The position numbers and the translations under genes were made by a program. DNA of 64,000 bases, from NCBI GenBank assembly GCA_022495995.1, contig JAFEMH010001289.1:186001-250000 (forward strand), read 5' to 3'. Below the pieces are notes generated by a model. It did not search any database, was not told the origin of the DNA, and saw nothing but the letters and a program-made list of their open reading frames with translations. This stretch comes from Adenophora triphylla var. japonica. Taxonomy: Eukaryota; Streptophyta; Magnoliopsida; Asterales; Campanulaceae. Shown here one piece after another: positions 1-64,000 of this stretch; position 1 is the first letter of the stretch; each line of letters starts with the position of its first letter.

Positions 1-88
1 GCCTATCATTAGGTCCAGCCACTCGACCAAAACGGTCACCCTCTCCTTCGGCAGCAGACAAAGTCCACCGAAAGGCCATTTCAAATCA

Positions 89-360
89 AGGTTCGAGGCA
101 CCTAAAACGCCATCATCAAGGTTCGAGGCACCTAAAACGCCATCATCAAGGTTTGAGGCACCTAAAACGCCATCATCAAGGTTCGAGGCACCTAAAACGC
201 CATCATCAAGGTTCGAGGCACCTAAAATGCCATCATCAAGGTTCGAGGCACCTAAAACGCCATCTTCAAGGTTCGAGGCACCTAAAACGCCATCTTCAAG
301 GTTCGAGGCACCTAAAACGCCATCATCAAGGTTCGAGGCACCTAAAACGCCATCATCTCC
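89..360. repeat. 30-bp tandem repeat, about nine copies
   Basis: A 30-bp unit containing TTCGAGGCACCTAAAACGCC is repeated head to tail about nine times with only occasional substitutions (for example CATCAT versus CATCTT). It sits upstream of the 3' LTR of element D, where Ogre/Tat elements are known to carry tandem repeats. The open frames through it merely reflect a period divisible by three. Confidence 0.9.
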
Positions 361-1040
361 AGGGTCAAAGACCCGAACTACGACTGGCTTGATTCCTCTT
401 AAGGATACGTAGGTAGCCTATCATTAGGTTCAGCCATCCGACCGAAAACGGTCATTCCTATCCCCAAACAGAGCGGATAGCCATCGACCTAAAATGGTCA
501 TTCCTATCCCCGGAGCGGATAGCCACCAGACCAAAATGGTCATTCCTATCCCCAGAGAGCGGATATACAATTTCACCCATCGACCAAAATGGTCATCTCT
601 TATCCCCAGCAGAGTTTCTTTCCAGCAACCGACTGCAGAACTCGCTCATCAGGTTTGAGGCACCTAAAACGCCATCATCTCCAGGGTAAAAACCCGAACT
701 ACGTCTGGCTTGATTCCTCTTAAGGATACGTAGGTAGCCTATCATTAGGTTCAGCCATCCGACCGAAAATGGTCATTCCTATCCCCAGCAGAGCGGATAG
801 CCATCCGACCGAAAATGGTCATTCCTATCTCCAGCAGAGCGGATATACAATTTCAGCCATCCGACCGAAAATGGTCATCTCTTATCCCCAGCAGAGTTTC
901 TTTTCAGCAACCGACTGCAGAACTCGCTCATCAGGTTCGTGGCACCTAAAACGCCATCATCTCCAGGGTCAAAGACCCGAACTACGACTGGCTTGATTCC
1001 CCAATTGGGATGCGTAGGTAGCCTATTAAATAGGTTCAGC
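361..1040. repeat. Higher-order repeat of element D (about 285-320 bp period, with inner units of about 50 bp)
   Basis: Three large copies each contain the end of the 30-bp unit and a block with CTACG...CGTAG arms (378-412, 699-733, 982-1017). The first two are followed by several units of about 50 bp containing CGACCAAAATGGTCAT or CCGACCGAAAATGGTCAT. Copy three replaces CCTCTTAAGG by CCCCAATTGGG in the central hairpin. This is the repeat-rich 3' region of element D. Confidence 0.85.
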
Positions 1041-1096
1041 CACTCGATCACTTGATCATCCTGTCAAATTTGGAGCCTTACTCTTATCGACGACCC

Positions 1097-1133
1097 CGCT
1101 TCCTTCGGCAAGCGCCTGCCGCCGAGGGGCTAC
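1097..1133 (+). promoter_or_regulatory. Polypurine-tract region of element D with adjacent hairpin
   Basis: CGCTT (1097-1101) pairs with AAGCG (1110-1114). It is followed by CCGAGGGGCTAC directly before the LTR start at 1134. Elements A and B have the same arrangement (CACTT/AAGTG hairpin, then GAGGGGCTC or GAGGGCTC, then TGTAAGTAC). The primer role for plus-strand synthesis is inferred from position. Confidence 0.6.
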
Positions 1134-1416
1134 TGTAAGTACTCCAATTTGAGTTGTTAGCATTTTCGTTAGAAAATTAACGGAAGTTTTAACATTCCTA
1201 ACATTTCTAACATTTCTAACATTTTTAACCAACCAAGGGTAGATTAGGGTTTGCCATTTAAAGATAAACCAAGGAAAGAATCTCAAAAAGCAAAAGAAAT
1301 TGGAAAAATCCGAATTGGGCAAGTTGAAAAACATAAACTGCTGGATTTTTGAATTTTATTCTTCCTGTCCAAAGCCTGGAGCTGCATTTAATGAACAGTG
1401 CACGTTTACAATACCC

Positions 1417-1458
1417 TCCGCGCGGATCCTATTGACATTTCCAGAGGCCTATAAATTA
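1417..1458 (+). promoter_or_regulatory. Element D LTR promoter: palindrome plus TATA box
   Basis: TATAAATTA (1450-1458) is followed by a pyrimidine-rich tract, typical of an LTR U3/R boundary. The perfect palindrome TCCGCGCGGA (1417-1426) ends 23 nt upstream. The other LTR families have different inverted repeats at almost the same distance. Confidence 0.6.
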
Positions 1459-2827
1459 AACCCTCCTCTCTCGCTTACACAACACAATTGGCTCATGTAA
1501 GCCGTATTCGGCAAAATAGGAGAAAACAATGGGAATTCACTAGAATTGCCACCATTTTCTCTTCAATCTTTCCCAAACCCCACTCACTCAAAATACTTTC
1601 AAAACACTCTCATACATACACCAATCCAAGCTCAAATCACCCCTTAGGAGGAGGATTAGAGAGAAAACATAGAGGACTTAAGTGTTATCTACTTGTTTTC
1701 TCTTTGACCAACTTTATCATCAAACCCTAAACACATTCAAGCCTTGAATCCACCCAAACACAAATCCAAACACCAAATCTTGATACTCCTCAAGTCAAAC
1801 ACCAAATCTTGATACTCCTCAAGTCAAATTCCAAGCCTAGGAAGATAGGGTGTCACCATTGGTAAAGCCCTCCTTCTCTAAACCCTAAAACTCCCTTTTA
1901 ACTTCTTGTTCATCTTGTTCTTCTTACTTTGATTTACTTTATGTCTAGTTTAACTTAAATCTTGACCTAAGATGGTCATCTTAAAGTTCATCTTCATGAA
2001 TGACCATCTCAAATGGTCCACATTTTAAATCTCTAGTTGATTTTTCTCTTTAATTTCATCTCTACAAAATTCCCCTTCCCAAGCAAATGAAATGCTTAAG
2101 TCCTAATGTACCCCAAGGATGGTTTGATATAGTAGATCACCACTAAAATGTCTAGTAACTACTAATCAAAACCTAGGGAAATGGGGACAAGCATGGATGC
2201 AAAACCCCCTTTTAAATCACATTTCCTTCTTGAGAATGTTGCTGTCCAGTAGCATTTCTCTAAGACCTCTGTCCATGGTCTAATTTTTTGGACACAGATA
2301 AACTTGGAATTTGGTGTTGACTACAAAATACTTTTTGTAGCCAACATCCAGAGCTTTCCAGACATATTTTACTTTATTTTTTGCGTGAGTTAAACTCCAT
2401 TTTTCAAATTTTATTTTAAAGGTCAGTTCATCAGTCTCTGGAAGTCCAGATTTCACATCTAAGATTTCCAGAAGGTTTTGGGTCCTCAAATCATCTCCAA
2501 AATGAAAAGTTCTTTTACAGAAACCTTATTTAAGGTGTTTTTAACATTTTTCATTCTCGGACTTTTCCCATATTCTGGAGTTTTCAAGCCCTAAAGTCCA
2601 TTTCAAAATTAAGTATCCACTGCCTTTTTCATTCTGGCAGAAATGGTTTCCAACTTTCAAAAATCTTTTGAGTACCAAAATTCAGCCCAAAAATCACACC
2701 AAAAATCATGGGATCTGTCTAAAGTCTAATAAAGAATTCCCAATTTTTACTTTCCTCAGTTTCAACTTATTTTGGCCAAAGTAACACACACACACACACA
2801 AACAAATGATTTTGAATGTTTGGAAGA

Positions 2828-2872
2828 CTCGTTTTACGAGGCATTCCGGGTGCACACTAACATCCTTCCCGG
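2828..2872 (+). promoter_or_regulatory. R/U5 double hairpin of element D
   Basis: CTCGT (2828-2832) pairs with ACGAG (2836-2840), and CCGGG (2846-2850) pairs with CCCGG (2868-2872). The next block, CTCCGAACCC, is conserved in A, B and C. The equivalent stems in A and C have different sequences but still pair, which suggests a structured RNA. Confidence 0.6.
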
Positions 2873-2990
2873 CGTGTAACGTGACCTCCGAACCCAAATC
2901 TCTTATTTCGGGCATTTTTCAAAGTTTTGGCCCTTAAAACAAAAATGGCGTGGCGACTCCGTTTGATTTCAAAAAATCGGGTACATCACA

Positions 2991-3708
2991 CTTTTATACT
3001 TTCTTTTATCAAATAAAATATGACATCAGAAAAGATCTCGAAATCTCTCATTATCTTGATATTTTGCAAGAAGTCTTCAATTCATTCCAATCCTCGTGAA
3101 AACAACTGTTTTGAGACTGGCCATCTCACCTCCGTTTATGGTACTTAATCCCTTCAAAGGTTTAAAGAAATTACTTTCTTTCATCTCATTAAAGTTTAAA
3201 CACCTCGCCTGAAGCACACGATGTCAACCTTGATTGAGGTGTGTGGTGGGCCCGTACGTTTAATATGTACGAATTACCCATCTCCACTCGATCAATGAGT
3301 TTTGACCCTAAAAATTTATCAATATGGTTGTGGCATATTCATGCCACCTACGAACAAACGGTTATTGACATTCACATGGCAATCAAAGTAATTGTAAAGA
3401 ATTTCTACATCCACTCGCAAGTTGTCACTGTCTACGAAAAGGTTAGCATGCCAACCTACTAATTTCATTTTTCAAAAGGATGCTTGAGCAAAAATTTTTC
3501 ATCAAGACCCAAGCAAAAGTTTTACCCTACGAAAAGCATAAAAATGTTGGACCAACCCAACACTTGAAAAGCAAATTGTCTTAGTCCTTATGGATCGATT
3601 ACAAACCAAAATATTCAAACATTGTCTTTGGGTCGCAGCCCATTTTCAAACCAAAGTTTTTAAACCAAAAGTTTTTTAAAAACCAAAAGAACCATTTTAT
3701 TTTTTCCT
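2991..3708. other. Non-coding stretch without recognisable gene
   Basis: AT-rich DNA between the LTR of element D and the decayed gene on the minus strand. I see only short open frames without family resemblance. The segment 3540-3680, with repeated AACCAAA words, looks like degenerate transposon DNA. Confidence 0.4.
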
Positions 3709-5344
3709 TCACGGGGTGGCTACTGCCGCAGATGTTGTCGCTGCTCCTTCCTTAAGGATATCATCATCCTTAGCAGCTGAAGATCCTTCTCCTGCCTCCT
3801 CTCCCTTAGCATCCAAGGTCTTCAAGAATGAACGTTGTTGCTCAACATCCCACTCTGTATGCTTCCCAGCATGAAACTCTTCCATCATTTGAACTTTTAT
3901 TTCTATCATGCTTCGGGCAGCGGAGGCCATCATGTTCTTCCTCACATCTTCAATCTCCTGCAGCTGGGTGTCTTGGATGGAAGACATGCCTTTCATCAAG
4001 CTCTCCACCTCATTCTGTAGATCCTCTATCTTCTTAGCCGATACCTCCTTCTGTTTCTTCGTCTGTATCGCCTCCAGCACCAACTTCCTGTTCCTTTCCT
4101 CAAGATTACTCATTCTTATTTTAGCTGCATCAACACCCTGCAAAAGACAAATTTGATCAAAATATGAGATGCGTTATTCAAATAAAAAATTCCTTTGAAA
4201 CTCTGTTTTTTCAAAAAAAAAAAAATTATCACTGCTGCTCTAGCAAGCGCCTCCTCTACATCAATCAAACCTGTTTCATCAATGTTTATCACTTCCTTAG
4301 AACTACCCTTCCTCTTCTTCACCCTTGCTCCTACAGATGGTGCATCCATCTCTTTCTTAGGCACCGATAACTGTTGGCTAGCCTGGGTTTGCCCAACAAA
4401 ATCCTGAAGGTCCTTTAAAGAAAAAGCAGCTGTAGACTTTGAAACTGGCAAAAACAGAAAACATGCTATTAGAGGAAAGCAAAATCCAGATACAAAAAGG
4501 CAAAATTTTTAGGATCTTACCAGTGGACATCTCTGTAGATGGTGGTATCTCCTGTTCTTCAGAAATAGCTATGCTTCAAGTGGCTTGAAGGATCGCTCCT
4601 CCTCTGAAAACTCCAACAATATCCTCACTTTCTCAATTGTCTTGACAGATGGTGGGAAGAACTTCGCCCAATCAATGGCTGCAAAAACAAACAAAGAAAA
4701 TTACAACAAGTAAGTGCGAAAAATAAAGAAAAATTGAAGTTTGAAAGAGGGATACCTTCCATGTTCCATCCACTTGCCAAGAAATCTCCTTCCTCCAAGG
4801 AATCCTTCTCAACAAAAAAGTATTTTGATTTTTAACCCCTATCGTTCACTGTTACTTTCAAAAACAGAGATTTCATGCCAGACCTAGTTTTAAGAAGATA
4901 TCTTGTAGAGCCAAAGGTTTGAAGCTCGTACACGAAGGCTAACTCCCTCAAACCTATGTCTAACCCAAATTCACAGTTCACCCGCAGGACACAAGAGAAA
5001 ATCCTCCAAATCATGGGCATCGGTTGGACAAAAGCCAAGTTTGTTTTTCTAAAAAACTAAATTATTAATGCAGGGAAAGGATACGAGAAATCTAGAGTGA
5101 AGGGATATTCATAGAAACAGACCCATTATGGAGATAAGAAATCAGCCCTAAGAAATACATCAAAAGACCTAAAGATGGTGGAATCCGGGAAGCATCGTCG
5201 ATCCTTGACAGATTCGATGAGCTCATTGTTAAAAACACAGATTTCTTTGTCTGGTTTTACCAACAAGCCTTCGCAAGAAAAAACCCCATCCTCGTTCAAA
5301 CTCAGAGGGTTTCTTGCAGCTTTGCCCTTTCTTGGCTTAACCAT
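3709..5344 (-). pseudogene. Decayed multi-exon transposon-associated gene (Transposase_28-like, coiled-coil C-terminus)
   Basis: Read on the minus strand, exon-like blocks follow in order. 5344-5126 starts MVKPRKGKAAR and contains a PDSTIFRSFDVF segment. 5038-4760 contains RIFSCVLRVNCEFGLDIGLR and ELAFVYELQTFG. About 4680-4520 follows, then 4451-4235 (basic, KKRKGS). 4143-3709 is a heptad-rich coiled coil ending in an acidic, Ala-rich tail. The layout resembles the plant proteins annotated 'putative gypsy type transposon', which I recall only from general knowledge. It is broken: an in-frame stop follows VNDRG near 4832, and the frame shifts near 4575. Splice borders are approximate. It could belong to an unrecognised retroelement. 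Confidence 0.45.
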
Positions 5345-6482
5345 TTTTTCAAAAAAACAAAAAGGGGGAGGGGAAAGAGAGAGGGAAAGATTTTACCTTG
5401 AGAAGAAATCACCGTCGTGATGGATGAAAACGATTGGAAAAGTGGAGAAGAAAGTGAAAGAAACTCGATTAAAAACCCTAGATCCTTGGTAGTTACGCTA
5501 ATTAAGTTGGATTAAACCTCTCAGCTGCCACGTCTCCCTCCGAATTAATTAACTGCCCAAGCTTCTAGAAGGAAGTAGAAAAACCGTCCTTTTAAATTCA
5601 TTTAAAGACAGTTTTTGGGGACAATTGTTGTGGGTAAATTCAGGATTGCTACATCTTGAATAGTTACCAGCATGTTGTCATCTTCAAATCCGTGGACAAG
5701 GTAAAATTTACTTAGATAATTAATTCATTATTTAATTATTTCTGTTATATATTTAATTACAGGTATAAAAGAACGTGAGAAAAACATATTCCATGGACCC
5801 ATTTCAACGGTTGAGAGACCAAGTCAAGATAGAGATAACAAAGCCGAGATTCTAGGAATGTTTGTTAGGGTTTATGTTATCTTCAGTTATTTTCTCTATT
5901 TAAAGACCCATGGCTGGAACACTAAGCACGCATTACTCACACACAGTTCACAAACACATTGTAATTCGTCATAGCTTCAAACTTTGTAACTCATAAAGAT
6001 CAATACTCTTGTTTGAGAAGGTAGGTGCTCATAATCACCTCCCGAGATTTTGTGCCGGCGAGATAGTTATCTCAAGGGTTTTCCTAGTTAAATGATCGAG
6101 TCATCTTAGTTTCATTGTTATACCGATTATATTCCATTGCACCTTCCTCAACTTAATTTCGAATTTCTTTACTATTGATTTTTTTTTTTACCAAAACAAA
6201 TATAACTAATTTTAGGGGCATAGATATTCACAGAAATCTTCTATTTAATTCATTCCAAGTAAGAGCAATCAACGGGCAAAGTGATGGGATGTGACCCATA
6301 AAATACCAAAATGGAGGTTTGGAATTGTAGGGCCAAATGGTCATCATAGTCACATGCAGTGCCTTAGATAGAAATTGCATCAGCTCATCCTCATCTTCTC
6401 TTCACATGTTTCCTGTGACTATGTGTCCACCTCCCTCTCCATTTTGCTCCGTGAGATTTGTGTAAGCTGACTATATACTGAC
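5345..6482. other. Non-coding DNA with a possible LTR or promoter remnant
   Basis: No coding region is seen. 5630-6140 has features of a short LTR: TATTTAAAG at about 5898-5906, then a CA-rich leader and a TGTAA/CTCCCGAG region. No matching partner copy or target duplication is present, so this is only a suggestion. A poly-T run lies at 6180-6189. Confidence 0.25.
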
Positions 6483-6762
6483 TACTCCCTCCGTCCCGGA
6501 CCTTGATGTCTAGTTTAATTTTTCACGTAAATTAAGGAGAGAGTATTATATTGAAAATTTTGTGAGTGTGAAAATAAACTAGGAGAGAGAATGAGTGGAG
6601 GGAATAGTAAATTATAATAGTGTTGTGAGTATTAAAATAATGTAGGAGAGAGAATGAGTGGAGAGAATAGTAAAAAATTCCTTTCCATTTTAGAAAATGT
6701 GCACGTAGATTTGGGACGCCCAAAATAAAAAGTGTGCACGTAGGTATAGGACGGATGGAGTA
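6483..6762. mobile_element. Stowaway-like MITE 1
   Basis: The ends are TACTCCCTCCGTCC and GGACGGATGGAGTA, an inverted repeat with TA on both sides, as in Tc1/mariner-type Stowaway MITEs. The interior has repeated GAGAGAATGAGTGGAG words shared with MITE 3 and the 14996 copy. There is no transposase. It lies upstream of the GH31 gene. Confidence 0.8.
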
Positions 6763-6791
6763 TATAACTGTTATATTAGTATGTTATAATA

Positions 6792-7129
6792 TACTCCCTT
6801 CGTCTCGCTAGAAGCTTCACCTTTTACCCAAATGGGTGTCCCGATAGAAGATTCACTTTTTCTAAAATGTTAATAAATGTGGGTCTCATTTGTCAATCAC
6901 ACTCACTTTTTTCTCTCACATACTTAAATTGTGGGGCTCACTTGTCATATCCACTAACTTTTCTCCCTCATATATTTAAATTATGAGTCTCACTTGTCAT
7001 ATCCACTCACTTCTTTTCTCTCACAATCCTTCTTTCACTCATTACTTTTTTTAATTTACGTATTTCACCAAAATGATGAAGAATCGGACGAGACGAGACG
7101 AGACGAGACGAGACGAGACGGAGGGAGTA
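6792..7129. mobile_element. Stowaway-like MITE 2 with internal pentanucleotide repeat
   Basis: The ends are TACTCCCTTCGTC and GACGGAGGGAGTA, in inverted orientation with TA borders. Next to the right end is an uninterrupted GAGAC/GACGA-type pentanucleotide array (about 7087-7122, seven to eight units), apparently expanded from the GAGACGG of the terminal repeat. Confidence 0.8.
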
Positions 7130-7309
7130 TAGTTCATCCAATAAAACTTATAAGTAGTTTAATATAAAATATACTCTCATATTGAGATTATTTTTAAAAT
7201 AAATAAATCATATTGCTGATATTTGTCCATTAATTTTTACACAAGATTTTGGGGGAAACTAGTTTTTTCTTAGGTTATAGAAAGTCCTGTTTTATAAATC
7301 GTTCCTAAA

Positions 7310-7580
7310 TACTCCCTCCGTCCCATAGAACATTACACGTTTACTATTGAGAACGGAAAATAAGGAATAATGTTATTAAAGTAGGTGTTGTGAGTGGGAG
7401 GAGAGAGAATGAGTGGAGAGAATAGTAAATTATAATGGTGTTGTGAGTATTAAAATAATGTAGGAGAGAGAATGAGTGGAGAGAATAGTGATTTAAGGTT
7501 TCCTTTTTAGGAAAGTGGGACTTTAAAAAGGGACGCCCAAAATAGCAAAAGGGGTAATGTTCTATGGGACGGAGAGAGTA
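7310..7580. mobile_element. Stowaway-like MITE 3
   Basis: TACTCCCTCCGTCCCATAGA at the left and an imperfect complement (TCTATGGGACGGAGAGAGTA) at the right define a long terminal inverted repeat. The insert lies about 160 bp upstream of the GH31 TATA box, so it could supply or disturb promoter sequence. Confidence 0.85.
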
Positions 7581-7742
7581 TTCACTAACTACTTGTAAAT
7601 AAAAAAAAAATGAACTTTTTATAATTTATGAAAAAACTAGTTTCTCCCAAAAGTTGCTCCAATTTTTAATCAATAGCGGCTGAGCTCGTTCGAGTACTTA
7701 TTCCTCCAAATTAAAATTCATTCTGATATCCCTTTCTTCTCC

Positions 7743-7750
7743 TTATATAT
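7743..7750 (+). promoter_or_regulatory. TATA box of the alpha-xylosidase gene
   Basis: TTATATAT lies about 80 bp upstream of the chosen ATG at 7829. A transcription start about 30 bp downstream would give a short 5' leader. The spacing also argues against an upstream in-frame TTG at 7754 as a start. Confidence 0.6.
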
Positions 7751-7828
7751 CAGTTGGCCATCCACCCCACCTCCCAAACAGTCCCTAACCCAAAGCCTCT
7801 CCCTTCTTTCCCATCTTCACAAAAAATC

Positions 7829-10800
7829 ATGTCCTCTTTTCCACCATTATTGTCTTCCCCCAAAACCCTTTTCCTTGTAATTCTTGTTCTATGTCTAGGT
7901 AATATTGTACTAGCAAAGTCCAGTTCTGAACCCACCAAGATTGGCAATGGCTACCGTTTGATCTCCATTGAAGAGTCCCCTGATGGAGGCCTTGTGGGCC
8001 ACCTTCAAGTCAAGAAGAAGAACAAAATCTATGGCCCTGATATCCCTCACTTGCAGCTCTATGTCAAGTATGTTCAACAAACTTTACCCTTTTTTGGGGA
8101 TTTTATTTCATCTAAAGCACCCTCTATCCTTAATAATGAACCACATTTTTGATATTGATTCTCATACAATGGTTAACAAAATTATATTCATAATATAATA
8201 CTCTCTCCATCCCACCAAAAAATGCACCGATTTTCATTTTGAGTGTCCCATTTAAAAAGATATACACCAAAAATGGAAACATTTTAAACTTCTTTATCAG
8301 AGTACCTAATTGTTATACTCACAATAACTATCCACTTATTATTTTCTGCTCCACTATCTCTCTTCTTTCTTACTTTTTGTACTCATAACACTTACTCTAT
8401 TATACAATTTTTTTTTAATTCCCCTGTGCTAATATGAAGAGAGTATTTTCTTTCCAAAAGTACCATTTGTTGTGTAGTAAATACATTTTTTTTTCTTTCA
8501 AAAATTAGCAAATTTGCTATGAATAATACACATTTTACCATAATGTATTTTTCTTCACTGCTGGATCTTGATACTGATTTTGATTATTTTTTTTAATTAT
8601 TTTTCAGGCATGAAACAGATGACAGGTTAAGGGTTCATATTACTGATGCTGAGAAGCAAAGATGGGAAGTACCGTACAACCTCTTGCCAAGAGATCAGCC
8701 TCCACCATTAAAACAAACAATTGGCAGGTCAAGAAAAACCCCAATTACAGTTCAAGAATTTGCAGGAAGTGAGCTAATATTCAGCTACACTTCAGACCCG
8801 TTTGGATTTTCTGTCAAAAGAAAGTCAAATGGTCAAACCCTTTTCAATTCAAGCTCTGATAACTCAACTCCATTTGGTGAATTAGTGTTTAAAGATCAGT
8901 ACCTTGAGCTTTCAACCAGTTTACCTAAAGATGCTTCATTATATGGCTTAGGAGAAAACACACAGCCCCATGGGATTAAACTTTACCCTAATGATCCTTA
9001 CACTTTGTACACCACTGATATTTCTGCTATCAATTTGAATGCTGATTTGTATGGGTCCCACCCTGTGTATATGGATTTGAGGAATGAGGGTGGGATGGTA
9101 AATGCACATGCAGTGTTGTTGTTGAATAGTAATGGGATGGATGTGTTTTACAGAGGGAATTCTTTGACATATAAGGTGATTGGGGGTATTTTCGACTTTT
9201 ACTTCTTATCCGGTCCGACTCCGCTTGCTGTTGTGGATCAGTATACTAAGTTCATCGGCCGGCCGGCTCCCATGCCCTACTGGTCATTTGGTATGTGTGA
9301 CATTGTCTCTTATCTCTCTGTTTTCTCTTGTCTGTATTTACTTTGTTTTTTTATCTGTTTATTTCTTATGGCTCTCCTTCAATTCTAGCATTTTTGGGGT
9401 TTATGCAAAAAAAAAAAAGTGTCCCACACCAAGTTGGATACTCATAATTGTAGGTGCACATTTTACATAGTTACCATATAGTAAGTGGATGGTAGCCAGT
9501 GGCGAGGAAGAAATTGAATAGAAATGGGTCAAAATTATTGGTCATATTTTTTTCCTAAACTTAATGCAGTCAAAACTACAAAATTTACTATATTTAGCGA
9601 TAAAAATGTTATTTTTAAAAAGTTAAAAAGGGGGAAAATGACACAGCTCCAAAATCACGGGGTCGAATGACCCTCATTAACCTAGTGTGCCTTTGCCACT
9701 GGTGGTAGCTTTTGAACACGACACTCACACGAAATGTTGGATTTTGGACCGGTTGCCGACTAAATATCGGATTTGAGATCGATAGGATCCACCGTCCACT
9801 GTTGAATGGACCCTAACGTTCTCACATTTGTTGAATCAATTATCGGTCTAAATAACTACTTTTTCAAATTAATTTAGCATACTGAAGCAAAGTTAGAACG
9901 TTATCATTTTTTATTATGATTACATTGTTTGGGAGGAATAGGATAGAGACCAATAATATGCAACTATGCCACATTAATAGCTAAAGTCAAGGTTAAAGAA
10001 TGCACTATAGGAACATACAAATGCAGTGTTTATATTTATTTATTTTTGGCATACTTGACATGGACTTCATCTTGCTTTTAGTATGAACCATGGGCTCATT
10101 TCACACTTCTTATGGTTAAAAATTCCTAATAATAAGGAAGTAATGATATATAATACACCCTTGTTCCGGAAAAATAGTCTCACTTTGATTTTCATGGTCA
10201 ACTCAAATAAATTTTACCCATAATTTTATGAAAATCTTGACATCCCTGTACAATTCGAAAAATTGTTATTGATTCACCATCAAACATTCTACTAGTAGCG
10301 ATTTTTAGAATTGAATACGGATAATTAGATTTTCATAATAGGGAAGGTTGTGGGTTGAGGATGTCACATTGTTGATATTAATTATTCTTTTGTGTCTTAA
10401 TACAGATTGTGACTTGTTCCCTGCCTAATTACTTCCTTTGGTCCATCTTCTAGCTCACATAATTGTCTTTATCTTCTCTATGGAAACAAGTTTTGACAAA
10501 CATAATTACATTTCTTTGACATGTAGTTGTTCAAAACTCTTATAGGCCCACAAAGAAGCATGCCAAGTAGTGCCATAATGCTTTTGTTTTGTGTAATCAA
10601 ACTTTTTAACCCCTAAAATTGGCCTTTTGCCAAAGAAAATCTTGACTAATAATATTGTCCAAGAAAACCTTATCTTCCCCCATGATGTGTAAACTTAGCA
10701 ATCATTGAATTGTAATATTAACTGCATAACATATCTTTACTAAATCCCTTTTGAGCTACTTTTCTTCTTTCCAATACACACACTCACACAACTTTGCCAA

Positions 10801-13657
10801 CTTTTTACCAGAAATATTGAACTTCTTTCCCTGGTTTTACTGGGTCTGGATTTACATAGTTTATACTTCCTCCGTCTCAGCTTAACTTGCATACTTACCC
10901 TTTTGAAATGTCATTGATAAGTCTCACTTCTCCAAAAAAAACTTATTATTATTATATTAACCCTATCATACTTACACACTTACATTGTGGGAGCCATTTG
11001 TAAATTCCACCAATTTATCATGCTCACAACACATTTCTCACTCACAATATTTTTCAATATATATATATATATATTCACTCCTTAATTATCGTGTGCGGAG
11101 GGAGAGATAGTATTTCTTAAAGTAGTTCCGATAAAATCTTTAGCCATACTGAAGTTTGATGGTGCTAGTGTAATGCTGATACAGTCACTATCTAGTATCT
11201 ACTTTCTTATGTCTTTAAATTAAATCCCACATGGGAATACAACTACTTTTTTCAACAATCGTGAAAGTAGTTGGACTTTGTTGTCAATAGATATTATTGA
11301 ATAGCATGTATTGGTGAAAGGGTTTATTAAGATCATCAAAGCAATAGTGTACCTCCATCCTCCTATTTAAATGGAAACAATCTTGGTAGGTAAAGAGTAG
11401 CTATATAAAAGGGTCCGTTTTTTAAAATAAAATAAAAATTTGGGCATTCATATAGGGACGGAGGGATTAGGAGTTTTCATATTTAGACATAAAGTTGACA
11501 CAGAATGTGTATTTAGGACAGATCAACATGTAATAAGTCAGTCAGACTATTAAATGATGATAATGGTAGGGTGGAAATAATGCTGGCAGGGTTCTTCATG
11601 TAAGTTGTGATTTAGATATACAGTCATCATAGCATGTTTAGCTGATTCAATGACACCATTCATCGAAAAAATCGATGTTTTGTCCGCTTTAATTAAAATC
11701 CTAATATTAATGCGATAAATGTTGTTTATAATTGATTTTTAACAGCGATTAATTCTGTTCTGGAACAGGATTTCACCAATGCAGATGGGGTTACCATAAT
11801 CTATCTGTAGTAGAAGATGTGGTTGAAAGTTACCAGAAAGCAGAAATCCCACTCGATGTGATTTGGAACGATGATGATCATATGGACGGACACAAGGACT
11901 TCACACTTAACCCCGTCAACTACCCACATCCAAAGCTATCAGCCTTCTTGGAAAAAATACATGCTCGAGGAATGAAATACATCGTAATTAATGACCCTGG
12001 AATTGGTGTCAATACCAGCTATGGCACTTACACAAGAGGTCTTGAAAACGACGTTTTCATCAAATGGGAAGGCAAGCCTTACTTGGCTCAAGTCTGGCCT
12101 GGACCGGTCAACTTCCCTGATTTCCTCAACCCCAAAACCGTAACTTGGTGGGGTGAAGAAATCAAGAGGTTTCATGAACTCGTACCCGTTGATGGATTAT
12201 GGATAGACATGAATGAAGCTTCAAATTTCTGTTCTGGGCTTTGCACGATTCCTGAGGGGAAGAAATGTCCGAGTGTAACGGGCCCCGGTTGGGAATGTTG
12301 TTTGGACTGCAAGAATATTACTAACACGAGGTGGGATGATCCTCCGTACAAGATTAATGCTTCTGGAATGAGTACTGTTCCGATAGGGTTCAAAACTATA
12401 GCTACAAGTGCAACTCATTATAATGGAGTTCTTGAGTATGATGCACATAGTCTTTATGGTTTTTCTCAATCTATTGCCACTCATAAGGGTCTTCAAGGGC
12501 TTCAAGGGAAGCGGCCTTTTGTATTGAGTCGGTCCACTTATGTGGGGTCGGGCAAGTACGCTGCACATTGGACTGGTGATAATAAGGGGACTTGGGAGGA
12601 TTTGAAGTACTCTATTTCAACGGTTTTGAATTTTGGTATATTTGGGGTACCCATGGTTGGTGCAGATATTTGTGGATTTTATCCTGCGAATCCTGCAGAG
12701 TTGGAAGAGCTTTGTAACCGTTGGATTGAAGTGGGCGCTTTTTATCCCTTCTCGAGGGATCATGCAAACTATTATTCCCCAAGACAAGAGCTTTATCAAT
12801 GGAAATCAGTGGCAAAGTCTGCTAGAAATGCTCTAGGGATGAGATATAAGCTTCTTCCGTATCTCTACACATTGAGCTACGAGGCACACACAACTGGGGC
12901 CCCAATCGCTCGACCTTTGTTTTTCTCGTTCCCAAATCTGACAGAAACTTACGGAATTAGCACACAGTTCTTGCTAGGTGCTAGTGTCATGGTGTCTCCT
13001 GCTCTTGAGAAGGATCAAACCAAGATCAGTGCCATGTTTCCTCCAGGTACTTGGTACAGTCTTTTTGATATGACACAAGCTATTGTTTCAAAACAAGTGC
13101 AGTATTACTCTCTTGATGCACCTTTGCATGTGATCAATGTCCATTTGTATCAAAACACCATTCTCCCAATGCAGCAAGGAGGTATGATTTCTAAAGAAGC
13201 CAAAATGACGCCTTTTACCCTTATTGTCACCTTCCCGGCTGGTGCTACTAGCGGAGAAGCTAACGGAAAGCTTTTCCTCGATGATGACGAGCTTCCAGAG
13301 ATGAAACTTGGAGGTGGGTATTCGACGTATGTTGATTTTAGTGCCAGCGTTGAGGACGGAATGGTCAAAGTTTGGTCAGATGTTCAAGAAAGCAAGTTTG
13401 CAGTGGAAAAAGGTTGGACTATTGAGAAAGTAACCGTGTTGGGGTTAAGTGGATATGGCGGGAAAGTTGAAATCGAGGTTGAAGATAACCCGCCTGTGGA
13501 TGCTTCTAACGTGGAGTTAACGGAGACGGAGCAGATGTTTCCGCAGGATTTAGAAGGAGATAATAGGAAGAAGATTGTCATGGTGGAGATTAAAGGGTTG
13601 GAATTGCCTGTTGGGAAGAAGTTTTACATGTCATGGAAGATGGGAATCAAGGGTTGA
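7829..13657 (+). CDS. XYL1: Alpha-xylosidase 1-like, glycoside hydrolase family 31 (three exons)
   Basis: The exons are 7829-8067, 8608-9290 and 11769-13657, all with GT-AG borders and phases that join in frame, giving 936 residues. Arabidopsis XYL1 is similar in length. The family removes alpha-xylose from xyloglucan oligosaccharides in the cell wall. Residues 1-29 form a hydrophobic signal peptide ending in VLA, fitting apoplastic secretion. A GH31 N-terminal beta-domain comes next, then the barrel with the nucleophile motif WIDMNE (Asp about 454) and the acid/base motif in HWTGDN (Asp about 578), and a C-terminal beta region ending in FYMSWKMGI. The ATG at 7829 was preferred because it starts the signal peptide and lies downstream of the TATA box. 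No break is seen. The protein looks functional; alpha-xylosidase rather than alpha-glucosidase rests on remembered close similarity. Confidence 0.93.
8200..8450. mobile_element. Degenerate Stowaway-like MITE in intron 1
   Basis: ATACTCTCTCCATCCCA at the left faces GAAGAGAGTATT at the right. The inverted ends are shorter and more diverged than in the upstream copies. It lies wholly inside intron 1 (8068-8607) of the GH31 gene. Confidence 0.6.
9497..9701. mobile_element. hAT-like MITE in intron 2
   Basis: The element starts CAGTGGCGAGGAAG and ends CTTTGCCACTG, an inverted repeat. It is flanked by ATGGTAGC (9489-9496) and GTGGTAGC (9702-9709), an 8-bp duplication with one mismatch. Eight-bp target duplications and CAGTGGC-type ends fit the hAT superfamily. 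No coding sequence. Confidence 0.75.
10867..11112. mobile_element. Degenerate Stowaway-like MITE in intron 2
   Basis: ACTTCCTCCGTCTCAGCTTA on the left and GCGGAGGGAGAGATAGTA on the right are imperfect inverted ends. The interior has a (TA)n run at about 11059-11073. It is located in intron 2 (9291-11768) of the GH31 gene. Confidence 0.55.
11350..11468. mobile_element. Short Stowaway-like MITE in intron 2
   Basis: TACCTCCATCCTCCTATTTA and the facing TATAGGGACGGAGGGATTA form imperfect inverted ends about 120 bp apart, making this the shortest MITE in the window. It lies 300 bp upstream of exon 3 of the GH31 gene. Confidence 0.5.
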
Positions 13658-14183
13658 GAAGGTAATTTTATAATTATGGAATTTAAATATTTATGTTTTC
13701 ATGAAAGAAGAAAAGGGAAACATAAGTATATTGTTCTAAGTGGTTTGAGCTTTGAGCTTTTGTTGATGGGGAAGAGATGGGCCAAAATTCAGTGCTTCAT
13801 CCTTTTTCTATATAAATAGGTGAGGAGGGCTATGTTGTTGTTTTAATGAGAGGTTTATTATTGATGTTGTAGTTTAAAATTTGAGTGATGAGGAATTTGG
13901 AGGCATGGCATACTAATTTTCTATTTAAATTTAATTTTTTTTTTTTAAATTTCTAAATAAATCAGCGATATTCAGTTACTCCATATTATAATCTGGTTTA
14001 AGCTGGATAGAAGAACTACAATATGATAAATATTCAGTAGATATTATATCAGATATTAGTCTGATTTGGAGGCATGACATACAATTTTGTTCTTTTAATT
14101 TGAGTACAAATTCTAAATATACATAGTTCAATCGGAACGAATAAAGTAGCTCAAAAATTAATAAATTACGTTTTACATTTTAG
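13658..14183. other. 3' untranslated and intergenic DNA after the GH31 gene
   Basis: The stop at 13655-13657 is followed by T-rich sequence that probably includes the 3' UTR up to about 13,870. No clear AATAAA signal can be singled out. The rest is AT-rich with no gene. Confidence 0.5.
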
Positions 14184-14433
14184 TACTCCGTTTCAAAATA
14201 TGTTCCCATTTTTTATAGCTTATATAAACGAATTTAGAGCAAAACTTTTATATTAATTTAGTTATTTTAATGAAAATCTATAAATATCTGTTGATTTTAT
14301 TTATAATATTGTATCAATAAAAAGTTTTAGATTTTCATTAGAATATAGTATAAATTAATATAAAATTATTATTCAAAATATGTTCGTAGCAATAACAAAG
14401 AAAAAAAATGGGAACGTCATTTTGCTGGGAGTA
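14184..14433. mobile_element. MITE with TACTCCGTTTCAAAATATG-type ends
   Basis: The left end (TACTCCGTTTC, then TGTTCCCATTTTT) faces AAAAAAATGGGAACGTCATTTTGCTGGGAGTA at the right. The two arms are complementary over the GGGAAC/GTTCCC core and the outer TACTCC/GGGAGTA. It is a diverged relative of the other TA-flanked MITEs. Confidence 0.6.
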
Positions 14434-14546
14434 TATTACTCATCCCCGACCTAAATTGTGTCTCTCAATTGTAAATTTCTCATTTAAGTTAAAAGAAAAT
14501 TAAAAAAATAAAATTGACTACTAAATTACTGTGGTGAATTCATACA

Positions 14547-14837
14547 TACTCCCTCTGTCCCAGTTTAATTGATTCTTATTTCCTTTTTGATTCGTCCCAC
14601 ATCAATTGATACTTATCCAAAATGGAAAGAAATCTTCACTATTTATCCCACTCATTTCTCTCATATTTTACTTTTTCACTAACAACATTCTCTCTCCTAA
14701 CTATTCCTCCCACTCATTCTCTCTCCTATTTAATTCTTCATACTCACAATATTTAACCATTTTCTCTTTCTTACCTCACTTTTCCTAATTCCCACACCCA
14801 AAAAGTTGGTATCTATTGAACTGGAACGGATGGAGTA
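14547..14837. mobile_element. Stowaway-like MITE 4
   Basis: TACTCCCTCTGTCCCAGTTT faces GAACTGGAACGGATGGAGTA. The interior is rich in CTCATTCTCTCTCC words, the complement of those in MITEs 1 and 3, so it is inserted in the opposite internal orientation. Confidence 0.85.
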
Positions 14838-14995
14838 CTTGTTTTTGTATCCTTATAATATTTTTGCGAATGCACAAGGAACATATACTATATACTTAAC
14901 AAGAATAAATGTTAGGTTAAAAATGTAATAATTTATTATTCCTCTTATCTTTAAATGAAAATTAATTTTAATTTTTAATTTAATACAAAAACTGA

Positions 14996-15353
14996 TACTC
15001 CCTCCGTCCCAGACCAAGGGTCCTCGGGGGAGATTTCACGCTTCTTAAGAATTTTTTTTAAAGTGGGTAGAAAATTTTAAGAGAGAGAATGTAAAAGTTA
15101 AATGTGTGGTAGGGAATAGGAGAGAGAATGTAAAAGTTAAATGTGTGGTAGGGAATAAGAGAGAGAATGTAAAAGTTAATAATATTTAATAGGAGAGAGA
15201 ATGAGTGGGAGGAATAATAATGGTTTTTTTGTAAATATATGGAGATGATAAGGGTATAAATATATGGAAAACTTTCCATTTAAGGAAAGGGACTCTTGAT
15301 CTGGAACGGACCAAAAAGGAAAGTAGGACTCTTGGTCTGGGGCGGAGGGAGTA
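14996..15353. mobile_element. Stowaway-like MITE 5 with internal tandem duplication
   Basis: TACTCCCTCCGTCCCAGACC and GGTCTGGGGCGGAGGGAGTA are near-perfect inverted ends with TA borders. Inside, a unit of about 50 bp (GAGAGAATGTAAAAGTTAAA...GGGAATA) is repeated two to three times between 15082 and 15180. Confidence 0.85.
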
Positions 15354-15571
15354 TTTAATTTATACAGATGTAATAAAAAGGCCCAACAACATTCAGAGTT
15401 CAGGGGACTGGCTTGCGTTGATTGTGCCTATATGGGCTGTAGGCCTTAGCCTTATACTGAAAGTCCGAAACAATATGCCTGTTAAGCCTTCTTTTCTTCT
15501 TTTTCTCAGCTATAATACTCTCGGTTATTGAACTGGCCCAATTTGTATGTATCTTTTGAACTGACCGTAAT

Positions 15572-15868
15572 AATTCGTCCGTTTTATTTGAAATTGTAAA
15601 AATTAAAATTTAAAATTTTTCACTTAAATTTTTAAATTTTAAAATTTCAAATGATATTTGTTTTTATACTTTTTAAGTAATTAGCTTCACTGATCATACT
15701 CACAACAACTACCTCTTACTATTTTTTACACAATTTTTTCTATCTTGTCTCATTATTAACACTAACAACACCTTAATATTTATAATCTTTCTTAATCCAT
15801 GTACGGCGGTTTTGTTTGTGTTTTTTTTTTTTTTTTTTTTTTGCAATTTTAATTAAGACGAAGGAATA
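15572..15868. mobile_element. Diverged MITE with long inverted ends
   Basis: ATTCGTCCGTTTTATTTGAA at the left is similar to the reverse complement of the right end (AATTAAGACGAAGGAAT). A run of more than 20 T residues precedes the right arm. It is older than the neighbouring MITEs judging by arm mismatch. Confidence 0.5.
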
Positions 15869-16617
15869 GATTAAGACACTCATTAATAAAAACTAGTGTA
15901 ACATGTAACACCCGTGCGCACGACCATAACACTTTGACAAAAACAGAGTCATAAATAAAAGAGTCAATATAAATACAAGAATAAATATTAAATTAACTCT
16001 TCAATGATCCCAATATTATCATTTGTAGATTACAAGGCAAGAATCAACTGCATGCAAACTTAAAAGAAATATTGTAATATATAAATTATAATGCTTAAAA
16101 ACATATGGATTCTATGCCTGAGTAAGCAGGCGTTAAAAGTCTTGGCGCTAACATAGCAATTTCATGACATTTTCAATTTACGTAATCAAGCGAAATTGAA
16201 AAAAACATTTTTTTTTATAAATAATATAATTTGGTTACATGATTCCTTTTGAAGGAAAGATAAAAGTAAGATGATCCTTCATATTTCACCACTCATTACA
16301 TAAAAAGCCAACATAATAAATGAATTACGGTGTCAAAAAGGATCAAAATTTCTGATGGCCAGATTTCATTATCCATGGGTCTGCACAATGAGAGGTGAAT
16401 CTTACTGCTTCTGTCCCCACCATTTCACGCAGGCACTGGAACATATTCGAGATTTCAATTAAGACAAATGACAAAAACTGGACAAGAAAAGAAGAAAAAA
16501 GAAACTGAAGCCGTGGCTGACAAAATATAAACTGCCAATAGCAAAATTACCACATTTCTTGGTAAATATACAAAAGAGAGTTACCGTCATGACTGTTAGA
16601 TGAATTAACTTTCTTCC
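15869..16617. other. Non-coding DNA
   Basis: AT-rich sequence without convincing coding potential. Its right part (about 16380-16617) probably belongs to the 3' side of the minus-strand exon at 16618-16793. Confidence 0.4.
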
Positions 16618-16793
16618 TCACTCTATGAAGAACTTCTTTTTTATAGGAGAGAGCAGTTTGTCAGAAGACTGCTTTATTCCACATTCAATCTCAACTTCCA
16701 TCAACCGATGATTTTCTTTGGAGCGGATCATTGAGAAACTAATAGCAAGATCATCCCCTTCTCTAACAGGAACAGAAGGGGCAAGAGGAACAC
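16618..16793 (-). pseudogene. Orphan terminal-exon-like segment
   Basis: On the minus strand an acceptor (TGTGTAG) is followed by an open segment of about 58 codons containing VPVREGDDLAISFSMIRSKE and ending at a stop (16618-16620). The composition is clearly protein-like. I could not place it with certainty: the SFSMIRSKENHRL stretch reminded me of the C-terminal end of plant protein arginine methyltransferases, but this is a weak recollection. No upstream exons of such a protein are visible, so it may be a gene fragment. Confidence 0.35.
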
Positions 16794-17793
16794 CTACACA
16801 TAGGAAAAGTGTATACAGATAAATGTATTTAATCAAGTCACCAGTGGCGTAGGCACAATGATTCAAGTTAGGGCACCCCCCCCTCCACACACACACATCC
16901 AGCCCGTGAATTTTACATAAACAGATAAAAGTTTAATTTCATTTCTAACCATTGTACTTTGGATCGACACTTCCACTTTAACCATTATATACTTAATTTT
17001 TTGCACAAAAAAACACTATACTATGGGAGATGGTCTCCCAATCCCCAAATGATGAATGGAAAACTATGGAGGGATGGAGGTGTGACTAACTACAAATTTC
17101 CATCCATCATAATCTAATGGGGTAAACTTTTGGGGCTGGGCAAACATTTCCCAGAATATAGTGTTTTCGTGAAAGAGTTAAGACCTAAGAAAACTCCAAG
17201 ATTATCTTCATCAGAAACTAAAAAAAAAACTTGAAAGAAAGCAGGCTCTGAATCCGACATGCTTCTAAATTGGTGCACTGATACAATGTTCAAATTGGTT
17301 ATAAAGACTCCCAGATTAGCTTCATTGGAAACTAAAATGAACCTTGAAACAGAGCAAGCAATGTGATCAAACACCGAAATTCCAATGACATACTTTTTGC
17401 TCTACTAATACAGTAACTGAAAACAGCCTCCCCCCACACATAAGCACACACATTTCAGTCCATCATAACAATGGTATAATGGAATTTTTCTTAATACAAT
17501 TTGAAAGAAAGCAGGCTCTGAATCCGACATGCTTCTAAATTGGTGCACTGATATAATGGAATTTTTCTTAATAAACTTATTCTTCATGGTACCTTGCATA
17601 CATTTCAGTCCATCATAACAATGGTATATCTGTAAAGACTGTAAATAACTTTGGTGAAAGTGAGATGCTCACAACGCCATCTCTGTCAATTTGCCATAAC
17701 TCAGAAAACTCGTGCAGCTCATGGGAGTTAAAAAATAATGATTGTACAGAAACTCAAACAGAAAGTGAAAATAAAAATAAAAAATATAATTAC
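16794..17793. other. Intron-like DNA with local duplications
   Basis: A hAT-like end (CAGTGGCGTAGG at 16842) is present without a visible partner. Blocks of about 55 bp (GAAAGAAAGCAGGCTCTGAA..., at 17233 and 17502) and about 30 bp (CATTTCAGTCCATCATAACA at about 17451 and 17601) are each present twice. No coding sequence is recognised. Confidence 0.45.
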
Positions 17794-17953
17794 CGTATAG
17801 TCAAGATAAAAACATGAATTTTCCACGAGGGGAAGACCTGCTCCTCCTGAATTCAGGCATGGATGAGTTGTTCCCTTCCTTCCCGGTCTTAAGTATGCCG
17901 TTTGAGGGCTTCGTTTCTTGTTTCCCAGCAGCAGCCATTAAAGATTGCAATGT
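17794..17953 (-). pseudogene. Orphan exon-like segment, basic Ser/Arg-rich tail
   Basis: The minus strand has an acceptor (TATGCAG) at about 17954 and an open frame that includes SLMAAAGKQETKPSNGILK and then MPEFRRSRSSPRGKFMFLS before a stop. A donor-like GTAATT follows. The Arg/Ser-rich end looks like a real protein tail, but I do not recognise the family. It lies downstream of the SINE1/2-like exon on the same strand and could be part of that locus or a separate fragment. Confidence 0.35.
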
Positions 17954-18372
17954 CTGCATAGGTGGTTCTTTGCATGTAACATAAATAAATGTCACTATTT
18001 TTTGGAAATAAAAACAACTATTATTTGGGTAATTGTATACGAGTCCAAATCTTCTGTAACACTTTGTGTGATATAATGGTTTATATGTTTGGATGTCATC
18101 ATCATGACGTCAGCCATATTAAATGTGGGCTGTTGGATTACTAATGGTACAGGTCGGGATACACAAAGCGTTATGAAAGATCGGAACTCACTATATATAT
18201 GTATGAATCAACAAACCCTATTTGGTTATACCTTGATTCAACATTCTGAGAATTTCTTGACGGATTGTGCGGAAGTTTTTTCATCCTCAAGGCACCATGC
18301 ACTGGTGAGGTAATATGCAAATTTACCATCCGAATATCTGACAATTTTTTTTTGAGAATTTCCTTATGATAC
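17954..18372. other. Intron or intergenic DNA
   Basis: If the exon at 18373-19053 is spliced, this is where its intron starts (GTATCA on the minus strand). I searched it for the next SINE1/2-type exon and found none. Confidence 0.4.
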
Positions 18373-19053
18373 CCCCAAGTTCAAAATTCCCAGACCAGAA
18401 TGTATGAGCAATCTTGCATACGCTTCAACAATTAAGTCATTATGCTTAGCAAGAGTCATGGCCAAGGCCATGTGAGAATTGGTTTGGAAAGGCTTCTCAA
18501 GAGCCCCCACAACTCTTTGGCAAACCTCATTGACCATCTCACCTGAAGCAAAACACCAATTATCAGAATCCACAAGAGCTTTCAAGCAAAGTGCAGTTCC
18601 AGAAGAAAGGTTTTCTTGGCTAACTAAAAGAGAATCTGAAAGAGGCTTGCAAAGAGAGTGAATGATTCGCCTTTTCTTGTCTTTTGGGGTAGTTGGGTCA
18701 ATCCCATATCTGGCTATTGCGGGGACCACCTTTGAGCAAGCCTGGTGAAGAGCAAAAGAGCCAGAACTCGAAGTTAAGGTCTTAATGATTCTGGACATGA
18801 TATTATTGATTTGAGAGACAATTTTCGGGCCATCAACACGAGCAAGTACTTCAAAAAGTGAGATAGTGTATTCCACAGAAGATAAACCAGATTCTTTTGT
18901 CTCGAAAAATTGAGCAAGAAAGACAGGAATTGCCTTGGAGTCCAAATCTTTGACATAGGATTTCAGTGCGTTCATTGATGATTTTCTACTATCAGCGTCC
19001 TTGTCAAGATTTTCTAATTCTCTCCTTAGAACAGGGCTCATATTTCTTCCCAT
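18373..19053 (-). pseudogene. First exon of a SINE1/SINE2-like armadillo-repeat protein (partial gene)
   Basis: The start MGRNMSPVLRRELENLDKDA and the following ARM-type helices (SYVKDLDSKAIPVFLAQFFE, ACSKVVPAIARYGIDPTT, LCLKALVDSDNW) match the N-terminal half of plant SINE1/SINE2, actin-associated KASH proteins of the nuclear envelope, from what I know of that family. About 227 residues are open, then a donor-like GG|GTATCA is reached; read through, it stops four codons later. The rest of the ARM region and the KASH tail are not found downstream, so the copy is truncated or its other exons are unrecognised. A splice acceptor (TTTTTAG) seven bases before the ATG suggests a 5' UTR intron. Confidence 0.7.
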
Positions 19054-19550
19054 TTTGGCCTAAAAACAAAACCCACACATAGTGATTATTCAAGCTCTTT
19101 AGAACAATTCAAAATTGGGATTCTGATATTGAGCGAATCAGAAAACAAAAAACAATAGTTGTACAAATTCAAATCATGCCACATTTTTTCCAGCTATAAA
19201 TTAAATAACAGTTAATAATAATAGATCTTACATGATTTTCATAGCGATTTTGAATGGGAAGACAAAGACAGTCATTACGTTAAATGACCAACAAATATAT
19301 ACAATTTAGCTGCTAGATCAAAACATAAGTCATTCTGCACCTTATGTCCCCCCCCCCCCAAAAAAAGAAGAAGTTTCCAGCACCAAAATCCTATGATTTA
19401 AATACTAAAGGGACAATGAAATCTTTAGAATTTGATTCAAAAAACAATAGAATTTCAATTCTCCCGGAATTGTGAAGCAATTGGATCACAAAATTACTCT
19501 TTTGGGGTACCTAAGATTTGAATCACAGATGAAAAAATTGAATAACTCAT
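19054..19550. other. 5' flank of the SINE1/2-like exon
   Basis: AT-rich DNA with a C-run followed by an A-run near 19347-19366. It probably contains the 5' UTR intron of the neighbouring gene. It ends abruptly at the LTR of element A, so any more distal promoter has been pushed away by the insertion. Confidence 0.45.
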
Positions 19551-19601
19551 TGAATGTGCGCTCGCCCGGAAAAAAATGATTTCCGGTTTAAATGAAAAGA
19601 A

Positions 19602-19731
19602 GGAGTCGCCACGCCGTTTTAAGAGGAAACATTGAAAACCTTTTATTTAGAGAGAAAACATGAGTTCGGAGGTCAGGTTACGTGTTGGGAAGAACCGAGA
19701 GTTCACCCAACACGCCTCGTCCATAGACGAG
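19602..19731 (-). promoter_or_regulatory. Structured U5/R region of element A: PBS-like motif and double hairpin
   Basis: 19602-19611 is the complement of TGGCGACTCC, the first ten bases of the primer-binding site. CGTGTTGGG (19681-19689) pairs perfectly with CCCAACACG (19706-19714), with GAAC/GTTC inside. CTCGTC (19716-19721) pairs with GACGAG (19726-19731). The same plan occurs in B, C and D with altered but still complementary stems. Confidence 0.65.
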
Positions 19732-20130
19732 TCTTTCAATCAGAAACATCCAAGTAAATCCAAAGTGTGTGCAAATATTGATAATAAACAAAGTGTGATT
19801 AAATGCATCTTATTAATTATGGAACGAGAATTACATATTGTGAGCCCATTATTTAGGGAGGCCACATCCATGATACAAACAATCTAAAACAGATTACAAA
19901 GGAAAAAGGTCTCTGCAGATGGGTCATGTATGTCGCATGACACATCGCACCAGTGACCACATGTGTCGCGTGACACAGGATCACTTGGAGACGAAGTTGT
20001 CGCGTGACACATATGAGCCATTTTGCAGAAACTTAACAATACGAACACGTAATCAACGTAAAGCTATACGATCTAATCAATTAACTAGATTACGAACAAA
20101 ATACGTAAACGAAACTAAATCAACCCAGGA

Positions 20131-20405
20131 GTGTGGATATGGGTAGATCCACACCCCTTGGGGTTCAAACACCAATTCCAATCAAATGATCAACAATATA
20201 AGCTCAATTGCACCGATTATTCATTAAACAGAGAGATTGCGATTGGGATTCAAGAATCCGTATAGCTAGGATTTGATTACTGAATCCAAACAAAATTAAA
20301 TGCTAGAATTAATAGAAATTAAGCAAGAGAGAGAGAGAGAGATTGAGTTTAGGGAATCGTTACCCTTGTTGCTTCCACGAATTCTATATCTAGTTAGATA
20401 TAGAA
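20131..20405 (-). promoter_or_regulatory. Two perfect hairpins shared by the LTRs of A and C
   Basis: GTGTGGAT (20131-20138) pairs with ATCCACAC (20147-20154). TTCTATATCTA (20382-20392) pairs with TAGATATAGAA (20395-20405). In C the second becomes CTCCTATATC/GATATAGGAG, a compensated change. Both lie in the transcribed part of the LTR. Confidence 0.6.
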
Positions 20406-20615
20406 CCCTTCAATTCGTCACTTCGATCCGGGAAGGATTGATGCAAGGGGCTCAATTGGTGTGGCTTGAGAATTGGGTTTGGAAGGGAGGAATTGGGTAG
20501 GTTGAAGGTAAGAGAGAGAGAGAGGTTTGTGTTTGGAGAGGTTCGTTACGCCGCAAATCCCGCAGAGTAACAAGAGGCTAAAAGTTGGGATCCATTTATG
20601 AGCAGAGGGGAGGGT

Positions 20616-20699
20616 CTTATTTATAGGCCGCAGCTTGCCGCCTTAGTGTGTCGCACGACCTTACGCGTCCTCTTTCCATGCCTCTGCCGTCGCGTGACA
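20616..20699 (-). promoter_or_regulatory. LTR promoter of element A
   Basis: The minus-strand TATA box TATAAATAAG (20616-20625) is preceded, 23 nt upstream in element sense, by the inverted repeat TGTCGCACGACC (20649-20660). A second copy (GTCGCGTGACA) lies at 20689-20699. Confidence 0.65.
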
Positions 20700-20960
20700 C
20701 AAGGTGGCTCAACCGCTTTTGGCGCCAAAAACCAGTTTCTGGAACATTCCGGGAAAATACCCAAAAGGTCCAATAGGTTTTATTCCCAAGAGGTCCTTTG
20801 GCATGAATAATGTACCAAAAGGTACTTCCTTCGCGGGAAACTCATGGAACGTTTCCGGAAGTCTCGGGATAGGACGGGAATTTACCAAAACGCCCTTTAA
20901 TGCAGTTTTATTATATTAAAATGCATCTAAAAGGTTGCGAATTGGATTGGCGTACTTACA

Positions 20961-21003
20961 GAGCCCCTCGACAACGTCACTTTTGGAAAAAGTGGGGTTG
21001 TCG
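20961..21003 (-). promoter_or_regulatory. Polypurine tract of element A with perfect hairpin
   Basis: Directly inside the LTR the minus strand reads GTTGTCGAGGGGCTC then TGTAAGTAC. CGACAAC (20969-20975) pairs with GTTGTCG (20997-21003), and inside it CACTTTT pairs with AAAAGTG. The equivalent outer stem in the rightmost B-type copy is CGGCGAC/GTCGTCG. Confidence 0.65.
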
Positions 21004-21103
21004 ATAAAATAAGACCCAATCTCAATGAGCGACTAGGGTTAAGGTGAAGGGCTAGAAGGGTAAAAAAGGGGAAAGATGGCTGGACCTTTCTGAGAAAGGA
21101 TTC

Positions 21104-21143
21104 CTACGTATCCCTTGAACAAGGGAATCAAGCCAAATCGTAG
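21104..21143 (+). promoter_or_regulatory. CTACG/CGTAG stem-loop, type 1, element A
   Basis: CTACG (21104-21108) and CGTAG (21139-21143) enclose CCCTT/AAGGG (21112-21116 and 21121-21125). It is followed by TTCGG. It lies between the 3' LTR and the tandem repeats, upstream of the antisense gene. Confidence 0.6.
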
Positions 21144-21254
21144 TTCGGAATTACCAAAATTAAATTCATAAGCCAGAAAGGGGTAGAGACGTATCTTCAT
21201 ACCTTTGCTGTGCTTACCTGTGGTTTTCTGAGGGATCGGTATTACTGTGGTCGG

Positions 21255-21925
21255 ATAGTTGCTTCCTTTCACACCAGGTTGTAGCTGCCGGAGGGTCTCA
21301 TTCTGCAACTGGTACTTTTGCGAGTAGCTGTCGGGGGGTCTCATGCTATCGCTTTGTTGACGAGTTGTAGCTGACGGAGGGTCTCATGCTGCAACGGGTC
21401 TTCTGTGGATGCCAGGGGTCTCATACCACTTCTCTCATGCAGGATAGTTGCCGGAGGGTCTCACACTATTGCTGCTTCTTCTCGTGGATGCCGGAGGGAC
21501 TCATACCACTTCTCTTTCTTGCAGGGTAGTTGCCGGAGGGTCTCACACTACTGCTGCTTCTCTTCGTGGATGCCGGAGGGTCTCATACCACTTCTTCTTC
21601 TTCTTTGCTGGGGATGAGTATAGCTGCCGGGGGTCTCACGCTATCTCTTTCTGCTCTGTTGGGGATACATGTGGCTGTCAAGGGTCTCACGCTACTTCTT
21701 CTGCTCTGCTCTTTGTCGTTGATAAGTATAGCTGCCAGGGGACTCACGCTATCTCCACTTTCTGTTCTGTTCTGATAAGTATAGCTGCCAGGGGACTCAC
21801 GCTATCTCCGTTTTTCTGTTCTTTGCTGATCTTTGTGGATGCCAAAGGGACTCATACCACTTCTGCTTCTGCTTTTGTTGTTGATGAATGTAGCTGCCAA
21901 GGGGTCTCACGCTAATTCTTTGTTA
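21255..21925. repeat. Tandem repeats of element A 3' region
   Basis: Units of about 40-60 bp alternate GTAGTTGCCGGAGGGTCTCA- and GTGGATGCCGGAGGGTCTCA-type starts with CT-rich spacers, giving a higher-order period of about 85 bp at first. The array degenerates rightwards to ATAGCTGCCAGGGG blocks. Long open frames across it are a by-product. Confidence 0.8.
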
Positions 21926-22540
21926 CTGGTTTTTTTTTCTGTTGGACGGTCTTCGCTTGATTGCCGCTTTTCTTTGGTGTCCTTAGCTTTTCTTGGGCAG
22001 CTGGGGACTCTGCTTCTTTCTTGTGCCTCGAGGCTATTGGTTTCTGGAAATTTGTTCGTCAACCCGGGAATTCTGTTTTTCGGGGGATTGGCTGCTTTTC
22101 TTGAGATTGTGGGGCTGCTGGTATTGCTGAGCTCTTCTTGGGGGCTGTCACGGATACATATGCCTCTTTGCTTTTTCCTTTCTTCTCCAGTTTAGTCGGA
22201 GGGCCAGTCTTCGGGACTCAATTGATTATTGTACCTGCGGGGGTAAAACAACATATGCCAGTGCTACGCCTAAACAAGCCTATCTTGTTAGCAAAGATTA
22301 ATATATGTTAGCTTGGTTTGTGCGAGTCTGTCTGTTCCGGGAAAGCGAACGCAATTATTGGGTTAAAGGTCGGCTTTGTCGGGTTTATATATGGGGTTTT
22401 GGGATTGTTTCAGGTAGGTGTGTATAGCAGGGGTCCTCTCCTGTGTATTTTCAGGGGTATGTTACGGCAACGGCGAGTTGGAAAATGCTCTGGGGTAACC
22501 ACTGCAGGCTTTTCCACACTGTCTGCTCTCAGCCAAAGTA

Positions 22541-22552
22541 TGTCGCCCGACA
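22541..22552 (+). promoter_or_regulatory. Inverted repeat upstream of the antisense gene of element A
   Basis: TGTCGCCCGACA is the same type of motif as in the A and C LTR promoters. It lies about 175 bp upstream of the antisense ATG (22726). A related TGTCACACGAC follows about 30 bp later. It is possibly promoter sequence for the antisense gene. Confidence 0.45.
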
Positions 22553-22742
22553 TGTTGTGTCTGTTTGGCTTCTTCTGTCACACGACTGAGGGAGGCTCGC
22601 AACAGCTCTTTCAAAGTCGGTCCAGGCTTCATTCTGCAGACACTGTCTTCTTAGTAGAGAAACCCAGCAACCCTTATTTGGCAGATAAGCGATTCCTTTG
22701 GTCAGGACTGATACTTTTGGCTGCAATGGAACATCATAGCAA

Positions 22743-22747
22743 GGAGG
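22743..22747. repeat. Left target-site duplication of element B
   Basis: GGAGG directly precedes the TG of the LTR at 22748 and is repeated at 39998-40002 after the terminal CA of the right LTR. Confidence 0.9.
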
Positions 22748-24154
22748 TGAAATTACCCGGATCCGAGTAGGCTTCGCAGCCCCGGCATCTGGCATTTCCC
22801 CGCTTTGCAGCGTTTTCAAGTTGGAGGTGTCTCGCCGTTTGTTTTCGCATTTGTAGAGTCGCCACGCCGTTTTTATTAAGCCCAAAACATTGAAAAAGGG
22901 CATCAGTTTAAAGATAATTTTAAACTGTTTTTGTGTGATGAGATTTTGAGTTCGGAGGTCAGATGACTCCTCGGGAAGAGAATATTAGAATATTAGAGCT
23001 CACTCCGAGTAGCCTCGTAAAACGAGTCTTTCTGATACCCCTAATATCCTTTAAATGTTGTGTGTGTGTGTGTGTGCTTTTAAAAATGCATGTCAGACGG
23101 ATGTCTACATTGTATGCTATGTATGGAAATGTATTGAAATAGTAATGGAAGGAAGCCTTACCAATGTTGGTTCGTGTCTGTCTTCCGCCGGGGAATAGTG
23201 TTTGAGGTCGGAGTAGCGTTCCTGCATGGATCGGGATTGCTTCGGGAGATGCCGTTGTCCGCGGACAGCAGTTTCGCGTGAGTCGAGGTTGTAGGCTGCG
23301 TCGGGCAGAGGTTCGGCGTGCGTGGGGATCGCCTGGATCACTCTGCGCAGGTTCGGCGTGCGTTGTGGTGGCAGGAGTCACTCGGGCGTAGTTTCGGCGT
23401 GGCTGGGATCGCCGGTTTGACTCGGAAAAGAGCCGGACACCGTGGAAAGACTGTGCAAGGCCTCTGAGTACCACGAGGGGCCTCAGTAGTACCTCGAGAG
23501 TGCCTCTGGGCAGCGCGGAGCGTCTCTGAGCGCTGGGAGGCTTCTGAGCACCACGAGGGGGCTCTAAGGCCTCAAGGATCCGAAAGGGGCCGGAATGCCT
23601 CTAAGGACTTAGAGGGGAAGCCGAAGGCCTAGGGAGGAAGAGAGAAGTGGGAGGTGTGTGAAAATGAGGAGGGGGAGCCCTCTATTTATAGTGCCGTATT
23701 AGGTGCAAAGAGGTCCGTACGGACCTCCCCGGTAATCCAAGATTTTGGTTTTCCTCGATTTGAGGGAATCCGATGATGGAGGAATATTTGCAATTATGGT
23801 GTCCCCGAGCAATAAGGTCCGTACGGACCATCTTGCATGCAAAGAGGTCCGTACGGACCAACTCGCAGGGGGTAATCATTTCTCCCTGGATTTGAGGGAA
23901 TATTGTGGACTTTAAGAAGATTCAAGAATTATGACAACAAAGAGGTCCGTACGGACCAATATTGCTTTCCCAATTTCCCGAAAATTCCCAAAAGGTCCTT
24001 TTGTCCCTTTATCCTGCAGTAAAGGCTCCTCCCTTGGTTTGGTTGGGGGTTTAGAGAGGGTTTTGAGTGAGAGGGGTCGTCGAGACCGTGTTGATGAGTC
24101 TCGCGGTGTTTCCCGTGTGTTTGAAAGGGTGTGATCCAGATTGGGGTACTTACA
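22748..24154 (-). repeat. 3' LTR of element B
   Basis: 1407 bp, TGAAATTACCCGG ... GGTACTTACA on the plus strand. It contains four perfect GGTCCGTACGGACC palindromes (23712, 23816, 23846, 23944), a TATA box at 23682-23690, a (GT)n run at about 23057-23074, hairpins CTCGG/CCGAG and CTCGT/ACGAG (22970-23026), and GAGTCGCCA at 22856-22864. Confidence 0.9.
23682..23957 (-). promoter_or_regulatory. LTR promoter of element B: TATA box and four 14-bp palindromes
   Basis: TATAAATAG (complement of 23682-23690) is preceded in element sense by GGTCCGTACGGACC at 23712-23725, a gap of 21 nt, with further copies at 23816, 23846 and 23944. Most copies sit in the wider context CAAAGAGGTCCGTACGGACC. The same spacing recurs in the other two B-type LTRs. 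Confidence 0.75.
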
Positions 24155-24196
24155 GAGCCCTCGACGACGTCACTTATGAAAGAAGTGGGGTCGCCG
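24155..24196 (-). promoter_or_regulatory. Polypurine tract and hairpin of element B
   Basis: The minus strand reads GTCGAGGGCTC then the LTR start. CGACGAC (24162-24168) can pair with GTCGCCG (24190-24196), with one mismatch, around CACTT/AAGTG. Confidence 0.6.
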
Positions 24197-24326
24197 ATAA
24201 GATAAGTGGTCCTAACTGGATCGCGTGGCCGGGAGATAAAGTGACCGGGAGGTCAGCCGCGAGGACGTGGTGGTGTCCTATCGTGTGACCGCATAGGCCG
24301 CAGGGCCGGACCCCGTGATAGGATTC

Positions 24327-24538
24327 CTACGTATCCCCGGCGGGAATCAAGCCTCGGTCGTAGTTCGGTGTGGGGTGAGTGTTTTGTGAATGCGGGCGTG
24401 GTGGTGCCCCGAAGTGTCGTGTGACCGCCGAGGCCGCGGTAAGGACGCGGTGGTGTCCCGGGTGACCGCATAGGTCGATGGCCGGACCCCGTGATAGGAT
24501 TCCTACGTATCCCCGGCGGGAATCAAGCCCGGTCGTAG
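24327..24538 (+). promoter_or_regulatory. Two CTACG/CGTAG stem-loops, type 1, element B
   Basis: Copies at 24327-24363 and 24503-24538 have arms CTACG and CGTAG and inner TCCC/GGGA stems, with the AATCAAGCC linker. They are part of a duplicated block of about 177 bp. Confidence 0.6.
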
Positions 24539-24707
24539 TTCGCAGGTCGTGAATTTGTGAGTGCGGCGCGTGGTGGTGCCCCGAAGTGGTGGTGACCGCC
24601 GAGGTGACCGCCGAGGTCAATTGTGAGGACGTGGTGGTGTCCCGGGATGGAAATTTTATGATTTTCCTAATCGGGTGGTTTAAGGCCTTCCGGGCCGGAG
24701 ATAGTTG

Positions 24708-25122
24708 TGAGGACTTGAATCGTCTTCTGATTGCGGTTGGTGCCACGCTGGAGGACTTTGAATCGTCTTCTGGCGGCGGTTGGTGCCACGCTGGAGGACT
24801 TTGAATCGTCTTCTGGCGGCGGTTGATGTTATGCGCGAGGACTTTGAATCGTCTTCTAGCCGCAGTTGATGTAATGCGCGAGGACTTTGAATCGTCTTCT
24901 AGCCGCAGGTGATGTAATGCGCGAGGACTTTGAATCGTCTTCTAGCCGCGGTTGATGTAATGCGCGAGGACTTTGAATCGTCTTCTAGCCGCAGTTGATG
25001 TAATGCGCGAGGACTTTGAATCGTCTTCTAGCCGCAGGTGATGTAATGCGCGAGGACTTTGAATCGTCTTCTAGCCGCAGGTGATGTAATGCGCGAGGAC
25101 TTTGAATCGTCTTCTAGCCGCA
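24708..25122. repeat. 43-bp tandem repeat, ten copies
   Basis: Units containing GAGGACTTTGAATCGTCTTC recur every 43 bp (ACTTTGAATC starts at 24755, 24798, 24841 and so on). The first copies carry GGTGCCACGCTG and the later ones GATGTAATGCGC, so the array grew from one side. Confidence 0.9.
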
Positions 25123-25764
25123 TTTGTGGAGGCATGGCTGCCTTGTGCTTTGATAGCGAGAGGCGTAGATGCCTTTGTGTTTTTGCATGTTGAGTAGAAG
25201 GTTGGACTTACGATGACTGCCGGTGCTTGCGTTGCCGTTGAAGTGGGCAAGGATGACGGCCGGTGATTGCTTCACCATTTGGCATTTTGGAGGCGCTTCG
25301 TGCCTCGGGGACTTGTACTGAGGTGTTGGCTCCTTCTTGTGCTTGTTTTGCCGTTGAGTGGGCAAGGATGATGGTCGGTGCCGGGATATGCAGCCTTGTA
25401 TGACTTCCCTTTCGACTTGTTGGGAGGAGCTCTGGCTTACTTTGATGGCCGGTGCTTGCGTTGCCGTTGAAGTGGGCGAAAGTTCGGGCTTACACCGACC
25501 GCCGGTGCTTGAATTGTCTGGGATGCATGACCTCGTAGGGCCCTTTTCTGTTGGGAAGATGACTTCGGACCTCCTTTGAGGGCCAAGTGGCCGAGTTGTC
25601 GCTGAGCGTTTGGAGGCGTCTTGTGCCTTGATATTCGTGCTGGGAGGTGTTGGCTCCTTCTTGAATTGCCGTTGAGCGGGCGGTGGTTGAATTGCCGTTG
25701 AGCGTTTGGAGGCGTCTTGTGCCTTGGGATTCGTGCTGGGAGGTGTTGGCTCCTTCTTGAGTCG
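25123..25764. repeat. Irregular repeats in the 3' region of element B
   Basis: Degenerate words such as GCCGTTGAAGTGGGC, GGAGGCGTCTTGTGCCTT and GGTGTTGGCTCCTTCTTG recur at irregular spacing. The segment looks like an older, scrambled version of the array to its right. No gene. Confidence 0.6.
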
Positions 25765-26176
25765 CCGTTGAGTGGGCGAGGACCGGTCTTACGTTGACGG
25801 CCGGGGATTGAATTGCCGTTGAGTGGGCGAGGACCGGTCTTACGTTGACGGCCGGGGATTGAATTGCCGTTGAAGTGGGCCAGGACCGGTCTTACGTTGA
25901 CGGCCGGGGATTGAATTGCCGTTGAGTGGGCGAGGTCCGGTCTTACGCTTGACGGCCGGTTCTTGAATTGCCGTTGAGTGGGCGAGGACCGGTCTTACGT
26001 TGACGGCCGGGGATTGAATTGCCGTTGGAGTGGGCGAGGACCGGTCTTACGTTGACGGCCGGGGATTGAATTGCCGTTGGAGTGGGCGAGGACCGGTCTT
26101 ACGTTGATGGCCGGGGATTGAATTGCCGTTGGAGTGGGCGAGGACCGGTCTTACGTTGACGGCCGGGGATTGAATT
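25765..26176. repeat. 50-52-bp tandem repeat, about eight copies
   Basis: Units containing GGACCGGTCTTACGTTGACG and GGGGATTGAATTGCCGTTG are repeated with one- or two-base indels. The array ends just before the promoter-like palindromes of the first antisense gene. Confidence 0.9.
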
Positions 26177-26284
26177 GAAGGGTTAGGGACCATTCTGCAC
26201 TTGGATTTGCTGGAAAAGGCCTTAGGACAGCCAGGGGCAAAGATTATAAGGGCAGGAAAGTAATTTGGCCACCCCTTGCAAAGA

Positions 26285-26329
26285 GGTCCGTACGGACCAA
26301 CCTGGGTTGCAAAGAGGTCCGTACGGACC
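26285..26329 (+). promoter_or_regulatory. Two LTR-type palindromes upstream of antisense gene 1 of element B
   Basis: GGTCCGTACGGACC at 26285-26298 and 26316-26329, in the same CAAAGAGG context as in the B LTR. A TTTAAATG at about 26366 is a possible TATA-like box. The antisense ATG is at 26484, about 155 bp downstream. Confidence 0.55.
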
Positions 26330-26483
26330 AATGTTGACTTTTTACAGTTCCTGTGTTTTGACCAGTTTAAATGCCGAGCCCTTCCCCATTCCTTCTTCTT
26401 CCATGCGTGAACCAGTAGAGAGAGAGAGAGAAAATCCTCCATTGTTAACCAAAATCAACAATTTTTTGCTTGAATTGCTTGCC

Positions 26484-29450
26484 ATGGCTGAAGGATCTCG
26501 AAGGAGTCGTCGTCAACGCAGTCAAGAGGTGGTCGAGCAACGGATGGAGCTTCAAAGAAATTGGATTTCGTTCGTTCCATCTTCGAAGAACCCGGATGTC
26601 TTGTATCCGAATCCGGAGGTGCACAATCGTCGCTCTATGAACGTCGGGGAGGTAAGAAATCTGTTCCGTTTTGATTCCCTGCTCGAATTTTTGAATGCTA
26701 GAACTAGGTTTTAGTTTTTCGCATTTTTGAATTTTTTGTTATTATTATTATTTTTATTATTTTTTTATGCCTTTTTGTGAAATTCTTGATGAATTGTTGA
26801 AAATGGACATGTAAAAATTGTGGGTATGTGTATTTTGTGCAGAAATGTGTAGATTAGCTCTTATTTGTGAAAATAAAGTGCTTCTCTAATGAAATGCATG
26901 CTTTGGTGTTTTGTACCGTATGCTATTTATGTATGTACATTATGAGAAAAATTATCGTGTAGTGATAATTTTTGTGAAAAATGTGACATGTGCCGTGTTT
27001 TGTGACGGGTTTTGTCTGAAAGTGTGTGCCGTGTAGGGACGGATTTTTTGAAAAATGTGTTATGCATATGTGTCGTGCCGTGTGTGCCATGTTCTTGGGT
27101 GACGGACTTTGTGGGGAAAATATGTGCAATATGTGCCGTGTTTTTGTGACGGGTTATATGTGCCTTTGCCGTGTTGGGACGGACTTTTTTTTTTTGAAAA
27201 TGTGTCGTGTAGGGCTTAATCCCTTTTTTTTTTCTTTTGAGAGAAATGTGTACAGTGTGTGCCGTGTTTTTGTGACGGACTGCATGGGAAAAATTATATG
27301 TATAATGTATGTGAAAATTATGTGCGACATGTGCCGTGTTTTGTGACGGGTTATATGTGAAAAATATGTGCAATGTGTGCCGTGTTTTGTGACGGGTTAT
27401 TTTCATGGCTTTCCGTGTTGGGACGGACTTTTGTGCCTTTTGTTTTATATTAAGTACTGTGATTGACGTACCTTTGCTGTGTTTACCTGCAGGATGCGGG
27501 GCTTATGGCCGGGAAGGCCAAGAGGATGAAGACTCGGGATCGCTCGAGGCCGTTGTTGAGCCGTGGCGCCGGATGCCCGATATTTCCGTGGATGGTAGGC
27601 CGAGTCCCAGAGGCCGGTCTACGCTTCGGCCCGGGTGTGTTCGTCGAGAACCCGGCCGGAGTTTCGATACGAGGAAGAACAAGAGCGTCTTCCTTGGCCT
27701 TTCTCGAGTACCGGTGGGATACCACCCACACCTTCCATCCGAGCCGGGAGAGGTGACGGTGACGCCGACCGACTTTGCGGCGATTACCGGGCTTTCCTTC
27801 AAAGGAGGGCCGGTACGGTGGAGAGATATGATCTCCGATGTGGTGTCGACCGAGCCGGCCGGGCTTTGAGCCTCGTCCTCGCAGGGGCCCGGCATGTTGT
27901 ATAGTGACGTGGAGCCGAAGATCACGGCCAGCATTGGGGCCTACATCCGGGTACCGGCCAGTGACGGCGGAGCAGCTTGGCGCGCTCCTTTTGTGGTATG
28001 CACCGTCCGAGACTTTGTTCTCGAACCACGCGACCGCGGCTCCCTTTGCTCTGTTGGAGAGCTTGATTGACTCGGGATAGGGTCCGTGATATTGCTTGGG
28101 GCGAGGCGTGCTTGGCCGAGCTCTACTTCTCCTTGGACCGGTTTAGCCGGGCGCGCGCTCGTTGGCCTGCTTTTGACTTTGCTTTGGAGGTATGAGTTTA
28201 TTGCCGTTTTTGATTTAGCAACTTGTCGTTTCTCCGTTTTCTTTTGCACCGAGCCCTTCTCGTTTTTGTCACGTGTGGTTCTATGAGGTTTTCCAAAGTG
28301 CTTCCCGTGGGATAGAGATCCGGGCCGTTGCCGCGTACCCCGCTATGTCAATGGGCTCGCACGGCGAGGAAGAGGAGGACCAGCAGGGGGAAGCTCACCA
28401 TCGCCTACGGGGATGTGCAGGAGCGTCTGGAGAGGGGTAGCCCTGAGGGGTTCGTTTTGTTCCCGTGGGCTCGGTGATGAGGGGGATGAGTTTGAGGGGG
28501 CTCCCGAGGTGACAAGCCGCAGCGAAGATGCCGCGGGCTTGACTCCGCGATGTTATGTATCCTGGGGGAGCGGGTCTTCTGGCAAAGATGGCCCCGTGTG
28601 CTTCCCGTGGCTCCGAGGGACCCTCCCTTTGGGATGCTTGATTCCCGGGACATGGACGTGCTCGATTTTGAGAGGTACCTTGGCGGTGTGGGCGCCGAGG
28701 AGTTCATTTTGTATGGAGAGGAGTACGGGGCCTTCGTGAGGAGGAAGCTGAGGACGCCGCAGTACCGGCGAGGAGAGAGAGGCCGGCCCGCAGCTCCCCT
28801 GCAGGTTCCGATGCCGGGCCGGATTTCACGTATGTCCGCGGGGACGGATCGAGGAGGAGGGTGTCTCGTACCTGCTCGAGCAGCTCCCGCCGCATACAGA
28901 GTGGATCCCGATAGATCGGTGAGTGTGCCGACTCTTTTCCATCTTGGCATCTTTTCGTATTTTTCTCTTTTTGTTGTCGAGTATAACCGTATTGCCGAGC
29001 GTTTCCTTGGTCGCTTGTTGGTGCAGTCCCGGGAGAGCTTATGATATGCCGACTCGCCGTTACGTGGCGATGAGGTCGTTTGCGAAGAAGATGGCTTCAA
29101 GATATCTTGCCGGTCTCGCGACGCGTGCCGGCGTACGAGCCTATGCCTTCGAGGCATTCTCAGACGTTCCTCCGCCTAGAGCCGAGCCGGAGCCGCAGCA
29201 GAGGGACCTTCGAGGGGGCGGCATAGCATGGATGCCGGACGTCTTCGGGAGCCGCAGGCCTTCGAGGGAGCAGCCCTTTTATCGCTCATGCCTCCGCATG
29301 GCGCACAGGTGAGGGTTCCTCGAGCCTTCTTTCTTCGATCCTTTCGCCGGATTTGATCCTTCGGATTACTTTTCGTGGGAGCCTCCGGCGGTGCTCGGTG
29401 ATTCGACGACGAGGATGTGACGGCGAGTTCGCCGGGATGCCCGACTTTTC
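26484..29450 (+). pseudogene. Antisense gene 1 of element B: plant mobile domain protein, decayed
   Basis: Exon 1 (26484-26651) encodes MAEGSRRSRRQRSQEVVEQR and more, and ends at AG|GTAAG. A long repeat-filled intron follows, and exon 2 starts after CTGCAG at 27493. Exon 2 contains EYRWDTTHTFHPS and VTVTPTDFAAITGLSFKGGP, typical of the aminotransferase-like plant mobile domain. Later blocks include ETLFSNHATAAPFALLESLI and, after a frameshift at about 28075, a WGEACLAELYFSLDRF-type segment up to a donor at 28189. Further exon-like pieces reach about 29450, with stops and shifts. Plant mobile domain proteins are known both as genes (MAIN-like) and as retroelement passengers. Here the location antisense to gag-pol marks it as a passenger. 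Confidence 0.6.
26985..27430. repeat. Minisatellite-like repeats in the intron of antisense gene 1
   Basis: About nine imperfect units of 40-55 bp contain TGTGCCGTGTTTTGTGACGG or TGCCGTGT(A/T)GGGACGGA, separated by AT-rich links. They occupy much of the 840-bp intron (26652-27492). Confidence 0.7.
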
Positions 29451-29832
29451 TTGGAGGACCTCGGCGAGGATGATGATGCCGAGGAGTCTCGATTAGTATT
29501 CATTTGCTTTCCTCTTTCATATCCCTCTTTTTTTTTGTTTAGCAAATGTACATTTGATGGGTACCGTAATAAAACACTCGTATTTGCACGGCAAACAAGA
29601 TTTTATTTTAAGATGTAATGTCATTTTTGTGATTCCCTGGATTTGTCCTAGAAATTGTTGCTATTATTATTATATTTTTGTACATGCCACGTGAGCCGAG
29701 AGTGCGTTTGTGGGTAGTGTATGTTTGCCTAGAATGGCTTTGGCCGTTGTTTGGGCGCTTTGGAGCAAGGTCCGGCTAAGGACAATGGTTGTTGTACGGT
29801 TTGCTGGGGAAAATGGGTTCTTTTTGCAAGGA

Positions 29833-29904
29833 GGTCCGTACGGCCATACTTAGCATGCAAAGAGGTCCGTACGGACCAACCTTGCTTTGGGAAGGACATA
29901 AATG
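29833..29904 (+). promoter_or_regulatory. LTR-type palindromes and TATA-like box upstream of antisense gene 2 of element B
   Basis: GGTCCGTACGGCC (29833-29845, one base missing) and GGTCCGTACGGACC (29864-29877), followed after 20 nt by CATAAATG. The ATG is at 29995. The order and spacing copy those of the LTR promoter. Confidence 0.55.
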
Positions 29905-29994
29905 CTTTCCAAAGTCCGGTTCTTCCCCATTTCCCCATTTGCAGCCATTTTCGAGCTTTCTTCCCCATTTTCTCTAGGAACCTCCATTTTTGCC

Positions 29995-31520
29995 ATGGAT
30001 TCTTCGTACGTCCCTAGAATTTTGCCGAGGCTTTCGCAGAGAGGCAAGCACACTTCCTTGAGCAGCTGAAAACGTGGATGCGGCGCCGTATGAGGCATCG
30101 TAGACGGGCTTTCGAGGTAAGGTTTCGTCTTTGCTCGATTTGGTCTTTTAAGGAGTTGGTTCCCGATTGGGATTTGTTGCGGGCCGCCGCGAAGTTCGGG
30201 ATGTTAGGAGGCACGTGTACTTGTTTCTCCTACAATGAAATGGTGCCCACTTTTGAGGATTTTCGGGCTTTGATTGGAGGACCGGAGGTGGAGGCCATCT
30301 CGCTTCCTTTCGATTGGTGGTGCCGCGCGAGCGTGAAGCTTGCAGTGCTTTCTTCGTACTTCGTTGGAAGAAGTGCAGGCATGATCCTTGATTCGGGTCA
30401 TATCGACATTTCGAGCCGCCTGAGCGGTTCATGGCCGATGATGAGAGTGACGTCTCTTGGGATGCATTTGCCTTGTGCGTGATGGCGACGCTTTTCATGG
30501 TCGCCTCCCTTGGCATTTGTGATGGCGCTTGCTAGATGTGGTAGGGCACCGCAGAGCCGGGAGAGGATATTGTCCCGTTGGTGCCGGGGGAGACTCTTCA
30601 TGGTATCGACCGTCCGGCGACCGGGGATCGGTTCATGAGAGGGGGAAGCCCCGCTTTGCTCACCTTGTGGCCGCGAGAGAGACTTCAAGCCATGCCCGAG
30701 GCTCCGACGTCGTTTAGCCCGTGGTCATTTGCTCGCCGACCTCTTGTGTTGGATATGGATCACCCGCCCGGGAGAGATGGATGGCACAGCCTTGGTACGC
30801 ATCGATCCGCCGGTGGGTTCCGCACCGGAGGATTGAGACTAGGAGGATCTTGCAGAAGGGTCCTACGTTGTCGTAGTTCCAGGTTTGTCTTGGTCCTCCT
30901 TCTATATTCCGTCGCTTGTTTCCCGGCAGCTTGGGATGAAGCAGAGCCTTTGTTGGGCCGGGATGACCTTGCTACCGCGGAGGTAGTTCCTCTTTGTATG
31001 GCGCCTTCAGTGCCTTCTTGTATTTTCCGAGGGTATGGAAGTATTCCGCTTCCCTCCCGTGGTACTCCTTAGACGTCGGGAGAGTGTCGTGTTGACGACT
31101 CGCACTCGGCCCGGTATGAGCAACAGTGTCAGGGCAGTCCCAAGTGGTCTTGGAGAGCGTGCGTGTAGCGATTCTCGGGACCCGGCTGCCGTAGTAGCTA
31201 TTGCCTTAGGAGTGCCGAAGCCCGGTCTCGACCCTTTCGATGTGACGGGAGACACTTTGTTTGACTACGAGACTAGAGTTGACCGACCGACAGGAGAGGT
31301 CCTCTTTGCGTACTCGCAGGAGGAGATCCGAGCCGAAGCACGGCGAATGAAGCCCCGAGAGCTACCGGATTGTTTGACTCTACGGGGAGGACCCCGATCT
31401 CTGACCGAGAGACGCAGAGTTGGTTCACGTGGAGCGAAAGAAGACTCGCCGGACGAGGGAAGAAAGGAAAGAATGGCGAGGGGACAAGCGCAGATGGCGC
31501 GGAATGACCTCCTAGGTATC
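29995..31520 (+). pseudogene. Antisense gene 2 of element B (DUF7745/plant-mobile-type), decayed
   Basis: The ATG at 29995 starts a frame that shifts early. The conserved part reads FRLCSIWSFKELVPDWDLL, then TCFSYNEMVPTFEDFRALIG, which is colinear with the antisense gene of A (CIWSLKDW ... YLTPTMEDFRALT). Later homology is spread over several frames and ends in a charged region (EEIRAEARRMKPRE) at about 31,300-31,520. The gene lies in tandem with antisense gene 1 and carries its own copy of the palindrome promoter, so the pair looks like a duplicated promoter driving two related passengers. Function unknown. Confidence 0.5.
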
Positions 31521-32237
31521 CATTCATTGCATTGCAAACACATTATTAGTTAAATGTATTAAGTCCGTCTTTTAGCATGTTGTGAACTTGAGAGTAGACC
31601 GTGCTTGAACTCATCAAGAAATGTTGTAACCGTTAGTGATTTGTGATTTACTTTTAAAGCTTTGTCGAGACGCAAGATCTCTTGTTTGCCTTTGTTTCTT
31701 TTGTGCACTTTGCTCGGCGTCCATCTGACTTTTCGTTGCATTTGCGGACCGAAGCGGCCTGGGCCATGACGGCAATCCCCTTTGCCGAGGCTTTGTGCTT
31801 GGCCGAGAGGTTGAATGCTCCCTCGACAAGTCGTTTTGACGGTCTTTTTCGTAGCTTCCTTGCCTCTTGTTGGCGTCTGCTCTTGACCTTTTTTCAGCCT
31901 TCGCTTGAGCTTCTTTTATTTTTTTTTTTTTTGTGAGCCCTTGCTCGAGCTCTCTTTTTTGTTTTTTTTTGTGAGCCCTTGCTCGAGCTCTCTTTTTTTT
32001 TTTTTTTTTTTTGAAGCGCGTGAGGGCGAAGACAAGCCCCGGCTTGGAAGCGCATACGAGTCACCGCTTGATGCCGAGTGACCCTCGGATGTCCTTTGAT
32101 GTTGCCGCCGTCGTTTGACTTGGTCAAGGTGACCGCTGGGGCGTGTTCTTGAAAAGTGCGTAGCTTGATGGAGGTCTTGATTGACATTCAAACTTTTGAC
32201 TTTTTGTGTATTTTTAGACCGGACCAATTAAGGTTGC
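31521..32237. other. Spacer with T-rich duplication between antisense gene 2 and integrase of B
   Basis: GTGAGCCCTTGCTCGAGCTC flanked by T-runs is present twice (about 31934 and 31972). The block 32010-32110 (GAAGCGCGTGAGGGCGAAGA and following) resembles 55640-55800 of element C. No coding sequence. Confidence 0.55.
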
Positions 32238-32273
32238 CTACGTTCCCTGACTAGAGGGCTCAGTCTCGCGTAG
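32238..32273 (+). promoter_or_regulatory. CTACG/CGTAG stem-loop, type 2, element B
   Basis: CTACG (32238-32242) and CGTAG (32269-32273) enclose CCCT/AGGG (32245-32248 and 32255-32258), with a CTCAG linker. It lies just beyond the 3' end of pol, at the far side of the antisense genes from the type 1 copies. Confidence 0.6.
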
Positions 32274-32284
32274 TTCGACACTAC

Positions 32285-33600
32285 ATGGAGTGCCAAGAGA
32301 TGCACAGCTTGTTCTTCTTCAGGCGAAGTATCTCGCGAAGTTTGCTTCCGTTGACCGGATTCATGAAGGGATTGCCGTCTAGGTCCGTGCCTTCATGGCG
32401 CCTCCGGAGAAGATCTTTCAACCACGAAAGGGCCGATCCATGTGGGTTCCCATTTTCCCAAATGGGTTGGTTCGAGTGGGAGGCTTTTCTTTGAGTACAA
32501 GGTCACCTTCCCCGATGTCTCGGGATTTGACTTTCTTGTCGAAAGCTCTAGCCATCCCGCTTTGATAGGCTCCTGACGTGTTCCATGGCCTTTAGTCGTC
32601 GCTCGTCTAGCGTGAGCCAATTCGTCATGTCGGCTTCGGAGCCATTCGACTTCGTTGATGTCATTTTCCAAAGAAGACTCTGAGTGAGGGAATTTCCACT
32701 CGATGGGAAGGACTGCTTCCATCCCGTATGTCGTGGCAAATGGGGTTTCTCCCGTGGTCGTTTCCTGACTGATGTGCGGTAGCCCCAAAGTGCAAGGTGC
32801 CTTCTCTGCCAATCTCGTCCTCGGTGGTCATTTTTCTGATGATCCGTTCGAGGGTTTTGTTTGCCGCTTCCACGGCGCCGTTTGTTTGTGGCCGGTAGGG
32901 AGAAGATTTGTGGCGTGTGATCTTGAATTCAGCCACAGCCTCGTCGAATTCCCTTCGAAGTGTGAACCATTGTCCGATATGACCTCATTTGGGATGCCGT
33001 ATCGGCATGATGTTTTCCTTGAGGAAATGCGCGACCTTCTTGGAGGTGAGTACCTTGTAGGACTTGGCTTCGACCCATTTGGTGAAGTAGTCGATGGCTA
33101 CTAAGATTGAACTCGTGACCGTTGCCGCCCGGCGGAGCGATTTTCCCGATGACGTCAATTCCCAAGTGGCAAAGGGCCAAGGTGTAGTCATGCAAGAGAG
33201 ATCGTGGGCGGTAGATGATTGAGGTTGGAGAACCGTTGGCACTTGTCGCAGCTCTTCGGACAAAGTGGATGCAATCCGCCTCCATGGAGATCCAAGAGTA
33301 GCCCATCCCGAGAATGATTTGCATCGTGGCTCGCGTTCATGTGGGGACCGCAAGCCCCATTGTGGACTTCGTTCATGAACTTGCTTGCTTCTTCTTGGCT
33401 GATGCAGCGTAGGAGTGGCCCATGGTAGCGTTTCTTGTATAGCATGTCCCCGAGGATGACGAAGTGAGAGGCAAGGCGTTTTAGGGCCATGATGCTCTTG
33501 GTTTTGACCCCTTCTGTGTGTGGGTCTTCCTTGTTCATGAAGGTGGTTTCCCCGTTCTTGAGGTATTGGAAGATCCGGTTTGTGCCGAAATGGCGTCTGA
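32285..33600 (-). pseudogene. Integrase remnant of element B
   Basis: Frameshifted on the minus strand. Recognisable pieces are a zinc-finger-side segment (DCIHFVRRA), the first catalytic-Asp block (LGIDVIGKIAPPGGNGH), and the RHKSSPYRPQTNGAVEAANK segment carrying the catalytic Glu. A C-terminal part ends at about 32285 next to the stem-loop. The sequence is colinear with the better preserved integrase of A (42175-43260). Upstream of about 33600 the expected RT/RNase H region is absent. Confidence 0.75.
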
Positions 33601-33605
33601 CTTGC
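33575..33605. other. Internal deletion junction in element B
   Basis: To the left, GAGGTATTGGAAGATCCGGT matches A near 43420. To the right, TGCGTCTCTTTGGCTCTTC matches A near 45424. About 2 kb present in A (RT, RNase H and the extra RNase H) is missing here. Confidence 0.65.
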
Positions 33606-33830
33606 GTCTCTTTGGCTCTTCAAAGAATCTTGCAAATCGTTGTGATTAAAACCTTCTCGGCAGCTTGGGCCCGGTTTTTCTCTCGTTTGACAACATGCTT
33701 AAATGTTTGCTTGATGCATTTATTTAATTAATGTGTTTGCCAGATGAATTGTTATTAACTTGTTTTGATTAGTTAATATCATCATTTGTTAAAGATGCAA
33801 TGAAATGATTTTTTAGGAAGGTCGGACCTT

Positions 33831-36800
33831 TTATTGAAAGCGTGAAGACTGTACATTGTTGATCAAAGATTCACAATCGTCGGGCGTAAAGCCGTCAAAA
33901 GACTCAAAAGATGTGAATACACAGACAACAAGACTCGAAGCTAGACTATAGGCGACGAGGATTGGACCAGCTTCATTACTCTCGGATGGCCGTAGCTCTA
34001 GAGGGAGTGGTGCCGGTTCTGGCCAATCTTCCCTTGGCATGAGTCCCGGAAAGTAGCTTGCATGCGGTTCGATTTCAAACCAGATCGCGGAGGTTTTTGG
34101 CTGCTCCCCTGATGATGTCCCTCCATTAGTGTTGCCACCAGTCCCTGGGGGTTTTTGATGATAGAAGTCGCTGAGGGCTACTTCTAGGAGGGCGAAGCAT
34201 TCGCTGATTCGGAGTGGATTCTTGCTGATGTTGATCACTTTCATAGAATCCGCTCTTTATCTCGGGATCTTTGCTTGGACGACGTTTACAATGTCCGATT
34301 CGAGCGGACATGCTATATCTCCTTCCCCGATTAAGCCTTGGAGGAGGTTGCGCCACTGTTCGTCTGTGCCTCGGACACCGGAATGTTGAATTGAACTAAG
34401 CCGTGATGGCCGTCCCCGTAAGATCCGAGAGTGTCGGCTAGAGGGTTGTCTTGCACGGGGATCGGTGATGAGCCGCTTGCAAGAGGGTTTTCGGCGAAGT
34501 AAGGGTCTACTCCTCGATCAATCTCCATTAGGGCATCCATCTCGATCCTCTCTCAAGCATTCTTCACAATGCCGCATATATCGTAGTTGTCATCCCGACC
34601 CATGAGTTCTTCGATTTCCACTCGTCGCGCTTAGAGCGTGGATGTAAGGATCCACTTCGTAGCGGGACAGGGTAGGAGAATCATCTCGGAGAAGAGTATT
34701 CGGTCATGTCGGGACCTTCTTCTCGGGTCATAGCTTGCCGGCCAAGCACTTGCCATTGCACCGCTTCCGCGGATCACTTCGATCGCTCCATTGGCATTGA
34801 TGAATTTCACGCATTGGTGAAGAGTAGATGATACCGCTTTCATCCGATGTATCCAAGGTCGTCCCAACAAAGCAGAGAAGGTTGGTTTGATTTCCACGAC
34901 TTGGAACTCTACCGACTCCAGCTTGTACGTCGAATTGATCCTTAGATTGATGACTCCTACGATCGGTCGTGCAAAGGAATCGTAGGCTCGGATTACCCGA
35001 GGTGAAGGCCTTATCGTAGAACGGATCGATGCGGAGTCGTTTCAAAGGTGCTTAAAGCGATGATGTTGATCAAGGAGCCGTTATCAATCAAGACGTTCGG
35101 GAGGAAGAACATCTCTATTTTTATGAGGATGAGGAGGGCTTCATTGTGCCGATTCTCACATATTGGCAAGTCATCGTCTCAGGAAGGCTAAACCGCTTCC
35201 CGTGCTACCGCTGACTCGCCCCTTCTGGGAACGTTCGATCCATCCATTTGTATGCCTTGGCCGGGGCAAAGATCGTAGGGAGACAGCTTGCCCTTGGGCG
35301 TTCTTGTCGGAATTCCCGGTCACGAGATCTCTTGACTCGGTTTCACGCTCCCGCCGTAGCGGACAAAGATGCCGACGGTTTCGAAATTGCAGGGGTCCGC
35401 TCTCGCTTGGAGTTTCGTCAAAGGCTATTGAGTTTACCCCGTCATTCCGGGAATGGATTTCCGATGGTATTGGGACCACGAGGGCGTTCCAATTTTCCTC
35501 CTCAATGAGCCCCTGACCACCCGCTTGAGTACGAAGCAATTGTCGGTGGTGTGGCCGGTAGTTGTGGAAGGCGCAATGTTTGCTCATATCCATGTTGGGC
35601 CTGAGAGTCTTCGGTTGGAAATTCTCGAGTGGTTTGAGAAGATTTCGTTTCACCAAAGCTTCAAATACTTGACTCCAAGGGCATTTCCTGTGTTATCTAA
35701 ATGCCGGAACCGCGGGAAGCGAGGGGGATTGTTATTCTTTGGGGCCGCTTGATCGCGGTTTACTTGAGCTCCGTTCCGAATGTAGTGCACTGTTCCTGGC
35801 CGCTTCCTTTCCTTTGGTCGGGGCAGGAGTTGAAGTTGCTGTGTTTGTTCGATAGCGGTAAGATGAGGCAGGGTTGCCGTTGCCTTTGAAGACTCGTAGT
35901 CTTTTCAAACTTTGTCCCGGCTGACCATGGCACGGAGATCCTGGATAGAAATGGTGGCCGATCAAGGTCCTCAAAGATGGCTTCGAGGCAGAATGGAAGA
36001 TGTCCATCTCGCTCTTCTTTGGAAAGTGGATCCATTATCTCGCTTAGCTTCCAGCCCATCTTTTGTAGAACTCGCCCACCGGTTCGTCATCCTTTTGTTC
36101 GGTGGCTTGCAGTGTCATGGCGGTTTGTTTCCCATTCAAGATTGGCGCGGTACTTCTCCAGAAGATTTCACCGATCTCGATCCCACGTGGAGCGGTTTTC
36201 TCGCTTCACATTGAGGAACCACCTTAGTGCCGTGGATTTGAGGGAATGCCGAAAATGATCTCGCCATCTCGTTGAGGGGTTGCCCCTTTCGCTCTCATAC
36301 CCAGGACGTAGGTGTCGATGTGGGTTTTTGGGCATTCTCGTCCCGTCAAACTTTTCCATTTCCGGCATCCCGAACTTTGGAGGGAGAGGGACCACTTTGT
36401 TCGGATCGCAGGCAGAGGGAGTCCTTCCGAGAACTAGCTAGCTTGCCTTGCATGTCTTTCATTTGTTCAATCACCCAAGCCATGTGGGGATCACTGCGAG
36501 GTGGGTTACCGTTTTCTGTGGACGGAAACCGAAGATGGAGGTGGATTGGCCGATGGGATCGCCATTCGGGAGTCTTGGGGAGGTAGTTGAGTGTATACCA
36601 ACCCATACCCCGGGTGTTGAAGTTGAGGGCGTGATTGCCAGTCCGCTAAGGGTTGTGTTTGGGAACCGGGAAATGATTCGTTAGCCCCAATCGCGTACTA
36701 GCAGTGGCAAGCTTGAGATGTCGGGATATCCGCCTGATGCCTATCCCCGGTAAGCATGGGGACTTTTGATTGTGATTGCGAGGCTCGTATAGAGGCAAAG

Positions 36801-37300
36801 GATTGAATCCCGGGGATACCGAGATGCATTGGGATCTCGCGGAGCAGCACGTATGTGTGCCGTTGGTACCGAGCTTGATGTGCGTGAGCCGGAAACCGAC
36901 CGTGGCCGAGGCGGGCATGTCTGAGCCGCTGACCGACGCCCGAGGGGAGCTTTGAGCGAGAGCCGCTTGCGTTGCCGGGATCTCGTAGCTTGGCGGAGGC
37001 GGGACTCCGCCGATAGCTTTGAGAAACCGGGAGCCGGTATATCTTCGTCCTCTATGAGAACAAAGGTTCCGTCGGGTTGGGAACCGCAACCTGTTCCTCG
37101 AAGACGCAAGGTGTCGACGATCCAGCTTGCTGTTCCTCTTGGCGCTTCTTGATGGTTTCGAAGGCTCGCAGCACCTCCTCCATTGTCCGGAGGTTCCTTA
37201 GTGGCGGGGTTCCGTTTCCTCACCGTTATCCGTTGATCCCGTCATGGGGAGTATCGGACGGTGCGGACCGTTGAATCGAAGGGCTATCGGACCTTGTGAC
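33831..37300 (-). pseudogene. Degenerate gag-protease region of element B
   Basis: In minus sense the remnants are a gag N-terminal part (about 37300-36600), gag core (MVPLPPKFGMPEMEKFDGTR at about 36395), a LLKPLENFQPKTLRPNMDMS segment with the cysteine/histidine box (35656-35480), and the protease active site DNGS (complement of 35074-35085). TFSALLGRPWIHRMKAVSST follows at 34880-34820. Numerous stops and shifts break the frame. The order is the same as in A (46606-49920). Confidence 0.7.
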
Positions 37301-38558
37301 CTCGATATCAAAAGGCGGCTTCCTGGTATTCTCAACCACTCTCGGTTCGCCGGAGGGGGTGACGGGCAAGGTTTAGACACAGGAATGGCCTAACGGGATA
37401 AAAGGGGAAAGCTCACGTGGCATGCGGTTTCCGTTTCTTTTATTTTTGATTTTTTTTTGTTGTTTTAATTTACTTAAAACATGTTTTCTCGTAATCCTAG
37501 GTAGGTTGGAAAAGATTGCTCTTGTTTTTCGCAACTATGCTAGATCCCGGGTCACTGGAGACCATCTCGTGCGGCTATAAGCCCCTCGTTTTGCACCCGT
37601 ATTTCGACATCCCAGGTGGACAGCCTGTGCGAGGGTCCTATAGTGCAAGCGGTTTCCACCGGCCTAAAAGAAAAATCGAACCTAAGGACCGAGCCTGCCA
37701 TGTTCGTTTTGATGCGTTAGCCATGTGAATAGTGAACCGAGCCGGCCACTAAGTCAAGATCGTCAAGAGTTCGGCATGACCTTCTCTTGCTTGCTTGCGC
37801 AAGGGATCTCGTGACGTTAGGCGTTGGGCCGGGTCATATTGTCATGGCCGACGTATCAAAGGCGTGATGACATGGTGTCATGCGAGCATGGATGTATATC
37901 CTGGACGGAACATCGTCTGGGTGTAGCTTCGAAATCAAGATCGTGTCAAGATTTTAGCATGACCTTTCATCGCTTTGCTTGCGCAAGGGATCTTGAGTTC
38001 CGAGCCTTGACTCGAAAAATGGCCTAAGGCATGGTATATGTATCCAGCCGTATGACACGGATCGGGTAAAACCAACCGAGTCCGGACAGAGTGTGACTCA
38101 AGACTCAAACGTGCAGTGGTTGACGCTGGCTAGGATGGGATGTTTGGAATGATCCCGCGCGCGTCCAAGAGGCCTAGGAAGACCTAACGGACCGCAACCG
38201 AGACCACTCCGGCCGAGGGTTGTAGTGTGCGTATCCGAGGCAGCAAGGCGCGTAGCGTGCGGTGTAACCGAGGCAAAGAGCAGGTGAGTAGTGTGCGGTG
38301 TAACCGAGGCAAAGAAGGCGCGTAGGTGCGGTCTCTAAAATTCTTTTTCCGAGTAAAACAGTTTTTGAAGAATTTTAAATGTATGCACAGATGTATATTG
38401 ATGCATGTTTTTTTGTATGTTTATTTTGTTTGTAAAATAAAAAGTAAAGCACGGGCACACACACACAACAGTCAAAGGAAGGGGTAAAATGAAAGTTTGA
38501 CCCTCATCATCGTTTTAAAAATCTTTTGTTTTGTTTAAAAAGATTTTAAAACAAAATA
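37301..38558 (-). other. 5' leader of element B
   Basis: Non-coding region between the primer site and gag. It shares blocks with the leader of C (for example GCAACTATGCTAGATCC and TATAAGCCCCTCG at 37530-37590 versus 58628-58690) and contains two diverged direct repeats with TGCTTGCGCAAGGGATCT (37790-37812 and 37974-37993). The TAGTGTGCGGTGTAACC words near 38289 resemble a block common to the leaders of A and C. Confidence 0.6.
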
Positions 38559-38575
38559 TCCCCAATGAGTCGCCA
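38559..38575 (-). promoter_or_regulatory. Primer-binding site of element B (tRNA-Arg type)
   Basis: The plus strand TCCCCAATGAGTCGCCA resembles the 3' end of plant tRNA-Arg (CCCCAGTGGAGTCG + CCA), with a small deletion or mismatches. It sits two bases inside the 5' LTR. Confidence 0.75.
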
Positions 38576-38577
38576 AC

Positions 38578-39997
38578 CGAAATTACCCGGATCCGAGTAG
38601 GCTTCGCGTCGCGCCCGCATCCGGCATTTCCCGCTTTGCGCCGTTTTCAAGTCGTTGGAGGTGTCTCGCCGTTTGTTTTCGCATTTGTAGAGTCGCCACG
38701 CCGTTTTTATTAAGCCCAAAACATTGAAAAGGGCATCGCTTAAAGATAATTTTAAACCGTTTTTGTGTGATGAGATTTTGAGTTCGGAGGTCGATGACTC
38801 CTGGGAAGAGAATATTAGAATATTAGAGCTCACCCGAGTCGCCTCGTAAAACGAGTCTTTCTGATACCCCTAATATCCTTTAAATGTCATGTGTGTGTGT
38901 GTGTGTGCTTTTAAAAATGCATGCCAGATCTGGATGTCTACATTGTATGCTATGTATGGAAATGTATTGAAATAGTAATGGAAGGAAGCCTTACCAATGT
39001 TGGTTCGTGTCTCTGTCTTCCGCCGGGGAATAGTGTTTGAGGTCGGAGTAGCGTTCCTGCATGGATCGGGATTGCTTCGGGAGATGCCGGTTGTCTCGCG
39101 GACGAGTTTCGCGTGAGCCGAGGTTGCAGTGCCGCGTTCGGGCAGAGGTTCGGCGTGCGTGGGGATCGTCTGGATCACTCGGCAGAGGTTCGGCGTGCGT
39201 TGTGGTGGCAGGAGTCACTCGGCGTAGTTTCGGCGTGGTTTGGGATCGCCGGTTTGACTCGGAAAGAGCCGGGACACCGTGGAAAGACTGTGCAAGGCCT
39301 CTGAGTACCACGAGGGGCCTCAGAGTACCTCGAGAGTGCCTCGGCAGCGCGGAGCGTCTCGGAGCGCTGGGAGGCTTCGGAGCACCACGAGGGGGCTCGA
39401 AAGGCCTCGGAAGGATCCGAAAGGGGCCGGGAATGCCTCGGAAGGACTTAGAGGGGAAGCCAGAAGGCCTAGGGAGGAAGAGAGAAGTGGGAGGTGTGTC
39501 AAAATGAGGAGGGGGAGCCCTCTATTTATAGTGCCAGATTAGGTGCAAAGAGGTCCGTACGGACCTCCCCGGTAATCCAAGATTTTGGTTTTCCTCGATT
39601 TGAGGGAATCTGTGATGATGGAGGAATATTTGCAATTATGGTGTCCCCTGAGCAATAAGGTCCGTACGGACCATCTTGCATGCAAAGAGGTCCGTACGGA
39701 CCAACTCTGCAGGGGGGTAATCATTTTCCCCGGGATTTGAGGGAATATTGTGGACTTTAAAAAGATTCAGTAATTATGACAACAAAGAGGTCCGTACTGA
39801 CCAATATTGCTTTCCCAATTTCCTGAAAATTCCCAAAAGGTCCTTTTGTCCCTTTTTATCCCAGAAAGGCTCCTCCCTTAGTTTGGTTGGGGGTTTAGAG
39901 AGGGTTTTGAGTGAGAGGGGTCATCGAGACTGTGTTGATGAGTCTGCGGTGTTTCCCGTGTGTTTGAAAGGGTGTGATCCAGATTGGGGTACTTACA
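38578..39997 (-). repeat. 5' LTR of element B
   Basis: 1420 bp, colinear with the left LTR. The start reads CGAAATTACC where the other copy has TGAAATTACC. It has palindromes at 39552, 39659, 39689 and a damaged one at 39789, a TATA box at 39522-39530, the U5 copy of the primer motif at 38690-38698, and hairpin CTCGT/ACGAG at 38843-38855. Confidence 0.9.
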
Positions 39998-40002
39998 GGA
40001 GG
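39998..40002. repeat. Right target-site duplication of element B
   Basis: GGAGG follows the terminal ACTTACA of the LTR and equals 22743-22747. The antisense frame of A continues across it. Confidence 0.9.
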
Positions 40003-41552
40003 TTGCTTCCCGGGAGTGTCAATTTCATCGGGACTTCATCGAAATTTGGGGATTTCATCTGAGGCATCATAGAAATATTATCGATAAGCGGTACAGTATG
40101 CCTTGCATTTGGTCCTTGAAAGATTGGAGGGTTGGATCGGGATTTGCTTCTGCCGCATCCTCGCTTCGGGATTCCGAGCGCCATGTATTCTCTTTGTCAT
40201 ACAATTATCTGACCCCAACTATGGAAGACTTTAGGGCGTTGACAGTTGGGTAAGGCGGCAACCGTAGCGTTCCCACGAGACAGTGGTTGGTTGAGGAGCA
40301 AACTATCTCGACTTTTTATCTCTCGCCTCGCGGATCGTGTATTGCCTATGATTCTCGGGTGATGGGTCCATAGATTTGACTCGGATGGCTAGGTTGCGTC
40401 TATCCCGTCCTGAGCTATTTGACCTTTCTACCTCTCTGGATATGTTTATGCTGTTCACACTGTCGGCTTACTATTTTTGCGAATATGCCGGGCTCTGCTC
40501 AAGCACTTTGTTGGAGATTGTTAGGCAAATGAGGGGTGACCGGGTATAGATTCTCGTCAAATCTGTTCGGCCAAGGGGAGATGGATGTTGTACCACCGTT
40601 GCCGGGCCGAGACTTATCACGGTATTGACAGCTAGCGGGGATCGACTTCATGGGAGCAGCATCCCCAGCCTTATTATCTCTTTGGTTCTTTGAGAGGTTA
40701 CGCTTGATCGGAGCATTACTGTAAGGTCGGACGGCAATGCCCCTGGGTGACTCGGCCACGTAGGGCCGGTGAGGGACGAGGTTGCCGATAGTTGGCATAT
40801 GAGGTTGTCACGGTACGAGACCACCGATCCGAGCTTTTGGATTCTCGCCCGGAATATACGTACCATGAGAGATATTCAGATGGATCAGCAGTAGTCCGGT
40901 TGCCTGGTTTGCATGTATCCTCTTTCGTGTCCCATCACCGGTGAGCAGACAAGATAGGTACCCTCAAGCAGATCATCCGAGCTGAGGGAGAGACGGTGAC
41001 CGATACTGTTCCGATGTCCATGACCGAGCCCTGTGCTATACAAGCTTTTTCAGCAGATCTTTTCTCGGAGGGCTTTCTTCCCACTCGTGTGCTCCTTCGG
41101 CGCCTAGAGGATTTACATTTCTGACCACAGAGTATCTGGATTGGTATGAGGAGCATCGTGGTTCTGTGCAGCCTAGCTATAGAGATTCGCCGCCGGGAAT
41201 ACTTGGGAGCAGCACTCTCTCGTCCAGTTGAACTCTCGTAGATATAGAGGCACGAGGAAACCTGCACAATGTCACCGGCAATGCCGCCGACGATTATGAG
41301 AGACAAGAGATCCGGAGGGCTGCTTTGAGAAATGATCCAGAGATGAGAGCTCGCAGAGAGACGTTGCGGCAAGAGAGGATTGCTAGGGCTGCCTTGAGGG
41401 AGACTGGTCTGATTGAACCGCCGGTGCGAGTTATTCCTGAATTGGGACGGGTTCAAACTGACTTGTTTGATATTCCTAAGCCAAAGACCTCCCGGGGACC
41501 GAGAAAGAGGAAGGATAGAGGAGCGAATTCGGGAGCGGGGACGAGCCTCTAG

Positions 41553-42174
41553 ACACACATTTTCCTTTTATTTTGAGAGACTCGAGACTCTTTTGCTTTA
41601 TGTTTTGAGAGTAGGAATTATCTCGTATGGAAACCGAGTACCCTTTGATTACTTAATGCGCATGTAATAGATGTTATCAATGTTTTCTTTTATTCGTAAT
41701 GCTTTTTGAGTCAAAAGGTAGGCCGTGCTTGAACTCATCAACAAGAATATTAACTCGAAATGATCCTTTGAAAAGCCTTGGGACTGTAATCAAAACGCAT
41801 TTTGGTAGAAAGAGAGATTTTTGCAATAGCTTAGACCGAACCACAAGTGGTTGCCTACGTTCCCCTTTTGTAAGAGAACTAAGGGGCTCAGGTCTCCGTA
41901 GTTCGACTCAATTGACTTTAGTGTTTAAGAAAGGGGAAGATAGAAGGGGGAAATGGTGCAACCCTGTTTTTTACCTAGACCGCCCTCTTTTGGGTTTTCA
42001 GTCTAGTTGGGTATATTCTTTAGCACCGGGCGCGTCCCTTATTTTTGCATGGACTGCCTTTTGAGAGGTTTTCAGTCTCATCTGGGACAATTTTGTTGCG
42101 CCTTTATTTATCATCATTTTTTATTTTTTTTATATTATTTTTTTTTATTTTTTTTTAGAGGGGGAAAGACTCGA
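41553..42174. other. Spacer between antisense gene and integrase of A, with type 2 stem-loop
   Basis: CTACG (41855-41859) and CGTAG (41897-41901) enclose a perfect CCCCTT/AAGGGG stem (41862-41867 and 41881-41886). A T-rich block (GTGCAACCCTGTTTTTTACC and following, 41955-42060) is shared with C at 55467-55640. Poly-T runs at 42115-42157 precede the end of integrase. Confidence 0.65.
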
Positions 42175-43260
42175 TCATACAAAATACCTCCGCAACTTGT
42201 CGCCGTTGACGGGGTGCAGAAATGGGTTGCCATCCAAGTCTGACAGCTGCATAGCTCCTCCGGAGAATACTTTCTTTACTAAAAACGGTCCAACCCAAAT
42301 GGGTGCCCACTTGCCCAACGCACTGCTCTGATTTGAGGGCTTCATCTTAAGGACCAGATCACCAGCTTTGATATCCCTGGGCCTTACTTTCTTATCAAAA
42401 GCACGGGCCATTCTCCTCTGATATGCCCTGTTATGCTCCATGGCTTTTAGTCTTCGTTCATCTAGCAGAGCCAGCTCATTATATCGACTTTGGAGCCATT
42501 CGATCTCGTTCACCTCATTCTCGAGTAAAACTCTGAGGGAAGGAATCTCTAACTCAATGGGCATGACGGCCTCCATTCCGTAAGTCAGAGCGTATGGGGT
42601 TGCACCGGTGGCAGTTCGGATTGAAGTGCGATATCCCCATAATGCTAAATGCAGCTTTTCCGGCCAATCTCGTCCTCGCTCGGCCATCTTCTTTATAATT
42701 CTTTCCAAATTCTTATTAGCAGCTTCAACAGCGCCGTTTGTCTGTGTCCTGTATGGTGAAGATTTGTGGCGCTTGACTCTGTATTCAGTGAGCAACCGAT
42801 CGCTTTCCCTCAAAATGGGTTCCATTGTCGAAATGATCTCGTTCGGGACTCCATAGCGACGTAAAATCTGCTCCTTTATGAATCGGGCAACTTTCTTGGC
42901 GGTGAGCACTTTATAAGACGCAGCTTCTACCCATTTTGTGAAGTAGTCCACGGCTACTAATACAAATGCATGCCCGTTGCTTCCAGGTGGAGTTATCTTC
43001 CCAATGACATCAATTCCCCATGTTGCGAAAGGCCACTGAGTTGTCATACAAGATAAGTCGTGAGGAGGGATGTGGTTCAGATTGGAGAATCGCCGGCATT
43101 CATCACAAGTCCGCACAAAATGGATGCAATCCGTTTCCATAGTGATCCGTAGTAACCCACTCGATGATGCTATGCATGAGAGATCGAGCGTTCATATGAG
43201 GTCCGCAGCACCGTTGTGAACGTCTTCCATTACTCTTTGAGCCTTTTCTTTACCGATACA
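42175..43260 (-). pseudogene. Integrase of element A, nearly intact
   Basis: A 321-codon open segment carries CDECRR (zinc-finger cysteines), TWGIDVIGKITPPGSNGHAF with the first catalytic Asp, VDYFTKWVEA, RHKSSPYRTQTNGAVEAANK with the catalytic Glu, and a C-terminal domain with GDLVLKMKP and APIWVGPF. The central catalytic-Asp block (normally Asp-Asn-Gly) is not in this frame: two nearby compensating indels at about 42820-42835 put it into a neighbouring frame. The upstream HH part (about 43260-43140) is degenerate. It joins cDNA ends to host DNA in active relatives. Confidence 0.8.
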
Positions 43261-44022
43261 GTAGTAGGAGCGGACAACCTTCCCTTTTCTTCCATAATTC
43301 ATTGCCGAGTATGACATATTGTGCCGACAGCCTCTTTAGGGTCCCGCAAGCTCTTGGCATGTACTCTTTTTGAATCTCCTTCTTGGTCCACAGAAAGGAT
43401 GCTTCCCCATACTTGAGGTATTGAAAGATCCGATTGTACCACGGTTCACCGACAGCCTCGATCTCAATCTCACAACAATATGCAGGATTTTCTCTTCTAC
43501 CGACCCCGAATGGCTTGATTGATTTACCTTCCGGGATTTCCACCAAAGAGGCTAAGGTAGCCAGAGCATCTCGCGAATCTGTTCTTGTCTCGCGGTAAGA
43601 ACCGGAATGATACTTCCTTGAATTGGCCGACGAGTTCTCAAGCGATGTAAGCATGGTACTTCGGGAGGCATGGGTCTATAATTTTCCATTTGTTGGCGGC
43701 CCGGTTGATTATCAATCGGGAATCACCGAACACTTCCAATTCTTCCACATGTCGCTCAAGGGCGCTCTTCTAGACCGGCTATGCAAGCTTCGTACTCTAC
43801 CGCATTGTTAGTAACCGAGAAATTCAACTTGATTGCTATGGGAGTATGCATGTCGTTTGGATCTATCAAAACCATCCCAATGCCATTTCGTTTCTTGTTG
43901 GCTGCTCCATCAAAGAATAACTGCCACCTGTTTCCGCTTTCTATAGCAAGGATCCCTTCATCTGGAAACTGGAGATCCGGCCCTTGATCTTCTGTATTGG
44001 GAATTCACCTAACTCGGGTCCG
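43261..44022 (-). pseudogene. Second (archaeal-type) RNase H region of element A
   Basis: In the minus frame at 43990-43760 the sequence encodes a WQLFFDGAANKKRNGIGMV-type start and a NNAVEYEACIAGL motif, typical of the extra RNase H that Tat/Ogre elements carry between RT-RNase H and integrase. The 43654-43250 piece (YLKYGEASFLWTKKEIQKEY ...) leads on to the integrase zinc-finger zone. Frameshifts and stops separate the pieces. Confidence 0.65.
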
Positions 44023-45480
44023 CTAATGCCTCGTCCTTTTTATTGATTTACGGATCACATATTTGATGTCGAATTCGCCAAGAAGAAAGTCCATTTTGCC
44101 AACTCCGGTGGAGATGTTTCCTCCGTCACCTTGGAATAGATATCCGATCGGGTCCATCTTGGAGACTAAGTGTACGGTGTGGGATAGCATATAGTGTTTT
44201 AGCTTTCCGACCACCCATACCAAAGCCGCGCAAGTTTTCTCGAGGGCGTAGTAATTCACTTCACTCCCTTGGAATTTACTACCGACGAAATAAATGGCAT
44301 TCTCAATCTTTGAATCCTTCTTTTCTTGTGCTAGCATAGCCCCAGCCGGGCCGTGTCACTCCGTCGATATAGAAGTAAAGGCTTGTCTCCGTGAGGTGGG
44401 CAGAGAATAGGAGGATTGACGAGATAGGCTTTGATTCTCTCAAAAGCTAGCCGGCATTCCTCGTTCCAAACCACTTCCCGGTTCTTCTTTAGCAAACTTG
44501 AAGATCGGCTCACATATGGTGGTCAATTGGTTGACGAACTCCGCCGATGTATTACAGCGACCCATGAATCCTTTTACTTCGTAGACGGTTCCGGGTGGCT
44601 TCATTTCAATGATTGCCTTAACCTTCCCGGGATCTATTTCAATGCCGCGCCGGTGACCATGTATCCTTAACTTTACCTCGAATAACCCCAAATGTACACT
44701 TGGCCGGGTTCGCCTCATGGAGTGCTCTCTGAGTCTCGTTAAAGAATTTCCTCAAATCAATGAAGTGCCGTCCGTCTCGACCCTTTCGAATGAATAATCA
44801 TGTCATCTACATACACTTCAATCTCTCTGGATCATGTCGTGGAAAAGGGTAGTGATCGCTCTTTGATAAGTAGCCCCGACGTTCTTCAAACCAAATGGCA
44901 TTACTGTAACAATAAGTACCCCACTGAGTTGTAAATGCCGTCTTGTCTTGATCCTCTTCAGCCATCTTAATCTCGGTTGTAACCCGCAAAACCATCAACG
45001 AAAGACTTGACCTCAAAGTTCGCGGTTGCATCCACTAGCATATCAATGTTGGGCAAGGGGAAGTCATCTTTAGGACTAGCCTTATTGAGGTCTCGAAAAT
45101 CCACGCACTCGAACCTTTCCATTTGCTTTGGTGACTGTTACAATGTTTGCCAACCAAGTTGGATATTCAATTACTTTGATGAAGCCTACCCGTAGGAGCT
45201 TTTCAATTTCTTCTTTCACTTGTAAGGACCATTCAGGTTTTATCCGCCTCAATTTCTCGCTGATCGGCTTAATTTCTCGGATCCACAGTATTCGGTGTTC
45301 CACAATAGAAGCATCCAAATTTCCGGCATATCTTTGTAGGACCAAGCGAACACATCCATGAATTCTTTGAGCAACTCAATCAAAGCGACCCGCTCATCTC
45401 CGGAGAAGAAGCTACCAATCTGCGTTTCTTTGGGTTCTTCAGCTGTTCCCAGGTTCACGGTTGTTAATACCTCATCGGCA
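44023..45480 (-). pseudogene. Reverse transcriptase and RNase H of element A, frameshifted
   Basis: N-terminal fingers (KPISEKLRRIKPEW; GFIKVIEYPTWLANIVTVTK) lie at 45345-45100 and the catalytic YVDD box is at 44813-44802 (complement). KGFMGRCNTSAEFVNQL is near 44590-44540. RNase H pieces (NYYALEKTCAALVW ... LKHYML) lie at 44337-44190. The order is normal, but at least five frame changes occur, so no full enzyme can be read. This block is precisely what element B lacks. Confidence 0.8.
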
Positions 45481-46605
45481 GCTTGGGCCCGACTTTCCTT
45501 TTGTTCGCAAGCCTATTTTGAATCTTTTTCTAAAAATTGTTCATCGATTAAGTCTGCATTATCTTCAATTGAATTAGGCTTAATCATTTTTAAATCTTGA
45601 CGATTATTTTTTGTTAAGCATTCAATTGTTAGATTGGCAATCACTGGGTACTCGTAAAGATCAACCACTTTATTCAAAGCAAAGGGGAATACAAAGTGTT
45701 TACAACTCGAAGACGGTCTTCTGTCGTGAGGACATTAGACCGGTCGAAGACTCAAATTCTATAACAAGAGACTCGGGAGACCGACTCAAGACACAGGGAT
45801 GAATTTAGACTTGGAGGGATAAGGACGAGGTTTGAGCCCTAGCTTTTCAATCATAGTCTCCTTGTCGGCGACCGGTCCTCTGAACGAAGTCCACTCCCGC
45901 AACGGTCCATCTGCGGCAGCCTCCACTTGACTAGTTCCACAGCCAGATTCTTTCTCGAATTCTAGCATAGCTACCACCTCACTGCCGAGGAAAGTCAATC
46001 GATCATTCGGCTCCTTAGCACCATCTCTCATTTCGCCAAAGACGTACCGCCTGTGCTCGATGCCCCTCGCTCTTCAAACAAATCTCGCTAACTCGCCATC
46101 AATATCTGCGCAGGTCGCACCGCGAATTTTACATATTGTGGGCTCATCCAGAACAAGCTTTTCAAACTGATTCTCATATTCAGTCCCCGGTGGTAGCCGC
46201 TCTCGTAGGTGGCGGTCACACCTTGCCTTTGGGCAAACTATCAAACATTTCTTTCACCGGATTCTTGCTATTGGCGAACCTCCGGATCGTCTTCATTCTT
46301 TCTTCCGCCGGAATCGCCCTTGGCTCAGACAAACAAACATATCCCCATCCTCTCTCGACAAAGTGCTTATTCGGGAGACCAACCGTACGGGCGCATTTCG
46401 GGCTTCTTGTACTTTCTACCGGCCGTTGAGGTCATCTTTTCTTTGAAAGCCTCGGTTTTGTCATACACCTTATCTTCCTTAGTCACAAAGCATACCCTGC
46501 ACCTTGCCTATTTCTCTTAGCCGCCGGCAAAGACAAGCCTACACGGTCCCCGTTGGCGTTTTCCCACCCCTGCACTGTGGATATAGCTCATACCTCTTAG
46601 CATTT
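45481..46605 (-). other. Spacer between protease and RT of element A
   Basis: Low-similarity linker region. Short minus-strand frames (for example around LEFEKESGCGTSQVEAAADG at 45990-45930) resemble acidic linkers of Tat polyproteins, but no domain is recognised. Confidence 0.4.
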
Positions 46606-47376
46606 TCAACACAGAGGAATCTTGTCCGAAGATGTCGTCGGATCTATGGTACGTACTTGCCCCTTAGGCTTCTCAATTGTGAATCCGCTGAGCATTGGAT
46701 TTTCTTGGTCGAGTTTGATCTCCATTATCGGTAAGGTATTTGCGCTGGTTTCTCCGATCGTAACACTATCACCATAGATGGTTGTCGCACCCCTTCCCCG
46801 CACAAACTTTAAACATTGGTGAAGCGTGGAAGCTACGGCTCCAATCTCGTGGATCCGTGGTCTACCCAATAATTCTGAGAATGTAACAGGAATGTCTATA
46901 ACCTGAAACTCTACCATCATCTCTTTACCTCCAAACATCAGATTAAGGGAGACTATCCCCAACACTGCCCGGGATGTCGAATCATAAGTCTTTATGGTCT
47001 GGTTAGATGGTTTAAGGTTCTGCGCGTTGATGTCCAACATACTCATCATTTTGGCGGGGAGCACATTCATAGCTGACCCATTATCTATCAACACATGGGG
47101 AACCCGCCGTCCCTCCAGAGGCACCGTAATGTGTAAGGATTCGTTATGTTTCGCACCGTAAGCAGGCAAGTCAAGATCTGTGAAAGTAATGATATTCCCA
47201 TACTGAGCCGTTCCAATCAACTGACATGCTTCGTCTGGGGTAGCATTGACGGATACCTTCGTCTTGGACAAAGCTTCTTCCAACTTTGATTTGTAAGGGT
47301 AGGAGGATGTAAGTAGGGACCACAAAGAAATATCGGCTTGCGTTCTTTTCAACTGTGTCAGTATCGGGTCTTCCAT
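46606..47376 (-). pseudogene. Aspartic protease of element A
   Basis: A 256-codon open frame. GRRVPHVLIDNGSAMNVLPA carries the catalytic DNGS (complement of 47074-47085), followed by FSELLGRPRIHEIGAVASTL, the family's flap-side and C-terminal motifs. The frame overlaps the end of the gag frame, which shifts at about 47330. In relatives the enzyme cleaves the Gag-Pol polyprotein. Confidence 0.8.
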
Positions 47377-49920
47377 GAACTTCTTCGTCTAGCCTGTGAG
47401 GATTCTGAGAGGACTGAGGGTTAGAGCCTGCAACTGCTTTCCCTTTCCCGGACGGATCTGGATTATTTACTCCCAACATTCTTCCTGAGCGAGTCAACAG
47501 ATTAACTTCTTGCTGTTCATCAACCACGAACTCTTTGCTAGCTTCCTTGAGTTCTGCTAACGTGAGCGGGACAGGGTGATTGCGGTATGGCCAAGCTGCT
47601 TGTCGTATCTCATTGATGGGCAAGGGTGCTTCCCAACTAGCTGCTATTCTGAGTTCCTCCAAGGAAATTGGGGATTCTCTAGGAGTCATTGAAGATATAG
47701 CATTAACGATCAAGCGTTCTTCGTAATCATCAAGTTCAACAATATTATTCACATCATGTAAATCATCGATATACAGAACATAACAGAAGTTATCTTTCAT
47801 TTCATCAGAACAGGAGATTACATCAGTTTCGACCTCATTACAACCATTGCTATCATTCCCAACTACGGGTTCCCCAAACTCTAATACATTAACAAAATAA
47901 TCATTCTCAAAGTCAATAAGATTCACATTGTTGCTCGGCAGAGGATTGTTGACAATATTTGGGCAGGGAGGTTTCTCTATCTTCTTATCATCCACTAAGC
48001 CTTGAATTATCTTTTTGAGAGTTACGCAGGAGTTCGTAGTGTTCCCCGAAAATTGGTGAAAACGACAATACTTGCTAGCATCCATATGAGGATTAGGGCG
48101 AGCAGGACTGTAGTTCTCCAATGGCTTGATCATGCCAGTTCGTAACAAACCGTTGAAAACTTCCTCTGTTGACATACCCAAATCATCAAATTGCGGTTGT
48201 GGCCTAGGTGGAAGCCTCATCACATTCTGCACATTGTTACCTCCCTTTTGAAGATTATTGATACTATTGTCTTTGGTCGGCTCTCTTCCTCTTGGCGCCA
48301 TCGCTGAGACAGGATTGGATGCACGATATCGGTAACCTCCACCACTGCTGTTGTTACTGGTGTTTGCACTTGGAGTTTGGTTGAACAGTCTATTCTCACT
48401 CCTTGCTCCCATTCCCACCATCTCTCGCAGATCTGGGTACCATCCTTTCCCAATGGCTTCCCTAAGCGCTGGCTTAACACATGATAGAAAGATGTCCTTT
48501 TGGTCTTGGAGGGGGATTGGCTCCGATAACTCGTTGATCTTAGCATTCCAACGTTTGTAGAATTCCGTGATTGACTCATTCGACTTCTGGATAGTCCCTA
48601 CCAAATCATCCCGGGTAGTGCGCCATTCCAAATTACCCTTGTACTTTTCCAGGAAGGCTTCTGTTATCTGGCTCCAAGTAGTACGGCATTCTTGCTTCAG
48701 AGCTAAAAACCATGTAAGTGCCGATCCTTTCAAGGTTAGGTGGAAGTGGGAAGCCATGAATTCGGGAGTGCAGCCCATTGCCCCCATTGTCATCACATAA
48801 GTGTCTATATGCGTCTTTGGACAGGCGGTACCATCAAAGTATAGCTTGGGCATCTTAAACTTGTGCGGCAAAGGTGTCACTTGGGCGGGATCCACGACTT
48901 TAAGACCACTAGAACCCACGGTTAATCTGTCAATCTGTTGCTACATCTGTTCGGAAAGCGGTCACTTCCAGGTGCCAAACTTGAAGTCCGAGGAATTGCA
49001 GTGAGCCACCGTTGACGACGGTATTGGGAAATCAGAATTAGGTCCCACGGGCAAAGCGGTTGGTGGGAGACCAAAAGTACTAGGAATTCCAATATTGCTA
49101 TCCAACAAGCTAATCGGGCTAGGAATCTTGTTTCCATACATATCATAACCGTTGAATTCCCACCGGGTTCCGGGAGTCCGTATTGTGCCGACCGACCTGT
49201 CTCGACCAAGAGAAGATAATCCCGAGCCGACACACGGAGCCGAGTATGGGGTAGAACCATAAATATGCCGAGTAAGGGTGGAACACACCGCCGGTTGAGA
49301 AAAGATGTCTTGAGTCCGGAACCGCTGGTACCTTGAAACACCGTCCTGAACTATCTCGATTTCCCGAGAGCCAGACGACCATTCTCACAGACACCATACT
49401 GAACACCCTGGTAGCCATCGGGATACACACTGTTCTGAGGCTGGGAAAAACTAGCTCGGAACTGAGACCCATGCTGAAACTGCGGTGCTGGAGCATTAGG
49501 AGTTGGAGAAGCAGTGAGATCAAAGAAATTCGCAGCCGACCGTCGTTTCGCCGACACCTTGGCTGGATAACCCGGCTATACCCTCGAGAAGATGGGGGAA
49601 TGAGTCTTCCTTGGTCACTTGCCACCACCCCTGGAGAAGCTACTTGATCAGATCGCGGAACATAGCTCACTGGGGGAGGCATCGTATTGTAGCTAGGCTG
49701 GGTTGGTTGAACAGGTGAAGCGGATCCGATTTCATTATGGCTATCTTCCGTAATCTCTTCATAGGAACCATCCTCTCTACGAAGTACCGCAATCCCGAGC
49801 TAGAGCGGCTTCCAGCATCACCCTCAATTCTTCCGTAGTCATCTCATTCAAACCCGTCTGACCCACTGTCACTGAGCCTCCAGCGGACTGAGCAGAAAAA
49901 ACATCTCCATTGCCGGCCAT
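47171..49920 (-). pseudogene. Gag of element A
   Basis: It starts at MAGNGDVFSAQSAGG (49920), shifts frame in the middle part (49770-48930), then runs open for 582 codons from 48919. This holds the retrotransposon gag core (HFHLTLKGSALTWFLALKQE, SITEFYKRWNAKINEL), a Pro/Gln-rich link, and a CRFHQFSGNTTNSCVTLKK box resembling a zinc-binding knuckle. The last part switches to the protease frame. Nucleocapsid/particle role by family. The long clean core contrasts with the broken RT. Confidence 0.8.
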
Positions 49921-51210
49921 TTCTGATTCCAAACCAACTGACACTGCTTGCACGCGGACCAAACGACCTCCCGAGATGGATGAGCGGACCCAACTCGCCG
50001 TAGCTGCAGGTGCAGAGATGGGTTTATAAGGTGCTGGAAGGGAAATTTTTGAGTAACGGGAGAGGGAAAGAAACGGGACAGACTCGCACAAACACAAATT
50101 TATTTATGTTCAAGTATAAATTAGTCTTTTAAATCCTAAATACAGTTGGGAAAGGATAAGCCTTTATTCATGCTAACTATACCTCGGGGAAACCTAATGA
50201 CGCAACATTCGAATTACACCAAATGCTTTGTTTTAGAAACATATAATAGGTAATGGTACCTAGCCCAAACCCTAACATCTTTATGGAACGAAAAGGTTTG
50301 TCCAAATTTCTAAGGAAATTTGGGCAAAGATAACGGGTCTTTTCGAAGAATTTCGAAGAAAAATCCGGCATGACCTCTCGTCGGTACATGTTGGCAATGC
50401 GGCATGATCTCTCGTTTAGAACACGCCACGAGAGTGACATGTCCCCACGTGAAATCATGTTGCAGTTGGCAACATGTCCACAAGGTGTGAGGTTTTGGGA
50501 GAAGGTATAAGGACCTATGACATTTTTCAAAAACACTTCATTTTGTTGTAATGAAAACATTGTATCAAAAACCAACTGTGGGTAAGGTTTTAGTGTGGTG
50601 CCACCTATAACGCACTAGGGGTTTAGGTTTGATTTCAGGCACTCAAGCGTAGGCGAATTTCATGGCCGTCCGCGATGCCGTCAATCGCACCCGAGGGTTC
50701 TAAATCTAAGTGATGTAGTGTGCGGATGACTATATTCCTTTATTTACAAAAAAGAGATTTTTTTTTATTTATTTTTTTTTAGAAAGGAAAAAAAAACAAC
50801 ACACACCCTCACACAGGATAAACAGGGAACAATAATCAATTGAGTCACGCTTGATCCAAGGGACTGCCCTCAAACCAGTTTTCTGAAGTTATGTTCAGTG
50901 GCCACCCTTTGTCGCGTGACACAGGACAACCAGAGACAAAAGGTGTCGCACGACCTGGATGGTCACTGAACCAGCAGCTCTTCAATCATCAAATCAGCCC
51001 CTGTTTTACCATAGCCAGAGCAACACACAAGTACTAATGCACAAGAAAGAATGGCCACAAGCACAAAGGGCTCACAAGTTCCATAATCAACAAGATGTAT
51101 GAATCACAAATGATTATCAAATAATGCACACAAAATGGATGTATTGGATGTTTTGACTAAACAAAAGCTTGACCCACTCAACACTTGAAAAACAGGTTTT
51201 CAAGTGACAT
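49921..51210 (-). other. 5' leader of element A
   Basis: Non-coding, with A/T-rich runs at 50758-50793. It contains two LTR-type inverted repeats, TGTCGCGTGACA (50910-50921) and TGTCGCACGACC (50944-50955), and a GTCCGCGATGCCGTCAATCG block related to leader sequence in C (59410). Confidence 0.6.
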
Positions 51211-51228
51211 CCCCAGCGGAGTCGCCAC
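51211..51228 (-). promoter_or_regulatory. Primer-binding site of element A (tRNA-Arg type)
   Basis: The plus strand TCCCCAGCGGAGTCGCCA is the tRNA-Arg 3' end including CCA, with one difference from the common plant form (CCCCAGTGGAGTCG). It lies one base inside the LTR. It is not a tRNA gene. Confidence 0.85.
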
Positions 51229-51229
51229 T

Positions 51230-52279
51230 GAATGTGCGCTCGCCCGAAAAAATGATTTCCGGTTTAAATGAAAAGAAGGAGTCGCCACGCCGTTTTAAGA
51301 GGAAACATTGAAAACCTTTTATTTAGAGAGAAAACATGAGTTCGGAGGTCAGGTTACGTGTTGGGAAGAACCGAGAGTTCACCCAACACGCCTCGTCCAT
51401 AGACGAGTCTTTCAATCAGAAACATCCAAGTAAATCCAAAGTGTGTGCAAATATTGATAATAAACAAAGTGTGATTAAATGCATCTTATTAATTATGGAA
51501 CGAGAATTACATATTGTGAGCCCATTATTTAGGGAGGCCACATCCCTGATACAAACAATCTAAAACAGTTACAAGGAAAAGGTCTCGCAGATGGGTCATG
51601 TATGTCGCATGACACATCGCACCGCCGACCACATGTGTTGCGTGGACACAGATCACTTGGAGACGAAGTTGTCGCGTGACACATATGAGCCATCTCGAAA
51701 CTTAACAATACGAACACGTAATCAACGAAAGCTATACGTATCTAATCAATTAACTAGATTACGAACGAAATACGTAAACGAAACTAAATCAACCGTGGAG
51801 TGTGGATATGGGTAGATCCACACCCCCTTGGGGTTCAAACACCAAATCCAATCAAATGATCAACAATATAAGCTCAATTGCACTGATTATTCAGATTAAA
51901 TAGAGAGATTGCGATTGGGATTCAGTAATCCAGATAGCTAGGATTTGATTACTGAATCCAAACAAAATTAAATGCTAGAATTAATAGAAATTAAGCAAAA
52001 GAGAGAGAGAGATTGAGTTTAGGGAATCGTTACCCTTGTTGCTTCCACGAATTCTATATCTAGTTAGATATAGAACCCTTCAATTCGTCACTTCTGATCT
52101 GGAAGGATTGATGCAAGGGGCTCAATTGGTGTGACTTGAGAATTGGGTTTGGAAGGGAGGAATTGGGTAGGTTGAAGGTAGGAGAGAGAGAGGTTTGTGT
52201 TTGGAGAGGTTCGTTACGCTGCAAATCCTGCAGAGTAACAGTAGGCTAAAAGTTGGGATCCATTTATGAGAGGGGGAGG
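51230..52279 (-). repeat. 5' LTR of element A, truncated
   Basis: Colinear with 19551-20600 of the left LTR, including the double hairpin (51357-51407), GTGTGGAT hairpin and TATATC hairpin. It stops just before the TATA box and the U3 part. It has therefore lost the promoter and continues into element C sequence at about 52280. Confidence 0.85.
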
Positions 52280-52291
52280 TAATCATTGTTT

Positions 52292-52309
52292 TCCCCAGCG
52301 GAGTCGCCA
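52292..52309 (-). promoter_or_regulatory. Orphan primer-binding site left of the first C LTR
   Basis: TCCCCAGCGGAGTCGCCA directly precedes AAC and the LTR start at 52313. Only about 10-30 bp of C internal sequence remains before the A LTR begins, so this is the stub of a second C-type unit. Confidence 0.8.
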
Positions 52310-52312
52310 AAC

Positions 52313-53905
52313 TGTGAATGTGTGCCCAAATTTTCGTTGGATTCACGCGAGTTTGAAGACATCCGAGTTATTTGAAAAACGGAGTCGCCACGCCATTTTG
52401 ATTACCTCAAAACTTTGAAAAAAAGATTTTTTACTTGGGTTCGGAGGTTAAGTTACCCCTTGGGAAGAACGTTTGGCGTTCACCCAAAGTGCCTTGCCAG
52501 AGCAAGTCTCCCAAGATTTCAGTAATCGTGCTTGCTTGCGTTCTTTCTTGTGTGCATGTGTTTGAGAAAAAAGGGGGGAATGTCCCAAGTTGTCTTCCGG
52601 ACGTACAAACCATTTGGTTGTTGTCGCTCGGGATTCCTTGGAATTTTATGTATTTGGGATTATGATCCCGTCCTCATCTTATGACTTGTGATCATCGCAT
52701 TTTAACCTCGGGACCCTCGGGACTTGCGTGATCGAGATGATGTCTCTCTTTTTGGTCAAAGATGAGGTTCTTTAGAAAAGGAAGGTCCTTAGCCCATCAA
52801 TCCTACGCTTTAAGACGGTCGAGCTCGTATAGATGCTTCATACTCTTTCTTAAGCGATAATTGGAGATATAGGGTTCAAGGTTGTCCCTTTCTAAAGAAA
52901 TATGGAACCTTTAATGGAAGGAACGATGTAAAGATAGGATCTTTTACACCGGTTCGTTCCTAGGTTGCTAATGGGGACATGGGGGGAAATGCATGCAAAA
53001 ATGACACTTTTAGTGAAAAGATGGCATTTTAGAGTGTAAAGAATGTCTTTTGGTTGCAAGGGATGCCTTTTGTGCAAAGAAAAGATTTTTATGTAAAGAA
53101 TGCATTTTTATGTTGGAAAATAGTATTTAATGCATAAATGATGCATGAAAATGGCAAAGAATGATTTTTTAATGCAAAGAGTGAATCTTTAATGTGAAAA
53201 GGGTTTTTTTAGTGCAAAGGATGCACCATTAAAGCAAAGATGTCATTTTGGTGAAAAAGATATCCTTTTAATGCAAATGATGCTGCTCTGTATGCAAATG
53301 TTTTAGTTTAAATGCAGATTGATGCATTAGAAAAGGAAAACATCAGATTGCAGCTGAAAAGATAAGGAATCTGCAAACTGGCTACTTATGCCGCGTGACA
53401 TAGGCTGCCTATGTCGCGTGACATAACAAGCCATTTTGCAGAAGTCTAAACAACTGAGATTTGCAGAGGTAACAAGGCACCAAAATGGTCAAGTTACTTC
53501 ACAAACAAATCTCAGAGAGCATGTTTATTGATAATGAACACTTCAAGAGGGTGTGGATATGAGGGATCCACACTCATCTTGAGTGTTCATGCAAAACCAA
53601 GTTAAACCGAAGCTTTTATATGAAATGCAATGAAATAAAATGTGGATCTGGGTAATATAACATAAAGTATGCAACTTTAATCAGAATACTACATTATAAA
53701 TGCATTTAGCATAGAGATTTCACATTTGAATGAAAATAGAGAGTGGAAAAGGGTAGAAACTCGTTACCCTTGAAGATCCACAACTCCTATATCAAGTTAG
53801 ATATAGGAGCCTTCTAGCGTCCTCCTCCGGAGTTGATGTCCAGCCTTGAAACCGTGAGAATTCCTTGATTCTTGATGTATATATGAAGTGTGTTTGAAAA
53901 TTGTT
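52313..53905 (-). repeat. Left LTR copy of element C, lacking U3
   Basis: Matches the right LTR from its U5 end through hairpins (52460-52506, 53551-53573, 53784-53809) and the AT-rich minisatellite (52990-53330). It diverges at about 53,905 before the TATA/U3 part. The right border is approximate. Confidence 0.75.
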
Positions 53906-55096
53906 TAAGACGGGTTTCAAGCAGGTGGGGTCGTATCCCTTGGGTGCGGACTGAACTGCTGTTATTGCTGAGATGTTGTCAACGTGGACTAGAATTCCTT
54001 CTTGGGCTGAGACTGGGTTTAAACCTCGGGTCTTGATTAAGGTCCTTTTCTTAAACTTTGGCGCTTGAAGCTGATGCTGACAGGCAAAGCAGATGTTGAA
54101 GTGACCAAACCTCTCTTCTAGGGATGGATGTGACTTATCGGAGCCCCGGTCTGAGGAAAAACTTTCTACAAAGCCCCATGTCTTACTAAAGCAAGGAAAG
54201 ATCCTTTCATTTGGCAAAGCCCCGGTTGAATGAACTGAGTAGGCGAAGTGACTTGGCGAAGCCCCAGTCTGGTGACCTAGCAAAAATCCCAATCTGATTG
54301 GTACTGCGAACGTGATCCTGGGGTTAATCTGACCAAGACTGAATCCATCTAGGGACCTAGTGAAGAACTCGATGCGACCCCAAAAATGGCTAAAGAAGCC
54401 CCAGTTTAAAGGAATGGCTTGGCAAAGACCCAACTTTGAAGAGTTCCAAGGCAGCCCTAATGCGAATTGTAGCAGAAGAGGGAAAACCTATCCTTTTTTC
54501 TCTTTTTTTTTTTTTTTAATTTTTTATTTAGTCAATCAGTCAACCTTAAGAAGATGTGAAAGAAAAGATTTTATACATGCAGGGGCATATTTTTTTGAAA
54601 GGTGGGAATAAATCCCGATTTTGTGTTATTTTGATGGCCTTATTCGATGTAGGCACAAAAGCTCGCTTTGGGTCTGACTCTTTTGAGAGAGTATAAGCGT
54701 AGAAAGGTTGGTAAAAGTGTATGGAAGCCCCTGCTGACAGAAAATCAGTGTTTAGCACTATTTTTCCTAAGATGTAGAAAAGGAAGACTTGTCAAGACAT
54801 CTGAAAACTTGTTTTATTTACAATGATCACAAGATTGCTTAAAAACCCTTTGTTAATGTTCGGGTTATTCAACCACTAATATCGATATGAAAAAACATTC
54901 TTATTAATCATGAGGAGAAAGTCAACCAATGTCGTGGATCAAGGTTGGCTGGTGTGAAAGAAAGGTTTGTGTATAGGGAGGTCATTGATGAGACCAGGTT
55001 TTCTGGAATCTGACTGTGTCTTATGGGAGAGGTCATTTGATGAGACCGGGTTTTCGGGAATTTGGATGTGTTTATGACCGGGCCATTTCTGGTTGC
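53906..55096. other. Degenerate repeats and unrecognised DNA of element C
   Basis: 54060-54470 contains repeated (A/C)AAGCCCC or CGAAGCCCC words at irregular 30-60 bp spacing. 54495-54525 is poly-T rich. 55,000-55,060 has two GATGAGACC(A/G)GGTTTTC units. No coding sequence. Confidence 0.45.
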
Positions 55097-55135
55097 CTAC
55101 GTTCCCCTCATTGTGAGGAGCTCAGGTCGCCGTAG
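55097..55135 (+). promoter_or_regulatory. CTACG/CGTAG stem-loop, type 2, element C
   Basis: CTACG (55097-55101) and CGTAG (55131-55135) enclose CCTCA/TGAGG (55106-55110 and 55114-55118), followed by GCTCAGGTC. The inner stem differs from A and B but remains paired. Confidence 0.6.
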
Positions 55136-56235
55136 TTCGGCCTTGGCCGGACTGCTTCAGGCTTTGGGATTTGTGGTTCCTTTAGTGAAAAGGCTTAGGA
55201 TGAGATGATAATGAGGCGTGGGCCTCGGGATGATTCCTTGACCAAGTCATTCTTGGACGGCTGCTTCTGATTGCTTCCTCTTTCATTGGGGAAGAAGAAT
55301 TTACACGTGCCTACAGGCTTATGAAATGTTTCTGGCTTTGCTTCGACCGCCCCATTGTTATCGACAACTTTCATTCTCTGAGCTTTGATTTTTGCTTGTC
55401 CGTCGAGCTTTTGATTGGCAGTGTTGGGTCCTTGGCCTCATCATTTTTTTTTATATATATATATATGTGCAACCCTGTTTTTTGCCTAGACTGCCCTTTT
55501 TTTGGGATTTTCAAATTTAGCCGGGCATTACTCTTTTTGCACTAAGATTTTTCTTTTTTTATGTGCAACCCCGTTTTTGCCTAGACCGCCCTTTTTTGGG
55601 ATTTTCATTTAGCCGGGTATTACTCTTTTTGCACCGCATTTTTTTGAAGCACCTGAGGGCCAAGGCGAGCCCCTGCTTTAATTTCTCTTGACATCTTTGA
55701 GGTCGAAGACAGGCTCCTAGATTGTTGTCGACACGGGGTCAATCTTTCGAAGCTGAGTGGCCTTTTGCTGTCCCTTGATGATGCCGCCGTCGTTGACTTG
55801 GTCAAGGTGATGGGGAGGACATGGTTTGGGAAAGTGTATGGCTTTGATGAAGGCCTTTTGTGGGGTGAGGAAAGTGTATGGCTTGATGGCATTAGTTGAC
55901 TTTCTCACACCGATTAATCAGAATGTTAATTATTTCAAGAGATTATTTGTTGAGCAATGCAAGTGATCATATAAAATAAAACCATTTCATTAAATGTAAT
56001 GTAGGTGTGCAAATAATGTCTTAAGTCTAGCAAGAAAAGAAGAAGACTCTTTTATTGAAAATTGAAGATTGATTACAATGTCCGTAGAGGACTTGATTGA
56101 AAGAGGAAAGTACTAGAGCCTACGAAGGTTGACTGAGAGACTATTTTTTTTATTTATTTTTTTTTTTTAATCTTGCTTAAGGATAGGTAGACCCTAGTCT
56201 AGCTACTCTTCGCTGTCGGACTACATTTCTACCCT
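55136..56235. other. Spacer of element C with 96-bp direct duplication
   Basis: GTGCAACCC(C/T)GTTTTT ... CTCTTTTTGCAC occurs at 55467 and 55563. It is the same block that lies between integrase and the antisense gene in A. Microsatellite (TA)n precedes it. No gene; pol is absent where it would be expected. Confidence 0.55.
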
Positions 56236-57960
56236 TCAGCATTGGAAGTAAATTCTTGATGCTCTTTGATCCGAACCTTGGTCATTGACTTGGTCACCAT
56301 TCTGAACAGAGTCTGTCGGTTTTGGTCCATTGGGGTGCTCAAGCTTGCCTGCTTCGATTAACCCTTGGACCGCTCTCTTCAAGGCTATACAGTTGTCGGT
56401 TGTGTGGCCATAATGACTATGGAAGGTGCAATGCTCATTCATGTCGAGGAGTGTATTTGAGCTCTTTGGATGGTAGTCTCTAAGGGGCTCCAGGAGGCCT
56501 AGCTTTACTAAAGCCTTGAAGATTAAGCCCATGGGTATCCCAAAATCATCAAAATGTTCTCGTTGTCTCGGAGGACCACTATTTATTGGTACCTTCTTAA
56601 TGTCGTCCATTGTACACAATGCCTTCTTTCCTTTACCAGATGTTGCAGCCGTGTTGGAAGGGTAAGGTCTATAGCGGCGAGACATTTTCAAACCAGAAGT
56701 GCTTCCCCGTGCACGAACCCTTTTTATGTAATCATCAATGTAAGCGTCAAGATTCGACTCCTTTGTGTCAGATGCGCGAGATTGGTAGGGTGAGATGGCT
56801 TGAGTCGAGCGATTGTCGACACTTTCGCTGCTAGGCTTTTCCTGTATTTTCTTAATTGGCTCTACCAATATTCCTTCGAACGAGTCAATAGGAGCATTAG
56901 GACCACACGACCCCGCCACAAGATTGGCATCAGCAAATGAAACCACAAGAGGGAAGTACCCCGGTGGGAGAGATGACAAAGCCGAGCATTCAAAGCGTGA
57001 CCGTGACCGTAACCTTCCTTGTAAGTCAAACTTGAAGCATAGGAATACGAACTAAAGGATCGGAGTGGTGAGACTCATAAGGGGCCTCATAGGGTCCGAT
57101 ACTGCCGAAGACGGGGATATATGGCTCGTAATAGTTGAATACTGTGGAGTACCGAGCGCCGATCCAAATGACCGCCGAAGATATGAGGTTCGAGGCACCA
57201 TAAAAGTAGGACCGAACGTGTCTTGACCACACCGAGGAACGTGACCGGAAGAGCAATGTGTATACCGTACTTGGTGAAAGCGTGAGCAACTTGCATAACA
57301 ACCGAGTGCAAAATTGGATGAGGAGCATTTGACCTTGTCTCGACTTCCTAACTCGGAGGAGAGGGGTAGAGCTTGGAGCCCGAGGAGCGAACCGATCCAA
57401 ATTGGTTTGCGGGGTCATGTCAAACCTGCGGCTTGGGAAGCCGCAAACCGACCCATTCCAAGATGATGACCTAAACCTGACTGGGGCTGTGAAGCGGTAA
57501 ACTGACTCATTCCAAGATGATGACCTGAACCTGACTGGGGCTGAGAAATTGGGGTAGCTGTAGCATTTGCTCTCTGTTGGTGGTGAACAAAGCTGGGTCT
57601 TATCTGAGGAGGTGAGGGGGATGGAGCCCTGATGAGCTGGGATGTTGGAAAGGACTGAGGAGGAGTGGTCCTTGGCAAGGGATCGTATGTGGATGGAGGA
57701 AGGTATTGGTTATAGGCAGGGGGGTCTTGGTCATAGGATGAAGGGACTGAAATCACTGTTTCCAAAGTCTCATCTTCGACTACCACCAGAGAACCGTTCG
57801 ACTCAACTGTGACCTGAACTCCATGACGACGGAGTGCATCAATGAGCATGGCTTGCTGTTCTTGATGAACCTTATGGGCGCTTTCCAAAGCCAGGACTAA
57901 CTCTTCCTTCCTAACCATCTGATTCCCTGCACCCTTACTGTTTTCTGTCAAATCTGCCAT
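56236..57960 (-). pseudogene. Gag of element C, frameshifted
   Basis: It starts MADLTENSKGAGNQMVRKEE at 57960, with a Pro/Gln-rich link containing a duplicated QPQSG(S/L)GHHLGM unit. It shifts frame at about 57420 and again at about 57000. The C-terminal part (56979-56236) has FDDFGIPMGLIFKALVKLGL and the CTFHSHYGHTTDNCIALKRA box, equivalent to the knuckle-like box of A. The central core is deleted or unrecognised: the HFHLTLKG-type motif of A is not seen. It ends at a stop at 56236 with no protease behind it. Confidence 0.7.
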
Positions 57961-60082
57961 TCGACTCTCGAGCCGATGAACCCGTCCGAACCTAAGGTTT
58001 TCTCGAAAAGCCGCCGACCTCGGTATTCTAGCCCACTTCTTTCGCCGCGGGAAAGGGACAAGGTTTAGGCTCGGGGATAGGTAAGGTAGGTAAGATTTAG
58101 ACTTGGAGGTAAGTGTTTAGGCTAAAGGCTCAAGTAACATGCACTTATCGCTTAAGTTTTTACTCAAAATACATTTTCTCCTAATCCTAATTGATCGGAA
58201 AAGATGAGACCTTGAAAGGTCAAGATTGAAATTTGGAGATCGGACCGAGGAGGTCTCGATTAAGGATTTGACCATGAAAGGTCGAGATGGGAAATCGAAA
58301 ATTGGACCGAGGAGGTCTCAATTAGGAATATGACCATGAAAGGCCGGAATAGAAAATCGGAGATCGGACCGAGAAGGTCTCGATTAGGGTTTGACCATGA
58401 AAGGTCGGAATAGAAAATCGAAGATCGGACCGAGGAGGTCTCGATTAGAGATTTGACCGTGAAAGGTCGAGATAGAAAATCGGAAACCGGACCGAGGAGG
58501 TCTCGATTAGGGATATCAGAGATAGGAAAATGCAATTATGATTACATTAATTGTTCAAATTTACTTAAAACACTGTCTTTTATTTATTTCTATTTGGTTG
58601 GAAAAGGGGGGTTTGCCCTTCTTTTTCGCAACTACTCTAAATCCTGGATCAGTGGGTTCCGTCACTACGTCTATAAGCCCCTCGTATTCCACCTGTATTT
58701 CGACCTCCCAGGGTGGACAGCCCCGGGCGAGGGTCCTATAGGGCACGCGGATCCCACCGACCGAGAGTAAAGAACGCTCCTATCGGGTCTAGCGGGTCAT
58801 AGGACCTTTCAACGCACGAGCAATGCGGATTATAGTCAAGGCAATACCGGGAAAGTCTCGTCTCTCTGCATTGACGAAATTTTGGCAGAGTTTCGTTTGA
58901 GCGAATGACGTTTTGACTTTCGGTGATGTCCGAGAAGATAATAGGCATGGGTCAGGCGGCAAAAGCCGGATGACACAGTGTCACATTGAACTTCGTTGCA
59001 TATGCCGGGCATGAGTTAGAATCGAAGTCAATGCCGGGTCAAGATCTTGCCAATTTTTCCTTGTCGGAATTTTAGCAGAGCTTCGCTTGAGCGAAAGATC
59101 TTTTGTTTTGTTGGCAAAGACTCGGTCTTGACTCTTACGCATTTCGTGCAGGTCAAGGTCAATAGTCAATGTCGGAGTTGAGATCTCGCCAATTTTTCCT
59201 TGTCGGAATTTTGGCAGAGTTCTTCTTCCGTTATGAACTAAGGCTTGACCTTTACGAGGGTATGCAACTAGGCTATATGACACGGACTAGACCAAAAACC
59301 AACCAAAAGTCACGGCTTTTTGAAATGTGTGACACGACTGCATTGGTCGACACCGGCCGCCATGGGAGGTTGGGATGATTCCGTGCGTGCCCGGGAGCAT
59401 CGTAAGGCCGTCCGTGATGCACTGAACCACCCTCGGGTTTGAAGGACGTGCGTGCAAAGTGTACAGGATATATCAGGTGCGCGTAGTGTGCGGTCTCCTA
59501 AAATTGTTCCTTTTTGAGTTAAAACAGAAATTTTCCTAAATGTGTTTTAAAGGAATGATTTTCGGGACGGGGGAAAATGCAACACGTAAGCACGTAAATT
59601 TTCTGGGAGCCCCAGTCAGTCATGAAGCTGAGTAGCCCCAAGCTGCTAGGACTGCCAGATTAACCATGATTTTTCCTGGTGGAATTGCCACTGAGGTCGC
59701 CCGGTCAGAATCCAAGGAGGATTGAGCCGTACGACTGCATGGATCAATTTTCCAGGTTCCACTCCTTTTGCTATTTTTTGGGTTGTTTCCCGTTTCAAAG
59801 TATGCACAGATTCCAAGATGCAAATGATGCAATGCATGGTAAAGAAAGCAAGCACGATTAATGAAATCGGCGATGGGAGTCTAACCCGCTCAAAGGGAAA
59901 AGCTTTCTTTTATTTTTTTCAAAATTCTTTTCGAAAAGGGATACTGGTACGTGGATTGTTAAACCACCGGTTATCCCAACTCCCACATCAGGGAGTGTAC
60001 AGGAAGGGTAAGTGGTTTCCACCTATATACCGAGTATCGATTTTTTGTTTTTGAAAATAAAAGCTTTTCTCCTTTGGGATTT
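57961..60082 (-). other. 5' leader of element C with 62-bp tandem repeat
   Basis: 58190-58515 has five units of about 62 bp containing GACCGAGGAGGTCTCGATTA and TTTGACCATGAAAGGTC. Blocks shared with the leader of B follow (58620-58760). 59040-59230 has a diverged duplication around CCAATTTTTCCTTGTCGGAA. No coding sequence is recognised. Confidence 0.65.
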
Positions 60083-60100
60083 TCCCCAGCGGAGTCGCCA
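60083..60100 (-). promoter_or_regulatory. Primer-binding site of element C (tRNA-Arg type)
   Basis: TCCCCAGCGGAGTCGCCA on the plus strand, identical to the A site, three bases from the LTR start. Confidence 0.85.
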
Positions 60101-60103
60101 AAC

Positions 60104-62377
60104 TGTGAATGTGTGCCCAAATTTTCGTTGGATTCACGCGAGTTTGAAGACATCCGAGTTATTTGAAAAACGGAGTCGCCACGCCATTTTGATTACCTCA
60201 AAACTTTGAAAAAAAGGTTTTTTACTTGGGTTCGGAGGTTAAGTTACCCCTTGGGAAGAACGTTTGGCGTTCACCCAAAGTGCCTTGCCGGAGCAAGTCT
60301 CCCATGATTTCATTAATCGTGCTTGCTTGCGTGCTTTCTTGTGTGCATGTGTTTGAAAATAAGGAGGGAATGTCCCAAGTCGTCTTCCGGACGTACAAAC
60401 CATTTGTTGGTTGTTGCTCGGGATTTCTTGGGTTTTTATGTATTCGGGATTATGATCCCGTCCTCATCTTATGACTTGTGATCATCGCATTTTAACCTCG
60501 GGACCCTCGGGACTTGCATGATCGAGAGAATGACTCTCTTTTGGTCAAAGATGAGGTTCTTTAGAAAAGGAGGGTCCTTAGCCCATCAATCCTACGCTTT
60601 AAGACGGTCGAGCTCGTATAGATGCTTCATACTCTTTCTTAAGCGATAATCGGAGATATAGGGTTCAAGGTATCCCTTTCTAAAGAGATATGGAACCTTT
60701 AATGGAAGGAACGATGTAAAGATAAGACCTTTACACCGGTCCGTTCCAAGGTTGCTAATGGAGGAAAGGGGGAAATGCATGTAAAAATGACACTTTAGTG
60801 AAAAGATGACATTTTTGGGTTGCAAATGATGTTTTTTGGTTCCAAGAAGTGATCTTTATGGTTTGAAGAAATGATTTTGTGCAAAGAATGCATTTTTATG
60901 TTGGAAAATAGCATTTAATGTACAAGTGATGCATGAAAATGGCAAAGAATGGTTTTTTTAATGCAAAGTATGCATTTTTAAGTATGAAAATGAGTTTTTG
61001 GGTGCAAAGAATGCATCTTTAATGTGAAAAGGGATTTTGAATGCAAAGGATGCAATTTCTAGTGCAAAAGGAATGATTTTAATGCATGAAAATGAGCTTT
61101 AGGTGCAAAGGATGCACCTTTATGTATGAAAATGGTATTTTAATGAAAAGATGTCATTTTATGTACATAGATACTATCTAAATTGCAGATAGACATAAGA
61201 TTATAGCATTATGGGGGTTAACATCAGATTACAGCTTGAAAAGATGAGGAATCTACAAACTGGCTACTTATGTCGCGTGACATAGGCTGCCTATGTCGCG
61301 TGACATAACAAGCCATTTTGCAGAAGCCTAAACAGCTGAGATTTGCAGAGGTAACAAGGCACCAAAATGATCAAGTTACTTCACAAACAAATCTCAGAGA
61401 GCATGTTTATCAATAATGAACACTTCAAGAGGGTGTGGACATGAGGGATCCACACTCATCTTGAGTGTTCATGCAAAATCAAGTCAAACCGGAGCTTTCA
61501 CATGAAATGTGATGAAATCAAATGTGGATCTATGAAATATGAAGCTAAAGCATGTAACTTTAATCAGAATGTCACATTATCAACGCATGTAGCATGTAAA
61601 TCTCATGTATAATGAAGATAGGAAGGGGAAAAGGGTATAAAATCGTTACCCTTGAAGACCACGACTCCCTATATCAAGTTAGATATAGGGGCCTTCGAAA
61701 CAGCAACCTACGGGGACTGAGTTCAATCCTTGGCTCCGTGGGAATCCTTGGTTCTTGGTGTGTGTGAAAAGTGTGTGTGTGGGAAGTGTGTGTGTGGGAT
61801 TGATTTGGGAGGATTATTATGGTTTGGGAGGTATGTGAGGAGAGAGGAGGCTTCTGGGCGTATTCCCTATAGAGGGGGACTGAGGGGTGGAAGAGGTGTC
61901 TGTAAAATGAGAGGTGAAGGCCTCTATTTATAGGCTGCCTGCATGGGCTTGTTATGTCGCACGACATGATAAGCCATAACCGTTTTCCTTCTAGAAACAT
62001 GCAAGGTGGCATGGTTCTAGAACTCTCTCCGGGCCGGTTATGTCGCACGACATAAGTAGCCACATGTGCCTTCCTTCGAGAAACATGCAAGGTGGCAGGT
62101 TTCTAGAAGGTTTCATGGCCTATTATGTCGCACGACATAAGTAGCCACATCTGGATCCTTCTAGAAACATGCAAGGTGGCAGTCTTCTAGAAGGGAATTC
62201 CTCATGAAATAAAAACGTGTTTCTTTGGCTCCAAGCAGTCTCTTATCCCCTTAGGTGATTTGAAACAGTTTCGGAATTGTTCCGGAACTCTAGGAAAGTC
62301 CGGGGAATTACCGGAAAACTTGCCGGAATTGCCGGGAAACTTAACCGGAAGGCATGAGCCAGATTTGGGTACTTACA
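60104..62377 (-). repeat. 5' LTR of element C (complete)
   Basis: 2274 bp, TGTGAATG ... GGGTACTTACA. It contains the U5 primer-like motif (60172-60181), the double hairpin (60251-60297), an AT-rich minisatellite with AATGCA words (60780-61170), inverted repeats TGTCGCGTGACA (61271, 61294) and TGTCGCACGACA (61955, 62041, 62126), and a TATA box at 61924-61932. Confidence 0.9.
61924..62137 (-). promoter_or_regulatory. LTR promoter of element C
   Basis: TATAAATAG (complement of 61924-61932) is preceded, after a 22-nt gap in element sense, by TGTCGCACGACA (61955-61966). Two more copies lie at 62041-62052 and 62126-62137, spaced 85-86 bp. Each is followed by AAGCC or AGTAGCC, and a TTCTAGAA/CATGCAAGGTGG block recurs with each of the two distal units. 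Confidence 0.7.
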
Positions 62378-63686
62378 CCCGGCATCTGGCATTTCCCGCT
62401 TTGCAGCGTTTTCGTTGGTGGAGGTGTCTCGCTGTGTTTTGCTTTGTAGAGTCGCCACGCCGTTTTGATTATTAAGCCCAAAACATTGAAAAAGGGCATC
62501 AGTTTAAAAATAATAATAAACTGTTTTGTGTGATGAGATTTTGAGCTCGGAGGTCAGGTGACTCCTCGGGAAGAGAATATTAGAATCTTAGAGCTCACCC
62601 GAGTCGCCTCGTAAAAACGAGTCTTTCGGTACCCCTTATATTCTTTAACTGTTCTGTGTGTGTGTGTGTGCGCTTTTAAAAATGCATGCTGTATCGGATG
62701 TCTACATTGTACACTGCTTTATTGAAATGTATTGAAATAGTGTAGGAAGGAAGCCTTACCAATGTTGGTTCGTGTCTGTCTTCCGCTGGGGAATAGTGCT
62801 TGAGGATGGAATAGTGCTCTGGGACGGACCGGGATTGCTTTGGAAGGAGTCGGTTGTCTGCGGACAGAGCTTCGGCGTGCCTCGGGATTGTCAAGTGTGC
62901 ACTCGGGCAGAGTTTCGGCGTGCGTTGGAATCGTCGGTTGGATTCGGGCAGAGGTTCGGCGTGCGTTGGAATCGTCGGTTGGATTCGGGCAGAGGTTCGG
63001 CGTGCGTTGTAATCGTTGGTTGGATTCGGGCAGAGGTTCGGCGTGGGTTGGAATCGTCGGTTTGACTCGAAAAGAGCCGGGACGCCTCGGGAAAGACCAG
63101 GAAAGGCCTCGGAGTACCACGAGGGGCCTCAGAGTACCTCGAGAGTGCCTCGGGGCAGCGCGGGAGCGTCGCGGGAGCGCTCGGAAAGGGCTTCGGAGCA
63201 CCACAAGGGAGCTCGGAAGGCCCCGGAGGGAACCGAAAGGGACCGGGAGTGCCCCGAGGGGTCTTAGAGAGGGAGCCTGAAGGCTTAGGGAGAGAAGAGA
63301 AGAGGGAGGTGTGAAAAATAAGGGAGGGGGAGCCCTCTATTTATAGTGTAGGAAAAACTGCAAAGAGGTCCGTACGGACCTCTTAGGTAATCCAAAATTT
63401 TAGATTTCCGGGATTTAAGGGAATCCCGTGGACTTTAAGGGGATTTTCGTAATGATTATGTCTGGTGCAAAGAGGTCCGTACGGACCTTTTGGCATGCAA
63501 AGAGGTCCGTACGGACTTTCCATGCTCTTGTGAATGTGATGGCAAGCTAGCTCTCATCGAGAGCTTTCCAACCATATATGGCACGTCTCAATCGGAGTTC
63601 GTATGAAGGAGTTATGACCTCCGGAAGTTTGCCTCTGGTTTTGTCGTATGTTGGGATAGAAAGCGATCCAGATTGGGGTACTTACA
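62378..63686 (-). repeat. Third B-type LTR (3' LTR of an element extending past the window)
   Basis: Colinear with the B LTRs, but it lacks the first 35 bp or so: it begins CCCGGCATCTGGC directly after the C LTR. It has palindromes at 63367, 63474 and 63504, a TATA box at 63337-63345, hairpins CTCGGG/CCCGAG (62565-62603) and CTCGT/ACGAG (62608-62621). Its sequence differs noticeably from B, so it is a different insertion. Confidence 0.85.
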
Positions 63687-64000
63687 GAAGCCCCTCGGCG
63701 ACGTCACTTATGAAAGAAGTGGGGTCGTCGATAAGATAAGGGTCCTGATCTGGATCGCGTGCTGAGAGAGGAAGTGACCGTGTAGGTCTGTGCGTGAGGA
63801 CATGGCGGTGTCCTGCTGTGTGACCGTTTAGGTCAGTTGGTTGGACTCTGTGATAGGATTCCTACGTATCCCTAGCAGGAATCAAGCCTGATCGTAGTTC
63901 GTGTGTGGGGTGAGTGTTTGTGGTGCACGAGGATGGAAGAGGTCCTCTGACTGAAACTCTGTGTGTGGACGTGGTAGTGTCCTGTGGGTGACCGCATAGG
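63687..64000 (-). mobile_element. Start of the internal 3' region of a further B-type element
   Basis: Directly after the LTR come the polypurine tract, the CGGCGAC/GTCGTCG hairpin (63696-63730), a type 1 stem-loop (63862-63897, arms CTACG/CGTAG) and GAGGACATGGCGGTGTCCTG-type repeats as in 24255-24660 of B. The element continues beyond the window. Confidence 0.8.

Follow-up and report, generated by a model that had tools for sequence, protein, structure and literature searches.

Sequence comparison predicts that each CTACG...CGTAG hairpin in the window (the whole 64-kb stretch of DNA analysed) belongs to a compact RNA fold with a pseudoknot, carried on the sense (genomic) transcript of LTR retrotransposons of Ogre-like type. 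On the element coding strand, the full motif is 60-71 nt long and reads GAA-CUACG-N2-5-[PK]-UGAK-hairpin-WA-CGUAG-GNA-second hairpin-YYC-[PK'], in which the helix P1 (CUACG/CGUAG) is nearly invariant, and the inner hairpin P2, the second hairpin and the pseudoknot covary. The pseudoknot is formed by a 4-nt bulge strand on the 5' side of P1, which pairs with a strand located 3' of the second hairpin, and comprises 4-6 bp overall. The preliminary description of a repeated stem-loop was right for all ten copies and all ten coordinates; however, it missed the second hairpin and the pseudoknot that follow. Its quoted sequence is the antisense reading of elements A, B and C, and the trailing TTCG that it reported is indeed conserved, corresponding in sense to CGAA on the 5' side.

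Motif copies and their two classes

The pattern CTACG N10-35 CGTAG occurs ten times in the window, where 0.22 matches are expected, and none of 100 shuffles reached ten. Nine of these matches are motif copies, the exception being that at 34957; the tenth copy (41855-41901), the interior of which is too long for the pattern, was seen by direct reading. Two candidate sites, 34957 and 50615, were ruled out as motif copies as neither has the core. The copies fall into two classes, UGAG with an AA junction and UGAU with a UA junction, in agreement with the two linker types described earlier. They also share a single orientation relative to the element, as had been claimed, the coding strand being minus for elements A, B, C and the last element, and plus for element D.

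Element A carries a UGAU copy at 21078..21146 (minus strand), 465 nt 5' of its 3' LTR, and a UGAG copy at 41834..41904 (minus strand), ~270 nt past the integrase frame. Element B has two UGAU copies at 24304..24366 (minus strand; 149 nt 5' of its 3' LTR) and 24480..24541 (minus strand), both with the pseudoknot GGCU/GGCC, in addition to a UGAG copy at 32217..32276 (minus strand), ~60 nt past the integrase match, where the bulge is AGAC and its partner GUCU is shifted one base further on. The UGAG copy of element C (55076..55138, minus strand) has no UGAU counterpart ahead of the C 3' LTR. In element D, three UGAU copies are arranged in tandem on the plus strand: those at 375..435 and 696..756 share the pseudoknot GGCU/AGCC, whereas the third, at 979..1041, has an inner stem altered on both sides relative to these two, which bears out the compensated change reported among these copies. 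The last element has one UGAU copy (63839..63900, minus strand), the pseudoknot of which is broken (GGCU/AACC). The earlier picture of two flanking types holds within the window for A and B only; C has UGAG alone, and UGAU alone is present in D and in the last element, both of which are truncated by the window edge.

Covariation and the pseudoknotted fold

Of 106 candidate copies, 102 distinct ones were counted, selection having required at most one mismatch in P1. The four left out are one false candidate, a real UGAG copy miscut by the parser (L017, 1924), and two copies with an altered second hairpin or inner stem (L033 and L035). Watson-Crick pairs occupy the four pseudoknot positions in 95, 94, 92 and 94 of the 102 copies. 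Altogether 375/408 pseudoknot cells are paired, compared to 297 after shuffling (maximum 320 in 2000 shuffles), and pairing at 16 other offsets reaches at most 52%. In a set of 29 diverse copies, compensating changes on both sides occur at each of the four pseudoknot pairs, with a pseudoknot covariation of 0.559 against 0.251 for shuffled and at most 0.203 for slid strands; the entire structure is paired at 91.2%, against 79.3% shuffled and at most 54.7% slid. Taken alone, the pseudoknot was not beyond shuffles in two of the five covariation measures (46 and 78 out of 500). The alignment used, A3, begins at the pseudoknot strand and leaves out the 5' arm of P1. The compensated codes differ by lineage, namely GGCU/AGCC, GACC/GGUC, GGUC/GACC and GGCC/GGCC, together with the 6-bp codes GGACUU/AAGUCC and GGCCUU/AAGGCC.

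The stem-loop had been described as co-varying; compensating changes are present in the inner stem, whereas the outer stem CTACG/CGTAG hardly varies and shows no covariation. A scan blind to P1 found 39 copies in 264 kb and none in three shuffles; P1 was exact in 33 of the 39 and within one mismatch in all of them, in a sample where 20 of the 21 sequences had been chosen for holding P1. GAA stands ahead of P1 in 38 of the 39. Pairing between this 5' GAA and the YYC was rejected because the middle base fails to change in step; loop-E, kink-turn and twister readings were weighed by eye and likewise dropped.

HDV-like ribozymes have a nested pseudoknot with the strand order P1-P2-P3-P1'-P4-P2'. 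The motif has the same nesting and the same order (P1, PK, hairpin, P1', hairpin, PK'), and a near-invariant C precedes its last pseudoknot strand in 99 of 102 copies (96% in each class), so that a self-cleaving ribozyme of this kind deserves mention. However, its P1 is 5 bp long and begins with C, compared to ~7 bp beginning with G in HDV-like ribozymes, and the motif adds the UGAK and WA junctions. Moreover, the bases 5' of the putative cut are conserved, no Rfam ribozyme model matches, and cleavage would separate pol from the 3' LTR. Altogether, we regard self-cleavage as highly improbable.

Host elements and position of the copies

Ogre-like elements make up a large share of plant genomes. 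In the window, the 3' LTR of element A (19548..20613, minus strand) is 95% identical to its 5' LTR (51226-52279). Element B, nested in A, has a 3' LTR at 22749..24155 (minus strand), 94% identical to its 5' LTR (38579-39998); that of C (52289..53896, minus strand) is 84% identical to the 5' LTR at 60080-61779, and that of the last element (62378..63516, minus strand) is related to the B LTR. Element A retains a gag frame (47174..48940, minus strand; Retrotrans_gag) and an integrase frame (42175..43188, minus strand) with an rve match of 22.3 bits, under the Pfam cut-off of 32.6, and the integrase of B is decayed (32335..33291, minus strand). On the plus strand, tblastn located decayed antisense DUF7745/plant-mobile-domain genes in A (40008..41121) and B (30039..31286), and a second decayed antisense plant-mobile-domain gene in B (28076..28798). 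No antisense gene was found in element C, which has a single 92-aa plus-strand frame and otherwise gag-like remains only.

Judged from their frames and gene order, the host elements are best classified as Ogre-like, with antisense plant-mobile-domain genes. In the relative L021 of family Y (L021/L022), the frames run RVT_1, RT_RNaseH, then RVT_3/RNase_H, Integrase_H2C2 and rve, with an archaeal-type RNase H between RNase H and integrase, as is characteristic of Ogre elements of the Tat clade. The antisense gene of L022 matches DUF7745 (71 bits) and the plant-mobile-domain profile (46.2 bits, cut-off 34.9); in L012 and L024 the latter matches are below cut-off. The same RT-RH-aRH-INT order and post-pol antisense plant-mobile-domain genes are described for the Ogre lineage of Ty3/gypsy in the part of PMC6317226 consulted, where the antisense gene is present in 57% of Ogre elements and the intron is partly spliced. 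The region between pol and 3' LTR of Retand, as far as covered in PMC11963269, was compared as a related host context.

The UGAG copy lies 45-275 nt 3' of the integrase in seven places, and UGAU copies precede the 3' LTR, often in tandem. Antisense genes lie between both classes in A, B and the relatives L012, L017 and L028, which agrees with the earlier statement that the antisense cassette is bracketed, but not with its extension to every family. In L014 and L024, an additional UGAU copy separates the UGAG copy from the antisense gene, and element C keeps its UGAG copy without an antisense gene. In family Y, the UGAG copy lies not at the post-pol site of the main family but in the 5' leader, ~430 nt past the 5' LTR and between the primer site and gag, with a UGAU copy ~75 nt ahead of the 3' LTR; thus the pair brackets gag-pol too, and both copies would be found together only on the genome-length transcript. 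In neither A nor B did a fuzzy scan turn up a copy in the leader. Copy positions track landmarks of the element RNA (the end of pol or the 5' leader, and the 3' LTR) rather than the cassette itself.

These positions bear on the reading in which the motif serves expression of antisense genes (their 5' or 3' ends, termination or silencing), and in which antisense RNA or DNA would be what matters. The flanking arrangement favours it, as do one-sided changes to the pseudoknot among non-redundant copies (2 G.U against 9 A.C, mostly from decayed copies), where the excess of A.C leans against the sense strand. By contrast, 12 of 18 copies with a 3-bp, 4-nt-loop second hairpin have GNRA or UUCG loops in sense orientation, counted for a sense-strand RNA, and neither the leader copy of family Y, beyond gag-pol, nor the copy of C fits the antisense genes. 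We consider this reading quite improbable. Antisense genes between the copies in many elements would be explained by the lineage carrying extra genes in that stretch.

The leader copy of family Y occupies the classical packaging place, and the retention of the motif in C is also compatible with a signal for packaging or dimerisation only, in which genomic RNA would be picked either by Gag or by contacts between RNAs that swap pseudoknot strands, and the differing codes would stop cross-pairing between classes. Such a restricted role is possible but rather unlikely, as the main-family UGAG copy is post-pol and not in the leader. An exoribonuclease-resistant RNA, which would block 5'-to-3' decay and leave stable 3' fragments starting at the motif, is in keeping with the pseudoknot, the tandem copies, the first copy directly past the last sense gene and the conserved 5'-edge bases. 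However, the topology is unlike the known plant-virus and flavivirus kinds, a 5' leader copy would not spare the LTR end, and no such Rfam family matches, making this explanation improbable.

Proposed function and related RNAs

We tentatively favour, at somewhat less than even odds, a cis-acting tag for the handling of full-length element RNA, by export and/or packaging. The fixed P1 and junction bases may form a face read by protein, and the copies would work in cis as marks of full-length RNA, the likeliest handling being export of intron-retaining RNA and/or packaging with Gag. The motif is a structured RNA near the 3' LTR, which is a trait of retroelement RNA transport elements; the constitutive transport element of MPMV is a comparable cis-acting RNA. 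According to the part consulted of a 2025 review (PMC12786077), the MusD and IAP transport elements (MTE and RTE) are likewise cis-acting RNAs near the 3' LTR, and the MTE is pseudoknotted as the motif is, which we count, together with the partly spliced intron of Ogre elements (PMC6317226), for the transport reading of the motif. However, the MTE and RTE differ from the motif in fold and sequence and depend on NXF1, a route unavailable to plants, which counts against this reading, as does the differing site of the UGAG copy in the two families; the same review states that RNA export of plant LTR retrotransposons has not been directly studied. Plant retrozymes also keep structured RNA in LTR elements, but with a hammerhead fold and in non-autonomous elements (PMC4918200, consulted in part).

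A Rev/RRE-like circuit, in which the antisense plant-mobile-domain proteins would bind the sense pseudoknots and carry the unspliced genome to the cytoplasm or particles, is quite improbable. If true, the RNA marks would lie on either side of the genes whose proteins read them, with the difference between the pseudoknot codes keeping the two sites apart. The motif may also offer these genes a candidate target. Such a compact and strongly conserved pseudoknot provides a defined RNA for tests and a small seed to find such elements in other plants.

No Rfam family has a match overlapping the motif, and a literature search, with most subscription journals outside its reach, found no paper on the motif RNA. 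In the text available of PMC11963269, "hairpin", "stem" and "secondary structure" occur 0 times; in that of PMC6317226, "stem" occurs once and "conserved motif" 0 times, and neither text, as searched, names a hairpin or RNA structure in that region. Similar sequences may occur in legumes. An integrase search of viral contigs gave no match, and the strict structural pattern flagged none of 169 outside loci. Two stretches in bacterial assemblies (L128 and L207), first chosen by eye, carry the fold with 6-bp pseudoknots; under a filter written afterwards they make 2/169, against a shuffled mean of 0.007. Across the 2.48-Gb assembly, CTACG N10-35 CGTAG has 112,147 matches, compared to 36,922 for the reversed control.

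The motif is a pseudoknotted RNA in two classes

The pattern CTACG N10-35 CGTAG occurs 10 times in the window against 0.22 expected (0/100 shuffles reach 10), and 112,147 times genome-wide (2.48 Gb), where the reversed pattern used as control has 36,922 matches. Nine of the ten matches in the window are motif copies, and a copy at 41855 was established by direct reading, which bears out all ten copies of the preliminary description. The remaining match, at 34957, is not the motif when copies are read side by side. Such reading revealed a second hairpin 3' of the first, followed by a 4-nt strand complementary to the bulge of the first hairpin, with codes such as GGCT with AGCC, GACC with GGTC and GGTC with GACC. 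Among 106 distinct candidates from the window and the loci outside it, 102 were parsed, and the four pseudoknot positions form Watson-Crick pairs in 95, 94, 92 and 94 of these copies. In total, 375/408 cells are paired, compared to a shuffled mean of 297 (2000 shuffles, largest 320) and at most 52% at other offsets within 8 bases. All four positions are Watson-Crick in 77/102 copies and in 14/26 of the non-redundant set, where 88/104 cells are paired versus 68.6 after shuffling (largest 85). Upkeep differs between elements of the window: the pseudoknot is intact in the copies of A (21078-21146) and C (55076-55138), whereas it is broken in that of the last element (63839-63900).

Two classes are distinguished by the UGAK sequence ahead of the inner hairpin. 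The bases before P1', the 3' arm of the outer stem, are AA in 26/26 UGAG copies and UA in 75/76 UGAU copies. A weaker distal hairpin with a 4-bp stem is found in 63/76 UGAU copies versus 1/26 UGAG copies; it lies 2-10 nt beyond the pseudoknot (for example, window 435-460), mostly as GACC..GGUC and sometimes as GAUC..GAUC.

The outer stem P1 does not co-vary but is fixed. In 264 kb (window plus 20 loci), a P1-independent scan for the pseudoknot together with UGAK, the inner stem, the second hairpin and their spacing gave 39 hits; three shuffled sets gave no hit. CTACG/CGTAG stands within one mismatch at 39/39 hits (33 exact), a partial test given that 20/21 sequences had been chosen for containing P1 somewhere. 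GAA precedes P1 in 38/39, and conservation ends sharply outside GAA on one side and past the last pseudoknot strand on the other.

Covariation was assessed on an alignment of 29 sequences (26 non-redundant copies, locus L047 and two outside copies) against shuffled and slid alignments. Across the three helices (twelve pairs), pairing reaches 91.2% of cells (79.3% shuffled, slid ≤54.7%), with a covariation of 0.465 (0.244 shuffled, slid ≤0.161). For the pseudoknot alone, the values are 87.9% versus 72.8%, and 0.559 versus 0.251 (slid ≤0.203). Two-sided change occurs in 10 of the twelve pairs compared to 7.2 shuffled (2/500 shuffles reach this), and in 4/4 pseudoknot pairs (46/500 shuffles match), counts that are inflated by kinship among copies. 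Further pair types do not exceed the shuffles, either over the twelve pairs (22 versus 20.1; 69/500 reach) or in the pseudoknot (78/500 reach). Stronger evidence than these counts is the presence, at the same site, of different codes in different lineages, all of them fully complementary.

Positions in the elements and the antisense genes

Element B is nested inside element A, and the LTR pairs together with the gag and integrase frames place the coding strand of both on minus. The rve match of the integrase frame is under Pfam's cut-off; the frame has 1951 homologous proteins, with Vitis, Spinacia and Gossypium among the matches listed. The strand first quoted for A, B and C is opposite to the coding sense, in which the motif reads GAACTACG...TGA...CGTAGG.

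The UGAG copy starts 45-275 nt past the integrase match in seven places (L009, L013, L016, L017, L028, and A and B of the window), namely those where this lineage's integrase and its downstream sequence are both present. The UGA is mutated in L013, and the L009 copy is counted under the overlapping locus L005 in the 102-copy set. No UGAG copy follows three other integrase matches, that of family Y (L021/L022) and distant ones (35-36% identity) in L022 and L023. In family Y, whose LTRs are 97.7% alike, the UGAG copy instead sits ~430 nt past the 5' LTR, ahead of gag; this leader position was found in 3/3 examined (L021; L047 with L238; L034 with L240). The UGAU copy precedes the 3' LTR; the gap is 465 nt for A, 149 nt for B, 323 nt for the last element and ~75 nt for family Y. 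In family Y it adjoins the 3' LTR in 4/5 examined, the exception being L033 with L241. No UGAU copy was found ahead of the LTR in C.

The antisense genes are DUF7745/plant-mobile-domain (PMD) genes. Both domains exceed the Pfam cut-offs in L022 and only DUF7745 does in L012, whereas DUF7745 in L017 (25.8 versus 26) and PMD in L024 (31 versus 34.9) fall under. Fifteen plus-strand frames of the window gave no Pfam match; tblastn with relatives located decayed antisense genes on the plus strand at 30039-31286 and 28076-28798 in B and 40008-41121 in A. The antisense PMD genes and the domain order RT-RH-aRH-INT of family Y fit the Ogre lineage, as outlined in PMC6317226. The motif had been proposed to bracket the antisense cassette in every family. 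In L012, L017 and L028, a UGAG copy on one side and a UGAU copy on the other do flank both gene types; in family Y, these genes come after integrase and before the UGAU copy, and the UGAG copy is across gag-pol, so the bracket encloses gag-pol too and is not cassette-specific.

Overlapping tandem repeats occupy window 24709-26177, which separates the UGAU copies of B from the antisense genes of that element. A frame ahead of RT in family Y (L021:5601-7094, plus strand) has a G-patch domain barely over the Pfam cut-off. The only clear non-transposon frame seen in the window is a 634-aa frame for a host-like glycosyl hydrolase of family 31 (11753-13654, plus strand; Pfam 379 and 68 bits).

Strand and possible function

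The motif probably acts on the sense strand, as both copies of family Y sit together on the genome-length RNA only, and the loop is GNRA or UUCG in 12 of the 18 small second hairpins. Against this, pseudoknot departures in the non-redundant set comprise 9 A.C versus 2 G.U. A fixed helix and junction within an otherwise freely compensating fold suggest that something reads those bases. Export and packaging signals typically adjoin the 3' LTR, or sit in the leader or after pol; motif copies at these positions would mark the genome RNA for export or packaging. Ogre has a partly spliced intron, according to PMC6317226, and would thus need to have unspliced RNA exported. The MusD transport element, as PMC12786077 describes it, is likewise a pseudoknotted RNA. 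We tentatively propose, at slightly less than even confidence, that the motif serves the handling of genome RNA in a broad sense.

Known RNA families and occurrence outside this genome

Rfam yielded no match in the window at the gathering threshold; at E up to 5, two weak matches in 41700-42000 and eight in 18 loci do not overlap the motif. The portions of the literature on these elements that were searched name no such RNA. Elsewhere, scanning with a generic pattern turned up 51 viral loci and at least 118 loci in prokaryote genomes. A filter requiring UGAK, the inner stem, GNA and C before a pseudoknot strand of ≥4 bp is passed by 2/169 of them (shuffled sets average 0.007, largest 1) and by 68/102 copies of this genome's set. 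One, L128, labeled Solirubrobacter, has 4,160 bases, 35% GC and two frames ≥90 aa, and is probably a contaminant. The other, L207 from a roe-deer gut assembly, neighbours frames reading like bacterial genes at an even GC of ~0.30. Their 6-bp pseudoknots, GGACUU/AAGUCC and GGCCUU/AAGGCC, add two compensated states.
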